A program made the position numbers and the translations under genes. The notes under the pieces are model-generated. The model was not told the DNA's origin, ran no database searches, and was given only the letters and a program-made list of their open reading frames with translations. From Siphonodentalium dalli (lineage: Eukaryota; Mollusca; Scaphopoda; Gadilida; Siphonodentaliidae): DNA of 64,000 nt. Location of the stretch: positions 71,339,980 through 71,403,979 of the forward strand of contig CP136063.1 in NCBI GenBank assembly GCA_032622095.1, given 5' to 3'. Of the stretch, positions 1-64,000 are shown in pieces; within the stretch, counting starts at the first letter, position 1, and each line of letters begins with the position of its first letter.

Positions 1-59
1 GACATAAAGATGACGTCACACGCCTGTATGTTATGCTCACTTGTTTTTCCAATGTTATG

Positions 60-176
60 TAAGCGATTGAGAAATCTCAATGGTTTCTGTGAATTCTTGC
101 GGCTAATGAAATCCGGGACATGCAAGCGATTGAGAAATCCCACGGGTTTCTGTCTATCCTTGCGACCAACAACATC
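60..176. repeat. Imperfect two-copy direct repeat
   Basis: Two copies of about 58 bp lie head to tail. Both read AAGCGATTGAGAAATC, then a variable stretch, then GGTTTCTGT and a CTTGCG core. Divergence is moderate and no coding role is visible. The following 180-518 stretch is A+T-rich with another short direct repeat (ATATATCACTAT(A/G)CATGACC) and no recognisable gene. Confidence 0.5.
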
Positions 177-518
177 CACCATATCATACGGCGATACCTA
201 CGAAATAATGCAAACAGCAAAATGGAAAAATAGTTATATATATAATAATATGAACGTTCCCCACATTACCCGAAGATCATAATGCATCGGAATACCGCAA
301 TTCTAAATGCTACTCAATGGAACGATGACACGATAAAGACACATGACATGTATACGAATGACTAGCCCAGGAATACCATATATGATCTCCGGATTACATA
401 TATATCACTATACATGACCACTTAACTCTTTATTTACTGAATGAACTCTCCCATTCAGTTATGAAAATATGCATTAGAATGGTATAGCCCATATGTATAT
501 ATCACTATGCATGACCTC

Positions 519-999
519 TTAAGGGCATCCTTAATTTTCGAACCCCCAGATATTTGTATATGAAATATATGCCATATTATATACCATTTGAAAGAGGACT
601 CGGAAGCTCCAAACCATTGCATTACCAATTTATCCGGTGAAATAAACCGTCAACATGTTGTTTTTGTTGAGATACTGACTTGGTGTTCCCTGCACGAGTT
701 TCATTATTTTCAATGGAAGGGGAATAAATCTATATCTCACGATATAGAGTTATTCCCCTTCCGTTGAAAATAATTTTTTAGTTTGAGTTCTGTTGCATTC
801 TCGGAGACATAACGGGGGAAATCTTTCTATGATTTCAGCTGTTTTCTATTTCCTTATGGGCACCTTCTGACACAGACGTTTCAAATGGTGATGAATTATA
901 GTATTATTTTAATCATATTTATGGCATATATATATTAAAACGATATATCAAGGCATTATACAAAAAAATCGGTGACTCGAAAATGAAGTGGGCTATTAA
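519..999. mobile_element. TTAA-flanked MITE with internal hairpin, copy 1
   Basis: A 481-bp segment is bounded by TTAA on both sides (519-522 and 996-999). Its imperfect terminal inverted repeats centre on TTTTCGA. The middle (about 697-775) folds into a long hairpin around GGGGAATA/TATTCCCC. An inverted homologue lies at 43840-44308, matching over nearly the whole length (for example GCCATA, ACCATTTGAAAG and GGAAATAG blocks). TTAA borders suggest mobilisation by a piggyBac-type transposase, but no transposase gene is present. It lies just downstream of the gene A stop codon in gene A's direction. Confidence 0.6.
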
Positions 1000-1056
1000 C
1001 CATTCCTTTATTGCATGGACTCTCCCACTCAGTTATCAAATTATACATTGGAGTGG

Positions 1057-1062
1057 TTTATT
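1057..1062 (-). terminator. Candidate poly(A) signal for gene A
   Basis: The minus strand reads AATAAA here, about 160 nt downstream of the gene A stop codon. A second AATAAA lies at 1007-1012. This is a reasonable 3'-UTR distance, but the hexamer is frequent by chance in A+T-rich DNA. Confidence 0.35.
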
Positions 1063-1222
1063 ATTCATATGTATGGTTGTTCAGGAAATATAAGCATTAC
1101 GCAGACGACATACAGACGAACAGATAACACAAGAGCAGAAGTATTCGTATAACCGTATTCATCTGAGGAAATGTTCAATTAAGACCGTTAGTTGAACTTA
1201 TAATGAAAATAGTATCGGGGAA

Positions 1223-1588
1223 CTACTCCTCAATGAGCATGTAGTAATCAAAGGTTAACGATGCACGAAATTCGCGTCTGTGTACATGAATGATTACCTT
1301 TGCGGGATTGTTGTCATATGTTCCATCGGCTGGGTTGACGTCGTCGTGTGGTTCTTCGGTTGAGTTTGCGTTATCGTAGGATTCCTCGGTTGAGTTGGCG
1401 TTATCATATGGTTCCTCGGTTGAGTTGGCGTTATCGTAGGATTCTTCGGCTGAGTTATCATATGATTCCTCGGTTGTGTTTGCGTTATCACAAGATTCCT
1501 CGGCTAGGATGACAGTTTCGTATGCTCCTTCGGTTGAGTTGGTATTGTCATACATGCCCTTGTCATCAATTTCATCATAGGCCACCCC
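1223..1588 (-). CDS. Gene A terminal exon: cytoplasmic tail with tandem YDN repeats
   Basis: On the minus strand the acceptor is ...CTTAACAG at 1591-1589 and the exon opens in phase 0, reading GVAYDEIDDKGMYDN. It continues 121 codons to the stop at 1223. The core is a roughly 10-residue unit NSTEE(S/P)YDNA repeated in tandem. Six sites keep Y-D-N, while two units have lost the tyrosine (CDNAN and HDDVN). YDEI, YETV and a terminal YYML add more tyrosines. Y-x-N is the established Grb2-type SH2-binding core, so this region is inferred to be a phosphotyrosine docking tail. The repeat lies in DNA as a 30-bp minisatellite, so copy number may vary between alleles. The last 30 residues are not repetitive. 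A shifted reading frame across the same repeats is a shadow. Confidence 0.65.
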   Translation of the reverse strand, partial: GVAYDEIDDKGMYDNTNSTEGAYETVILAEESCDNANTTEESYDNSAEESYDNANSTEEPYDNANSTEESYDNANSTEEPHDDVNPADGTYDNNPAKVIIHVHRREFRASLTFDYYMLIEE

Positions 1589-1938
1589 CTGTTAAGATTG
1601 ATTGATATATTGATTAAACTATCGTACTGTGTCCCTTCTGATATTCCTCTCTAAAATGTATATACATGTACCGTCGTCTGTCAGACTATTTGCATGAAAA
1701 CAATTTATTATCCGATCGGCAATACAATGGCAGTATAGGCCTACTATATTTCAATTATAATCGACACATGTCACTCTATTATATCATCGCTAGATAAGGG
1801 GAAAGGAATACGATATGTCGTTTGATATTAGCAAGGCATGTGACAAGGCCTTGCGTCGGTGACTACTTTCTAAATTGAAAAGAAGGGAAATAACAGGAAT
1901 ATATATATGTATCAACTACTCGAGAATTACCTTGATTT

Positions 1939-3231
1939 TAGAGTGTAGAGAGTCACTATGGGAGGCCTAATTCACATTTAATAATGAATTGCGCTTAAGC
2001 GCAATTGATTGCGCTTAAGCGCAAATACCACATATTGTGCTTAAGCTCAAATAGGCCATTTACACTTAAGCATAATTAATTACGCTTAAGCGCAATCAAT
2101 TGCGCTTAAGCGTAATTGTGACTACTATCTAACCTACCCATAAACTATTAGCATGACCTGGTGTATCACCTAGCAACACAACATGAGCATTGGGCTAATT
2201 TTGACCTGTACTCAACAGTCAAACTGTGAGTATGTGTTCAACAAGGAGAATCCCTAATTACATATTATCAGCATCCCTCTATCCAAAGAATTGATGTCGC
2301 CTTCCCGGAACTCTAGTAATGTTTTGTATGATGTTTTTAATGTATTTTTGCACAGATTTTAGCCTTTACTATGGTAATATCCTATACATGCATGCGGTGT
2401 CACTGCATGAGGGCTTTCTTATCTCATACAGTAATGCTCTATTTAATCGACTTCTTAACCACTTAACCACTTTTCAGGATTTAGTCAGAAATATGGCTTG
2501 TTGCCATTCATCGAAAAGCTCTCGACAGCTTTCCGATGAATGGCAACAAGCCATATTTCCGACTAAATCCTGAAAAGTTATCCATAATTCTGCTGTGGTT
2601 AAGGAGTCGATTAATTAGAGCATTACTGTATGGTTTACTTATTGACTTAAATCAGGGGGAAAAAACCCTATTTTCATATTATCAGCATCCCTGTCCAAAA
2701 AATGGTGTGTAATTACTGGAGCTTTGGTGTCTCAGTCCTGAAGCTCTAGTTTTTCTTATTAAATCAGCAGCTCTTGCACAAATCTATAGTATTTCCATGA
2801 TCATATAGTGTGAATGTGGTGTCACCGAGGGCTTGCTTCCCTCATATGGTGTGCCTGTATACTCGGAAATTGAAGAAAATCAATGTTGCCCCGACTAATA
2901 CAGAAAGTAATGCTATTGCAAGTAGCCCCAACTAATATATACCGAAGATAATATAATGCTATCACGAATCGCTCCAACTAAAACAGAAGGTGATACTATT
3001 GCGAGTCAGCCATTTTGATAAAGAAGTTGGGCTAGCTCCCTACCCAACCAAACCAATGAAACCAAGAAGTGACATGTCAATAGGAGTTAATGCTAAGTTA
3101 TGGAGAAACCTATTTATTCACCAGGGGTGTTTTGTTACATATAACCATGAATTGCGCTTAAGCGCAATTGATTGCGCTTAAGCACAATTAATTATTAAAT
3201 GTGAATTTGGCCTCCCATAAGTCACACTCTA
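1939..3231. mobile_element. 1.3-kb inverted-repeat element with TTGCGCTTAAGCGCAA palindromes
   Basis: The ends are inverted repeats of about 90 bp. They share TAGAGTGT, then TATGGGAGGCC, then TTCACATTTAATAAT, then two copies of the palindrome TTGCGCTTAAGCGCAA or close variants. A third block of such palindromes lies at about 2045-2120. The centre (about 2425-2637) folds into a near-perfect hairpin containing CAGGATTTAGTC and its complement. No transposase reading frame is visible, so it looks like a non-autonomous foldback or MITE-type element. It sits in the last intron of gene A. Confidence 0.65.
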
Positions 3232-4285
3232 TGGGACGAGCTCTAATTTGGTTGTCTGTTTCAGTGGGAGTCCTTACTCGATCCCCTACTCTACAGAGAG
3301 AACTTCTTGTGTTGTTGAAAGTTCACGAGGACTAACGAGCGTTAAGCTTTCAATGTCTTCGCAACAGACCAAGTATAATGATCATGTTAAAGGATCACAT
3401 TCATTACCAATAGATCAGAATATAGATATCTTATCAAGAGTACATAAATATATTTTACTAACAAAAAGATTTGCGACAAAATTAGTGATCAAGTATATTA
3501 ACAACTATGTGATGGGAACTCTTGTCGTCTTAAACGACTCGGTGGGGGGGGGGCTCTATAAGCGCTGAGGAATAGGCGGAAATTATCTTTCCAACTGGGG
3601 CAGACCACAACCTCGCTCAGCACATTTCTTCTTGACTTTAAAGGAACATCCCACTGACAAGAAAGAGACAAACCATCGAGTAACCCGTACGCGATTTATC
3701 TATACGTATACCCTCCATGCATATAATCCATTTAAATGCCACCATTATGTGATACATAATTATATAGCCGTGCATTGTACAAGAAATCTTGACCGCCTAT
3801 CGTAACATTTATTCCTCTTCAAGGGGGTGGCAGTAAGACAGTCTAGCCTAACTATGCCACCCCCTCAAATATACAATATAATATTTGTAAAATGTATTAT
3901 GTATTAATATGTGTATATTGAAATAAAATATCCTATCCTACATAAATTCATCAGGGTGGGGGGGGGGGGGGGGGTAATAGAACATTTGCAGGAAGGTATG
4001 CCGGGGCGGGTGTGTGGCCCGATGAGCAAAAAACGCGTTTTTTACAACCTCATGCAAATTTTTACTAAAGAACTTTTGTGCCCTTATTTAACATTTGTAA
4101 CATTTTAAAACATATTATAATAGTTTATAACTGCAAAAACACCATATTTATGTTACTGGGACCTCATATGGGCCTTAGTGTAGATGACATTAAGCTATGG
4201 CATGTTGTATATGGGACGGTGGGTGAAAAAAAATCCTTCCCGACACCCTTCGGAAAGAAGCTTCGAGAAATGTAAAACTGAAACA
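3232..4285. other. Gene A intron, no gene seen
   Basis: A+T-rich intronic DNA with short homopolymers, including a poly-G run near 3958-3974. The segment 4000-4070 (GCCGGGGCGGGTGTGTGG...) resembles the G/C-rich repeat fragments near 45.28 and 45.48 kb. No exon with convincing splice sites was found. Confidence 0.4.
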
Positions 4286-5240
4286 AATAAACTTGTCTTG
4301 ATGTAACTGAAGCCTAGATCATTGTATGCATGGAAAAAGAGCGAACAACTGTCTCAAACATTACACTGTTCATCAATGCATAAAGTTAATCAGTGAATTA
4401 TTTGCATTTCTATCAACTCATATGATCTGTTACTCTCACAACACCTAAAATATCCAAGTCTGGCAGTGTGACTCATTTATAATGCTAGATAATGGGCTGG
4501 TTGACAGACTAATCTGGACGTGGTTAGAAATTATGGAATTGTGTGTATGCTGTACAATGACCTAAGTTTGCATATATAAATAAACTTGTCCTGATGTAAC
4601 TAATGCCTAGATCAGTGTGTTCATGGAAAAAGAGCGTGCAACTGTCTCAAACATTAATGTGATAATCAATGGGTAGAAAATATCTGTCATCAGTGCATCA
4701 ATCCAATCAGTGAATTATTTGCATGTCTATCAACTCAGATGATCTCTCACAAAACCTAAAGTATCCAAGTCTGGTATAGTGCTATATATATAAACGAGTA
4801 CGATCTGTCCGGATTTTTATCTCAGACCCTGGACCGTGTTCAACAAAATTTGGTGTGGTGACTCGGGGTACCATGGCAGATGTTATAATGGTATTAGCTT
4901 TTTAAAAATTTGAATTAAAAAAAATAAAATAAAATTGGTTTTGTTAAATTGAGCAAGGAATTCAATCTTAAAAAATAAATTAAAACAATATATATAAATC
5001 AAAATGTTTTAATAATCAAAATGTGCTTGAATGTGGGGGGGCACAGGTATCTCCGAAGCTGAATGTATAGGCTCCAGAAAGGAGCCTGTTTCAGCTAGTT
5101 TAGTATAATAGAAGTAAGTTACTCGAGTAGACTAACATAAGTGGTATGGAATATGTTAGATAATGGGCTGGTTGACTAATCAGGAAATAGTTAGAAATTA
5201 TGGAATTGTGTGTATCCTGCAAAATGGCCTAGGTTTACAG
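4286..5240 (+). repeat. Diverged direct repeats of about 300 bp
   Basis: Two adjacent diverged copies (about 4286-4566 and 4578-4783) share AATAAACTTGTC(T/C)TGATGTAACT, GGAAAAAGAGCG, CAACTGTCTCAAACATTA, TCAGTGAATTATTTGCAT and ATCCAAGTCTGG. A third partial copy at about 5155-5240 repeats GATAATGGGCTGGTTGAC and GAAATTATGGAATTGTGTGT. Between them, 4790-4890 carries the CTGTCCGGATTTTTATCTCAGACC block that recurs at 17.66-17.76 kb. It lies within a gene A intron and shows no open frame. Confidence 0.6.
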
Positions 5241-5522
5241 ATGATCAGCAATTTATAAAACTTTTTTTTTCTCAATTAAAACAACTTCTGAAACAGGTTA
5301 AACTGTTATTTGAACTAATTACGGATCATACCCAGTCATGATATCAGTAGAGTTTTGTGCGGTTTTAGACCAAATTTAGTGAAATTTGGGGGGGGGGGTT
5401 GCAGGTTTGAGGGTGCCCGAATATGCCAGATGCAAAAAAACGGCATACCTTCCTTCATAAGGTTCCCTGTCAAAACTTCAAAAAGTTCCCCCTGAATTCA
5501 TAATAACAAAATAACGCCTTAC

Positions 5523-5551
5523 CTCGTTGCCACCCATTTCATATGCCTCGT
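5523..5551 (-). CDS. Gene A micro-exon (29 nt)
   Basis: On the minus strand a good acceptor (TTTTATTTTAG) is followed by 29 nt and then a strong donor (GTAAGGCG). Entering in phase 1 completes an Asn codon and reads EAYEMGGNE, then ends in phase 0. This is exactly the phase change needed between the 8104-8058 exon (ends phase 1) and the tail exon (starts phase 0). It adds another tyrosine (AYEMG). It is short enough to be skipped by gene finders. Skipping it would break the frame. Confidence 0.55.
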
Positions 5552-6008
5552 CTAAAATAAAAAATAAATAAATATGTATATGCATACAGCATGAATATGG
5601 ATATACACTCGTGTATAATAACTCAACCAGATCCGTGTACACATGAAGTGTTCATCTATAGACATACTAACATACATGTATAATTATGTTGTATATGTAT
5701 TTGTATATGTTCTTTTCATGTGTATATCGAAATAAAATTATCATATCCTACCTATTAATGCATGGTAGAAATGCGTGCTGATAAAAACAAAGTTTGACCC
5801 TTGAGTCACAAAAGATTTGTGCTAATAAATGGACCCAACTGAGACTAAATGGTGTTTGAAAAAAGTACTTTTATTTCCATGAACTAGAAACTTAGACAGT
5901 TGTTGCCTAATTTCGCGCATTAGACTGGTCCTTGTCCCAGTCGAAACAGCCGCACGATTTGTAGTAACCGGAACCGTTCTGCGTTAGGTGGTGACTAACG
6001 TTAGATTC

Positions 6009-6345
6009 TAGCTAACGCCCGTAGAGATCATATTCCACCAGTACAAAACCTTGGAACTTTTTGAAGTTTTGACAGGGAACCTTATAAAGTAGAATCAATA
6101 ACGCGGGAATATATTTCTTAGTTATTATCTGTTTCTTAATAATGTACTTCAAAATCAAAATCGCATGCTTTTCTGTGAATTTTGTGAGCTGATATCGCAC
6201 TAAATATTTAATTAATTACCCAGGAGAAATACCATAATTGTAAGCGACGCTTTTGAGTTTTTCAACTGTCAAAACTTCAAAAAGTTCCAAGGTTTTGTAC
6301 TGGTGGAATATTATCTCTACGCCGTAGAGTCTACGGGCGTTAGCC
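6009..6345. mobile_element. Foldback element, relatives in gene B introns
   Basis: Inverted arms at about 6009-6080 and 6265-6345 share GCTAACGCCCGTAGAGAT, then CCACCAGTACAAAACCTTGG, then GAAGTTTTGACAG. Half-copies occur at about 41480-41650 and 42500-42670 in the gene B tail introns, and a fragment at 5460-5490. The interior includes the TTATTATCTGTTTCTTAATAA block also seen in those copies. No coding capacity. Confidence 0.6.
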
Positions 6346-8057
6346 AGAGTAGATATTCATGTCAAGATATAGGTGGTGACATACATTCAACTCAGGTTCG
6401 GCATCGTCCATGGCTGGGAGCAACACACAAGAGGGAACACCACATTCACTTCTTCACTTCATCACAGCACAGAATGTTATCTTGGTACACAATAGCCTAA
6501 ATAATGTGTACATGGTACATGGTATACTAGTACTCATATTGGTACGGTATTTTTCCACAGCCCTTTGCCAAATTGATCATTCTTATCGACGTTGTGTGAT
6601 AAAGTGACACCATGCAATTGCAATGGTTTATTATCATCACCTAAATAGTACATATATAGGTACAGAGATAATGCATTTACAATTTCCCAAAGGTGTGATA
6701 AAGTTACCAAGTTTTTTAATATATCACCCCATTCAGACCCGTGTACGCATATCTGTAGAAATTGAATCTATCAATTTTGCAATGAGCTCATTCTCGTTGA
6801 ATGTGAAATAGTGAGTGCCACATTTAACTTATTAATTCATTATGAAATTAGTTCATATTGAACCTATTTCGAACTCCAAATCATATTGAGCTTATGGCAC
6901 AGGAGAACATGCTGAAAGTTCCCAAACGTGGGTGGCATTATCACATTGTTTGGGAACTGGGTAACTTTATCATAAAAAACCGTTGAGTGACAATTTCAGT
7001 CAAATATACCTTGGGTAAAAAGCGGTATTCGATGTTTAACTACGCTTTATCTCGTGAAACTTGACGTGGATCATTTGAAGGGATGAGATACACGAAAAAT
7101 CCGATCTACAGAAACAATTCTGAAAACTTTCCAAATCACTGGAAGTCGCAGCAATTTTTGGCACCAGAATGAGATAGTCGCTCTTTATGTTTACCATACC
7201 AGGGATGTACTAACAAGGGGCGCTCTTTGCTACTACCTGCTGAAGAAATTAATTTCTAAATATTGAATTAAATGTTTCATTCTGTTGCATATAAAATCCA
7301 TGTAACAGTATTTCACATATCGACCTATTTTATCCCCAGATCGGGATCAGGACGTAACAAAAGCGAGCACAATTTCAGGATTCAAACTACATGTACATGC
7401 ACCATGGATCTTGAAACCGAACTAGTTCGATAAAAGCTCTGTGGTTGTTTGGAGCCAACTTCTCTTCAGCATGGGCCAATAAAGAGTGCTATTTTGTGGT
7501 CAGCTCCTCACACGGCTACAATAAAGAGCGTCTGTCGTACTTCTGTGCGAACAATTAAAACATTTAAGTTGCGATGGCGTTGGGAAGATTTGTTATAAAG
7601 CATGTATATATCGGTATCTCGTGCATTTATCGACCTATCTTATTTCTTCTATCACATTACGTAGACGTAATATGTAGGTTCAAATGAGCCATGTACGTCA
7701 CGGTTTAAGATTTTCTTCATAACATATATTTGTATCCCTTCCATGATGGGAGCTGCGCTGGTGCACCATTGAAGAGTATGTGCCAGTGCATTCTCTTATA
7801 CAAGCGGCCTATTATATGAATATTTCCCACAAATTAATTTGAATCCTTCTGCACTTCGTTGAACATGTTGATAAATAACACGTTTTGGGAGGGAAATTTT
7901 TACACCATAGTTGACAGTGGTTGGCATTATTGTGTTGTAATTAATCGATTCTGATAACTAAAGCGTATTTTGAAGACATGTTGTTGTTGTTGTTATGGGG
8001 ATATGGGGACCGTTTGATCGGATTGAGTACCTTTAATTGATTGTTGAAGATACTTAC
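6346..8057. repeat. Gene A intron with dispersed repeat fragments
   Basis: No exon is supported here. About 6800-6912 holds a fragment of the GAGCTTATG/ATTGAACCTA family (also 8455-8560, 8690-8775 and 17840-18060). About 7480-7535 contains AATAAAGAGCG motifs. About 7615-7700 has the CGACCTAT...ACGTAGACGTAATATG block shared with 50.4 and 51.9 kb. About 7738-7805 is a fragment of the MITE seen whole at 52796-53082. About 7980-8037 resembles the right end of the 16955-17391 element. Confidence 0.45.
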
Positions 8058-8104
8058 TGATTTGCCGTTCGACCGTCCTTTGTTTCTCTTCACGCTTCCT
8101 TCTC
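8058..8104 (-). CDS. Gene A juxtamembrane exon (47 nt)
   Basis: On the minus strand, ...TTATTCGAAG precedes the exon and a strong donor GTAAGTAT follows. Entered in phase 2 it completes the Trp codon that ends the membrane exon and reads RRKREEKQRTVERQI, leaving in phase 1. A run of Arg and Lys directly after a hydrophobic helix is the expected stop-transfer signal of a type I membrane protein. A different frame is open across the same bases, but it would not follow the transmembrane exon in phase. Confidence 0.6.
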
Positions 8105-9770
8105 CTTCGAATAAATAATACAATAGAGATTACTTCTCCGTACAAATAATTATGCATTCGCGAAAATGTAAGGATGCATTTTCAAAGTATATATACATGT
8201 ATATTATATATCTTTAATACCTTATCTGTGGGTAGTCAGATTATATAAACTGTATATATACATGTATAAAGAATACAATGTATATACAAAATGGACCAAA
8301 ATCGGAAGCGAGTCACATATAAAGGAACGAATTGCGTAATACACTAGTGACCCGCATTAGATTACACGCGTGCAGAAGAAACACAACGGTCTCAACCATC
8401 AGTTTGCCAGAGTTGGAGCGAATATCAAGCATTCGACAACATATCCGCGTGCAAATGGGTTCACATTGGACCTAATTATTCACATATAGGTGCATATTGG
8501 ACTTATTTGATTCCGAAATAAGCCCATAGTGAGCTTATACCAGGTTATGCAATTGAATGGTGCGGGCCTGGGTGAAAACACACTCTAAAAAGCGTGAATT
8601 TGGTAAGTTGTGTCGATGGAAAAAGGTAGATTAAATAATGCCAATATGGGCTTATTTTGTATGGAAATTTTAAAAACAGCGTATATATATAGCGTATATA
8701 TTGAGGTTAAATAGTGCCAATATGAGCTTAATTTGCTCATTAAAATAAGCCCGATGTGAGCTTATGTTTCAAGAGAACAAGCTGCATTGGAAGTTTCGAA
8801 CGGGGCAGCACATCATAGAAGCGGAGCCGTTGAGTTCACACATGATTGTTGACGAACACGTGAATGCCTGGGTTCTAAATACGTCCATGATTCTATCCAA
8901 GAAGATATTACGTTTATGCATGCATCAGTATTGCTGGAGAATAAGGCGTGAGTAATATCATTGTCGTAGAATGAGCCATGATGATTGCGCACGGCACAAT
9001 TTATTTGGATGATTAACTGGTTTTATTCAAAAAAGCACCACAATAACACAGTTCAATGTATGGGTGCCGATTGTGCGAAAATGCAAATTTGTACGCCATA
9101 AGTGATTTTCAAGCATTGAATTTTGAACTCAAAACTCACATTTTGATGCAGCATGTATTTTAGTTTGGAGTTGTTGACAGTAGACACAATCATGTGACAT
9201 ATGCGTGTGTGTTTTAGAACCAGCATCGGTTACGAAAACTAAATTCTTACTACATGTATAATTAATACACCCAACATTATCAAATTGGCAAAGCCCTCCA
9301 ACATGCTTTCACGTTGTTTGTTTGTTTGTTTTTATTTATATTTTTTAAAACTTGTTTAATCCTATCAATGCACGCCCTTCTACCCAGCGACGGATACGTC
9401 ATTCGATCTAACTGGACGTAACTTGACGTTGGCGTGGGAGATTACAACGCGTTTTTAACTCAGGAATATTTATCCATAATGAGTGTTTTTGTTCATCTTG
9501 CTCCTCAAGATGAATTCCAAACCGATGCTTCGCTACAATGATCGTCATAATTATAGTTTGTCATTATGCCCTATCTCTTGGACTAACATGCTAGCGGTGG
9601 TTAACCAAGTACAAGACATATCTCTGGCATACTCTATACGAGAGTGATGGTGAAGCATTACCATTTGTATGACTGATTCATATAAGAAACACAATAATAT
9701 TGTAGTGACAGTCATGCATGGAATAATCCTACTATATGCTTTTTGGCGTTTATTATAAAGTAGTAGTTAC
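8105..9770. other. Gene A intron between juxtamembrane and transmembrane exons
   Basis: A+T-rich with two fragments of the GAGCTTATG/CCAATATG dispersed family (about 8455-8560 and 8690-8775) and a short (GTTT)n run near 9315-9330. No exon with paired splice sites was recognised. Confidence 0.4.
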
Positions 9771-9948
9771 CATTTAATAAGGAACACTGCGAGTATAGAG
9801 TAGCAGACCAGAGCAATCAGGATGGTCAGCAGAGTGGCAACTAGAACTGTGGTTGAATCGTCATCGCCGTCGTTAATTATTTTATCCTCGTCCTCTTCAA
9901 TTATTATATCCTCGCCCTCTTCAGTTATGATATCCTCCTCCTCTTCAC
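9771..9948 (-). CDS. Gene A acidic stalk and transmembrane exon
   Basis: On the minus strand the acceptor is ...TTTTCGCCAG and the donor is GTAACTAC. It enters in phase 1 and exits in phase 2 (178 nt). The first 33 residues are almost all Glu, Asp, Ile and Thr, with an internal repeat (EEEEDIITEEGEDIIIEEDE). A hydrophobic helix of about 26 residues follows (TTVLVATLLTILIALVCYSI...). It ends in LIKW, completed by the next exon. This is a single-pass membrane anchor with an acidic membrane-proximal stalk. The gene B transmembrane exon has the same phase pattern. Confidence 0.7.
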
Positions 9949-10807
9949 CTGGCGAAAACACATGTAGATTCAATATTCAAGATTCTTTATTATTCTAATT
10001 ACATGTGTAATATATGCGAACAGAACAATATATAACCCATAGCACAAACAAATACAATGGAAAGTATATAAAATTGAAATTTATTAAAGTCATCGCAAAC
10101 AGTTGCCGTCGTCGCATGTATATATAGAGATGGAAAGGTAAGGTCGGTCAGTTTATCGTTCTCTTTGTGAACCAGTGGATATCGTGAATGGAGCAGCCCT
10201 TCAGGCCTAGATGTCCGGGAATTCTTTTATTTTATTTTATTATATATTACAAAAATAATGAAGAAACGGTCCAAAGTTTACAATGTTGCTATATTACACC
10301 ACTTGACTTGAAATCGACTTCATAACACTTTTTTGCAGACTAGTCACACATCAATAGCCCCGTCTCTTAAATGGACATTATTCGAATAACATTCCATTTT
10401 CATAGAAACCTTTTTTCAGATTAATGGACCCACTGCGTTGCTTAAAGGTACTTGTTCAAAGGGTCCGTTATTTTTTCGGGAAGTTTGTTGATAGGAATGC
10501 TACTCAGAAGGTTCCCAAAACATTCAATATATATGTACATTGTTGGTGTACTCATTGTAACGGTGTACGATTGAAATATATGCAAATTTCAGTTTCCACA
10601 TTATGGCCGGATTTGATCACTCCAAAATTGATAATCCTACGATTAGAAATAGAACAAAGTTACAAATTGCTAATGAAACACAGACCGCACCTTTACTTCG
10701 AGATATGGCGGTAACAGATGCCGACACTGTAGCGCTCTGTAAACTCCAAACGGACGCCGCTATATTAAGGGCTTCGCTTTTGGACTTCGAGAAAAAAAAT
10801 TACATAC
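9949..10807. other. Gene A intron; possible old repeat at 10424-10800
   Basis: The plus strand has two overlapping open frames here, but neither has plausible splice sites and neither resembles a domain I know. The stretch TTTGATCACTCCAAAATTGA with its surroundings looks like an old interspersed repeat. Treated as non-coding intron. Confidence 0.35.
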
Positions 10808-10858
10808 CTGGTTCAAATTCGTAATCGTCATCTTCACAATACCCAACAGTTATAATTT
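10808..10858 (-). CDS. Gene A short ectodomain exon 2 (51 nt, phase 1-1)
   Basis: On the minus strand the acceptor is CTTTGTCGCTTCAG and the donor is GTATGTAATT. Phase 1 on both sides gives a Glu completed across the junction followed by IITVGYCEDDDYEFEP. It has one cysteine and an acidic patch that continues into the acidic stalk exon. It has the same length and phase as the 11426-11476 exon, so the two may be old duplicates or optional stalk segments. Confidence 0.55.
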
Positions 10859-11425
10859 CTGAAGCGACAAAGGTGTAATTATAAATAGTCGAGTTTCAAT
10901 GTTTATATATATATTTTTTTTTTTTTGTTGCGAAATTGTGATTTGAAACGTAATATACTGAGAGTCGATATGACGCATTGCATACGCAAGTATAAATGCA
11001 TGGTTCACGGCACGTGTACATGTACATATAATATACGATTCATTCATACGCCAAGAACCATGTTCATAGAACTACAAACTGAATTGCAAGTAATGGTCTG
11101 TCGTGGGTGGGTTTACGTTTGTTATCGTCCCCTATATATTCTCTATATATTCATATGAATTCGAGAATAAATCATCATCAACCTATCACTCAAAAACAAA
11201 GATAACTATACACAATAGACGCGTCCGCTACAACCATACCAAATACTTATCAACTTGCCACCTACAGTTGTCACAATCAGACATGTAGACTCATTTCAAG
11301 TGCATGGCCAATAAAAAAAATACACTCTTCGTCACACGCATTCGATCTTTCACAATTTATACGCTTAGAAAACTAAAAAAAAAGTATCAATATTAAATTA
11401 TTCATATAAATGAATGGAGAATTAC

Positions 11426-11476
11426 CTTTTGTGAAATGTTGGAGGGGCCCATTACACTGGACATTGGCTATATAAC
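11426..11476 (-). CDS. Gene A short ectodomain exon 1 (51 nt, phase 1-1)
   Basis: On the minus strand the acceptor is TTCATTTTATAG and the donor is GTAATTCTCC. In phase 1 it reads (G)YIANVQCNGPLQHFTK. It has a single cysteine. Symmetric phase means it can be included or skipped without shifting the frame. Overlapping longer open frames on this strand run through the splice sites and are not better supported. Confidence 0.5.
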
Positions 11477-12120
11477 CTATAAAATGAAACAAATCATAAA
11501 TAATAAGTAAACTGTTATGTGCATTACAGCAATATAACATGAAGAAAGACGAACATTTGGTTGGTTCGATGCACATTTTTTCTCATCGAAAACAGCCACA
11601 TTTAGTGGTAAAATTAAAACGCCAACTAATAATAATATGTTTATTTGCACAAAAGCGATGAAACATTTATACAAAACATCAAATAAAATTATATTAATGA
11701 TCAGCATGACCTAGGTGGCCATTCTCCTTCTGCCCCAAAATCAACAGTGCGATGTGAAATATGATGGCATATTTACAATTATACACAGACTATGGGATAG
11801 TTGTTAGGCCGCTTGGTGCACAATTAAAGACATGTTATATACTTGTTCGGGTGCGTTAAACTGATAAGTTAGTATTCAGGCGCTATGACAACTTGAGGAA
11901 TGTAACATTCTACTAATATCGTCGAAAATTTGAAGCACATCGACCGTAATTGTAAATATTTACTACTCGATTCGGGACGCAACAATCGGCGATAAACTAA
12001 CGAAAACGATTTCGCCATCGAGAGTCACTGCATTTAATTCATATATAAAAAATGTCGGTGTGTGTTGTCAATTTGGATATACGATTTGTAAAATTTACTA
12101 CTTTGAACAAGATTATTTTC
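11477..12120. other. Gene A intron, nothing recognised
   Basis: A+T-rich sequence with no convincing exon, hairpin or known repeat. A hydrophobic open frame on the minus strand (11707 to 11477) has no signal or splice context. Confidence 0.35.
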
Positions 12121-12490
12121 CATTTCTATATATTTACACTCACACGTGCATTCGTATTGTGGAACATGAATGCAGGACGTTGGTTTGTCGAAATTACGTC
12201 ACATGATGTCGCGCGCTGACCCCAACTTGCATCCATTTTTGTGTAGACGCAACTTGCTCCGAGCCAAGATAATAACGTTGGAAATGGACGCTTAAAACTC
12301 TTTTAATCTGCCAGTTGACTCGGTTGAGTGTAAATATAAGTAATGGATGTTGATTTTGTTGCGTTCCATAAAGTATGGAAGCAAGTTGGTCTGACATTTT
12401 CATGTGTGGGACGCTTTCGCGTTCCACACAAAATATCAGACCAACTTGCATACATACTCTATGAAACGCAAGCAAATCAACATCCATTTC
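12121..12490. mobile_element. Palindromic repeat family, copy 1
   Basis: The right part (about 12330-12487) folds back on itself: AATGGATGTTGATTT and AAATCAACATCCATTT form the base, with GCAAGTTGGTCTGACATTTT and its complement inside. The left part shares GTCATGTGACGTCGCGCGC-like sequence and TCTTTTAATCTGC with 57560-57760. Related palindromes lie at 56745-56905 and 57762-57930. The open frame across the hairpin is incidental. Confidence 0.6.
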
Positions 12491-12850
12491 TTAAATGTAG
12501 TGAATAAAGTGTATCGTCGCTGGAATGGTGAGATCTAGCGGTTTAAGTTGTCTCAGTAAATTTGACACAATAAAGATACTATTTGAACATTTACTAAACC
12601 CGAAAATAATGAGGTTCAATCAATGAGCACATCTTTGGTCGTCAGATCATGAAAGGTGGCGAGTGCTTTGGTTGTTAAATAAGAATCTCTGTTACCAACA
12701 TATATTATTACGTATTTGCTATCTGATTGCAATTCGGTGAGTTGGATTATAGATGCAGGTAATTCAGTTTTTGATACAATTTACAATTACTATACAACGC
12801 AGCCAGCAGTCGAGTATACACTGATAGCTAACTAGTACGTCTATACCAAC

Positions 12851-13171
12851 CTGAGTATACCAGTTTTATAACGTAATCATCCACGGGTCCTTTGGATAAT
12901 AGATCAACGACACCAGGCAACTCTGACGTTATCACTTCATCTGAACAGTGTGACGTCAAAATTTGCTGGCTGCCTTGCAACACGGTCAGACCTGACACAC
13001 AATCTTGACTACTAGTTGAACTAGAGATATGAGTCCGCGTGATTCTGGCACCTTGTAGAACGCAAGAGCATTCGGCTTCTTCGAGTGACCAGTTCGAACG
13101 GAGTATGAATACCTGTGGACTCGCTGGGTCTGTTCGAATCGAATATGTGCCATTCCGACAGAGCTCAATAT
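12851..13171 (-). CDS. Gene A CUB-like ectodomain exon
   Basis: On the minus strand the acceptor is ATTTCTTCTAG and the donor GTTGGTATAG. The 321-nt exon is phase 1 on both sides and encodes about 107 residues with five cysteines. It starts YIELCRNGTYSI, has CSCVLQGARI and SQDCVSGLTVLQGS in the middle, then SHCSDE, and ends DDYVIKLVYS. The spacing of cysteines, the D-C-x-S-G-L-x-V-x-x-G stretch and the closing beta-rich YVIKLVY recall CUB domains, but the match is weak and calcium-site residues are not obvious. It would form the folded extracellular part of gene A. Confidence 0.6.
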
Positions 13172-14055
13172 CTAGAAGAAATATGGACAATGTCAGTCTT
13201 AGTAAACTTCCAACACAGATGCTAAATATTAGTGGTATCTCGCTATGACTCTGAGAACATTTACACAGGCGATACGATACGATACGATTAATTTGCATAA
13301 ACACCAAGAAAGGCAGTATGCTAACAATACAATTAATAATAAAACAATAATTAATAAACAATTTCATGTGAACATGGCATGTCTAGCAGCATGTATTTTT
13401 ATTGGGTGATGGCAAGCATAATATTCATTCAGAACGCTTATCAAAGAAGCGCCGGATTATAGTGCTGCTTATTTCAGGATTATCACTTTTCATTATAACA
13501 TTAAATTTATGATCGTTTGATATTTTATTGAGATATCTGCAAATATATTATTTGGGTAGGGAATGCTGAACATTTTTTCGGAGACTATGTTTTATGTTAT
13601 GTGATTTGTTAAGTTCGTATTCAGTACGACATATTCTTTCACTCAGGTATCCAATTCAATTTTAGAAACCCAGAAGCACCCTCAATCTGGAACGTCGAAT
13701 AAATGTTGGGGCAAGAATAGATTAGGATTACATGTGTCACGAAATTCCTCAAACATACCATAACTTTTACATAATATATAGAAACTAAAAACTGTCTAAA
13801 TCTACACTGTTATCACATCCATAAGATATGATAAAGCTTTGATACTTTCGACATTCCAGATTATATACTTAGTGTGGTCCATTCTACTTGATATATGTGC
13901 CTCATAGCTTTTATCGTGTCCGAAACATCGACATTGACGAGTGTTCAAAATTAAACGTTTATAAACACTCACCAATACTTTTCACACAATCTGAAACAAA
14001 AAGAACTAGCATGTAACTTGTCCGAGAGAACATAGGATAGTTAGACAAATTAAAT
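13172..14055. other. Gene A first-intron segment, nothing recognised
   Basis: A+T-rich sequence without convincing exons or repeats. A (GATAC)n-like run lies near 13269-13288. Confidence 0.35.
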
Positions 14056-14247
14056 AAGTCGCTCTTCAAAAGCTTTCGGCCTTAGGTCTTCTTCGGTTCA
14101 TATTATTCAGACGAAATCACATGATGGCATTCAGATAAACATACAAGTAACAACATTGCTATTTGTATGTTTATCTGAATGCCATCATGGGATTTTGTCT
14201 GAATAATATCAACTGAAGTAGGCCGAAAGCTTTTGAAGAGCGACTTA
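14056..14247. repeat. Long hairpin (foldback)
   Basis: Near-perfect inverted arms of about 85 bp begin AAGTCGCTCTTCAAAAGC and end GCTTTTGAAGAGCGACTT, separated by a short loop near 14140-14160. TTAA lies close to both ends. No coding capacity. Confidence 0.7.
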
Positions 14248-14459
14248 ATTAATTCGTCAGCCTACATGGTCCCTCATCTCCTGGACCATCCATACACTAC
14301 TAACATAGTTAGAGTTTCTGTGTTCATTGGTCCAGGATCAAGTTCCATTCCCCTGTGGTTGTACTGATAGTGTTAAATGTATTGGTAGGCACAATACGTA
14401 GAAGATATATTTTACATATAGTATACGAACATTCAACCATAATTAGCGAGATCATATCC

Positions 14460-14800
14460 TTAAAGGGGTACTGTACACTAAATCCGACCATTTATGGGAC
14501 CATCTCCTTTTATACACAACAGAATATATGCAACAAATGAATGAATTTGAACCATGGACTACTGCAAAATACACGCATATGCTCTGTAAATGATGCAAAC
14601 AACATGGTAATTATAATGAAAATGAATAAATGCTGGCCTCATAAATTGATTTTCATTTTAATTACCAGGTTGTTTCCATCGTTCATAGAGCACACTAGTG
14701 TATTTTTCACTAATCCGTGGATCCAAATTCACTCATTTGCTACATATATTATATAGATGGTCTCACAAATGGCCGGATTTAGTGCACTGTACCCCTTTAA
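14460..14800. mobile_element. TTAA MITE, 341 bp
   Basis: Flanked by TTAA at 14460-14463 and 14797-14800. Terminal inverted repeats of about 45 bp begin AGGGGTACTGTACAC, with CCGGATTTAGTGCACTG in the right arm. The interior is also partly self-complementary (ATGGTAATTATAATGAAAAT and ATTTTCATTTTAATTACCAG). It lies in the first intron of gene A. Confidence 0.7.
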
Positions 14801-15464
14801 TTGTTTATGACTAGTCACAATCATTGTATAATCGAGAGATGATCTGATAAGTGTCACGAGTAAGTAAACATAGTGTGATATAAGTTATGAACATGGGTAT
14901 ATTGATGTATCAGACCTTATTTGGTCACATGATACTCCAAATGTTGGAATAACTACCTGTGTCTGAGAAAAGATTCACTCCCGCTTAAACCTTGAAACCC
15001 TGAACATCTACATATTCTGCTTACCGGCAGAATACTTTCATGAATATAAAAGTTATCAAACACTGGACTTATCCTTGTTCCTGTGCGGCCGAATCCATAC
15101 TTAACCACTGGACAACGGGGCGATTTGAACTACGTGAGTAGTTTGTTAACAATGAAATAACAAAACAGAGCGAGTTAAATTGCGAAAATCCTGAAAGTGT
15201 GCATGAACTGTCCCCATATTAAGACGCACCGCGGTTTGAAAGATGAAATCATCCTGCTTTTTACACCACTGTCTGGTTTTGTTGATAAAAAAAATCGATA
15301 AATACGTTAAATAATCTTATGCGGACGCTATATGCAACACAGAGACATCTTGATGTCAAAATTTAACCCAAAAAAACCTGTCCCTCTTTCTCTTCATTTT
15401 ACCATGCAACATTGAAGGTCGTTCTTTGCTAAGTCCTATTCCGGCTGCAACATATCCTCACAGA

Positions 15465-15806
15465 AATACGCACATAATCGACGAATAATGTGAAATAGGT
15501 ACATAATGTGATTATTTGATTCTGAAATAAGCAGACAATGGAATCTTACCCGTTATTTCGTTCCTAGCACACAGTGAAAACAAATGTTAAAGATCGTACA
15601 CCCGAACAGTCGTGAGTTGGCATGTTTGTTTCATTTCCCGCACATAATCAGCTTAGAATCACCTCACCTCATGAGTCGATAATGTGATTAAAATGATCTC
15701 ATTTTCAGCACATTAACGACTCCAAATGAGGCTATTCTAAGCAAATTATCTACCTAAACTAAGTTTATTATAAGCAGATAATGTGCGGATTTTTGAGAAA
15801 ACAGGC
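15465..15806 (-). mobile_element. Dispersed ATTATCTGCTTA element, copy 1
   Basis: Read on the minus strand it begins CCTGTTTTCTCAAAAATCCG and has many CACATTATCTGCTTA-type words in both orientations. Full or partial homologues lie at 50758-51125 and 33429-33590. The shared TAACCCGTTATTTCG/CGAAATAACGGG segment supports common origin with the 50.8-kb copy. Confidence 0.55.
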
Positions 15807-16059
15807 TGCTATTCACGATATGATAATACCAAGAATGTTTGTCTTATTGCTGTGTGAACTATGGCAGGATGCGTTTGTGTATTTCATGAACACATCTGTA
15901 ATACATCATTTTGAGGCTCAAATGAGCTATGTCCATTTAATTGTAACTTTCCGTTAATAAACATTCACTCGTGTGGATAATAAATTTCATTCGAAAAATT
16001 ACATTTATAGGAACAAACATTAAATCTGAACGCACAATCGAATATACATGAATACTCAC

Positions 16060-16150
16060 ACCCATCGCACGTGCCAAGCTGAGACAGAATTATCGTGACG
16101 TGTAGAAAGAGAATTACGTTCAGCAACACATGGTGGTCCGAACAAGTCAT
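16060..16150 (-). CDS. Gene A first coding exon: signal peptide
   Basis: The ATG at 16150-16148 (minus) opens a 30-codon exon with a hydrophobic core (LLNVILFLHVTIILS) after a short polar start, then QLGTCDG. The donor TGTGAGTATT ends it in phase 1, matching the CUB-like exon and producing a Tyr across the junction. This is a typical signal-peptide exon of a type I membrane protein. An adjacent weaker donor one base earlier would break the frame with the next exon. Confidence 0.6.
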
Positions 16151-16181
16151 CGCAGGATACCGCGTTATACGTGTACACGTA

Positions 16182-16187
16182 TATATA
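16182..16187 (-). promoter_or_regulatory. Weak TATA-like candidate upstream of gene A
   Basis: A TATATA run lies about 35 nt upstream of the gene A ATG on the minus strand. If real, the 5' UTR would be very short. Such runs are common in this window, so this is only a candidate. Confidence 0.15.
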
Positions 16188-16308
16188 ACAATTCAAGTCA
16201 TTTCGAAATACGTGACGGCTGACGGATACGTCCTGACGTTTCTAATGAATATTCCAGTCTTTCATTCTTCAGAACGCACAATCGGTTTTTGGTTTTATTC
16301 CAAAAATA

Positions 16309-16500
16309 TTGTTGTTGTTTTTGTTGTTGTTGTTGCTGTTGTTGTTGTTGTTGTTTCTGTCGCTGCTGTTATTGTTGTTGTTGCTGATGTTATTATTTTT
16401 GCTATTGTTTGTACTGTTATTATTTTTGCTGTTGTTGTGGTTGGTGTTGTTGTTCCTCTTTGTTATTGTTATCCTTCTTGTTCTGTTGTTGCTTTGTATT
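16309..16500. repeat. Degenerate (GTT)n microsatellite
   Basis: About 190 bp of imperfect GTT/CAA repeat with interspersed GCT and ATT triplets. All frames look open and low-complexity (poly-Leu, poly-Val, poly-Asn), which explains the apparent open frames here. It lies about 160 bp upstream of the gene A start codon. Confidence 0.85.
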
Positions 16501-16954
16501 ATAACACCGTAGTAGAGATGATCTTGTGTTAAATCCAACGACGGTTAAACTTGTTCAAAAACATTTCATAGCGTAAAAGTGTCTCAAAACATTAGTTAAT
16601 TAACAAGTGGCATCGTGCGAACTTACTGGAGTTTTTTTCATCTTCGGCCATGATCCGACTATTTGGATGTTATTATGCTGATATTTATGTGCATGCCTGT
16701 TGATAAGTAAGCGGTCGTTATATTTTGCCATTGCGTGCATCGGTTTCGCTTCGTTGCACACGGTTCAAAGAGTCACGCTCCATGATGTCCTCGCTCCGTT
16801 GAATGTGTTCGCTCGTCCGCGAGTCATGCATGGTATATGATTATTAAAACTAGTCAAGTATAAGGACAGAAGCATTTCGCAGGTTGACATTTTTGTTGAT
16901 CATGATCAAAGTTGAAAAGATGTCCTTGATTTGAATGACTCAGCTATATCAAAT

Positions 16955-17391
16955 TTAAAGGTACTCAACCCGATAAAACTCCTCTCAATTACTATTTCAA
17001 TGGCTTCGGGGGGCAAAAATATTTGATTCGAGTCGAGGAAGTCACCCATCAAAGCTCAGATTTGTTAGATATCGATTTTAGAAATCTATTATTTTTCATT
17101 ATCGGCAATACTATCTGGCCCAGAACTCAGTCAAAATTGTCTGTTTGAATAGATTTGGAGAACACATCCAGAGCAGATTACGGCAGTTAGCAGTACTCAT
17201 CTCGAGTTTATAACAAATTTCAAAAATCAATATCTAATAACTCTGAGCTTTGTTTGATGGGTTCCTCGACTCGAATCAAATATTTTTTACCCCCAAAGCC
17301 AAAGAAATAGTAATATAGGACCCTCCGATCGGATTGTTGTTGTTGTAATCTGTTGAGATGGGGACCCTCTTTACGGGTTGAGTACCTTTAA
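16955..17391. mobile_element. TTAA MITE, 437 bp
   Basis: TTAA lies at 16955-16958 and 17388-17391, with terminal inverted repeats AGGTACTCAACCCG and CGGGTTGAGTACCT. Sub-terminal arms also pair (CAATTACTATTTCAATGGCTT with AGCCAAAGAAATAGTAA; TTGATTCGAGTCGAGGAA with TTCCTCGACTCGAATCAA). It lies in the divergent intergenic region. A fragment resembling its right end is at 7980-8037. Confidence 0.7.
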
Positions 17392-18934
17392 ACAACTCTC
17401 GCTTCAAATTGAACTGATGAGCATGCTATAGATACATCGATATAACTACACAATACATGTGCGAATTTTATTAGTTATTTTTTAAAATGAATGTAGTCTG
17501 AGTGTGTTTCGTTGAAGGCTGTAGCGCTGTGGCTGTTGGACACATGTTGTGAAGCGGTTCTCAATAAATGCCATACAACGGCCACAGCGACATACCTTTC
17601 AATAAAATACTCAAACAACGTTCATCCATACATTTATAAAAGAGCATGATCTGGCTGCTATCTGTCCGTATGTCTGTCTGGATTTTTCTCCCAGACTGCT
17701 GGTCCGATTTCAACCAAATTTGGTGTGATGATTCTGGGCACCCTGTCGGGATGTAATAAAGGCGTTATTTTTTTATTTTTTTATTTTTTAATTTGGATTA
17801 AAAAAAATTCATTAAATAAATAAAATAAAAACACAAACAAAATTAAATAAGCTCACTATCAGCCTATTGAAGCTATTTCAGAATCAAATAAGTCCAATAT
17901 AAACCTATGCGAATATCTAAGTCCAATATGAACCTATTTGCACGAGCATATGTTGCAGCACCAGATGTAGGGCTCATTATATATGTGTTTTCACTGTGGC
18001 CCGCCAGCCATATGTGTGTCCAATATGAACCTGTTTGCATGAGGATATATTGAAGTATAATAATAAATGTCAAGTGCACAAAGTTTTGAGACTCTTTGAA
18101 CAAATGGGTGAGGGCACATCAAATATAGCAATTACCTTATCTCCAGAATGAGCTATTTTCGGATTTGATGATGATGCTAAACAAATGGATAGCTTTCTAA
18201 AATTCCTCCTAATGTTTGCTCGATATCAAATGTATCACGCTAAACTGTCCGGAATTCATCCAAACCTTACTTCTCTAAAGAAAGATCTAGAAAATTATCG
18301 CTCGCTACTTTCAAAATTCAAATACGTCATTGTATTTATGTATTGATAGATTGTTTATGTATAATTTTGATATTATTAAATGAAAAGCTTCTTTTAAAAA
18401 AGAGTAACGTCACGATTGGTGGAAACTGCCAGGGTCATTCATATACTTCAGATGTATCACGTGACCATATCCCCCGATGTTTCGCGCATGAACGTTTCCT
18501 TAAACCCTGCTGCCACAGGTGACGGAGGACATGAGGCTCCACCGTTTCGGATGTGCAGGTGTGGGAATCAATTATATCTGCTCAAAGGGATATGCCATTT
18601 TCCAGAGACTAGTGGCAGATTCGTATAAAGAGATATAAAGAAATCAAGATGTGTGAAAGAAAGAAAGAATCCCTGAAAGAAAAAACAACCACCAAAAACT
18701 CATCTGAGGAAAGAAAGAAGATAAAGGCTGAAAAGAAAAAGAAATAATATGTTTGGATCATTTTCATCAATTGTCATTGTCGTGTTAAATATGTCATCCT
18801 CTCACATGACCCCTCCAAATATAACCAACGTGGGTTGAAGGAAAGTGCAAACTGCCTATTCAAAACCTCCCGCGCTCCTCTCCAAAACCACTTTTAAGAC
18901 TAGAAACATTTGATAGTTAATCATATTGTTATAA
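17392..18934. repeat. Intergenic region between genes A and B, part 1
   Basis: About 17645-17760 shares CTGTCCGT...CAACCAAATTTGGTGTGATGA with 4805-4870. About 17840-18060 is a diverged member of the AAGTCCAATATGAACCTA dispersed family. About 18650-18745 is purine-rich (GAAAGAAAGAA). No exon was recognised. Confidence 0.45.
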
Positions 18935-19703
18935 ACACCTAAAAAAAAGAACGTTCCCCCTAATATATTCGGTAATATTTTACGAGATATTGGATGGATT
19001 TTGATGAAACTTTTCACAAACGATTTGTGGTACCAGAGACATCAAGTGTGCTAAGCACTGTGATGTGAGGTGATCTATAGCTGAGTGAGCACGAATTGAC
19101 TGGAAGAGGGGCACTTTTCAAAAGTTGCAAACACACAGGTAGAGTGATCATAGTCATTTCGCTGTGCTTTGGTCTCCCACTTCTCGCAGGGACTTGGAAC
19201 ATCCTTATTTGTTAGTACCTCAATGACCTACATAGTTGGAAATATGGTTTACTGAAAAATGGCTTCAAAGAGACTGATTTCAATAACTATTGTGTTGTTC
19301 ACGGCATGAAACTTCTGAAAGGTGTCATTCCAAAGGAATGTGGTTAGACTGAATGGCCTAGCTGGGCATGCAGCGGGCATATTGTGTCCCGAAGATGACA
19401 CGCATGTTATCGTGGACTCAGTGTCACTTTTGGACCACATTTACAGCCATTAACAACTTGTGTGAACAATGGAACAATGGAGTGACTGCCCACTCTTGCG
19501 TTAGTGTTTTGCAACTTTTGAAAAGCATCCCTCTTCCATTCAATTCGTGCCCAGCCGGTCATAACACAACTCACAGGACGGTGCCTAGCACAGGTTGTGT
19601 CTCAGATACCACTAAATATTTGCGTAAAGTTTCGTCAAAATCGATCCAATATCTCAGAAAATATTACCAAATATATTAAGGGGGGCTTTCTTTTTTTGAG
19701 GTG
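18935..19703. mobile_element. Foldback element with arms of about 200 bp
   Basis: The left arm starts CACCTAAAAAAAAGAAC and the right arm ends with its diverged complement TTTTTTTGAGGTG. Inside, CTAATATATT(C/T)GGTAATATTTT, ATATTGGAT and AACTTTTGAAAAG blocks are inverted between about 18960-19130 and 19500-19690. The central 200-bp segment shows no coding signal. Confidence 0.6.
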
Positions 19704-20204
19704 TTTAGTCACAACCGGGTGTGGGGACATAGTACAGATGTTTTCTTGGTTCACTTGGATTCGGGAGAAGATTGATCATGTGGAGGATATCATCATGAAT
19801 AAGTGTCTAATTGTTGAAGTCCTTCAATTGGGACTAAACAGTTACAATGTACAATGGAAATGGGAAAGGTAATTAAGATTGACCTATCAGCACCTATGGT
19901 AATTTGATTAGTGTGCAAAATACTCACCATGCATCAACTGTTCAGGACAGCTATTAAACATACCCCTTTCACAATAAGCTATCTAATTCCATTGAGAACA
20001 GAATTTATTTCATCAAATTATTAATTTTTAACCCTTTTTACATGTATAAACTAAATGGATTCTCACACTCAGTTTATACATGTATCCATTGTAATTAATA
20101 GGAAAATGTCAATGACACTTTAGCTCAACTTGGGATGGAGTTATTTTTTTGCTGAGCAATTAACAGAATGATAAAGAAGGAAAGTAAACTTGAGGTCAGC
20201 CCGA

Positions 20205-21235
20205 AAATCCGTATGACGTGTGGTGATGATCGGATGAGGGATATGGTATGTTGGGAGCGCCAAAGGCTTTAGTCATACAAAGAGTATATTCCTAGATGGC
20301 ATTTCAACGAATTTCGGTCAAAATAGGAGGCTCCCACCAAGAGGTCACCCGAAGATATATGAAGTTGGTGTGCCAAAGGATTTAGTCATACAAAGAGTAA
20401 TATCCAAGATGGCTCCCGGCGGCCATGTTTTTCATCGAAATTTGTTCAAATTCATAGCTCTTGTCTAGGGTGATTCTAAACATGCCTGTAATTTCAAACT
20501 AATTCTTCATTAAAGGCGGACTGCAGGGTGTGCCGATGGATTCAAATTTGAAATCAAAGATGGCTGCTGTTTTTCTTAACAAATTTTGGTCAAAATAGGA
20601 GGCTCCCATCTAGAGGTCACCCTGAATATCCATATAAAGTTTGGTGACGATCGGATGAGAGATGTGTACCGAAGGATTTAGTCATACAAAGAGTAAATTC
20701 CAAGATGGCCACTATTGGCCATGTTTTACCACAAATTTCGGGCAAAATAGGAGGTTCCCATCTAGAGATCACCCCGAAGATCGATATGAAGTTTGGTGAT
20801 GATAGGATGAGGAATGTGGTATGTAGGTTGTGCAAAATGATTTAGTCATGCAAAGAATAAAATCCAAGATGGCTATCGGCGGCCATGTTTTTCATCGACA
20901 ATCGTTCAAATTCGATAGCTACCATCTAAAGGTGATCACAATCAATCCTGCCTGCAAAATTAAAAACTTATCCGGCCATAAATACGGGCTGTAGGGTGTG
21001 CCGATGGATTCAAATTTGAAATCCAAGATGGCTGCGGCCATGTTTTTCATCGAAATTCGGAAAAAAATCGATATCTCCCATCTATATGTCACCCTGAAGC
21101 TACAAGTTTTGTGAAAATCGGATAAGGGATGCGGTCTGTAGGGCGTGCCGAAGGAAATTGTTGACGTTCGGCTAGACGCACACACCGACGCACGGACGAC
21201 GGGCGCCAACACATGGCAATAGCTCAAACTTTACG
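20205..21235 (+). repeat. Diverged tandem 'CCAAGATGGC' repeat region
   Basis: Five or so diverged units of about 170-230 bp repeat GATCGGATGAG(G)GAT, TTTAGTCATACAAAGAGTA, CCAAGATGGC, GGCCATGTTTTTCATCGA and GGTCAAAATAGGAGGCTCCCA. The array ends with a G+C-rich tail (ACGCACGGACGACGGGCGCC followed by ATGGCAATAGCTC). Tails of this kind are familiar from interspersed repeats of marine invertebrates. No open frame is convincing. Confidence 0.7.
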
Positions 21236-21425
21236 TTGTAAAATTGAGCTGGTCTGGAGGAATGTTGCTGAAATGTAAGCAGGTGAGAGAAAGATGAACA
21301 TATTATATACATGTGCAAACGGATTTCTTTTAATTGGGGGGAATTTACTGGGAAATATTCAGATAATAAGTTTAACAACTTAGTATCTGAACATTTTCTG
21401 AGGGAACTACTCCTCAGTATTATAA

Positions 21426-22016
21426 GTTATTATACAATGTTGTGTACAGTATGTGTGTTTATTGCACACCCAATGGCTTATTTGTGGTAAATACAGCAAA
21501 ATACAGAATTATTGAAACGTTCAATAAAAAAATGTGTAATGTTCTTAAACATTACAAATCTATTACGCAACAACGTCACTGGCGACGTCAACTTTAACAG
21601 AAAATGTCTTCGCTAAATTATGGGGTATAGTCTACATTAAGCACATGTTTGTTCTATTAAATACAACAATATCGACCTAAATATTAGTATGTTAAAAGCT
21701 GCAATATTCAGAGTGTGCAACAAACATAGAACAACACAGTTGTGTGAACATGTTAACGTTATTGCACTCTTTTGTCGTGCCGCGAGGTAAAACGAGAACC
21801 AGAGGTTCTCGTTTTACCATCGCGTCACAACAAACTCGTGCAATAACGTTAACCAGTTCACACACTTGTGTCGTTCTATCTATTTCTTGTACGAGTCCAG
21901 GTTGTGGTGAAAAGTCATATTGGACGAGACGCGTAGCGTCGAGTCCGTTGTGACTTTTCACCACAACTTGGTCGAGTACAAAATAACACATACTGTACAC
22001 AGTATTCTATAATGAC
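21426..22016. mobile_element. 590-bp inverted-repeat element with two internal hairpins
   Basis: Outer inverted ends (ACAGTATGTG at about 21446 and CACATACTGT at about 21987, with TTATTATACAATG/CTATAATGAC beyond) enclose two hairpins. Hairpin one (about 21727-21885) pairs GTGTGAACATGTTAACGTTATTGCAC with its complement around the loop AACGAGAACCAGAGGTTCTCGTT. Hairpin two (about 21890-21980) pairs GGTTGTGGTGAAAAGTCA with TGACTTTTCACCACAAC. It is about 500 bp upstream of the gene B start. Confidence 0.6.
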
Positions 22017-22517
22017 ATTTTTATTATCCATCTGTATATTTATCCAAATTACGTCACCCGGAGTCCCGACAATTTTAAATAGTAAAGCAAACGATTACTA
22101 TATGTTTTAATTAGAGGCATAAACGTTTATATGATATGTACCCAAATTTATCCTAAAATGAACAACCATATACTGTACATGGAAATGCGGACTTCCCCGT
22201 TATTCCCTATTGGTCGATATTCCACGTGTCACATATAGTGTGTTTAACTTTCTTATAAACTATATGACGTTGGGGAAAAGAGTCATCTTCTACCTCGAAC
22301 TTGCTATAGCGATTAAAGTATGCATGTCAAGTGGTGCTTATCATTATAAAACAATTTCCTGTGTGCAATTCGTTGTCACTCGCCCGTCATCTTGATCTAA
22401 GTTAATGTACATAAAATATACGTGTTCCTTCTGTCACATGACTCTCAATTGATAAAGATAATAATAGAAGAAACAAGCGAAAATTAATACGAATATCATA
22501 GAAATCTAGCATGCAAA

Positions 22518-22557
22518 ATGCGCATCCTACCGTTTTTGTGTGGAATAATCACCCATG
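22518..22557 (+). CDS. Gene B first coding exon: start of signal peptide
   Basis: The ATG at 22518 opens a 13-codon exon (MRILPFLCGIITH) ending in phase 1 at donor GTTAGT. An in-frame stop lies upstream. Spliced to the next exon it continues VAVVSCGF, giving one uninterrupted hydrophobic stretch of about 17 residues, consistent with a short signal peptide cleaved before the first domain cysteine. A nearby out-of-frame ATG at 22511 reads MQNAHP and is not hydrophobic. The exon is short and the donor only fair, so this start is less certain than the later exons. Confidence 0.45.
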
Positions 22558-22856
22558 GTTAGTACCTTATAACGTACTGTATCTCCGATATTGTTTATAT
22601 TTTGCGTTTTTCGGTTACGAGCCATACATTATTTTTTAAAGGCACTGGCGGCGTTCGTTGCAGAAATATTCATATTTGTTCAAATCGCGATCAACAGAAG
22701 GAAAATTAAAATATATATAGTTTTGTTCATATGCCAAACATAATCAGCGTGTAAACAGTATATTGTCGTCAAGACTGCTCGTGTTACAGAAGTTGTGCTT
22801 TTGTTTACATAACACAGGGCAATTCTATTGGTTAATCACACACACATGATATAAAC

Positions 22857-23125
22857 GCTCTTTATTATTTCCATATCAGGAAAACAGTAACAAATGACGC
22901 TCTTTATGTTACCATATCCGGATCTAAACAAAAGCCAGGTAACGTAACGTTTTTTGCTTGTGTTTACATAACAAAGGAGGAAAAAATTACAATAAACATA
23001 CGGTTTTATGCCATATTTCTGATTGGTGTAAGAACAAAGTCTGTCTATATTTTACTATTCTTTCTGTTTATGGCGGTTTTTGACGGAGGTGAATATTTTA
23101 ACAGCATACCCACCACCAACACCGC
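22857..23125 (+). mobile_element. LINE 3'-end fragment, copy 1
   Basis: The CGCTCTTTAT...CCATATCAGG...CGCTCTTTATG pair is followed by GTTTACATAACA, GATTGGTGTAAGAAC, TCTTTCTGTTTATGGCGGTT and a tail CACCGCCCGTATCTTTAA. The same order occurs at the 3' side of the LINE reading frame (24775-26045, minus) and at 43345-43620 (minus). I infer these are 5'-truncated copies of one LINE family. It lies in intron 1 of gene B. Confidence 0.55.
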
Positions 23126-23783
23126 CCGTATCTTTAAATCTCGTATCAATTTGCAAGACCCGTTATCGTGTTTTGTTCTTTGCGTCTGGCCATTTTGAAG
23201 ATGCATGCTCTATAGAACCTGCTTATATGTTTAGACCCACCTCAAATTTCACCAAACTTAGCGTTAAAGTGACCCAATGCACTCAAAAATATAAATGTAT
23301 ATAAAATATCACCGCTATAAGAAGAACATGCATAAATAGATAAACTGTGTTCTTATATACATTATTGATAGTTTTCCAATAAGAAAATGTTGCGTGTTGA
23401 AACCATTGTTACATGTCTGTAAACAAAACTGTTATAGTGATATGTCAACAAACATCGCTAACATTAGAAACTTCAAATATAATATCTGAATATGATTTTC
23501 AGAATATTTTTCATTGCTTTGACATTTACCAATGTTTTCCGCGGCCTCAAGTTTTTATTAAACTGTGGTGACTTATTGTACTAATTGATTTGTATTGATA
23601 ATGCTACTGTAACAGTAATGTTTACATAACAATGGTTTTGATAATGAGAAATCTCATTATTGGAGAGTTATTAATATAATTAAAATAGGAACAAAGTCGA
23701 TGTATTTTCCATCTACTTGTTGATGCAGGTTGATGATGGTTATTTTACAGACGTTATTTTGCACGAATCTACTTCGAAGGAAT

Positions 23784-24045
23784 TTAACCCTTCCATGACT
23801 GAAGCTTCCTGAAATTTTGCGAAAACCCTGTGCCAATGCACTCTCTTATATATGCGAGTATCTCATAGGGAACCTCGTGTATATAAGGAAATGCATTGGT
23901 CTAACACTATTTACATTGGCATTGTACCCACTGCATGCTCTTATATATGCGAGACTCAATATGGGAGACTCGCATATATAATATAATGCACTGGCACTTA
24001 TCTTAATGCTGCACCAGCACAGTTCCCGCCATGAAAGCCCCATGC
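23784..24045. mobile_element. Double-hairpin piggyBac-like MITE, subfamily 2 (copy 1)
   Basis: Starts at TTAA (23784-23787) followed by CCCTTCCATGACTG. It has two hairpins of the TGCGAG/CTCGCA type (about 23829-23916 and 23919-23998). It ends with CTGCACCAGCAC...CCCGCCATGAAAG, the inverted form of the 52796-53082 left end. The right TTAA is not clear, so this copy is diverged at that end. Confidence 0.6.
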
Positions 24046-24249
24046 GGGTTGAAGCTTGAAATTGTCCTTGCTATTGTTATATTTACATCCTGTCCGTTTT
24101 CGGTCGATTGATAAGTTAACTATTTTGATACAAACTTTATATGCAACGAAAGACTTATTCGAGTCATATCATTTTGAAAGAGTGACATTTTGAAAGAGCG
24201 TTCCTTCTTAGTTTATTCCTAATGTGATGAAAAGAGAGCGTGCTTATCC

Positions 24250-24441
24250 CATTTTTATGCGCACAATTGGAAGGAGTTGCAAATTTGCGATGGCGGCATA
24301 TTGAGGGTTAATAGCGGCTATTCTGTGTGGCCGCGACCCCCATCCGTGCGTGTGTTTGTTTCCATGACACCCCCGTGCAGTTATTGCCATTAAAATCACC
24401 CCTATACACTTAGTGGCGATCCGGGCTGGTTTAGTCACACC
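24250..24441 (-). mobile_element. Truncated relative of the 48416-49007 element
   Basis: On the minus strand it begins GGTGTGACTAAACCAGCCCG and continues with GTGATTTTAATGGCAATA, GGGTGTCATGGAAAC and GCTATTAACCCTCAA. The same words occur in the same order at 48416 onward. The open frame across it is therefore repeat-derived. Confidence 0.6.
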
Positions 24442-24774
24442 ATAATCTACTCGAATCACTATGGCGACGCAATTCCCCTTCTGTCGACGATCGCCACATA
24501 TAACCGAGTAATTGCATGAAATTCTTGCCTTGAATACAACATGAGTGACATCAAATATATTGTGCCTTTCGAGACTGCTAAACCGTGACCAGTGCCATAT
24601 ACTAGGTACATGTACATGTATGTATCCGAACATTTGTTTGCCAAGGACAATCTTTCGTTTCTCGAATCACTTTCCTATGACTATTAATTCTACTAAAGCG
24701 AAATACACATAATTCAGATAAAACTAAAACATTGTGAAATATGTTATACATTATAATTATGTAGCATCTTGTTT

Positions 24775-26045
24775 TTAAAGATAAGGTAAGTGTTGGCGGT
24801 GAGTATTGTTAAAATAGTCACATCCGGTAAAACCGCCATAAACAGAAAGAATATTATATTATAGACAAACATTGTTCTTATACCAATCAAATATATCGCG
24901 TATATTGCATGTTATTGTCATGCTGGTACTCTGCGTTATGTAAACACACGTCATGTTATAAAAAAAACAGTACAGAAAGAGTATGCAATAAGCAAAACAC
25001 TAAACACCGGGGTAGGCCAAGTCTTCTTGGTCCACAACGGCTTGGGATATCGGTGGGATGCTGCAGCATCACCCCTAATAATATTCCAAACTGTTGTAGA
25101 CCGAGAAGACTTAGTGTACACCGAGGAGATCACAATAGCAAGATTGGCAAGATTGGTGTCGATTTCTAACTGTGTCAGAATGTGTTTTCGTTGAGCTATA
25201 AATCTGTATGTTTGCCACAACTGTTCAGTGACAATACAGTTTATAAACGAGTCAGTATAGTCCATTGCTGCTACCAAGCTATCGTGGACGTGGGATAAGT
25301 GTAATGATATCATATCGTCAGGAGACAGATCTTCGACAGAGATAAATAATTGCAATCCATATTGGTCAATAATTGCATAGAACATGTCATTGCGTATGTT
25401 AACCAGGGCGTTGCACTCAATAAGGGTGTGCATAATTTTGCCGGTGTATGACTTTCCACATAACGGGCAAAGTCCTGCTTCGATGGACGCCGATGATTCA
25501 ATAACCCGAGCTACTGTGAAATATGTAGGTTTGTTTTCGTGAAATTTCCGACATAAGTGCCACAAGTTAGAAATGTGAAGGGATTCCTGGATTCTGCAGA
25601 AGCGACTGAAAAAAGGATCATTTATAACATTTGATTTCCAGGAAGTATCATTTACGGCGTGTACCTCTGACCTAGTGCGTTTCTTCCATGCCAGTTTGGG
25701 AATAGAGATCTCGGAATTGACATAATCCACGAAAACATCATTCATGTTATATATATTTTTTTCAAATAAAGAGCACAGTTCACTTAGAAAATTGTAATCC
25801 TGGGACTGCTTGGCTTTAATTCGTGTAGTCGTCTAACAAAAATCTGCTTACATGCTTTCGATTGAGGGGCGCGACATATCGATTCCAATGGGAAACTCCC
25901 TATAAGTCCAAGTACAATGTCAGTTCTGCATCTCATGAGAAGACCTTGGATGCGCTTAAGACAAAAGCGATGTATGAACTTGTTTAGATAATGATGGTTA
26001 TAAATGCCACCAAGTTGTTTGCAACATACATGCATAGCACTCGCT
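24775..26045 (-). pseudogene. Decayed non-LTR retrotransposon (LINE), 3' part of ORF2 and 3' tail
   Basis: On the minus strand an open frame of about 280 residues (about 25808 to 24951) carries a zinc-knuckle-like CPLCGKSYTGKIMHTLIEC (C-x2-C-x9-H-x4-C). This motif is typical of the region after the reverse transcriptase in several LINE clades. Upstream, 26035-25784 encodes an RCRTDIVLGLIGSFP-type segment in another frame, so there is at least one frameshift near 25800-25840. The catalytic reverse-transcriptase motifs are absent: this copy is 5'-truncated and dead. Its 3' side contains the GTTTACATAACG...TCTTTCTGTTTATGGCGGTT tail shared with 22.9-23.1 and 43.3-43.5 kb. It lies in gene B intron 1 on the opposite strand. 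Confidence 0.7.
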
Positions 26046-26391
26046 AATCTTCACCACTGATCACCGTGAATAACTCTCCTAAAATAAATCGCCACGGTGT
26101 TGAATGTTTTGCTTATCGTTCACTATTTACGTGCTGTATGTAAACAAACTCTCGGATCGCGCAAGTGTGTTTTGTGGATGATATCATCACATTCATACTA
26201 TCATTATACTATATTATTAGTATACTATTGAGGAAATTTTATTATTTGGCGACTTTAATTTCTAAATTATAAGCTATAACGAAGGTCATCCGCGCCTTTA
26301 AATATATGTACACCTAACGATTATTGGCAATATTGCCTAAATTAAAGTTAGATATATATATATATAATTCTTCTTTTTGTTTTGTTTACAG

Positions 26392-26655
26392 TTGCTGTAG
26401 TTAGTTGTGGCTTCACGAAGCGCGATTGTCTTGAGCGTAATTTTCTAGAGCACAAATACATTCAATGCATAGATCCATACGTCATCGAACTGTTCACCGC
26501 GACCTGCTCGGGATTTCTCACGAGAGACTGTGACACTGACGGAATGTTGTTGACCTACCTAAAGGCTACCTGCGACGGTAAACGATCGTGTGTAGTCGAG
26601 CGGCCTGGTATCAGTGTCACGTTGTGGACCATATGTGTGACATACCAATGTACAG
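26392..26655 (+). CDS. Gene B SUEL/galactose-lectin-like ectodomain exon
   Basis: Acceptor TTTTGTTTACAG and donor GTGAGAAAG frame a 264-nt exon, phase 1 on both sides. It encodes about 88 residues with nine cysteines, from VAVVSCGFTKRDCLE to TICVTYQCT. The second half (ATCDGKRSCVV ... C-x3-Y-x-C) matches the conserved C-x-G-K-x-x-C-x-V and final Y-x-C of SUEL-type rhamnose/galactose-binding lectin domains. The usual YGR motif near the first cysteines is not evident, so sugar binding is uncertain. As the only folded ectodomain in gene B it would be the ligand-recognition part. Confidence 0.7.
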
Positions 26656-27673
26656 GTGAGAAAGTTAACTTTGAGGTTTCAATTCCACGTCATGTGACCC
26701 ATTTGATTAATGTTTGATATGCAATATAATCGCGTCATTATTTCGTAATGAGGTTGTAAAGTTTTATTGAAAATTATTCTGGATGTTATGAAGTGTTATG
26801 AAGCTGTGGTTCTATATATTATATATGTGTGTGCATACTCTTACGTTGACCTTTGGAAATTAGGACACAAAACCCTGAACCAATGACATTGTACCGTAGT
26901 CGCAAGGATTGGGTGAATTTCGTCGACAATATAGCAGTGCATGTCACAACTCGCGCATGCGTGTAACTGAACGTGGCTACTATCTTCCTTGCCGGTTCGA
27001 TAAGCCAACGAGTGAGATCCAAAACAGGCGAGCATAGATATACAGACACATGCATATATGCAATATAGAAGTAATGCGAACTACACACATGTATATACTA
27101 AGGTATGTTTAAACTAGGCTATGGACAACATGGTTAAGTATCATTCGTAAGACATTTTTATTTTTTTAAAGCATATATAGCGTTCAGTTCATGCCTAATA
27201 ATTTGTTGCGTTCATCTCATTGCAGTGATCAAAATATATCGATATTAAATACAGGAGATATCCATAAGTGTCTTGGAAATAACCTTGGAAACATATAATT
27301 TTTCTTCGGTTTGAATCATTAAAGAGCGTGCTGTGTTAGACGGGTAAAAATAAAGAGCGTATATTTTATCACACTTTACCAGAAAGTTGAAAGAAGCTGA
27401 TAAGTTTCGATGGCTTTTGGTGTTCCTAACAAGAATATATAGAGTCCGTACATTAGTATTGCGTGTATATTTTGACATATTTTCATCATATGACGTAATA
27501 CATGTGATAAATTACTACGTTTAATTTGATTCATATGAAGATTGCAACTCGTCTTTTCTCTAAAAATGTATAAAAATCACACGAAAATATTTGTATTTAC
27601 ATACGTGTGCTTACTGTGCCGATTATAGCACAATATACATGACATAACTTGTATTCACGATGGGGATTTTATT
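26656..27673. repeat. Gene B intron 2, first part
   Basis: Contains a paired AAAGAGCGT motif (27325 and 27354) of the LINE-tail type and otherwise A+T-rich sequence. A strong-looking acceptor near 27225 is followed by stops or no donor in all three phases, so no exon is called. Confidence 0.4.
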
Positions 27674-27932
27674 TTGACAGCTACGAGCAGATGCTATACT
27701 AATTTTCAAACAAACTGATACCTCATATATGTCCAAATTCACATTTGTTTGCTCCAACATTCTGACCAAAGTTGTTAGTCGAAGGATTCTCCAAGATGTA
27801 TGGACTGGTGTATTCCACGCACCTCCGACTGGCAACTTTGGTCAGAATGTTATGGAAAACCACTAAGTATTTTCGAACAAATAAGGTATCAACTTGTTTC
27901 CAAAATAAACTAGCACATGCTCGTAACAGTCA
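27674..27932. repeat. Foldback repeat
   Basis: Inverted arms pair AACATTCTGACCAAAGTTG with CAACTTTGGTCAGAATGTT, and more distally AAACAAACTGATACCTCAT with a diverged complement near 27880. The central loop is about 60 bp. Open frames on both strands here are by-products. Confidence 0.6.
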
Positions 27933-28854
27933 AACTGCTATGTTTTGTGTCAGTTCCTCGTTTTCTATGTTTTTGTGCGTTTGCACATTTTGAATGCGTG
28001 GTACTCACCAACCTCGAAACCACCTGATCCCACCGTGATGTATTAGCACAAAACACCATATATAAGTCAGTATGCAACACAAAACAAATTGAGTTCGGCA
28101 AATATATAACATAACATTGTCATGGTTATATCTTTAAATATAGAAAGGTACATAATGAAACTTAAAACTATAAAATGAACACCGCTATAACAATGTATAT
28201 ATATATGTGTGATGTTATAACTTTTTGAAATGAAACTACTATCACCGACAATATACTGATATTCCTGAGATTTTCGTTCGAAATATCGCCTTATCAAGTT
28301 GCATATTTGATAACATGAATTTGGAGTTTTACTTATGAGGATCAATTTCAATTGATTAAGCTCTGTTATAGCGAACAGTCAGTCATTTCCAAATTCATCA
28401 CACTAAAAATTACATCTCTCAAATTGGCATATAATGGGAATTTCATTATAAAGTGAAATTCATCTTCAAATATAGTATACATATAAGTCCCGTTTGCGAA
28501 GATCCCAATACTCGCGGAGTGTCCCTTAAATTTTGGCGAAAGAGACAACTTCAAAGGGGAATTAAGGTGACATCTGGGGATACCTTGACTGATACTGCGT
28601 TTTGATTTCCTAAAGCGATCTCCGCGAATATATTTGATAAAACTAACTACTACTGTTGATTCTCGTGTCGTTATTCGCTTGAAATACGTCTCATGTTACC
28701 TATACACGCACCGGTCCCCCAATAAAGTTGTCTTTTTCACCAAATTTGATCGATATCCGAGAATGGTGGAATTTCCTCAAAGGGACTTCCAATTCGACGG
28801 GGGCCTACTGTAAATCGCCCGGGTAACCTACACATATGAAGCAATCCATTTTAG

Positions 28855-29109
28855 GTAATGACAGGAGAACACACCCGACTACTGATACGTCTATATCACA
28901 GAGGACAGAAGATATGAAGAGTACGACCATATCAGTTCCACACCAGACTACCGCCACAACTGAAATAACGCAGATTGTCTGGGTCAAGTCAGTGCGCACA
29001 TCACTTGTAGTCGGAGCAAATAGCACCAGCGACAGACATATGTTGAATATGTCGACAGTAGCATATCGACCCACAACGGCGAAGACTACTGATGAACAAA
29101 GTCAATCTG
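28855..29109 (+). CDS. Gene B Thr/Ser-rich stalk exon
   Basis: Acceptor ATCCATTTTAG and donor GTACATTTA, phase 1 on both sides (255 nt). The 85 residues are rich in Thr and Ser (HPTTDTSISQ, KSTTISVPHQTTATTEIT, YRPTTAKTTDE), with possible N-glycosylation sites NST and NMS. It contains no cysteine. This is consistent with an O-glycosylated mucin-like spacer between lectin-like domain and membrane. Phase symmetry means it could be skipped without changing the frame. Confidence 0.65.
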
Positions 29110-30007
29110 GTACATTTATAATATGAACATATTACATCCACTACAGCACGACTCGTAATCCTCATTTTAATGTTATTTGGAAAAATTTCGAGGTATATTG
29201 GGTGCCTTCGAGATATTTTGCTTCAGTGACATTTGCCCCAAAAAAATCGTCAATGATATAAACAGATAGCGATCCTATTGACCGGATGTATATATGCAAA
29301 TAACTATTTCGTGATTTTGATAAATATTCGACGAACTGTAGTCAAGCTGATAGTAAAACTGTGAATGCAAAAGAAAAAAACCATTTGTTCAGTTCTGAAT
29401 AATAATTTTTTTAATATATGTGATAACCAATATGAATCTGAATACTGAACTATTTATCTCTTGGTCCACAGAGGTAAGAAATCCCACGTTGAAATGTTAT
29501 CTAACAACTGAGTTTAATGGCCTCAAATTGAAAACAGGTCGAAGCCCCCCATTATTCTCGGGTCGTAAAATAAATTGGATATACACTAAAATGGCCCATG
29601 CTAAATTTCAACAATAGCTATTCAAAAGTTTCATAACTTCTTCACGTAAGTTATCCTTTCACATCATTAATTATATTGTATGGATTTTGTTATACATGTA
29701 TGATAAGATGGTCAGTGTAAATAAATGTAAATACCACACAACAGTATCTTATACATGTATACATTTATCTCAAGTAAACATGTTCCAATTATTTAAGTAC
29801 TTGGTAACTGTGCTCGCTGTAAATTAAGATGATATATGAAACAATGGGATATCATTACCCACTATAATCTTTGTGAGAATGTCCCTTATTGCGCATTGTA
29901 AGGTTTCTGGTTTCTCCAGAACATTTGATTTGCCTTGATACTCTGCCAAGTTTCACCCATGTGTTTCCTGAAAACGCATCCCACTAACATATCCAGATTG
30001 ATTGTTA
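29110..30007. other. Gene B intron 3, first part
   Basis: A+T-rich with no convincing exon. A small inverted repeat (ATACATGTATGATAAGAT and ATCTTATACATGTAT) lies near 29690-29765. Confidence 0.35.
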
Positions 30008-30447
30008 TTAACCCTTTACCCTACAAAGCGGCCAAAAACGCCCAAATAAAGCTAAAATATCTTCGGTCTGTCTCAATAACACCATACAAATATGGATATC
30101 ATTGGAACCGGTTCATTTGACCACATTGTGATGGTTACAGTTATGCCCTGTGCCAATGCATTCTCTTATATATGCGAGTCGACCATAGGTCGCCTCGCAT
30201 ATATAAGAGAATGCATTGGCATTAACACTTTTTACCATTTGTTCTTACATTCTTTAACAATTTTATAATTTTTTCTTACATTTTTAAACATTTTTTATAA
30301 TATTTTTCTACATTCTTTGACAATTTTATCATTTTTAATATGTGGTAAGCCAATGCATTCTCTTATATATGCGATGCGACCTATTGTCGACTCGCATATA
30401 TAAGAGAATGCATTGGCACAGGACCGTTCTGTTGGGTAAAGGGTTAA
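30008..30447 (+). mobile_element. Double-hairpin piggyBac-like MITE, copy 1
   Basis: TTAA lies at 30008-30011 and 30444-30447. The ends are CCCTTTACCC(T)AACA and TGTTGGGTAAAGGG. Inside are two long hairpins built from CCAATGCATTCTCTTATATATG, a short ACCATAGGT-like loop and the complement (about 30152-30222 and 30349-30418), separated by an A+T-rich spacer with CATTCTTTAACAATTTTAT. The left flank between terminal repeat and first hairpin holds CCAAATAAAGCT. Homologues lie at 45983, 47265 and 57936. Confidence 0.75.
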
Positions 30448-31179
30448 GCGCGCACTTCTGAGAACTTCTGAGATTTCTCTCATTTTCATTGCAATATCAT
30501 CACCTAAAAGTAATTTAAAAGTTATAATCTTTCGCGATCAATGTCGGGAAAGCATGACACACGACGGGGAACATGGCACTTCGTCCAGTCATCGACAATT
30601 CAAAAGTAACAGTACTTTTCCATGACAAAGCTTCAGTGGCCAATTATCTAATTTGTGAAATATCCGGTTTTTATTTTATTGTCAACTGATTAGTTATCTT
30701 TAACTCTTTCTATACTACATGTATTTTCGCACTCGTTATAAAGTTTATATTGGAATGATATATTATTCATCTGTGTGGTTGTTCAGGAAAAACCAGTATA
30801 CTCAGATAATACAAGCACATAAGGATTCGTATTTATTATATACTTGCCCTTGAATTATAAGGTTTTAGCAGTGAGATATAAGTGATATCCCACTAGTGAG
30901 ATATCGATATCTCACTGGTATTATTGCGCCGTATGGATCCCCATGTGTGTAGTCAGGTTATACTTCATATTGAATGATTTCCTGCACACACCATGTACTG
31001 ACATTCATTGGGGGCCATCGGCAAGTAACGAAAGTATATAATAAATACAAAATCTATACTTTTTGAGTGTTTTAAATATGGGACTATTTTTTTGGCGTAA
31101 TGTGTCAGCTTGAAATTCATGATGTATTGACATTCATTGGGGGCCATAGGCAAGTAACTAAAGTATATAATAAACAGAA
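30448..31179. repeat. Gene B intron 3, repeat fragments
   Basis: About 30715-30800 shares TTGGAATGATATATTATTCAT and GGTTGTTCAGGAAA with about 1040-1090. About 30985-31060 and 31115-31175 form a direct repeat (TGACATTCATTGGGGGCCAT followed by AGGCAAGTAAC-type sequence and AAAGTATATAATAAA). Confidence 0.5.
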
Positions 31180-31332
31180 TATCCACACTTTTTCAGTGGA
31201 TATGGGTTAAATCTCATTCGTGATGACAAAACATTTGAATTTCCACTCGTGGCTAAAGCCACTCGTGGAAATTCAATGTTTTGTCATCACTCATGAGATA
31301 TAACCCATATCCACTGAAAAAGTGTGGATATC
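31180..31332. repeat. Near-perfect hairpin of about 150 bp
   Basis: Left ATATCCACACTTTTTCAGTG and right CACTGAAAAAGTGTGGATAT form the base. The arms continue through GGATATGGGTTAAATCTCAT and CAAAACATTTGAATTTCCAC, with the loop at GTGGCTAAAGCCAC. Confidence 0.8.
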
Positions 31333-31717
31333 CTCTATTTATTGGAGGGAAAAGTTCAGATAATAAGTTTATTTTCAACTCGTAATTTTAGTATTTGGTA
31401 CAAACAGGGTTACAATAGCTGTACACTGCCAAAAAAGATTTTCTTATTAAGAAATTATATCTCAAAACAAGAAAATATATCTTATATCAAGAACAAAAAT
31501 GATAGACTTAAGAAAAATACTCTGTACCTAGAATATTTGTTTGGGGGGGAGCACGTCGTACTGGTACCTGAATTGATCTCCTGCACTTTTTTCATAGTAC
31601 CATCTTGCATTTTAATTGTACTGCTAATAACAATTCTCCAAACTTGTTGTTTAGCCCAGGTTAACATATTATAGTTGGTGGTTGGAAAGGAGATAACTTT
31701 TCTCTTGATTTGGACTG

Positions 31718-31799
31718 ATGGTGACGGCATTCACCATATATTTTGCAAGCCTCTCATCGGTGGCCGATCCAAAAGGCCAATCATTTTGGCTGACGTCAG
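31718..31799 (+). CDS. Possible signal-peptide-like exon inside gene B intron 3
   Basis: An ATG-led frame reads MVTAFTIYFASLSSVADP and on to LTSG, then meets a donor (GTAAATC) in phase 1 after 82 nt. The first 16 residues look like a secretion signal with a cleavage-like SSVA. It could be an alternative first exon splicing to the gene B transmembrane exon in the correct phase, a nested gene start, or chance. No downstream partner is visible. Confidence 0.2.
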
Positions 31800-33741
31800 G
31801 TAAATCAAAATCAGACACATTCGATTCAGATTGTGATTTTTTAACTAGTGCATGTTATCACCCAAACAGTTCGTGTTGTTCAACTGAATTCAATACCGAG
31901 AGTTTGTTGTCTGCTGAAAACTGCACAAATGGTTTGCTTCATGACAGCGATTTAAGTTGCTGTCGTTGTTTTTTTGTTTTTTTTAATTTAGGGGATTCAG
32001 TTCGGAATCGGAATATGTGCTTCCACTGTTAGGACGCATTGGCGTATTTCCGCACATTCATTCTGTCATATCTCCATTACGGATATTATTTCTCCGAATG
32101 GTATTTATATCATAACTATGAACATGTTTTTGGATGACTTGTGTGTCTTCTTAAGTATTTGTTGTACAGATGTTCTGTTTCTTTTGACATGAAGCTCGTT
32201 GTTGTCGACGTTTTTCTCCGAATCGCGACCAGAACCATTCCGATTTCTTGACTGTCATGAATCTGAAACAAAACGATTTCACTTTCCAGTTGTATTGGTA
32301 TTCTGTTTATATACTCTCTTCTCTTCGTCCTCTTTGTCGGCATCGTTTGCGGCTGGGATGAGGAATACTTTGTGACGTTCGCTTAAGATTTTAAGCGAGG
32401 AACGATATTCCTGTCTCCGACGACGAATTCATAATTCTGTTGCTATCACCACCAACTCCAAATCAAGTCCATGATAGCTTTCAGAAGCTATGACATTTAA
32501 TATTGCATTGGAATCCATAGCTTTTCTCGTTTGTGAAACAAGAGTCTTTCTATCTCAACAGCAAACGTGGTGGTGTATCACCATATTGATCACGAATGGA
32601 CAGGCGCATGGACTCAGAGTGCGACCTGCACTGTCGTTTTCTTATTATCGCTGTATACAGCGATCGACTAATCCGCCTCGTCGGCTATATCCTAAGTCAT
32701 CCCGAAACAAACATGTACTAGAATTAACGCCGCAACAAGATTGAAAGGAAACACATCGTTCTTAAGTTGTAAACATTGAAATTGTAAACATAACATGATC
32801 AAATGAAGTTTGTAGTTATGCGACTAATGCATTGAGTTATCGCGCTTGCTACACATTTGAAGTTATAGTGTTGACTCTAAATTATTTAAACAGTATGCTG
32901 ATCACGCGGGTCAACTGCCCGTCGGTAGCTCGCATGGAGACCCAAGATCCTCAATATAAACTCAGCAATATATTAAGTTTTGTTTTCTTCTAACAAGAGT
33001 GGACTTCAATTTTATGTGATAACATATTGATTTTGAGTGCTATTGTCATGTATTCAGAAGATGACCTATCTCATGTAACTTTAGTAGATATTGCATATAG
33101 GTCCATTTTTAGTTTACCAGACAAAATGAAAAAATGAAAAATACATGAACTCATGTAGCACAGACGTCTCGAAAACCCACAAAACACACATCAGTGGCTG
33201 GCGATACAGCAAATACCCTCACGTAGACATGGTTCAAAACAGAGCATTCCGGTATTTCCTTGGTCTCCACCGATTGTGTCATATTAGCCACTCAATGTGA
33301 AATTAGTATCCACACAAGTACATTACGCCGGTGGGTCAATATGGCTAGACTTTGAATCCACCTTATTAAACTGTCTGAGAACGACTTGTCAAAAGAGTTT
33401 TCTTATAGGGATCTCGTGGAAATATCCAGCCTGTTCTCCAGAAAATCCGCACATTATCTGCTTATAATATAACTTGTTTTATGTAGATAATATGTTGAGT
33501 ATCGCCTCGTTTTGAGCCGATAATATGCTGAAAATAACTTTATAGGTCGATTATGTGCGTATTTGACCGAGGATATGTTGAAAAATCAGATGGTTGGAGC
33601 TCGAGTTTCTCTAAGATTTTTACCGACGCTGCATGGAATGCTATACATACCTTAGAAAATCTACAAACATGTAATGTAACGATCTCGAATTCATACGATC
33701 GTAAACTCACTCCAATACTACTGTATCTCAATATATTTCAG
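31800..33741. other. Gene B intron 3, remainder
   Basis: Includes a partial copy of the ATTATCTGCTTATAATA element at about 33429-33590. A long Cys/Ser-containing open frame around 31800-32030 has no paired splice sites. Nothing else recognised. Confidence 0.35.
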
Positions 33742-33832
33742 GTATAGCATATAGTGTCATCGGGGTGATTATTGGCGTTGTCGTACTATCAACATGTTGT
33801 GGTTGCTTTGTGTGGAACAAATTAATCAAAAA
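33742..33832 (+). CDS. Gene B transmembrane exon
   Basis: Acceptor TATATTTCAG and donor GTAAGTTC frame 91 nt entered in phase 1 and left in phase 2. The reading is a hydrophobic helix IAYSVIGVIIGVVVLSTCCG followed by CFVWNKLIK, completed to Lys by the next exon. The small-residue GxxxG-like pattern and a flanking Cys cluster are typical of single-pass helices. Phase and position match the gene A membrane exon. Confidence 0.75.
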
Positions 33833-34201
33833 GTAAGTTCGTGTGTCATTTTCATATTCTGTGGTTCTAATAAAAGGTCGGCACGAAAATATCCGTGTAC
33901 CGCGTTGCCTATAATTATGTGCTTGGTGTTGATAAAGGTTAGGACATATAAGTACATCAAAATTGTAAGTCCCCTGATATTTTGGAGCATCGGATATCTT
34001 CAGATGTCGTAATCAGAATAAGATGAAATTTGTGACGATAGTCGTTTGTATTTGACGAACATGTATCATAAATAATATGGCGAGTGGCTACATGCTTGAA
34101 TGAACGCAATTTAATCCCTCTAGGAGGGAATATGTTCAGATTTAGAAGTGTTTTACACGCGTTCACCGGATTAGCAATATCGCCATTAATTTTTTTTTCA
34201 G

Positions 34202-34368
34202 GAGAAATGAAGAATCTCGGGTGCCTCGTTTGCAAGGCGTCGAAAATATGGAGTATTATGGGATGGCGCGATTGTATGGGCCAGGACGTATCATAGATGG
34301 CCTGCGTGCTTCACAACCATTGACGGAGGACCAGTGTCCAGATTTGAAGAAACCGGAATCCAAAACGG
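34202..34368 (+). CDS. Gene B membrane-proximal cytoplasmic exon
   Basis: Acceptor TTTTTTTTCAG and donor GTGAGTGGG frame 167 nt, phase 2 to phase 1. Translation starts RNEESRVPRLQGVENMEYYG and runs to DLKKPESKT. YYGM is a Y-x-x-M motif of the PI3K p85 SH2 type, and RLYG adds another tyrosine. The splice sites are strong. The next exon in the model is 7.5 kb downstream, beyond the tandem 1.6-kb repeats. Confidence 0.7.
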
Positions 34369-36282
34369 GTGAGTGGGTTTTTTAAGATAAGATATATTTA
34401 AGCAAACCATATAAGATTACATTGGTGTCTGCCAAATTACAATGTAATGGGTGTAAAATGAATACATGTATATCAGTGCATTCAAATTACAGTCTTAACG
34501 TATAACAAGTTATATGAATGGTATCTATACTATTTTATGTAGTATGGTTATTTATAGTATATATAGCTTGGAAAGAGTAAAGTTGGGTACAGTACCAGTC
34601 AGAAGAAGTGGTAAATTGAGGCTCGCCTTTATTCCGATATTGAGCTCACTTAATTTCGAAAAAGGCGCGATTATAGCACAATATACCAAATCTGTCGCGT
34701 TTATTATTGCGATATAGAATGCAAAATATTGCGACATTAAGCGCGCAAAATTTCAATCAGACCCGATAGTGTTATATTTATATTAGATTATCAGGTGACC
34801 CGACTTCGTCCGGGCTTTGACCTTGAATTGACCATTTTAAAGGTCAAGGTCAGGACGGAGTCACTATTTGACCCGTCCAAAACACTCCCCGGACAAAAGT
34901 AACCCTAGGTATCAAATTTCATCGAAATCCGTCAGTTTTACCCGATTTGACCTTGAATTGACCATTTTGAAGGTCAAGGTCAGGTCGGGATCACGATTTG
35001 ACCCGTGCAAAACACTCCCCGGACAAAATTACCCGTAGGTATCAAATTTCGTCGAAATCCGTCCAGCAGTTTTCCCGGCCATAGCTAACAGACAAACAAA
35101 CAGACAGAAGTCCCAAAATATATATTAGATCATTTGTGGGTACCCGTTTCAGGGTGAAGGTCACCTCGGGCGGAAAAATTGACCCGATGAAAATCTCCCC
35201 CATTCCTAGGAACCCATAAGTACCAAACAGACCTGTCTGGACACAGACACAACACGCTCATGTCAGGACACATACACGCTCTTTATCAACGACACTGCGG
35301 ATACGAACGCTCTTTAACTATCACGCGATTAACCCACGACTTCCCATTGCGGTGGTGGGGGAATGGAGAAGGAGTGCTCTGACGTTCTCAGAATCGGTGC
35401 GATGACACTTCATCTGGAATTTTACCCATAGATAGGAAGTTTGGGCTCAATCCGTCCGGCAGTTTTCCCGGCCATAGCTAACAGACAGACAGACAGAAGT
35501 CCCAAAATATATATTAGATACATACTGTGCATATAGTGTACATATAGCATTTACAACTATAATTATATACAAATCTAAAACATTGTCTCTATTTATGCAA
35601 TAAACAATATAGAAGAAGCAATAATTTGCTTTAAATGTCACAATTTTGAGCGCAAGATGTTGCAATATTAAGCGCGAAACAGCGATATTAAGCGCTAAAT
35701 ATTGCAATAATAATTTCAGTGCGATCCACCCAGTACTTTCTGAGAACCGCTATGCCCGTGCGGATTCGCCGCCATAGAGTCTAATACGACGCTGTTGAGT
35801 TATAGTTATATATATCCACATGTGAGGCCGGGACAGAATATGTCCACCGCCCCACTGCAAGGGGTAATAAACCCCTAATGTGGTAACCCTGTCTGCCGTG
35901 GTGCAACTCGTGAGGGTGGTGTGGGATTTTTGGTGGTACAATGGCGGCTTCGACGTGCGGATTATAGGCTTAGTTCGTGGTCCAACATTCAAGTTGGTCC
36001 TACATCGCTTCAAGACGAGTTGGCCCCGGCTCAATCAGTCAGGTAGTCATCCCTTTCCATTGTGTTTAAGATCTTTTTGTATAGGTTGTATTGTTTCCCT
36101 GGTAGTTGATTGCTGTTTGTGTTGCCTCACGTTTCTTTGAAGTTCGTCTTGGTGGTTGTTGAATGTTAGAATATAGTTCTGTTCACACATGTATCGTTGT
36201 GGGGAGGAACCGAGAGGCTGCTATATATGCAGTGGCTAAATGCATCACCGCTTCAGCTATCAGTCGCGTATCAGTCGTTGCG
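34369..36282 (+). repeat. Gene B intron 5 with LINE/SINE-type tails
   Basis: About 34795-35115 has two tandem units of TTTGACCTTGAATTGACC, AAAGGTCAAGGTCAGG and AACACTCCCCGGACAAAA, ending AAATCCGTCCAGCAGTTTT and (ACAGACA)n. A second tail (CCGTCCGGCAGTTTTCCCGG followed by ACAGACAGACAGA) lies at 35446-35520. Both resemble 3' tails of invertebrate non-LTR elements. About 35275-35320 carries a paired CGCTCTTTA motif. No exon was recognised. Confidence 0.55.
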
Positions 36283-36667
36283 CCGAAAAGTGATGAACCT
36301 ATTGCAGTCATTCGGGAGTTAGTCGGAATTCCAAAAAGTGCAGTGGTCGTTTCCCAACATAGCTAAAAATAGCACAATGAATCGTCAGTAAATTTATAAT
36401 TTCACACAGTGCTCACAACAATAGAGATTATTACAACTAATTAAACAATAAAAGCATACGTGAATAGTGCATAATTTATCAATAATACCTAGCAAGGAGA
36501 ATAGAAGTATGTCCAATAATTTCGACAGTTTAAAGCGTGTGGGGAAAATAGAGACATTATGCGATGTGTCGTCATGTAGAAATTATTTATAGCGAAGATA
36601 ATTTACCACAGAGCCATTGTCGCCAGACGTAGTACTGCGTTAGCTGTCGAGTGTGTGTTTTAATCAG

Positions 36668-36747
36668 AAATATATCAGTACCCACCAGAGTTGAAGTCTG
36701 GATATATGAAGGTTCCACTGAAAACATTTGTCTCATCCACTTTGTGA
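36668..36747 (+). CDS. Possible alternative terminal exon of gene B (repeated at 38286-38365 and 39902-39981)
   Basis: In each tandem unit an acceptor (GTGTTTTAATCAG) precedes 80 nt that, entered in phase 1 (the exit phase of the 34202-34368 exon), read (E)IYQYPPELKSGYMKVPLKTF and end VSSTL-stop. That would give an alternative short tail with three tyrosines and a C-terminal S-T-L of PDZ-ligand type. A second phase-1-compatible candidate in the same unit (acceptor TTTACTCCAG at about 36829) reads DHENTNCSQLQKCSN and also ends in a stop. Either could be chance. Confidence 0.22.
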
Positions 36748-39700
36748 TGTTTAAGTGTCGAAAATATGACGATGACCAAGAGAATTGCAAGAGCAAAGAA
36801 ATTATGTTCGCATAGTGTTTACTCCAGACCACGAAAACACGAATTGCTCACAACTACAGAAGTGTTCAAACTCTGTCGACGTACACTCAGCAATGGATTG
36901 TTCGTGTCCCGTTTGCTATCAATTCAAAGTACCGACACTCAAGTCTGAGAAACAATTTTGATATCCAGATACTCAGAACATTGCTGGACCTCGGTTGTCA
37001 ACTTGAACGTCGGACTCGCACACTTTCTGTGGTTGTGTCCGCATGGAAATGTGTTTTGGCTGTACTGAGACAGAGAGTTAGAACAATGTAATCAGTCACT
37101 CGTAATTATATTCAAAGAGACAAATCTTGATTCAGTGCCAAACATAAAATGGACACATCTACTCAAGTTGAGCTAGTTGCTCCAAAACAATCGCCGAAAT
37201 CACTTAAACATTTTGAATCTCAGACATAGCAGTTAAGCTTTGAAGGTTCCGGTTGGGTGTGAGACAACAATCATTGTCACCTACCCGACTATCAACCTGA
37301 TGCATTGATAAATGCTAAATTCATCAAATACTACATATTCGATGAGTAGGAATAAGTGGCTGCAGATGGAGAAAGATATTATTGAAGTGACGGTGTCTGT
37401 GAGGGTCATAGATAGTTATATGTATCACATCCGTCGGGGATAACGTGAGAAAGCAATTAATGTGAAGATACTTGGACTATTTCGATGTGAATCATTTGTA
37501 AATTGATAAATGCTTTTATCAGGGGCGCCGGAAGAGGTGGGCAGAGGGGCAGCTGACCCCCTGCCCTTGACCAAGGGGGGCGAGCGGGGGCAGGACTTGC
37601 CCTTTTTCTGAAGACAGAAAATGCTTTTTGTGTTTTTAATCTCGTGTTTTTACAGCAAAATGTGACTTATTTGGTCCAAATACCACCAATTTCACAAGGA
37701 ATATTAATTTTGTGTCAATTTTATCACAAAACGGCCATAAAAACCGACAAATAGGGATTTTTGCCGCAATGAATTTATTGTTATTTTCCCGAGTTTGCAG
37801 GGGGGGGGGGTCGGAAAAATATTTCAGGCACGTATGGCATTTTTTCCCTTTCGATCATTTTTCGTACCCCCCCCCCCCCCCCCCCCGAAAAGTGATGAAC
37901 CTATTGCAGTCATTCGGGAGTTAGTCGGAATTCCAAAAAGTGCAGTGGTCGTTTCCCAACATAGCTAAAAATAGCACAATGAATCGTCAGTAAATTTATA
38001 ATTTCACACAGTGCTCACAACAATAGAGATTATTACAACTAATTAAACAATAAAAGCATACGTGAATAGTGCATAATTTATCAATAATACCTAGCAAGGA
38101 GAATAGAAGTATGTCCAATAATTTCGACAGTTTAAAGCGTGTGGGGAAAATAGAGACATAATGCGATGTGTCGTCATACTGAATGCAAAGCATGTAGAAA
38201 TTATTTATAGCGAAGATAATTTACCACAGAGCCATTGTCGCCAGACGTAGTACTGCGTTAGCTGTCGAGTGTGTGTTTTAATCAGAAATATATCAGTACC
38301 CACCAGAGTTGAAGTCTGGATATATGAAGGTTCCACTGAAAACATTTGTCTCATCCACTTTGTGATGTTTAAGTGTCGAAAATATGACGATGACCAAGAG
38401 AATTGCAAGAGCAAAGAAATTATGTTCGCATATAGTGTTTACTCCAGACCACGAAAACACGAATTGCTCACAACTACAGAAGTGTTCAAACTCTGTCGAC
38501 GTACACTCAGCAATGGATTGTTCGTGTCCCGTTTGCTATCAATTCAAAGTACCGACACTCAAGTCTGAGAAACAATTTTGATATCCAGATACTCAGAACA
38601 TTGCTGGACCTCGGTTGTCAACTTGAACGTCGGACTCGCACACTTTCTGTGGTTGTGTCCGCATGGAAATGTGTTTTGCCTGTACTGAGACAGAGAGTTA
38701 GAACAATGTAATCAGTCACTCGTAATTATATTCAAAGAGACAAATCTTGATTCAGTGCCAAACATAAAATGGACACATCTACTCAAGTTGAGCTAGTTGC
38801 TCCAAAACAATCGCCGAAATCACTTAAACATTTTGAATCTCAGACATAGCAGTTAAGCTTTGAAGGTTCCGGTTGGGTGTGAGACAACAATCATTGTCAC
38901 CTACCCGACTATCAACCTGATGCATTGATAAATGCTAAATTCATCAAATACTACATATTCGATGAGTAGGAATAAGTGGCTGCAGATGGAGAAAGATATT
39001 ATTGAAGTGACGGTGTCTGTGAGGGTCATAGATAGTTATATGTATCACATCCGTCGGGGATAACGTGAGAAAGCAATTAATATGAAGATACTTGGACTAT
39101 TTCGATGTGAATCATTTGTAAATTGATAAATGCTTTTATCAGGGGCGCCGGAAGAGGTGGGCAGAGGGGCAGCTGACCCCCTGCCCTTGACCAAGGGGGG
39201 CGAGCGGGGGCAGGACTTGCCCTTTTTCTGAAGACAGAAAATGCTTTTTGTGTTTTTAATCTCGTGTTTTTATAGCAAAATGTGACTTATTTGGTCCAAA
39301 TACCACCAATTTCACAAGGAATATTAATTTTGTGTCAATTTTATCACAAAACGGCCATAAAAACCGACAAATAGGGATTTTTGCCGCAATGAATTTATTG
39401 TTATTTTCCCGAGTTTGCAGGGGGGGGGTCGGAAAAATATTTCAGGCACGTATGGCATTTTTTCCCTTTCGATCATTTTTTTTACCCCCCCCCCCCCCCC
39501 CCGAAAAGTGATGAACCTATTGCAGTCATTCGGGAGTTAGTCGGAATTCAAAAAAGTGCAGTGGTCGTTTCCCAACATAGCTAAAAATAGCACAATGAAT
39601 CGTCAGTAAATTTATAATTTCACACAGTGCTCACAACAATAGAGATTATTACAACTAATTAAACAATAAAAGCATACGTGAATAGTGCATAATTTATCAA

Positions 39701-40755
39701 TAATACCTAGCAAGGAGAATAGAAGTATGTCCAATAATTTCGACAGTTTAAAGCGTGTGGGGAAAATAGAGACATAATGCGATGTGTCGTCATACTGAAT
39801 GCAAAGCATGTAGAAATTATTTATAGCGAAGATAATTTACCACAGAGCCATTGTCGCCAGACGTAGTACTGCGTTAGCTGTCGAGTGTGTGTTTTAATCA
39901 GAAATATATCAGTACCCACCAGAGTTGAAGTCTGGATATATGAAGGTTCCACTGAAAACATTTGTCTCATCCACTTTGTGATGTTTAAGTGTCGAAAATA
40001 TGACGATGACCAAGAGAATTGCAAGAGCAAAGAAATTATGTTCGCATATAGTGTTTACTCCAGACCACGAAAACACGAATTGCTCACAACTACAGAAGTG
40101 TTCAAACTCTGTCGACGTACACTCAGCAATGGATTGTTCGTGTCCCGTTTGCTATCAATTCAAAGTACCGACACTCAAGTCTGAGAAACAATTTTGATAT
40201 CCAGATACTCAGAACATTGCTGGACCTCGGTTGTCAACTTGAACGTCGGACTCGCACACTTTCTGTGGTTGTGTCCGCGTGGAAATGTGTTTTGCCTGTA
40301 CTGAGACAGAGAGTTAGAACAATGTAATGAGTTACTCGTAATGATATTCAAAGAGACAAATCTTGATTTAGTGCCAAACATAAAATGGACACATCTACTC
40401 AAGTTGAGCTAGTTGCTCCAAAACAATCGCCGAAATCACTTAAACATTTTGAATCTCAGACATAGCAGTTAAGCGTTGAATGTTCCGGTTGGGTGTGAGA
40501 CAACAATCGTTGTCACCTACCCGACTATCAACCTGATGCATTGATAAATGCTAAATTCATCAAATACTACATGTTCGATGAGTAGGAATAAGTGGCTGCA
40601 GATGGAGAAAGATATTATTGAAGTGACGGTGTCTGTGAGGGTCATAGATAGTTATATGTATCACATCCGTCGGGAATAACGTGAGAAAGCAATTAATGTG
40701 AAGATACTTGGACTATTTCGATGTGAATCATTTGTAAATTGATAAATGCTTTTAT

Positions 40756-41126
40756 CAGGGGCGCCGGAAGAGGGGGGCAGAGGGGGGCAGCTGACCCCCT
40801 GCCCTTGACCAAGGGGGGCGAGCGGAGGCAGGACTTGCCCTTTTTCTGAAGACAGAAAATGCTTTTTGTGTTTTTAATCTCGTGTTTTTATAGCAAAATG
40901 TGACTTATTTGGTCCAAATACCACCAATTTCACAAGGAATCCTTAATTTTGTGTCAATTTTATCACAAAACGGCCATAAAAACCGACAAATAGGGATTTT
41001 TGCCAAAATGAATTTATTGTTATTTTCCCGAGTTTGCGGAGAAAATGCCCTTTTTTGCAGAAAAGTGACCTTTTTGTAGGCTCTGCCCCCCCCCCCCCCT
41101 GCCCTTGGATGCTTCCGGCGCCCCTG
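40756..41126. mobile_element. hAT-like MITE, complete copy
   Basis: 371 bp with terminal inverted repeats CAGGGGCGCCGGAAG and CTTCCGGCGCCCCTG. It is flanked by an 8-bp target duplication with one mismatch (GCTTTTAT at 40748-40755, GTTTTTAT at 41127-41134). CAGGG-type ends and 8-bp duplications are hallmarks of hAT elements. No transposase. Truncated copies end tandem units 1 and 2 (from about 37519 and 39137). Confidence 0.8.
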
Positions 41127-41874
41127 GTTTTTATGTGTACATAGTCTCGTGCACTGTCTGCTTTATACTCAATATATGATAACCTGTTTCTGTTCTTAGT
41201 CGCAGTAAGGCCCATAAGCACAAAACATCAAAGTCTGTCCGTGTGTCCCGTATCTGTATACTTGCTCGCCTGTCTGTGAGGTGATGTATGCGAGCGGGCG
41301 CCTTCGGAAATTGATTTAAATACACGTGTGTGCCCTTGTGTACTTTTGTGTGGATTCGTGTGCAAGTCGCCAGAATTTGAATGTAATTGTGTGAAATATT
41401 TTATTTTTTCCCTTTGTTTCCTAATTTCAATGTTCTCTTTATTTATTTCAAGTTGTTTGTTTCGAGTTGGGACCTTCGTCTACAATGAAGTACATTATTA
41501 AGAAACGGATAATAACTAAGAAATATACTCCCTGGGTTATTTGTTCGACTTTATAAGGTACCCTACATGTCAAAACTTCATAAAGCTCCAATGTTTTGTA
41601 CTGGTGGAATATGATCTCTACGGGCGTTAGCCAGAGTATTTATGGCATGATCTATTCTGCGCCGTAAGATATAAACATCTGAGACATTTCTGACTTCAGA
41701 AAGTCTCTATGGGGGTGTATACAGTCCATTAATAGTATCGGTACATTAACTATTTTTCGACATATTTTTATGGTCGGAATCTCACAAAAGTGATAAATTA
41801 CTAGGATTGTATTGAGGCCATTATGAGACATCGTGTATACCTTTAACTACTCGTGATTTCCGTATTCTCTTTAG

Positions 41875-42072
41875 ATTTATCAGGTCAACTGAGGTGCGAA
41901 GAGAACGAGTTAAATGCAGATTACCAAAATATTTCAAGAGATTCAAATGCATGTGGATATATAAACGTCGGCGCAGTGATTTCTACCTCTAATGTTGATC
42001 TGAATAATGATGGTAATGCAACCAGCTCTCAGTTGTCCACATCGGCTGCAAACTCAAAGCACAGACCGCTTG
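41875..42072 (+). CDS. Gene B tail exon 6 (YQN/YIN module, original copy)
   Basis: Acceptor TATTCTCTTTAG and donor GTGAGTATAC, 198 nt, phase 1 on both sides. It reads (D)LSGQLRCEENELNA and then the module DYQNISRDSNACGYINV, followed by GAVISTSN and a Ser/Asn-rich stretch to KHRPL. The two Y-x-N sites are Grb2-type SH2 ligands in known systems. Y-x-x-I, eight residues, Y-x-x-V also approximates an ITAM. The module recurs in the next two exons. Confidence 0.7.
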
Positions 42073-42730
42073 GTGAGTATACATGTCAGTATGTACCAGA
42101 GGGCACCAGTCCTATATCAAACATTGTTGAAAGTGGAATGTTTATCTGATTGGCACACATATTCCCGACTTCTACTCTTTATAGTATAGGTCGCAAGAGT
42201 AAATAAGAAGAATCCGTTGATAAATTTCGCCTGCTGATTAATGATGACAGATTCCGAAAATCTTTTGCAAAAGTGAAGAAATTTCACATGGGTTTGTGAT
42301 CACAAATTAACCGCGTAACCGAATCACACCATTGCGAGAAATAGCGCCCGGATTCCATCAGCGTTTTTTCTAACTTATATATAATGTATGAAATGATAGA
42401 TTTGATTTGATATTGTGTGTGGGCCAGGGAAATGCCATAATTGTATGCGACGCGAAGCAAAATCGTCACAAATTCACTTAAATCGTGAAATTTCGAGTTG
42501 GGACCTTCATCTATACAATGAAACACATTATTAAGAAACAGATAATAACTGAGAAATATATTCCCCGTGTTATTTTTCGACTTTATAAGGAACCCTGTCA
42601 AAACTTAAAATGTTCCAATGTTTTGTACTGGTGGAATATGATCTCTACGGGCGTTAGCCAGAGTAGAGATTTATGGCATGATCTATTCTGCGCCGTAAGA
42701 TATAAACATCTGAGACATTTCTGACTTCAG

Positions 42731-42883
42731 ATTACCAAAATAGTACAAGGGATTCAGATGCATGTGGATATATAAACGTCGGCGCAGTGATTTCTACCTC
42801 TAATGTTGATCGGAATAATGATGGTAATGCAACCAGCTCTCATTTGTCCACATCGGCTGCAAACTCAAAGCATAGACCGCTTG
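42731..42883 (+). CDS. Gene B tail exon 7 (duplicated, shortened YQN/YIN module)
   Basis: This is the copy-2 counterpart of exon 6. Its first 15 codons and original acceptor are deleted. The sequence now immediately before it is TTTCTGACTTCAG, a usable acceptor that yields phase 1 again, so the exon (153 nt, phase 1-1) reads DYQNSTRDSDACGYINV and runs in frame to KHRPL and donor GTGAGTATAC. No stop or frameshift has accumulated. It could be spliced in to add a second tyrosine pair, be optional, or be a silent relic. Confidence 0.5.
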
Positions 42884-43180
42884 GTGAGTATACATGTCAG
42901 TCTGTACCAGAGGGCACCATTCCTATATCAAACATTGTTGAAAGTGGAATGTTTATCTGATTGGCACACAGATTCCCGATTTCTACTCTTTATAGTATAG
43001 GTCGCAAGAGTAAATAAGAAGAATCCGTTGCTAAACTTCGCCTGCTGATTAATGATGACAGATTCTGAAAATCTTTTGCACGAGTGAAGAAATTTTACGC
43101 GGATTTGTGATGACAAATTAACCGGGAAACCGAATCACACCATTGCGATAAATAATGCTCGGATTCCATAAGCGTTTGTA

Positions 43181-43839
43181 TACATGTATGATTTCTATAT
43201 ATAGTTCGAACTGGTGTCCTCTAATTCAGATTAAGAATGTGATTTATTCATATGCGTATTCTTGATTTTGTGAGTCACCATAATATGCTCGACTTATTTA
43301 CATCTGAATCTGATTGCGAGACTGTATGCGCCACTGGCAAACTTATTAAAGGTACGGTTGGCCTTGGCGGTGGGTATCCTGTGGAAATATTTCCAGCCGT
43401 CAAAAACCGCCACAAACAGAAAGAACATCACAACGTAGACAGACTTTGTCCGTATACAAATAAGAAATATCGCATAAACAGTATGTTATTGTCATTTGTT
43501 TGACTATTGTTATGTAAACTTTTCTGGTGTTTGTTTATATTATGATGGTAAACATAAAGAGCGTTCTGTGTTGGTGAATACCTGATATGGAACTAATAAA
43601 GAGCGTTTATGCCATTTGTGTGTGATTAGCCAGTAGCATTGAGCTGTCTTCTGAAACACAATCAGGCTCTTGCTTAGGTAAAATATAGTAGGTCTTTGTG
43701 ATAACATGCTGTTTACGCGATGGGCATGGTATAAATGAACGGAACTGTATGCGTGTTACTGTTTTTCTGTTTACGGTGTTTGGAACAAATATGAATATTT
43801 TCGACAATTAAGGCCTCACGTGCCTTTAAAGTCATATAC
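43181..43839 (-). mobile_element. LINE 3'-end fragment, copy 2, and flanks
   Basis: From about 43620 down to 43345 the minus strand carries CGCTCTTTATTAGTTCCATATCAGG-type sequence, the second CGCTCTTTATG, GTTTACATAACAATAG, TTCTTTCTGTTTGTGGCGGTT and a tail CACCGCCAAGGCCAACCGTACCTTTAA. It has the same order as 22857-23125 and the 3' side of the LINE at 24775. It lies in the intron between exon 7 and the last exon of gene B. Confidence 0.55.
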
Positions 43840-44308
43840 TTGAATGGCCCACTTAATTTTCGAGTCACCGATTTTGTTTATAGTAGTGCCTTGATATATG
43901 GTTTTAATAAAAATTTATGCCATAAAATATTATTAAAATACTATAATTCATTAACATTTGAAAGGTTTTTGTCTCAGAAAGTGGCCATAGGGAAATAGCA
44001 AACAGCCGAAATCATAGAAAGATTAATAAAAAGAATGCAACAGAATTCAAACTCGAAATCTATTTTCAATGAAAGTGGAATAACTTGATATCTTATAATA
44101 TAGAGTTTTTCCCATTCCATTGAAAATAATGACACTTGAGCAGGGAACACCAAGTCAGTATCTCAACAAAAACAACATGTTCACAGTTTATTTCACTGGA
44201 TATGTTGACAATACAATGTTTTGGAGCTTCCTCTTTCAAATGGTATATACTATGGCATATATTTTATCTAAAATTATCTGGAGGTTCGAAAATCAAGTGG
44301 GCCATTAA
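43840..44308. mobile_element. TTAA MITE with internal hairpin, copy 2
   Basis: Inverted homologue of 519-999. Ends are AATGGCCCACTT and AAGTGGGCCATT, with TTAA on the right (44305-44308) and a mutated TTGA on the left. The internal hairpin (AATGAAAGTGGAATAACT...GGGAAT-type) lies at about 44065-44130. Confidence 0.6.
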
Positions 44309-45626
44309 TATAATCTGATAACGATTTTCCTTCAGCTCGGAAAATATAAAGTGTTCGATTCTTTGTTATTATATTCCTGATATGGTGGGGATTAAGAGCG
44401 TGTGTCTGACTGTCTCATCTGTGTGTGTCTGAGAAATTTGCTATGAATTCGAGGGGTCGTGAGAAAATTTACACATTGAGGTCCCAACAAAAAATTTACA
44501 GCCATTTTGCTACCCACCCACCCTTTTTGTGTAAATTTTTTTATTTTGTTCCGCCTGATTTTTTTGGACCCACCCCCTAAAATAAGAAAAAGCCAAATCA
44601 AACAGAATCAAAGGTAAGTTTTAAATTGGTCCGTTTCCGGCAGATTCCAAGTGTTCAAACAATTGAAAAACTATCAACGGTTATGATGTTATTTTCGACA
44701 TTGAAACATACATTTTGAAATAAAAAGTGTTTTATTCTACAGTATGCACAGATATTGTGAGGTAATATTTATAGTGCCAATAAGCCAACATTGTGTTTAA
44801 TTTTTACATAAATAGTCCAGTTACTAATTAATGACTTCTTCACTGTTGTTCCCAAAAAGGTGCCACCGACCATCATATCAGAACACCTTATAGCCATACC
44901 TGCAATGACAGTTATATAGTATATAAGTATCACTCTTTGGAGCCAAATAAACAGGCTGGCATGTTTATTTTTTAATTTGAGGTATTTTGTTAGCCAGCAC
45001 TCTGCAGCACTAGTATTATTTGGTCATTAGACATGCCAGAGTGAAAATGCCAGCACTATCAGGCACTATTCAATATTAATTTGAGGTGAAATGCAAACCA
45101 GCACTCCTATTCAGTCATCACTTTTATTTGGCACCAGAGAGTGCTTTATCTTATACCTACATATGTTCTTAAGTGTTGGTTAAGGTCATAATCTATGTTA
45201 GACCACATTTATTAGTGAAAACAACTTAAAACAATGTCCATAATGTGGGTTGAAAAAAATAATTTCAGGCCTCTGAGATGCACCCACCCCGCCCGGTATA
45301 GGTATGTTTTTGGAAGATCTCCCTTGTATTACTTATATCTTATACCTACCCTGTTCCTAAGTGTCTGTAAAGGCCATAACCTGCCTTAGAACACAATTAT
45401 TAATGAATATATTAGAAAACAAGGGCAAAAATGTGAATAGAAAAACATTTGCACAAACTCATTTTTTCGGGCATCTTCGGACCCACCCACCCCGGCCCTG
45501 TATGATAAAACTTTTGTGCGCCCCCCCCCCCCCGATGAATTTGGATAGTTTTCACGAGTAAATGAAGCTTTAGTGTTCGGAATACATGTAGGTACGCTTA
45601 TAGTATAGCTTCTGTTTTCATTTTAG
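44309..45626. other. Gene B last intron, remainder
   Basis: Contains two or three A/C-rich repeat fragments with ACCCACCC(A/C)C words (about 44505-44580, 45280-45300, 45478-45500) and a poly-C run at 45521-45533. No exon was recognised. Confidence 0.35.
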
Positions 45627-45970
45627 GTTCACCACGTGTGACAAATATCGATAAGAAACAGATCATTATTACGGATTACGAAAATATTCAAAGAAATAAC
45701 TCAGATACTTGTGGATATGAAAACATGGCCGCAGTGATTTCTCCTTGTCATCTTGACATGAGTACTAATTCGTGTGGATTTACTCCAAACTCAGAGTATT
45801 CAACAATAGCAGCAAACTCGGAACACAGAAACAATGGCCTTTCTCCCAAAAATGGCGAAACCGTATATGATAATGCAAAGGACGTGAGCAGCAATGATAC
45901 CGACATTTATGAAGACACGGCAGATGATGATGCATTGTACGAATTTGTGCAAAACTCTCAATGCATATGA
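45627..45970 (+). CDS. Gene B terminal exon: YENI/YENM tail
   Basis: Acceptor TTCATTTTAG, phase 1 entry, 114 codons to TGA at 45968-45970. It reads (G)SPRVTNIDKK, then DYENIQRNNSDTCGYENM, then AAVIS, a clear homologue of the exon 6 and 7 module. Further on are EYSTI, VYDNA, IYEDT and LYEFV. YENI and YDNA fit Y-x-N. YENM fits both Y-x-N and the PI3K-type Y-x-x-M, as in known co-stimulatory receptor tails. The acidic C-terminal part (DIYEDTADDDALYEF) suits tyrosine-kinase substrates. Function is inferred from motifs only. Confidence 0.75.
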
Positions 45971-45982
45971 TAGTGATATGCC

Positions 45983-46444
45983 TTAACCCTTTACCCAACA
46001 AAACGCCCAAAAACGCCCAAATAAAGCTTCAACAGCCTAAAATATCTTCGGTCTGTCTCAATAACACCATACAAATATGGATATCATTGGAACCGGTTCA
46101 TTGACCACATTGTGATGGTTACAGTTATGCCCTGTGCAAATGCATTCTCTTATATATGCGAGTCGATCATATGTCGCCTCGCATATATAACAGAATGCAT
46201 TGGCTTAAAAAAAAAATATTAACACTTTTTACCATTTTTTCTTACATTCTTTAACAATTTTATAACTTTTTCTTACATTTTTTAACAATTTTTATAATAT
46301 TTTTCTACATTCTTTGACAATTTTATCATTTTTAATATGTGTTAAGCCAATGCATTCTCTTATATATGCGAGGCGACCTATGGTCGACTCGCATATATAA
46401 GAGAATGCATTGGCACAGGGCCGTTCTGTTGGGTAAAGGGTTAA
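45983..46444 (+). mobile_element. Double-hairpin piggyBac-like MITE, copy 2 (in gene B 3' UTR)
   Basis: TTAA lies at 45983-45986 and 46441-46444, with ends CCCTTTACCCAACA and TGTTGGGTAAAGGG. It has two CCAATGCATTCT-type hairpins (about 46138-46204 and 46348-46417). It begins 12 bp after the gene B stop codon, in the same orientation as the 30008 copy. Confidence 0.8.
46020..46025 (+). terminator. Candidate poly(A) signal of gene B, supplied by the MITE
   Basis: AATAAA occurs 50 nt after the stop codon, within the MITE arm CCCAAATAAAGCTT. It is the first AATAAA downstream of the gene B coding sequence. The same hexamer is part of the MITE consensus in other copies. Confidence 0.4.
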
Positions 46445-47264
46445 TCGCTACATAAATTGTTTTATTATTAACTTCTTGAGACTTATTCATATGCTACCAT
46501 AGTTTCTACAAGTGTTAAAGCATGCCATAAACCCACTGCGAAGACAGACTTGTTGGGGTGCGGATAATGCTGATGGGAGGTATATGAAATGTATGCCCGA
46601 CGGCATACTCGTTAAATACCCCCACCATATTTGACCTCATATTAATACTATGCGTACGTTTTCTATAATAGAAAATAATGAAATTGAGAATATTCATGAG
46701 TCCATAGGATACGCACTACACTTTGAAGCGTATACACGTGAGCAATGTGAATGGACGGAAGGTATTATAGGTTGATTCCAGTCAGTCGTTCAGTCTTAAG
46801 GAGTTGGGCTTGCCGGTTGCCATTATACAATCGTCAAATACAAATAATTAATTTGTGTTACTACATGTGTTTATGCTGGTTTACACACACACACACACAC
46901 ACCCTTATCTGTATTGAGTACGTTTCTTTAGAAATTAAAACAATACCGTAGTTCAACTCGTACCTTTAACGAAATAACGGTGATCTCTGGGCGCATGCGT
47001 TTTATCATTTCCGCCTATAGTGCGGACGAAACAAAAATTTAAAAAATTGAAATTTCGTCGCCTTAATGGGAAAAAGTTCACACACCCAAAATGGAGACAG
47101 TTATAGTCATGGATAAATTTCCAACATCGGTGAATAAATCGCAAGTTCAACACATTGTGATATGACAACAAAAATATTGTTTGGCAATAGAAAAGATGAA
47201 ATGGCATGAGAAGTATCCATGCAACAAACGAACGGCTCAGTCGCTGATTGGTAGAATATATATG
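46445..47264. other. Intergenic, nothing recognised
   Basis: A+T-rich sequence with a short (AC)n run at about 46884-46902. No gene, hairpin or repeat was recognised. Confidence 0.35.
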
Positions 47265-47651
47265 TTAACCCTTTACCCAACAGAACGGCCCTGCGCCAAT
47301 GCATTCTCTTATATATGCGAGTCGACCATAGGTCGCCTCGCATATATAAGAGAATACATTGGCTTAACACATTAAAAATTATAAAATTATAAAAAATGGT
47401 AAAAAGTGTTAAAATAAGATTTTTTTTAGGCCAATGCATTCTCTTATATATGCGAGGCGACCTATGGTCGACTCGCATATATAAGAGAATGCATTGGCAC
47501 ATGGCATAACTGTAAACATCACATTGTGGTAAATGAGCCGGTTCCAATGATATCCATATTTGTATGGTTTTATTGAGACAGACCCAAGATAATTTAGGCT
47601 GTTGCAGCTTTATTTGGCCGTTTTTGGCCGGTTCGTTGGGTAAAGGGTTAA
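47265..47651 (-). mobile_element. Double-hairpin piggyBac-like MITE, copy 3
   Basis: TTAA lies at 47265-47268 and 47648-47651. Orientation is opposite to the 30008 and 45983 copies: the GACAGACC...TTTATTTGGCCGTTTTTGG flank is at the right end. Two hairpins lie at about 47296-47363 and 47430-47499 with a shortened spacer. Confidence 0.75.
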
Positions 47652-48179
47652 TAATTATTTGGTTGACAGCTGTGGAAAGCTCCAGTATGTTCGTCGGTGT
47701 CTCGGCGTCAAATCACAGCGAGTCTGGGTTATATAATACCTTCAGTTATTGCATGTGACTTACATATGTTGAAATATGCAAGGCTTCTTTGTTATCATTT
47801 CAAAAAAATCATTTCACTGGGTGTTGTCGCCCACTGTACTGACAGTATAATAATATTCCACCACGTATTAGAGTACTATGGAAACGCGTACAAATACCTT
47901 ACTTCCGTTTAGTGACACCTAACATAACTATGGCCGACACAGAGCGTCGACAAATTTTATTAAAAAGTCAAGGATTAACTGTAACTCAAATTAGTTCATA
48001 GATTTTGAAAAGTTATTTGCCCTATATATGTGTGCCGTAAATTTAGAATAGACTCTAGAAATTGTCAGAAAGTTACATATTTTTACTTGAAAATCCTTAA
48101 ATTTGAGTCGAAAAAGGTAACTTGGCCTGCAGGTATCCAGTGTCTCTGTGTCTGAATTTACATGACTATTCATAATATC
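47652..48179. other. Intergenic, nothing recognised
   Basis: No convincing exon or repeat. Short hydrophobic open frames lack signal or splice context. Confidence 0.3.
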
Positions 48180-49060
48180 ATGCATGTATTACACCAATAC
48201 GGCATTTACCACGAAACAACATCAACCTTATGATTCATATAACTGCGCGCCATGCATGTATTACGGCAATACGAAATTTTCCACGAAACAACATCTACAT
48301 GATGGTTCAGTATATACCTAACTGCGCGCCATGCATGTATTACGCCATTTACCACGAAACCGCCTCTGTCTAACTGCGCGCCATCATCATAATTTTTTTA
48401 GGGAATGTATTATAGGGTGTGACTAAACACCGCCCGGACCAGCCCGGACCAGCCCGGACCCCCCATATGGACTATATGAGTGATTTTAAGGGCAATATAA
48501 GTGAAGGGGTGTCATGGAAACCCACTCAGGGTCGCTATTAACCCTCAAAATGCCGGCATCGGCGAAAATGTTCGCCGGACCGCCCCTGCTGCGTCCAGGT
48601 GTGATTTTAGTATTCATATCTGTGCGAGGGTGTTAATGAAACCCAAATACGCACGGAGAGTAGTCAAGGTCAAACGGAAGTGCCGCTTATTAACCCCTAA
48701 ACTTCCCAGATTCAGCCAGAATTACAAAATTGCGCCCCCAATAAACAAACTCACAGCCCGGACCCCCATTAATGTCCTCGTACTTCTAATAACCCCTTAC
48801 ATATGTGTTGTGGATCTACCCTCGACCACACTCACGAAGATACAAGGGCGAGTCGCCCACGAATGCCTGGCAATTAACCCCAAAAATGCAGCCATCGCCG
48901 ATTATGTTTACACCCCTTCACTTATATTGCCCTTAAAATCACTCATATAGTCCATATGGGGGGGTCCGGGCTGGTCCGGGCTGGTCCGGGCGGTGTTTAG
49001 TCACACCGAATACGCCATTTGCCGCGGAACAACATCTACCTTATAATTCAGTAACTATAA
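48180..49060 (+). repeat. Short tandem array interrupted by a MITE
   Basis: Diverged units of about 50-80 bp with GCATGTATTAC, CCACGAAACAACATCTAC and TAACTGCGCGCCAT lie at 48180-48390. A further unit fragment (AATACGCCATTTGCC then GCGGAACAACATCTACCTTA) continues at 49010-49060, immediately after the inserted element at 48416-49007. Confidence 0.6.
48416..49007. mobile_element. 592-bp MITE with 100-bp terminal inverted repeats
   Basis: Ends GGTGTGACTAAACACCGCC and GGCGGTGTTTAGTCACACC, followed inward by triplicated CCCGGACCAG and then CCATATGGACTATATGAG and GATTTTAAGGGCAATATAAG, all inverted on the other side. A 150-codon open frame spans the element, but both of its ends lie in the inverted repeats and it resembles nothing known. 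A truncated relative is at 24250-24441 (minus). Confidence 0.75.
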
Positions 49061-49524
49061 GACACATTCAAATTAACACTTGAAGTTGAAACTGTGGATA
49101 AAATTCTCAAAATATCTAAACGTCTGAAACTGTGGATATACCAAATACAAATTACTAGAGTGATTTCCCCCTGGCAGACACAAGCTATAGGATCAGCATA
49201 AAAAACAATCCTGGCAGCTGAATGGTCAATGATATATGGATGAAAAATGCACAATTACATCAAATATAGCCACATGGTGAACGTTTACCGCGGCTGTCAA
49301 ATTGGCGAATAATTTATGGGGTGTGGTGTTTTTATTCGATGTCCTTTTTTACCATTTTAAGGGTAGTGTGACGTTTGTCAAAACTGCAGTGTGGCGCAAT
49401 ACGTTGACAAGTCCTTTTGTGCCCATTTTCGTCTGTCTAAAAGGACGTTCTTTAATTTTTGATACTCGTGCAGGGTCAATCCTTTCTTGCGAATACAGGC
49501 TAGGGTTTGGTAACACTGAGGCCT

Positions 49525-49788
49525 ATGCAAATCATTTGGTGTATTGTAACATGTGGATTAGGGCTGGCAGCTCGTGTGAAGAAACAACAGACAACTCTAT
49601 TCTTTGGCACCAAAGGCAGATTAAATCGATCGATCGGTGCCTCGACGCCGCGTAATTATCGCACATCGTCTTCTGATGAAGATTCTCCCACAGCGCCCTC
49701 TCGCGGTTATACACAGGTAAACATTGGCATTATTGATTCCATTCACTCAGTGCCAGAAGAGCGCAGCGCACTGTTTACAGAGCATCAG
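49525..49788 (+). CDS. Possible first coding exon with N-terminal membrane anchor
   Basis: A strong donor CAG/GTAAGT ends an 88-codon frame in phase 0. An internal CAG/GTAAAC at 49717 is a second possible donor, also phase 0. Upstream an acceptor-like GCGAATACAG at 49498 would make the first 26 nt 5' UTR. Translation starts MQIIWCIVTCGLGLAARVKK, a short hydrophobic segment then basic residues. Polar sequence follows with SSSDEDSPTAPSRGYTQ and SVPEERSALFTEHQ. This fits an N-terminally anchored cytoplasmic protein, but I do not recognise the family and no following exon is certain. An overlapping frame ending in SIDRCLDAA-stop is an alternative. Confidence 0.4.
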
Positions 49789-50757
49789 GTAAGTGGCATG
49801 CTTATTATCCTAATTTCTGGGAATTCCGCTACATAAATCGTTCATTAAGAACACTGATAACTGAGAAATAGTATACTAGACACATTTTCAGGCTCAAGTG
49901 TGGGTCCGACCCTTTTCACAAGAGAAAAATCCCTTAATGTTTTGAGTAAAATTCGCTACAGGGACCGCCAGTGACTTGTGTATCGCCGCGATTGCACACA
50001 GCTGATTCATTATTGATGTTATGGTGTATTGCGGAATTTCGTGTTTCGAGGAAGCGGGTGGATCATGGAATGATTCATCCTTTACCCGAAGGCAAGATCG
50101 TCAAACTGCATATTGGTAGTGTCTCGCCCCGTATTTTGGTTGAAACTTAACAGATATGCTCAGTTTTGTTACACACCGCTCCGGTTACGGCGATCAAAAT
50201 AGGCAAATGCATGCGTGAAATGCGTCAGAATATACGGATTTAATATGCCATGGGAACACCTCGGGTCGTAAAATAAAAAAAGGCTCCGTTCTCGTAGGCA
50301 TGGTGAAATAGAGAGCGTTTATCTCACTGTAAAATCAGCTTGAAAATCGTTGTGACTTTAGAATGTGTTTTTTTTTACCAGAGCCCGTAAAGCCTGTTGA
50401 TTGATTATTCGTGTGTCCATTGACCTATCTCTCAGCCTCCTTCAATGTTACGTAGACATAATGTGTGAGGTTCAAATAAACCATGTCCGTTTAAACAGAC
50501 ATGGCTTCAAGTTCCAATGTTTCGCACAGAAGTAAGATAGACGCTCTTTATCGTTAGCATATATGAGAAACAAACTTAGCAAGGAACGCCCTTATTGTTC
50601 CCTGCCAAAAAAAAGGTCTGGTCCCGATTTGTTTCCAAATTCTATGACCGGCGCCTACTCGATCAAGGTTTTTATGTACATATAGTACTATTTAACCCTT
50701 CCTATACTAATGCATAATTGGTGAGTAGTTTTCCATAGCAACTATGCAGATATAATA
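49789..50757. repeat. Intergenic or intronic, repeat fragments
   Basis: About 50290-50350 and 50545-50560 carry AGAGCGTTTATC/GACGCTCTTTATC motifs, and about 50420-50490 the GACCTATC...TTACGTAGACATAATGTG block. No exon was recognised. Confidence 0.4.
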
Positions 50758-51125
50758 CAGCCTGTTCTCCCGAAAACCATCACATTATCCGCTTTTGATA
50801 GAACTATTGTAGATAATATGCTTACAATCTCCGCATTTTGAGTAGATAATGTGCTGATAATGAGAGCACATTTTAGTCACATTATTGACTCACAATGGGG
50901 TGATTCTAAGCAGATTATGACTCAAATAAGCCGACTCACAACTTTTCAGATGTATACGCTCGTTAACACGACCGTGTGTTCACTGTTACCCGCGCTTTTA
51001 AACGAAATAACGGGTGTGAGTCCATTATCTGCTTATTTCAGGATCAAGTAATCACATTATGTAAATATTTGACATTATGGGTCGATTATGAGCGCATTTT
51101 GCTTGAGGATATGTTGGATAATAAG
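50758..51125 (+). mobile_element. Dispersed ATTATCTGCTTA element, copy 2
   Basis: Begins CCTGTTCTCCCGAAAACCAT and contains repeated ACATTATC/GATAATGT words in both orientations, with AACGAAATAACGGGTGTGAG inside. Homologous to 15465-15806 in inverse orientation. Confidence 0.55.
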
Positions 51126-52795
51126 TTTAATACATGTAGGCTGTTTGGGGAACTTATTATTTAAAAATTTCTCTTGATAAATAGGGCTCGATCCTTCTGC
51201 ACTTTTATTTAGCTGTCGTCCGCTTTTATCACCTTAACATCCTTCAAAAATTAATAATATATCATTCCAATGTATACTTTTATAACTGAATGGGAGAATC
51301 AAGATAGTATAGAAAGGGTTACGTACGTGTATGTATCGATCTGTTTTGATGGTCGGAACGAGACCGGGATGCAACAAAACACTAGCATAATGTCAGGCTC
51401 CAAACCGTCACGAGATGTTAAAGCCTGAAATGATGCTTCTTATAATACATCTCATGGCGGCCCAGGGGATCAAAGTAGGAACATAATGTTTATGCAGACT
51501 GTGTATGACACGGAATTAAAGCCACATGGCGGTTTGTGCTCCAAAATACACATATTAATCGCTTTTGAATTTTTCTTGGTATCGAAATAGGTCGATAAAT
51601 ATCTTAACTACCTTTCTACGAACATTATGTAACAAAAAAAAGACGTATTGAAGAAATGAAAAATACAACTGTGAATACGGTGTTTGAGTCCCAAACACAA
51701 AACAGCTATTTGCACGACATGGAACAGAAAGGAGCGTTCCGTGGTAGTCTATTCCTGATGTGGTAGCAATAAAGAGAGTTTGTCTAAATTCTGGCGAAAA
51801 GTTGAAAACTGCTGAAAATGACTTTGGCAAGTGTTTATGAGAGCATATGAAGCCGGTATATCAATAGTTCATTTATTTATCGACCTATCGTATCCATCGC
51901 TCGAAATTACGTAGAAAACAAATAAGAGATTCGAATAAGCCATGTCCGTATAAAGCAAACCGGATCCAGACTATTTACAGCATGAAAAAATAAAGTGCGT
52001 TCATTGTTAGTATGCTACCGATATGGTCTAAATAAAGAGCGTTTATCTCAAATCTTATAGGCGAAATTTGAAAAACGCGATGTCCCAGAAAAATATGACT
52101 TAGGCATGTTGATACAGAGTGTTTCAGAACCTGTTCAGAGCCTGTAGATATGTATTTCTAGTATTTATCGACAAGCGGTAGTAAAATAATATGCACATGT
52201 GCACATGCATGGTTTCACTGCATTATCTCATAAAAACGGTTCAAATTATCTATAGCTTGTAACAATAAAACCTTTTTTCCCTGATAAATAAAAATACAGG
52301 GCCTGACTCTGTCTCAATTCCATTCGAAACTGATAGAAATAAAAGAGCTTTGTGTGGAAAAACAGAAAAACAACAGTGACTTGCTGTCACCTCTGGTCAC
52401 CTCAGAAAGTTTTTTCTGAGCATATAGACCGTGTCAGAAATTTCTGTCTATTTAAACTTACTTTTTTTTCTCCAGACAGTGATAAAAGCGAGCAATCACT
52501 AAATATACCTGTATGGGTCGCTCTCACCTAAAAAGAAACACATGTTTTGAAAAGGATAGGCCTACACAGGGTTTGCTAAAGTTATTTCAATTGCAGGTGT
52601 TGCTGACGCCCATCAGCAATTTGTTTTTTCAGTTTTTTTTCCAAATTTTCATTGGGGCTTAAACTATTATTCTAGCAAAAATCGCAACTGAAAAGTACTC
52701 TTCAGCAAATATTCCAAACGTACCATTCAAAACATTGTAGGTGAGAGTGACCCCATCAGCCTAAGTATAATGAAACCTGAACATTATGAGCCGCT
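51126..52795. repeat. Dispersed repeat fragments, no gene
   Basis: About 51525-51640 is a direct relative of 53520-53640 (GCCACATGGCGGTTTG, GAAATAGGTCGATA, ACCTTTCTACGA). About 51725-51790 and 51985-52055 carry paired AAAGAGCGTT motifs, and about 51870-51950 the CGACCTATCGT...ATTACGTAGA block. An isolated strong acceptor near 52487 leads in phase 1 to a short frame ending in a stop (SDKSEQSLNIPVWVALT). It was not called. Confidence 0.45.
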
Positions 52796-52889
52796 TTAAC
52801 CTTTTCACGACGGGAGCTGCGCTGGTGCATCATTAAAGACACTGTGCCAGTGCATTCTCTTATGTGTGCGAGTCTCCCATAGGGAGCCT

Positions 52890-52927
<38 letters not shown>

Positions 52928-53082
52928 ATTGCATTGGCTTACAAGATCAAGGTAAATATTGTTAGGCCAATGCATTCTTTTATATATGCGAGGCGCCCTA
53001 TGGGCGACTCGCATATATAAGAGAAGGCATTGGCACAGGGTATTCGGAAATTTTCGGAAAGCCCCAGTCATGAAATGGTTAA
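52796..53082 (+). mobile_element. Double-hairpin piggyBac-like MITE, subfamily 2 (copy 2)
   Basis: TTAA lies at 52796-52799 and 53079-53082, with ends CCTTTTCACGACGGGAGC and CCCCAGTCATGAAATGG. Two hairpins share CCAATGCATTC and TATATGCGAG with subfamily 1. The first is interrupted by an (AT)n run at about 52893-52925. A fragment of the left end lies at 7738-7805. Confidence 0.7.
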
Positions 53083-53721
53083 TGCAATGTCATGTCATGT
53101 AATGCAATGTATTCTACTAATTCATATCTACCCATGCATATGGTCTATAATTGCCCGTTAATTCCTCATCCCCATTATATCCAATACATCATTACCACCA
53201 GTTATTAATTTCGTAACTGACCGCAATGGGGCGATGGGAAAGGCACTATAATGTAACTTCCGATCACAAATATGGATCACTATCACTATATTATCTCCAC
53301 ATATTACTGGAACCAATGGAAAGTCAGGCAGCTGATTATCGGCATGGTATACGTTCCAAGAGTATATAAAGGGGGGACTTACGCCAATGTCAATAAATTC
53401 CCAACAATAACAACGATCTAATATCGATAACATACATAAACATAGTTAATTTGAGTAGAACATGTCTTCTGTAAACGTTGAGGCTAACAGTTTATCTTAA
53501 ATTCAAACTTAATAATTTAAAGCCACATGGCGGTTTGGGCTCCAAATTACACATAATATAATTCGCTTTAAAATTGTCCACAGTTTCGAAATAGGTCGAT
53601 ACATATCTGAACTATACCTTTCTACGAGCATATCTGAAGGCTTAAAATACTCGAAACTATCATATATTCAGTGTCCATTGTCAAAGGTAGCGACAGAATT
53701 ATCCAAATAAGGGGAATATTA
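53083..53721. repeat. Dispersed repeat relative, no gene
   Basis: About 53520-53640 matches 51525-51640. The rest is A+T-rich without recognised features. A minus-strand open frame at 53158-53433 has no splice or start context. Confidence 0.4.
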
Positions 53722-53842
53722 CATTGCTCATGGCATATTGCATAGCTTTCAACCAGAGGCCTTCTGATATGTAAAATCGGGAATTAATGTGTTGCACCGA
53801 AGAAGGCCTCAGGTTGAAAGCTATATATGGACCATGCAATGA
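53722..53842. repeat. Hairpin repeat
   Basis: CATTGCTCATGGCATAT...ATAGCTTTCAACC pairs with GGTTGAAAGCTATATATGGACCATGCAATG. The inner AGAGGCCTTCTG pairs with AGAAGGCCTCAGG. Confidence 0.65.
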
Positions 53843-53929
53843 GGGTTATTATTAATTCTATTGGAAAGTTGAACAGCTGATAAGTATCCACCAATTTCTT
53901 CTTTTTCTGAGGACTGTTATAATCAGCAT

Positions 53930-54560
53930 GTCCGTCCGTGTGTCCGGATTATACCGTTGAGAATATTAATCTAAATTATATGGGATCGTTGTACATTCTG
54001 TATATCCGAGAACACACAGCTTTTTGACGAATTTATGCCCCTCTATCGACTTAGAACTCACTATTTTGGGGTTATCTTGGTGATAATTTGAGTTCGATTT
54101 TGGTTATATATGGTCATTTGATTTTTGACGGAGTTATGCCTCTTTTCTGACGTAGAATTTACATTTTTGGGATGTCCGGCCATCCGGGTGAGAACGTCAG
54201 CAATATTCAACATAACTTCTTGATATTTGATTCGTGGTTATGAGTGGTTCACATGGTTGTTTAGTTAAATGTGAACCAGGGGTCGGTCTGTCTATATATG
54301 TACTTCCTTTATGTCATACATGTATGATTTATAAGAAATAAACTATTGATTGACATTTGTGAAAACACAGGTAACGCTCGAAAATGGCTACGGAGTTATG
54401 CCTCTTTTTCGACTTAGAAATAAGTATTTATTTTAGTTGTCGGGATGATAATTTGATGTTCAACAGAACTTTTTTGATATTTAGTACATGATTTACACTT
54501 CAGAAAACTTAGTTCAAGTTCGAATTTGGTCACGTCCAATGCTTTTTTACGGATTTATCT
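53930..54560 (+). repeat. Diverged GAGTTATGCC...GACTTAGAA repeat units
   Basis: Three to four diverged units of about 150-200 bp repeat TTTTTGACG(A/G)A(A/G)TTATGCC(C/T)CT, (T/A)CGACTTAGAA(C/A)T and GGTGATAATTTGA. The region begins CATGTCCGTCCGTGTGTCCGG. Repeats of this wording are familiar from mollusc genomes, but I cannot verify that here. Confidence 0.5.
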
Positions 54561-55147
54561 TTATTCGACTTAGAATTTATAATTTGTTTATTGTTTAAAA
54601 GATAAAATGAACGATTTTCAAAAGAATCTCTTGATGTTTGGTATGTGGGTTATACCTTTGATAACATAACTGTCATCATCAAGTTGGAATCTATTTTGCC
54701 AGACGTTGACTTCTCTGTTCTTGAAAAAAGCAAACAACCCACAAAAAAAAACACCTCTTTTAGGGGGATGTGGGCTCATGGACCAATGTTCAATTAACAT
54801 CGGTGAATTTTGTCAAGAGTATATATATATAGTATGTAGACTGGTATTCCATGCATTTGTCGACCTTCCAAATTAAGTTGACATTTTATTTGGAGGTTTC
54901 AATGAGGCATATCCGTTTAAAAGCAATTTATTCAAGCTGGGTGATTTTAGGCGTTATCGAACTGGCACTAGACGCGCTACCCGATTGTTTATTTGCAAAG
55001 CCAACATTTAAGCTGGAACATAGCGAAACATGTATACATATAGAAGCAATTTATGCAAGTATTATAAGTTAACAATTATCATATAACATTTCCATAACAA
55101 ATTCACCATACTATTATAAATAAGACACAACACGTACAAAAAAGTAC

Positions 55148-55228
55148 CTTGCATGATTGTGCCTTGCATGATTGTGCAATTTCCAATTTAGGGACCTTGC
55201 ATGATTGTGCAATTTCCAATTTAGGGAC
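55148..55228 (+). repeat. Short tandem repeat (about 34-bp unit)
   Basis: CCTTGCATGATTGTGCAATT followed by TCCAATTTAGGGA occurs twice, preceded by a third partial copy (CCTTGCATGATTGTG). Confidence 0.7.
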
Positions 55229-55322
55229 GTGTCACATTAGATATATATAAATATACGTTTCATCTATATCTAATAGTATATTAAGTAATCGTTTTCAATG
55301 CTAATTTAATAAATATGTTCAG

Positions 55323-55451
55323 TCTGTATGCAATGTGGCACGGTACTCCTAGATAGGTGCATCCGTCTTCAAGCGAAACATAATGAAGCGACTGATATTG
55401 AAATGGTTTTATTTCCTGCTTGCATGGAACATACATACACTCTACAGACAG
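55323..55451 (+). CDS. Possible exon of an unknown gene (phase 1-1)
   Basis: Acceptor AAATATGTTCAG and donor GTGAAGCAT frame 129 nt that are open only in phase 1-1. They read CMQCGTVLLDRCIRLQAKHN, then EATDIEMVLFPACMEHTYT. Four cysteines are present. The domain is not recognised. Its exit phase fits the candidate exon at 56266. Confidence 0.3.
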
Positions 55452-56265
55452 GTGAAGCATGGTATCATCGCGAACAACGTATATATATATATCATGATAG
55501 CATAACGTTATCTGGCGCTTCATGTTATAAATTCCATGCGTATTTTATGGCGGTAATCTGGTTTATTAACTTTCATTATCTCGACTTCAACGTGCAGCGA
55601 ATGCGTATATATGTCTACCGCTAGCAGCTGGCGCACGTGCCACAGGTAATCATCTAAGACTCGTGTAACAGGAGTTACATCAGTGAACTATATAACTAAT
55701 GTAGACTATGCGTATCATCTTGTCGTATGCACCTTGTCTGTTTCGCTTTCATTTTTCTCTCGTCGGGGGCCAACTTTCAAATAGTTTACAAGTTTAGCGG
55801 AAGTTGTGTATGTCTGTGTCATATCCATAGAGGTTTGATTATAACACCTGTTGAATATAACTTATGGGAACGTATTCAATAAGATCCCATAGCTATAATA
55901 GCCATCATCACGTGATAATAGTGAAACAAGATCATTATATTTAAACATATATGTATAAATTCAACAAACAAACTACATGTACATGTTATCAGTGCAGTAT
56001 AAAGTGATCGTGAATGACCATCAGCAGTGGTTCATATAATATAGGTCTACATCATTCTACAGGGAAAGGTGGTGTTTCATGTCAAGCGATGCGCTCATAA
56101 CCTGATACAAGGCATGCAACTACGATATCAAATCTACTACACTTCTGTGTGTCACAAACGGAAGTCGAAACCACATGAAATTGGACAAGGTACACACGCG
56201 TCCCCATGCATGGTGCCTATATAACTGTAAGATTTCCCAAAGCATCCCGACCACCTTCTCCTCAG

Positions 56266-56474
56266 TGATGTCACATGCACAAGCCAAACATATCGATTAT
56301 AGTTTATCAATGCATATCGCCATTTCCCAATCCGTCTATGACATGCTAACGTGCGTCAATAAACAAATGGATCTGCGAATTATCCAAACATTCAGCAAGC
56401 CATTGCACTGCGCGTGCCGTAACGATGTTAATTGTACGAAGCCTCACGAGATTGCCATGTTTTATGGAGAATAA
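56266..56474 (+). CDS. Possible terminal exon of an unknown gene
   Basis: Acceptor CACCTTCTCCTCAG, phase 1 entry, 68 codons and stop. It reads MSHAQAKHIDYSLSMHIAIS at the start and ends CTKPHEIAMFYGE. The stop overlaps an AATAAA (56470-56475). Joining 55323-55451 to this exon creates a Val codon and keeps the frame. The family is not recognised. Without upstream exons this remains weak. Confidence 0.28.
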
Positions 56475-56744
56475 ATGAGATGCCATACGATGTTATTTTC
56501 TCGCAGAAATCTAAACAAATGCATCAACTAGGGACCCACTTAGGTTAATTGGGTTCGCCTGTGGTCAGTAGAATCATGTTAGTGCGCACTTGGCATTCGT
56601 GGTAGACCAGATATATACCCGACGGATAGGCATCTGGATACGGCCCGTAATCACGTAAATCGTATACATAGCTAGTTTCATCGTTTCTTATATATAGATT
56701 AAACCGATTATAATAACCTTCGGAATTTTATTTCATAAGCTTTC

Positions 56745-57930
56745 ATTTAAGAAATGGATGTTGATATGCTTATGTTCCATTGAGTATGGATGCAAGTTGG
56801 TCTGATAATTTGTGTGGAAAGCGAAAGCGTTCCAACTATATCTAAAATGTCAGATCAACTTGCATCCATACTCCATGGAAATCAACAATCATCCATTTCT
56901 TAATTCACAAACTTGGTGCTTGTATATTTAAAAGAACATTTGGCGCCCATTTTGAACAATATTCTATATAGCGTTGCAATATACATGTACAATATACACT
57001 CTTAGAAGAAATGTGTATAAATTCTGCACAATATGTTTTAAATTTGATCTTAAACAAAATTGTGTAGAAATGACACATGGCATAAGTGTCGGTGGAATTT
57101 TCTCAACATTGAAGTGAATATGTGAGTATATTATTGAGTGAATATGTGAGTATATTATTGTTAGTAGATGAGATATGGTCTATTAGAGACATAGACCTCG
57201 TAAAAGCTACCATATTAAAAATCTTACAGCAGCATTAAAACGTTTGTGCTACACAATTATGTGCTGTTCAGTTTTGACACAAACACAGTGTATAACAAAT
57301 TTTAAAACTGCTTCCATTTTTTTTTCTGTGGTAGCCTTTGCGGTTTTTGTGTCTCCAATAGAACACATCTCATCTACAAGTACATTATAATATAATAATA
57401 ATGTGAATTATGTAATAACTATGATACACTCACATATTCACTAATATTCAATGTTGAGGAAATTCCACCGACACATATGTCATGTGTCATTTATACACAA
57501 TTTTGATTAAGATCAAATCTAAAACATTTTGTGTAAATGTATACGAGTGTAAATATCTTCACTCCAACTGGCATTCTATCTATGGAACTTGAATGCTGAA
57601 TGTTGGTTGGTTGAAATCGCGTCATGTGACGTCGCGCGCGAGACACAACTTTCCCCCTATATTGTATGAATGGAATACTTGCAACTCGCTATCAGAACAT
57701 CGTTGACAATGGGCGCTAATGCTCTTTTAATCTGCTATATATAGCTGAGTGTAAATATAATAAATGGATGTTGAGATTTCGTTGTGTTCTATGGAGTATG
57801 GATGCAAGTTGGTCTGACATTTTTATGTTTGGAACGCGAAATAAAATGTCACACCAACTTGCATCCATACGCCATGGTACGCAAGTAAATCAACATTCAT
57901 ACGCCATGGTACGCAAGTAAATCAACATTC
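56745..57930. mobile_element. Large composite foldback element
   Basis: Two palindromic heads (56745-56905 and 57762-57930) of the 12.3-kb family face each other. The arms outside the centre also pair (AACATTTGGCGCCCATTTT with AATGGGCGCTAATGCTCTTT). Between them 57000-57550 is another inverted repeat (TGTCGGTGGAATTTTCTCAA with GAGGAAATTCCACCGACA). A 32-bp direct duplication (ACGCCATGGTACGCAAG...) occurs at 57869-57932. Confidence 0.6.
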
Positions 57931-57935
57931 ATTTC

Positions 57936-58386
57936 TTAACCCTTTACCCAACAAAGCGGCCCTGTGCCAATGCATTCTCTTATATATGCGAGTCGACCAT
58001 AGGTCGCCTCGCATATATAAGAGAATGCATTGGCTTAATACATATTAAAAATGATAAAATTGTCCAAAAATATAGAAAAATATGATAAAAATTGTTAAAA
58101 AATGTAAGACAAAATTATAAAATTGTTAAAGAATGTAAGAAAAAATGGTAAAAAGTGTTTTTAGGCCAATGCATTCTCATATATATGCGAGGCAACCTAT
58201 GGTCGACTCGCATATATAAGAGAATGCATTGGCACAGGGCATAACTGTAACCATCACAATGTGGTCAATGAACCGGTTCCAATGATATCCATATTTGTTT
58301 GGTGTTATTGAGACGGACCGAAGATATTTTAGGCTGTTGAAGCTTTATATGGGCGTTTTTGGCCGTTTTGTTGGGTAAAGGGTTAA
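57936..58386 (-). mobile_element. Double-hairpin piggyBac-like MITE, copy 4
   Basis: TTAA lies at 57936-57939 and 58383-58386. Hairpins lie at about 57965-58032 and 58164-58236. It has the same orientation as copy 3. It is inserted into the TTAA that ends the palindromic repeat (compare CATTTCTTAA at 12484-12493), so it is younger than that repeat. Confidence 0.78.
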
Positions 58387-59165
58387 ATGCATGAACATGA
58401 GCGACTGAACGTATAAGCCTGATATATACGTGTATGGTTGGTTGGTAGTTTCGAAGGCAACCTGTTAATATTATTGAATGGTCATCGTCTAGAAATAACC
58501 AACATGTATCTTATAAAAAGGAACAAATTATTTTTGCATCCATGTACATACATGGGGGCAAATTTCGGAAAGATATAGTTTAAGGCCATGGGCAACTGTG
58601 TCAACATTTACATGCTTAATTTCATGGTTTTTGTGGAGAGAGAGCTAGGGCCTTCATAAGTTGACAACACGTGTGCCCCAATCCCTTTTATATTATTGGA
58701 CAAATAAAATATGTGTCAAGTCAAAGTCATCCGTGTTGTTATTTATATGCGAACCATGTAACTACCCCATCACCTTATATGTTTGCCCTCTTACTTTCTT
58801 ATATCTGCCCCGATCCGCCTGATATTAGTACTATATATAACACTGATGTCTATACAAAGAGACCACATGTCCCTGACCAAATTTGGCCTCAATATCCAAA
58901 GTACTATAGTATTAGAGTTACACTATAGTACTTTGGGTATATATTGATTCCACATTTTGACAGGGGCAAACATGCCCCCGTAGATATACATAATGACCAA
59001 TGCGTACAGGGTAACTCGAGGTATGTGACATGGCGCCAATGCTCCTTGAAGTTGCCGATACCACAGGGACGTTGTTAGCCCGTTGTGTCAGTGTGACCAC
59101 CATGAAATTTTCAACTTCACCCCGCCCTCATGAACCAGACCAAACTTCCAAGTTCACGAAATTCC
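58387..59165. other. Intergenic, probable repeat-derived
   Basis: A small palindrome (CCAAAGTACTATAGT and ACTATAGTACTTTGG) lies at 58896-58938. The text CCCTGACCAAATTTGGCCTC suggests a repeat tail. No exon was recognised. Confidence 0.3.
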
Positions 59166-59302
59166 ATTTGCATCCCAGGTTGGTATTTGCACCCCAGGTT
59201 GGTATTTGCACCCCAGGTTGGTATTTGCACCCCATGTTGGTATTTGCACCCCAGGTTGGTATTTGCACCACAGGTTGGTATTTGCACCCCAGGTTGGTAT
59301 TT
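59166..59302 (+). repeat. 19-bp minisatellite, about 7 copies
   Basis: Unit CACCCCAGGTTGGTATTTG repeats about seven times with few substitutions. All overlapping open frames on both strands come from this repeat, since 19 bp is not a multiple of three and cycles the frames. Confidence 0.9.
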
Positions 59303-61437
59303 TCCAAATTGTACTTCCAGCTTTCCAACTATTGAAAATTTTCCAACTGATGGTCATTTCCCAAATTTGATTGAAAGGTTGAAAATATGTTAATTGGTCT
59401 AAAAACAATGAGTTCCCACTAACTACTGGTTGTGAAATTTCCCACTGATGGTGTGACAGGCATTACATTTCCAACTGTTGAAACGTTTGATCACATTTGG
59501 TGTAAGAAACCGTACCCCTGTCGCCACGTCCATACCATACGCTCATACCGTGGCAAACGACAATGCTACCTCAACATAATAAAGTCAATCAAAACAATTG
59601 TCTGGTTGCAATCGGATCTGCAGCATGCATGTAGGTATAGAGTGTGCGAACGACTTTTAAAAACCCGGATCATGAATTGTAAACCAAAACAATCCCGAGA
59701 GAAAACAAGAACCCCTGGCTCAGGGCCCACATGAAACCTGATTTATATCAACACTTGGTCTGGAGTTTTATGTTCTTCTACATTCTTGTATAAAAGCGAC
59801 CGAAAAATTGCCCACGCAGGAAATATACATACCTAATATAATGACTACGTTGCGCTATGTGTGATAACAATGTGTATGATTATTATCCCTAGCCCCATCC
59901 CTATACCCCACCACATCCGATAAACTAAAATAACTAATAAGACAATTATATTGAGATACATATTCGGAACATGTCACATTCATTTATTTTGTTATCTTCG
60001 CGTGTGTGCATACCTTGTATGTTTAATTCATTGTGTTCTTGCTCACATATATTGTCGATGAAAAGAGCAATAAATCTAGTTATCTATCTATGTGTAAATC
60101 TATCTGTATAGTTTCTAGCGCACACGCCGTGGTTTATTGGGGGGGGGGGGGTGCCGTCCCCACCATGCATACTGTTCAATTAATATGTTAACAAACTCTT
60201 CCTTCGGTCATACATGTACATGCATATGAGAAGTGGCCATCCAATTGAGCATGGTTGGTGTATGTACACAAAGTGTGTCCCATGTTTAATGAATACCAAT
60301 AGCAATGTCATTAATTGTCGGAACCCATCATATTGTGAGCTTTGTGCAATATTAAACAAGTCCAATCGATATATGGCCCAAATGTCAATCTGTCTCCATG
60401 CATTATACATACTACTGATTAAATCGATTGTTTTAATCTCTGGACCAGTAATACAATACACAGTTGGGTCCTCAACACATGGTGCCACCTAGCGACACAG
60501 AAAACCCCTAACAAATCCAGGCCAATATTATACCATTATTAATAGGGTCACACCTGTTGCGTGATGTTACGTATATATCGCGAGTCTTCGTCTTGGGTAA
60601 GTTTAAATAGACATTCATAATTCCATACCATTGTAGTTATATGCAATAACCTATATTTTGATGCTCAGAACGTGGTAAAACAAGCAATGACTCGGTTGGA
60701 GCTTACATACAAACAAATACATATGGTAAAGCTAATTATACATTCGCAATGGGTCTGATCGTTCAATATACTGAAATGAGCAACCACGCAATATGTCAAT
60801 TCAATGTCAATTCAATGTCAATCCAACATTATTTAGATTTTTTAATATTCATAGTCAGGAGTAATCAAAATTCTGATAACAACCGACCGAATATGGAGTC
60901 ATAAAAAAGTTGTATATAGAATGTTCGTTGCTATTCTGGAAGCGAAATAAGAATGGCTTATTTACAGATGTACATCGTTGTATACTCAAATCGGCATCAT
61001 TACAAATAATAGAGACAAGATCAACATGGTGCGTAATATAAAGTTAGGGTGTATTGTGGTGATTTTGTATCAAGATAAAGTTATGTAATTATAAGTTTCA
61101 ACGTTTCCCAAAGAATATACTTCAGTCAGATTCGTTTGTATTGCATGGAGGGCGTGGCTACAAGAGCTGTCTTCCCGTTGATCCAGTGTAACGACTATGC
61201 TTCCTTGCTTGTGTATGGGAGGACTTGCTACTGATCCAACCCCCAATCCAATGGCGAGACTCTGGTATATCTGTGTCGAAAATCTATCGGCAATGATTTC
61301 ATATCTGAAGTAATACAACCTATGCCAAGAAATAGCATTAATCCTACATTGGGAACCCCAAATGAAGTGGTATCTTCCATCTTATGTGTATAGTTTCTCC
61401 AAAATAAAATACCAAATTGTCTGAGAGGCTTATGTAT
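59303..61437. other. Intergenic, no gene supported
   Basis: Contains poly-G at about 60138-60150, GTCAATTCAATGTCAATTCA short repeats near 60798-60830 and scattered open frames without splice context. A TATATAT followed by a GTAAGT-like donor near 60570-60605 was considered but not called. Confidence 0.3.
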
Positions 61438-61892
61438 AGGTTACACTGGTGTAAATAGTGTTCGGAGTGACATCTAGCGGATGCGGGAGGAATATACAGG
61501 AGAGAATAAAATAGACACTGCATGGGCCATGATTGGTCAATAACCGTGTGTTCTTTTTGCATAAAAAAATCATTACACCTCTTCCCTGTGGTTTCCCATA
61601 GTAAAATAGCCTTGGCACAGGAATTAACCCTTTGTAGTGAAGTTTGAATTTTTTGGTGTGGTCTAAATATGACAGTATTGTTTTATGCAGATCTGACACT
61701 AGTTACGAAAACACAAGATTTAAAGGAGAATTCCCTGCTAGACAGACATGATTTTTGTGTGTAAAAAGTTTCCCCAAATGTCAATTTTTCAGATTAATTT
61801 TTTTTTTTTGGACCCAACATTTATATTGCCAACAGCATACGCTAAAACGTTAGAACTGAGGCCTATGGAAAACATTTACACCAGTGTAACCT
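61438..61892. mobile_element. MITE-like element with 19-bp perfect terminal inverted repeats
   Basis: AGGTTACACTGGTGTAAAT at 61438-61456 and its exact complement at 61874-61892. Internal open frames are short and unrecognised. No clear target duplication is seen. Confidence 0.5.
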
Positions 61893-62968
61893 ACATGTAT
61901 AACATCCTTAGTATGACATCCATATGTGCACACATATGCCTCAGTTCTGTTGGGTGGTGTCGTTATATATGCTGATGCTGGCGATATCGAGCACAATAAT
62001 ATGCCACTTCACCCTATTTACAATAAACTATGTGTAAAGCCTATTGTCGTACCAACTTAAGAGTGTTGCGATTATATATAGCATGTTTCGTGCAAAGATA
62101 TAACCACGGTCAATACGTGTTTGGTCATCAAAGAGATTTCGGTTGGGATGCGTAATTGTTGAGTGCTTCAACAAGTCGGCTCTTCCCAATCCTCTTTATG
62201 TGATTCTCGCGAACGAGTCGCACATCCTTTGATATAAATCTGTTCCCTTGTAAAGTGCACTAATAATCGATGTTAAACAACACGAAATCAATAGAATCCT
62301 TCTCCTTCTGATGGTGTTTGTTGCTTGTGCGATCTGTGGATTACAGCACTTCATGTGGATATGAGTCAACCATAAGACGCTATACAATAATTATCGGTCA
62401 TATTTGAGATCAGGGATGTAGCGACAAGGGGCTTTGGTGCCCCCAGCGTTTGTCAAATTAATTGTTAGAAAGTTGTGAATTTCAAACCTGGCACAACACA
62501 CCTAATACGCACAGGATTAGATAGTGAAAGATACCTAATCGGGTATTCACGTTCAGATAGCGATTGATATTCAAACGCAGTAACATGCAGGTGACACGCG
62601 AGGTTACGATTACATTTCGAAATAAGTATCCCGAGTTATTCGGAAGGGTGATAACTCTATAATTATAGCACGCATTGAGATTTGTATGAAATAACTTACA
62701 ACACCACAATTTATCAACTTTGGTAAAATATAAGACAAATTCTCCTATTATGTTGTGGGTTCTGGGGGGGGGGTTAGTGGAACGCTCTTTAAAAGCACTT
62801 CTTCAAACACGTCCGTTATTTCGTCAATAATCATAGCCCCAATCCTTAACAAATAGATAATACATTGCAATCAAGTTCATTGGTATAGGAATTGCATCCG
62901 CTCGAGAAAATTCTATATTTCTTTCCAGACACCCATGATATAAATCTGTATTTTTAACATTCATTTCT
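61893..62968. other. Intergenic, nothing recognised
   Basis: A+T-rich with a poly-G run at 62765-62773. No gene or repeat was recognised. Confidence 0.3.
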
Positions 62969-63176
62969 TATTGGATCCAGCAGGTCCGGTTCCGTGGTTT
63001 GAGTGCTACAGGTCCAAATTTTGGAGTAGCACTCCATATATATGGAAGTCATGAATAATTCAAAAGCTCCATATATGGAATTGCTGCTCCAAAACTTTGA
63101 CCAGTAGCACTAAAACCACGGAACCGGGGCTGGAAGAATCTCCAAAAACACGGAACGGAGCTGGATGAATCCAATA
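62969..63176. repeat. Foldback repeat
   Basis: TTGGATCCAGC pairs with GCTGGATGAATCCAA. GGTTCCGTGGTTT pairs with AAACCACGGAACC. Inner TTTTGGAGTAGCA-type words pair with TGCTGCTCCAAAA. Confidence 0.6.
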
Positions 63177-63297
63177 CGGCCGCGACCCATGCAGTATATA
63201 TATATTCTCGCTTATTTATGTCCTTTTTCATATCTGCACAGGATACTCGGTGCGATCCACGCGTTAATTTCTCAATTATATTTTCTTCTATCCACAG

Positions 63298-63343
63298 GGA
63301 GCACAATCATGAGAACACCAGGATGAACAACCACTCTCCGCTC
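63298..63343 (+). other. Probable 5'-UTR exon upstream of the 63756 start codon
   Basis: A strong acceptor (TATTTTCTTCTATCCACAG) and a strong donor (GTGAGTAAA) frame 46 nt. The only fully open phase does not reach the downstream ATG in frame, so it is best read as non-coding 5' UTR with short upstream ATGs. Confidence 0.4.
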
Positions 63344-63473
63344 GTGAGTAAATAAGTACATTATTGTTGGTGCGAGATATGCCATAATTAATGTATGTGT
63401 CCAGTTGAATTATTAAATCTCCACTTGTCTTATACTACATGGTTGGCGGAATAGATACAAGCTAGAACTACCA

Positions 63474-63515
<42 letters not shown>
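63474..63515. repeat. (GTT)n microsatellite
   Basis: About 14 uninterrupted GTT triplets lie in the presumed 5'-UTR intron of the last gene. Confidence 0.95.
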
Positions 63516-63755
63516 CAGCCAAATCTGAAACGCACAAAGAACGCGATGCTTGTATAGTATGCATATATGAGGGGCAAATATTCAGTCTATATATGTTCGT
63601 CTATGATATTTAAAACGAAGATCGAGTACATTTCCATATTATCATTTACATAATTCGGGTACATCACGTGTTATCGAACCATATACATATACCCCATTCA
63701 CAAAGTTCTGCGGACTATCACATCTCTTTTGTCTTATTCTATTCCAGGCGTCAGA

Positions 63756-63837
63756 ATGGAGCATCATCGTTATTCATGGGTGACAGCAGTAACTTTGTGG
63801 TATATTGCGTGTATCGGCAATACTCATGGATCAGCAG
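63756..63837 (+). CDS. Signal-peptide exon of a further gene (continues beyond the window)
   Basis: The exon begins after acceptor TCTATTCCAG (63747) and the ATG is 8 nt inside. It reads MEHHRYSWVTAVTLWYIACI, then GNTHGSA, and ends in phase 1 at donor GTACAGTAAG. A polar start, hydrophobic core and small residues before the cleavage region make a good signal peptide. The phase-1 exit is the same as in genes A and B, so this is plausibly a third secreted or receptor gene whose remaining exons lie beyond 64000. Confidence 0.5.
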
Positions 63838-64000
63838 GTACAGTAAGAAAACCATGTTGTCATGTTGGAGTTTCGGCCGCTATAATGGCCTTCAACTCAT
63901 ACACCGTGCATGTCATCGTATAGCACAATGGTGCGATAGATGTTTAGTGCCAAGAAAATTTATTAATTTAGCAAGTTATTATCTTGCTTTAGAAAGCTAT

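Follow-up and report, generated by a model that had tools for sequence, protein, structure and literature searches.

A divergent pair of genes for small type I membrane proteins in Siphonodentalium dalli with candidate multivalent Grb2-docking tails

Our analysis of 64,000 nucleotides from the scaphopod Siphonodentalium dalli (the whole stretch is called the window below) points to two head-to-head genes, A on the minus strand and B on the plus strand. We read them as a divergent, functional pair of type I receptors that may act as multivalent Grb2-docking platforms, with the number of sites set by repeat or exon number, and give this reading a probability of roughly 0.55. Judging from the sequence, A and B are real genes. 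Their first exons begin at 14033 (-) and 22518 (+), which bears out the head-to-head arrangement of the original prediction, and both exon chains are phase compatible, that of B being exactly 1512 nt long and that of A staying open through nine exons. As had been claimed, each gene encodes a signal-like peptide, has a single exon for the ectodomain and continues with one helix and a long tail, and the basic residues directly after each helix are consistent with a cytoplasmic tail. The earlier claim of two receptor genes holds in that these are constrained loci for small type I membrane proteins, with strong constraint on A and weaker constraint on B alone.

Gene A starts with a moderately certain exon 1 (13973..14033, -; signal peptide MFSRTSYMLVLFVSDCVKSI, ending in phase 1). 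It is the top of three candidates with an ATG, a hydrophobic stretch and a donor at 13200-25000 on the minus strand, scores level with a shorter version that begins at 14012 and ends at the same donor, and has 0 differences in 61 nt to a second genomic copy of the locus on contig C1. The ectodomain exon (12851..13171, -; phase 1-1) is an open frame for a five-Cys domain, CUB-like by eye only. Two stalk exons follow, x1 (11426..11476, -; phase 1-1; splice scores in the top 0.4% for the acceptor and 0.5% for the donor in the gene span) and x2 (10808..10858, -; phase 1-1; top 3.8% and 0.2%), and then an exon for an acidic stalk and the transmembrane helix (9771..9948, -; phase 1-2), whose hydrophobic segment TVLVATLLTILIALVCYSILAVFLI is succeeded in the chain by basic residues. 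The basic juxtamembrane exon (8058..8104, -; phase 2-1) has 0 differences to the C1 copy and an acceptor only in the top 8.1%; a 74-nt variant reaching 8031 is possible. A 29-nt micro-exon encoding EAYEMGGNE (5523..5551, -; phase 1-0) is identical in the C1 copy, and the array exon (1298..1588, -; phase 0-0) carries YDEI, YETV and a 30-bp repeat array of 9 units with 6 YDN. The chain of 1134 nt given previously for A was not reproduced; its claimed last exon actually ends at donor 1298, past which the frame breaks. The segment 1297-1223 is intron, given the AAAG|GTAATC donor before it and the loss of frame in the C1 copy. The tail has a further exon, t4 (41..197, -; SPYDMV plus a two-unit repeat), absent from that model, with 1 synonymous change in 156 nt relative to the C1 copy while the neighbouring 250-1290 diverges by 6.7%. 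Gene A extends past the window edge, with a CDS of at least 1186 nt; for the terminal exon we compared 20 kb past t4 on the contig of the window (C3) with about 11 kb on C1, and outside the shared block this gave only matches of 33-152 nt at 75-88%. In a search of splice-scored exon candidates with a cut-off of >=8.8, 4 of 77 passed on A's strand and 0 of 285 in four control strand regions. Three of these 4 are exons of our model: x1, x2 and the micro-exon.

For gene B the earlier 1512-nt model was recovered exactly, with eight exons, compatible phases and 503 aa plus a stop. Exon 1 (22518..22557, +; signal peptide start MRILPFLCGIITH, ending in phase 1) is the better of two listed candidates at 13500-26300 on the plus strand; it has 0 differences in 40 nt to the C1 copy, and its inclusion makes the total 1512 nt. 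The ectodomain exon (26392..26655, +; phase 1-1) is SUEL/rhamnose-lectin-like, with a C-DGK-x-SC ... VTYQC signature, and shows 1 synonymous and 0 nonsynonymous changes between the copies. The Thr/Ser-rich stalk exon (28855..29109, +; phase 1-1) is the least certain; its splice sites score weakly (top 14% and 9%), and it has 2 nonsynonymous and 0 synonymous changes. Three exons are unchanged in the C1 copy: the exon for the transmembrane helix, with CCGC on its inner side (33742..33832, +; phase 1-2; splice scores top 1.3% and 0.5%), the tail exon t1 with YYGM (34202..34368, +; phase 2-1; top 0.1% and 0.4%), and the tail exon t2a with DYQN and GYIN (41875..42072, +; phase 1-1; acceptor top 6.7%), which is related to t3 and t2b. 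The tail exon t2b (42731..42883, +; phase 1-1; DYQN and GYIN) is a tandem duplicate of t2a. The terminal exon t3 (45627..45970, +; DYEN, GYENM, YDN, YED, YEF, stop) has 99% aa identity in the C1 copy and matches the t2 copies at an E-value of about 5e-5.

Some of these exons could have been wrongly joined, the tail exons, or the stalk and signal exons of B, coming from other genes or from alternative ends. The weak splice sites of the B stalk could be a sign of this, as could the 1.62-kb tandem repeat inside B's 7.5-kb t1-t2a intron and the bridging of helix and array in A by a pair of small exons of 47 and 29 nt. However, all phases agree, the modelled chains of both genes are open in both genomic copies where aligned, and no other modelled exon of A reaches the splice score of the micro-exon (top 0.3% and 0.1%). 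We consider misjoined models highly doubtful.

The second copy of the A/B locus is near-identical and inverted, and lies on another contig (C1, 196.15-196.21 Mb) than the locus in the window (C3, 71.34-71.39 Mb). Aligned segments are 87-99% identical (97.9% overall), the match persists at window 56000-57500 (99%), and the similarity stops sharply at window position 9. Identities like these are possible for alleles of an outbred animal, and the C1 copy may then be an assembly haplotig, making the difference of 6 and 9 sites in the array allelic and not one between paralogues. Against this, the copies belong to different large contigs, run in opposite orientations and lose their similarity abruptly. 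A haplotig is possible but not the explanation that we would favor. Between the copies, the modelled exons of A and B, with A's array exon left out, differ by 12 synonymous changes and only 5 nonsynonymous ones (Fisher P 2.9e-5; pN/pS 0.12). A alone has 9 changes in 199.7 synonymous sites and 2 in 694.3 nonsynonymous sites (P 4e-5), the ectodomain exon contributing 7 synonymous and 2 nonsynonymous. Exon t4 was found through its conservation and therefore flatters A's ratio, but 8 synonymous and 2 nonsynonymous changes still stand when it is removed. B alone, with 3 of each kind, falls short of significance for pN/pS (P 0.13); its exons hold 6 changes where 15.1 would be expected from the introns (P 0.007).

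The tails contain six Y-x-N sites in A and seven in B, with YENM and YYGM in B and YDEI and YETV in A; the counts and the motifs are as originally predicted. Y-x-N lies above composition shuffles in both (A, P=0.0001; B, P=0.0003). These sites are not independent events, as most derive from duplication, and collapsing the repeats leaves a weak excess (3 sites in A, P=0.018; 3 sites in B, t1 and t3 only, P=0.039). A different reading would have the tails mainly inhibitory or switch-like, recruiting SHP2 or SHIP, with the Y-x-N array secondary. Using the loose motifs [SIVL]xYxx[ILV] or TxYxx[VI], there are two ITIM-type sites in A (VAYDEI, SPYDMV; shuffle P 0.017), and one ITSM-type (TDYENI) and one ITIM-type (SEYSTI) in B. 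ITIM and ITAM or hemITAM motifs also occur in the Botryllus and Hydractinia allorecognition candidates covered by the available sections of PMC12065747. The numbers in B are nevertheless near chance (ITIM P 0.43, ITSM P 0.08), and Y-x-N outnumbers these sites about threefold (six against two in A, seven against two in B). We consider a mainly inhibitory role quite improbable. ITAM (YxxL/I-x6-12-YxxL/I) was found in neither A nor B.

Duplication of a repeat and of exons appears to have raised the number of Y-x-N sites in the tails. In A this concerns the in-frame 30-bp coding repeat, with 13 units and 9 YDN in the C1 copy compared to 9 and 6 here. Across 19 ten-residue array units pN/pS is 0.5, Tyr is lost in 4 of 22 units and Y-x-N is missing in 7 of 22 (3/9 here, 4/13 in the C1 copy); constraint on single tail motifs is weak. 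With the array as a query against the genome (150 of 211 candidates scored), at least 12 places matched, 3 in the two copies of the A/B locus and 9 at E>=0.002, and the three of these nine weak matches that we examined (L021-L023) are minisatellite-like frames. In B a two-site exon module (DYxN plus GYxN) is present in three-fold duplication, and t2a and t2b differ at 7 of 153 nt. Two of the three modules are phase 1-1 internal exons and thus could be skipped without a change of frame in putative splice isoforms.

It is conceivable that the tyrosines are not signalling sites, and that A and B encode glycoproteins of the cell surface whose acidic, Asn-rich tails are disordered, and in which the motifs hitchhiked on the minisatellite and the exon duplications. 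The duplicate origin of most sites would fit this, as would the array units that miss Y-x-N and the near-neutral difference between t2a and t2b (5 amino-acid and 2 silent changes). Yet the five changed residues leave DYQN and GYIN intact in both exons, B retains Y-x-N despite a varied x (Q, I, E, D), and Y-x-N is enriched in both genes. We judge such passive tails unlikely.

If A and B are docking platforms, as we prefer, each would present one small cysteine-rich domain outside the cell, presumably for ligand binding, and the tails would be phosphorylated by a Src/Syk-type kinase. The phosphorylated tails could then dock several Grb2 adaptors simultaneously at pY-x-N, and in B only, PI3K p85 could dock at YENM and YYGM. 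By cross-linking the tails, bound Grb2-SOS would switch on Ras/MAPK and actin signalling, and the number of docking sites would be adjustable through the copy number of the 30-bp repeat in A and the number of exon modules in B. A more specific version, in which valency is genetically set, A's minisatellite and B's skippable duplicate exons tuning the Grb2 sites, and the pair is an independent LAT-like invention with non-Ig ectodomains, is tentative and rather unlikely. The idea of swapped ectodomains on a shared signalling plan is not supported. The juxtamembrane parts of A and B align no better than shuffles (three segments; P 0.09, 0.79 and 0.11), so that we see no homology of the two tails, and A and B agree only in their intron phases at the transmembrane exon (1 to 2) and at the exon after it (2 to 1). 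Nor is the label immune-type supported, and any immune role of the pair would be conjectural.

LAT lacks a signal peptide and all but a minimal ectodomain, and it has cysteines at the inner face of its helix. A and B resemble the vertebrate transmembrane adaptors LAT, LAB and LAX in having a single helix and several Y-x-N in the tail (six and seven), and B also has cysteines at the inner helix face; unlike LAT, each gene includes a signal-like exon as well as a Cys-rich one. LAT carries several Grb2 sites in its tail, with a valence that governs aggregation, and such multivalent Grb2 docking by LAT is a feature of vertebrate lymphocytes (PMC3291652); LAT homologues are reported as missing from ascidian genomes (PMC12065747). 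Fester and the fester co-receptors of Botryllus and Alr of Hydractinia are also comparable: in the invertebrate Botryllus, as here, the receptor genes are adjacent and encode tail tyrosine motifs, and alternative splicing swaps these motifs (PMC12065747). The domains of the Botryllus co-receptors are Ig and sushi and their motifs ITIM/hemITAM, whereas A and B have small ectodomains, no Pfam Ig match and Y-x-N arrays. Tail Y-x-N is also found in R3 receptor tyrosine phosphatases, and is predicted in those of Ciona, acorn worm, sea urchin, annelid and sponge (PMC5336234, in excerpt), but these have FN3 repeats and a phosphatase domain, neither of which is present in A/B by Pfam. FrLRR of amphioxus, a surface receptor linked to Grb2 and to phagocytosis, speaks for the docking reading as an invertebrate precedent; it differs from A and B in its folate-receptor and LRR ectodomain and predicted GPI anchor (PMC10199209, in excerpt). 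The literature that we searched described no closely similar system or architecture among the matches listed. An unrelated invertebrate pair reaching a LAT-like tail by repeat expansion would show how signalling scaffolds arise, and as the two natural copies here, though almost identical, carry different numbers of sites, effects of valency are directly testable.

The ectodomains had been called CUB-like in A and SUEL-like in B, and we could confirm neither. Pfam scans of eight exon fragments and four proteins returned nothing above curated cut-offs for A or B (for the A ectodomain, no match at E<=1 or E<=10; for B, no SUEL match), and among PDB sequences phmmer (E<=10) found no match to either ectodomain. 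In hhalign comparisons with seven CUB exons from the same genome, the A domain did no better than shuffles (equalled by 192/300 free and 179/300 Cys-fixed), and it is absent among the CUB (PF00431) places in the genome (150 of 296 candidates scored); we rejected the CUB identity as unproven after the Pfam and hhalign tests. Against three SUEL exons the B domain had marginal hhalign support (P 0.02; equalled by 3/300 free and 7/300 Cys-fixed shuffles), and it is absent among 8 SUEL (PF02140) places (12/12 candidates scored). The loop2 PDPCPG motif and loop2 lysine of SUEL are not seen in B, which reads GISVTLWTICVTYQC there. The consulted portion of PMC2430599 notes that some receptor RBL domains lack this lysine, and argues that RBL domains of receptors may bind noncarbohydrate ligands. 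EVA-1/C21orf63 and latrophilin also carry an RBL domain outside the membrane, although EVA-1 has two and B one divergent RBL-like exon failing Pfam, a comparison of ectodomains alone (PMC2430599, same portion). AlphaFold models made without an alignment (A, mostly strands at pLDDT 45.4; B, pLDDT 36.5) were too poor for a fold search. We discarded as chance, being under curated Pfam cut-offs, the matches to Thoc5 (E 0.006) and CDC45 (E 0.57) in the A tail, DUF7484 in the B stalk (E 0.036; E 0.77 with the protein) and TM_ErbB1 in the B helix (E 0.72), along with matches at E 0.10 and 0.13 in the other two proteins that share the domain of A. Relatives of the A domain are found in the C1 copy (98% aa), at C1:226.856-226.858 Mb (31%) and at C2:187.714 Mb (weak). 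Its Cys at 5, 35/37, 58 and 76 are conserved in three family members, in positions that we take to resemble CUB spacing.

The sequence argues that gene A and gene B, the head-to-head pair, are a genuine gene pair under constraint. The immune role suggested for the pair is putative. The genome containing the window comprises 2.23 Gb in 9 contigs and, judging by the genes it contains, is that of an animal. We scanned for phase-compatible exons and used a hand-written, generic metazoan matrix to score the splice sites. For gene B, on the plus strand, this gave an eight-exon chain (22518-22557, 26392-26655, 28855-29109, 33742-33832, 34202-34368, 41875-42072, 42731-42883 and 45627-45970) with a single, terminal stop, whose total of 1512 nt reproduces exactly the sum in the original prediction. 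Eleven of the 13 splice sites scored rank among the best 7% of the AG/GT sites that the gene span contains, and the other two are those of the stalk exon, 28855-29109 (top 14% and 9%). The gene A chain, on the minus strand, is 14033-13973, 13171-12851, 11476-11426, 10858-10808, 9948-9771, 8104-8058, 5551-5523, 1588-1298 and 197-41; it amounts to 1186 nt as modelled, has no internal stop and runs on past the window edge, and its 3' end beyond exon 197-41 was sought outside the window and not found. Coding had been thought to continue to 1223 and to end with the array exon (1588-1298, which carries a 30-bp repeat). We reject this extension because the donor AAAG/GTAATC at 1298 marks the end of the exon and the stretch past it is frame-broken in the second copy of the locus on contig C1; an additional tail exon, t4 (197-41, VSPYDMVDVV...), comes after it. 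As a control on the scan, exon candidates scoring at least 8.8 were counted: the gene A strand has 4 among 77, and four control stretches have 0 among 285.

The gene B ectodomain exon matches a single further place in the genome, on C1, with 100% protein identity, and that of gene A has one close match (98%), also on C1, and otherwise distant relatives only. The order of these C1 matches is inverted relative to the window. By alignment, the shared block begins at window position 9 and, interrupted by insertions, reaches 52,663 or beyond, with 97.9% identity over 43,243 aligned bases, and a probe of 56,000-57,500 gives a 99% match to C1. Divergence is uneven, at 6.7% in 250-1290 versus about 1% across gene B. 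The C1 copy may be a segmental duplication, or it may be a misplaced haplotig. The block stops sharply at window position 9 (C1:196212811), about 30 bases beyond the t4 donor, so the C-terminal end of gene A may differ between the copies. A tandem array of about three copies of a 1.62-kb unit lies at 36633-40700, in the gene B intron between tail exons t1 and t2a, and three window stretches align to one C1 stretch.

Between the copies, gene A shows 9 changes at 199.7 synonymous sites and 2 at 694.3 nonsynonymous sites (P 4e-5), omitting the array exon, as its repeats defy base-by-base alignment. Exon t4 flatters this ratio slightly because it was recognised by its conservation; the counts without it are 8 and 2. 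Gene B has three changes of each kind (P 0.13), and the two genes together give a pN/pS of 0.12 (P 2.9e-5). Gene B exons carry 6 changes versus 15.1 expected from gene B introns (P 0.007), and gene A exons 10 versus 19.7 expected (P 0.013, t4 and array omitted).

The predicted six Y-x-N sites in gene A and seven in gene B are borne out, against 1.1 (P 0.0001) and 1.5 (P 0.0003) expected from composition. By motif count, YxxM occurs twice in gene B (YYGM and YENM, P 0.011) and not in gene A. ITIM-type sites number two in gene A (P 0.017) and one in gene B (P 0.43), which also carries one ITSM-type site (P 0.08); neither gene has an ITAM or NPxY. Among SH2 ligands, pYxN is preferred by Grb2 and pYxxM by p85. 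Ligand-induced clustering of the receptors would probably be followed by tail phosphorylation by a Src/Syk-type kinase, upon which the tails would offer multivalent Grb2-SOS docking, on the model of LAT, and gene B would in addition engage PI3K.

Modelling of LAT has valence controlling aggregation (PMC3291652), an amphioxus phagocytic receptor is linked to Grb2 (PMC10199209), and R3 phosphatases have Y-x-N tails in several invertebrates (PMC5336234). In Botryllus, where LAT and SLP-76 are reported missing, adjoining receptor genes with tyrosine motifs are allorecognition candidates (PMC12065747). As far as the descriptions in these sources go, none of the four systems has the A/B architecture.

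What stands out as new is that repeat and exon copies set the number of sites, and that this number differs between two natural copies. The gene A sites are located in the 30-bp in-frame tandem repeat, which has 9 units and 6 YDN in the window versus 13 units and 9 YDN in the C1 copy, stop-free in both. Among 19 ten-residue units pooled over both copies (three eight-residue units omitted), Tyr is kept in 15, Asp in 17 and Asn in 14, and pN/pS is 0.5, or 0.41 in a 17-unit subset itself selected partly by Asp. The units are thus under moderate constraint, short of proof that every site is used. Exons t2a (41875-42072) and t2b (42731-42883) of gene B are tandem duplicates that differ at 7 of 153 nt; as five of these changes alter an amino acid and two are silent, constraint between the duplicates is not clearly indicated. 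DYQN and GYIN are retained in both. Tail exon t3 (45627-45970) is a relative of t2a and t2b, at E about 5e-5, and DYxN followed by GYxN is present in all three exons. With 12 of 12 candidates scored, the genome has six matches to the gene B tail, each of which is one of these tail exons in one or the other copy. Once duplications are collapsed the Y-x-N excess is weak (P 0.018 for A, 0.039 for B). The exons t2a and t2b, the array exon, the gene A stalk exons x1 and x2 and the gene B stalk are phase-symmetric, so that skipping any of them would preserve the frame, and exon-skipped isoforms of A or B may exist.

A signalling plan shared by the two genes had been proposed; their juxtamembrane parts align no better than chance. 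Their intron phases agree, running from 1 to 2 in the helix exon and from 2 to 1 in the one that follows, and in both the helix is followed by a basic stretch; the tails may share an origin.

The ectodomain labels, CUB for A and SUEL for B, are weak assignments from sequence. Profile tests of the gene A domain against CUB failed. The SUEL-like reading of gene B has marginal profile support, and the domain lacks the loop2 motif that is described for RBL domains (PMC2430599). AlphaFold without an alignment gave no informative model of either ectodomain. Relatives of the gene A domain lie at C1:226.856-226.858 Mb (31% across the domain, intron-split) and C2:187.714 Mb (E 0.027), with cysteines common to all three; no array tail was seen next to these relatives, by eye or by filter, in the stretches inspected. 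At C1:165322334-165324260, on the minus strand, 1.4 kb separates a CUB exon from a SUEL exon, and the two may belong to a single gene that has both true domains. Of the 150 CUB-exon matches listed from 296 candidates, about 90 fall in two oppositely oriented blocks on C7, at 9.69-9.93 Mb (+) and 10.56-10.74 Mb (-), which from their positions would be a large CUB gene cluster or an inverted duplication.

Within the window, a 293-aa open frame at 24951-25832 on the minus strand has a CPLCG...H...C-type motif and looks by eye like a retrotransposon ORF end, and a tandem repeat at 59015-59462, whose two strands each have open frames (CTPGWYLHPRLVFAPQVGI-like), appears by eye to be a minisatellite.
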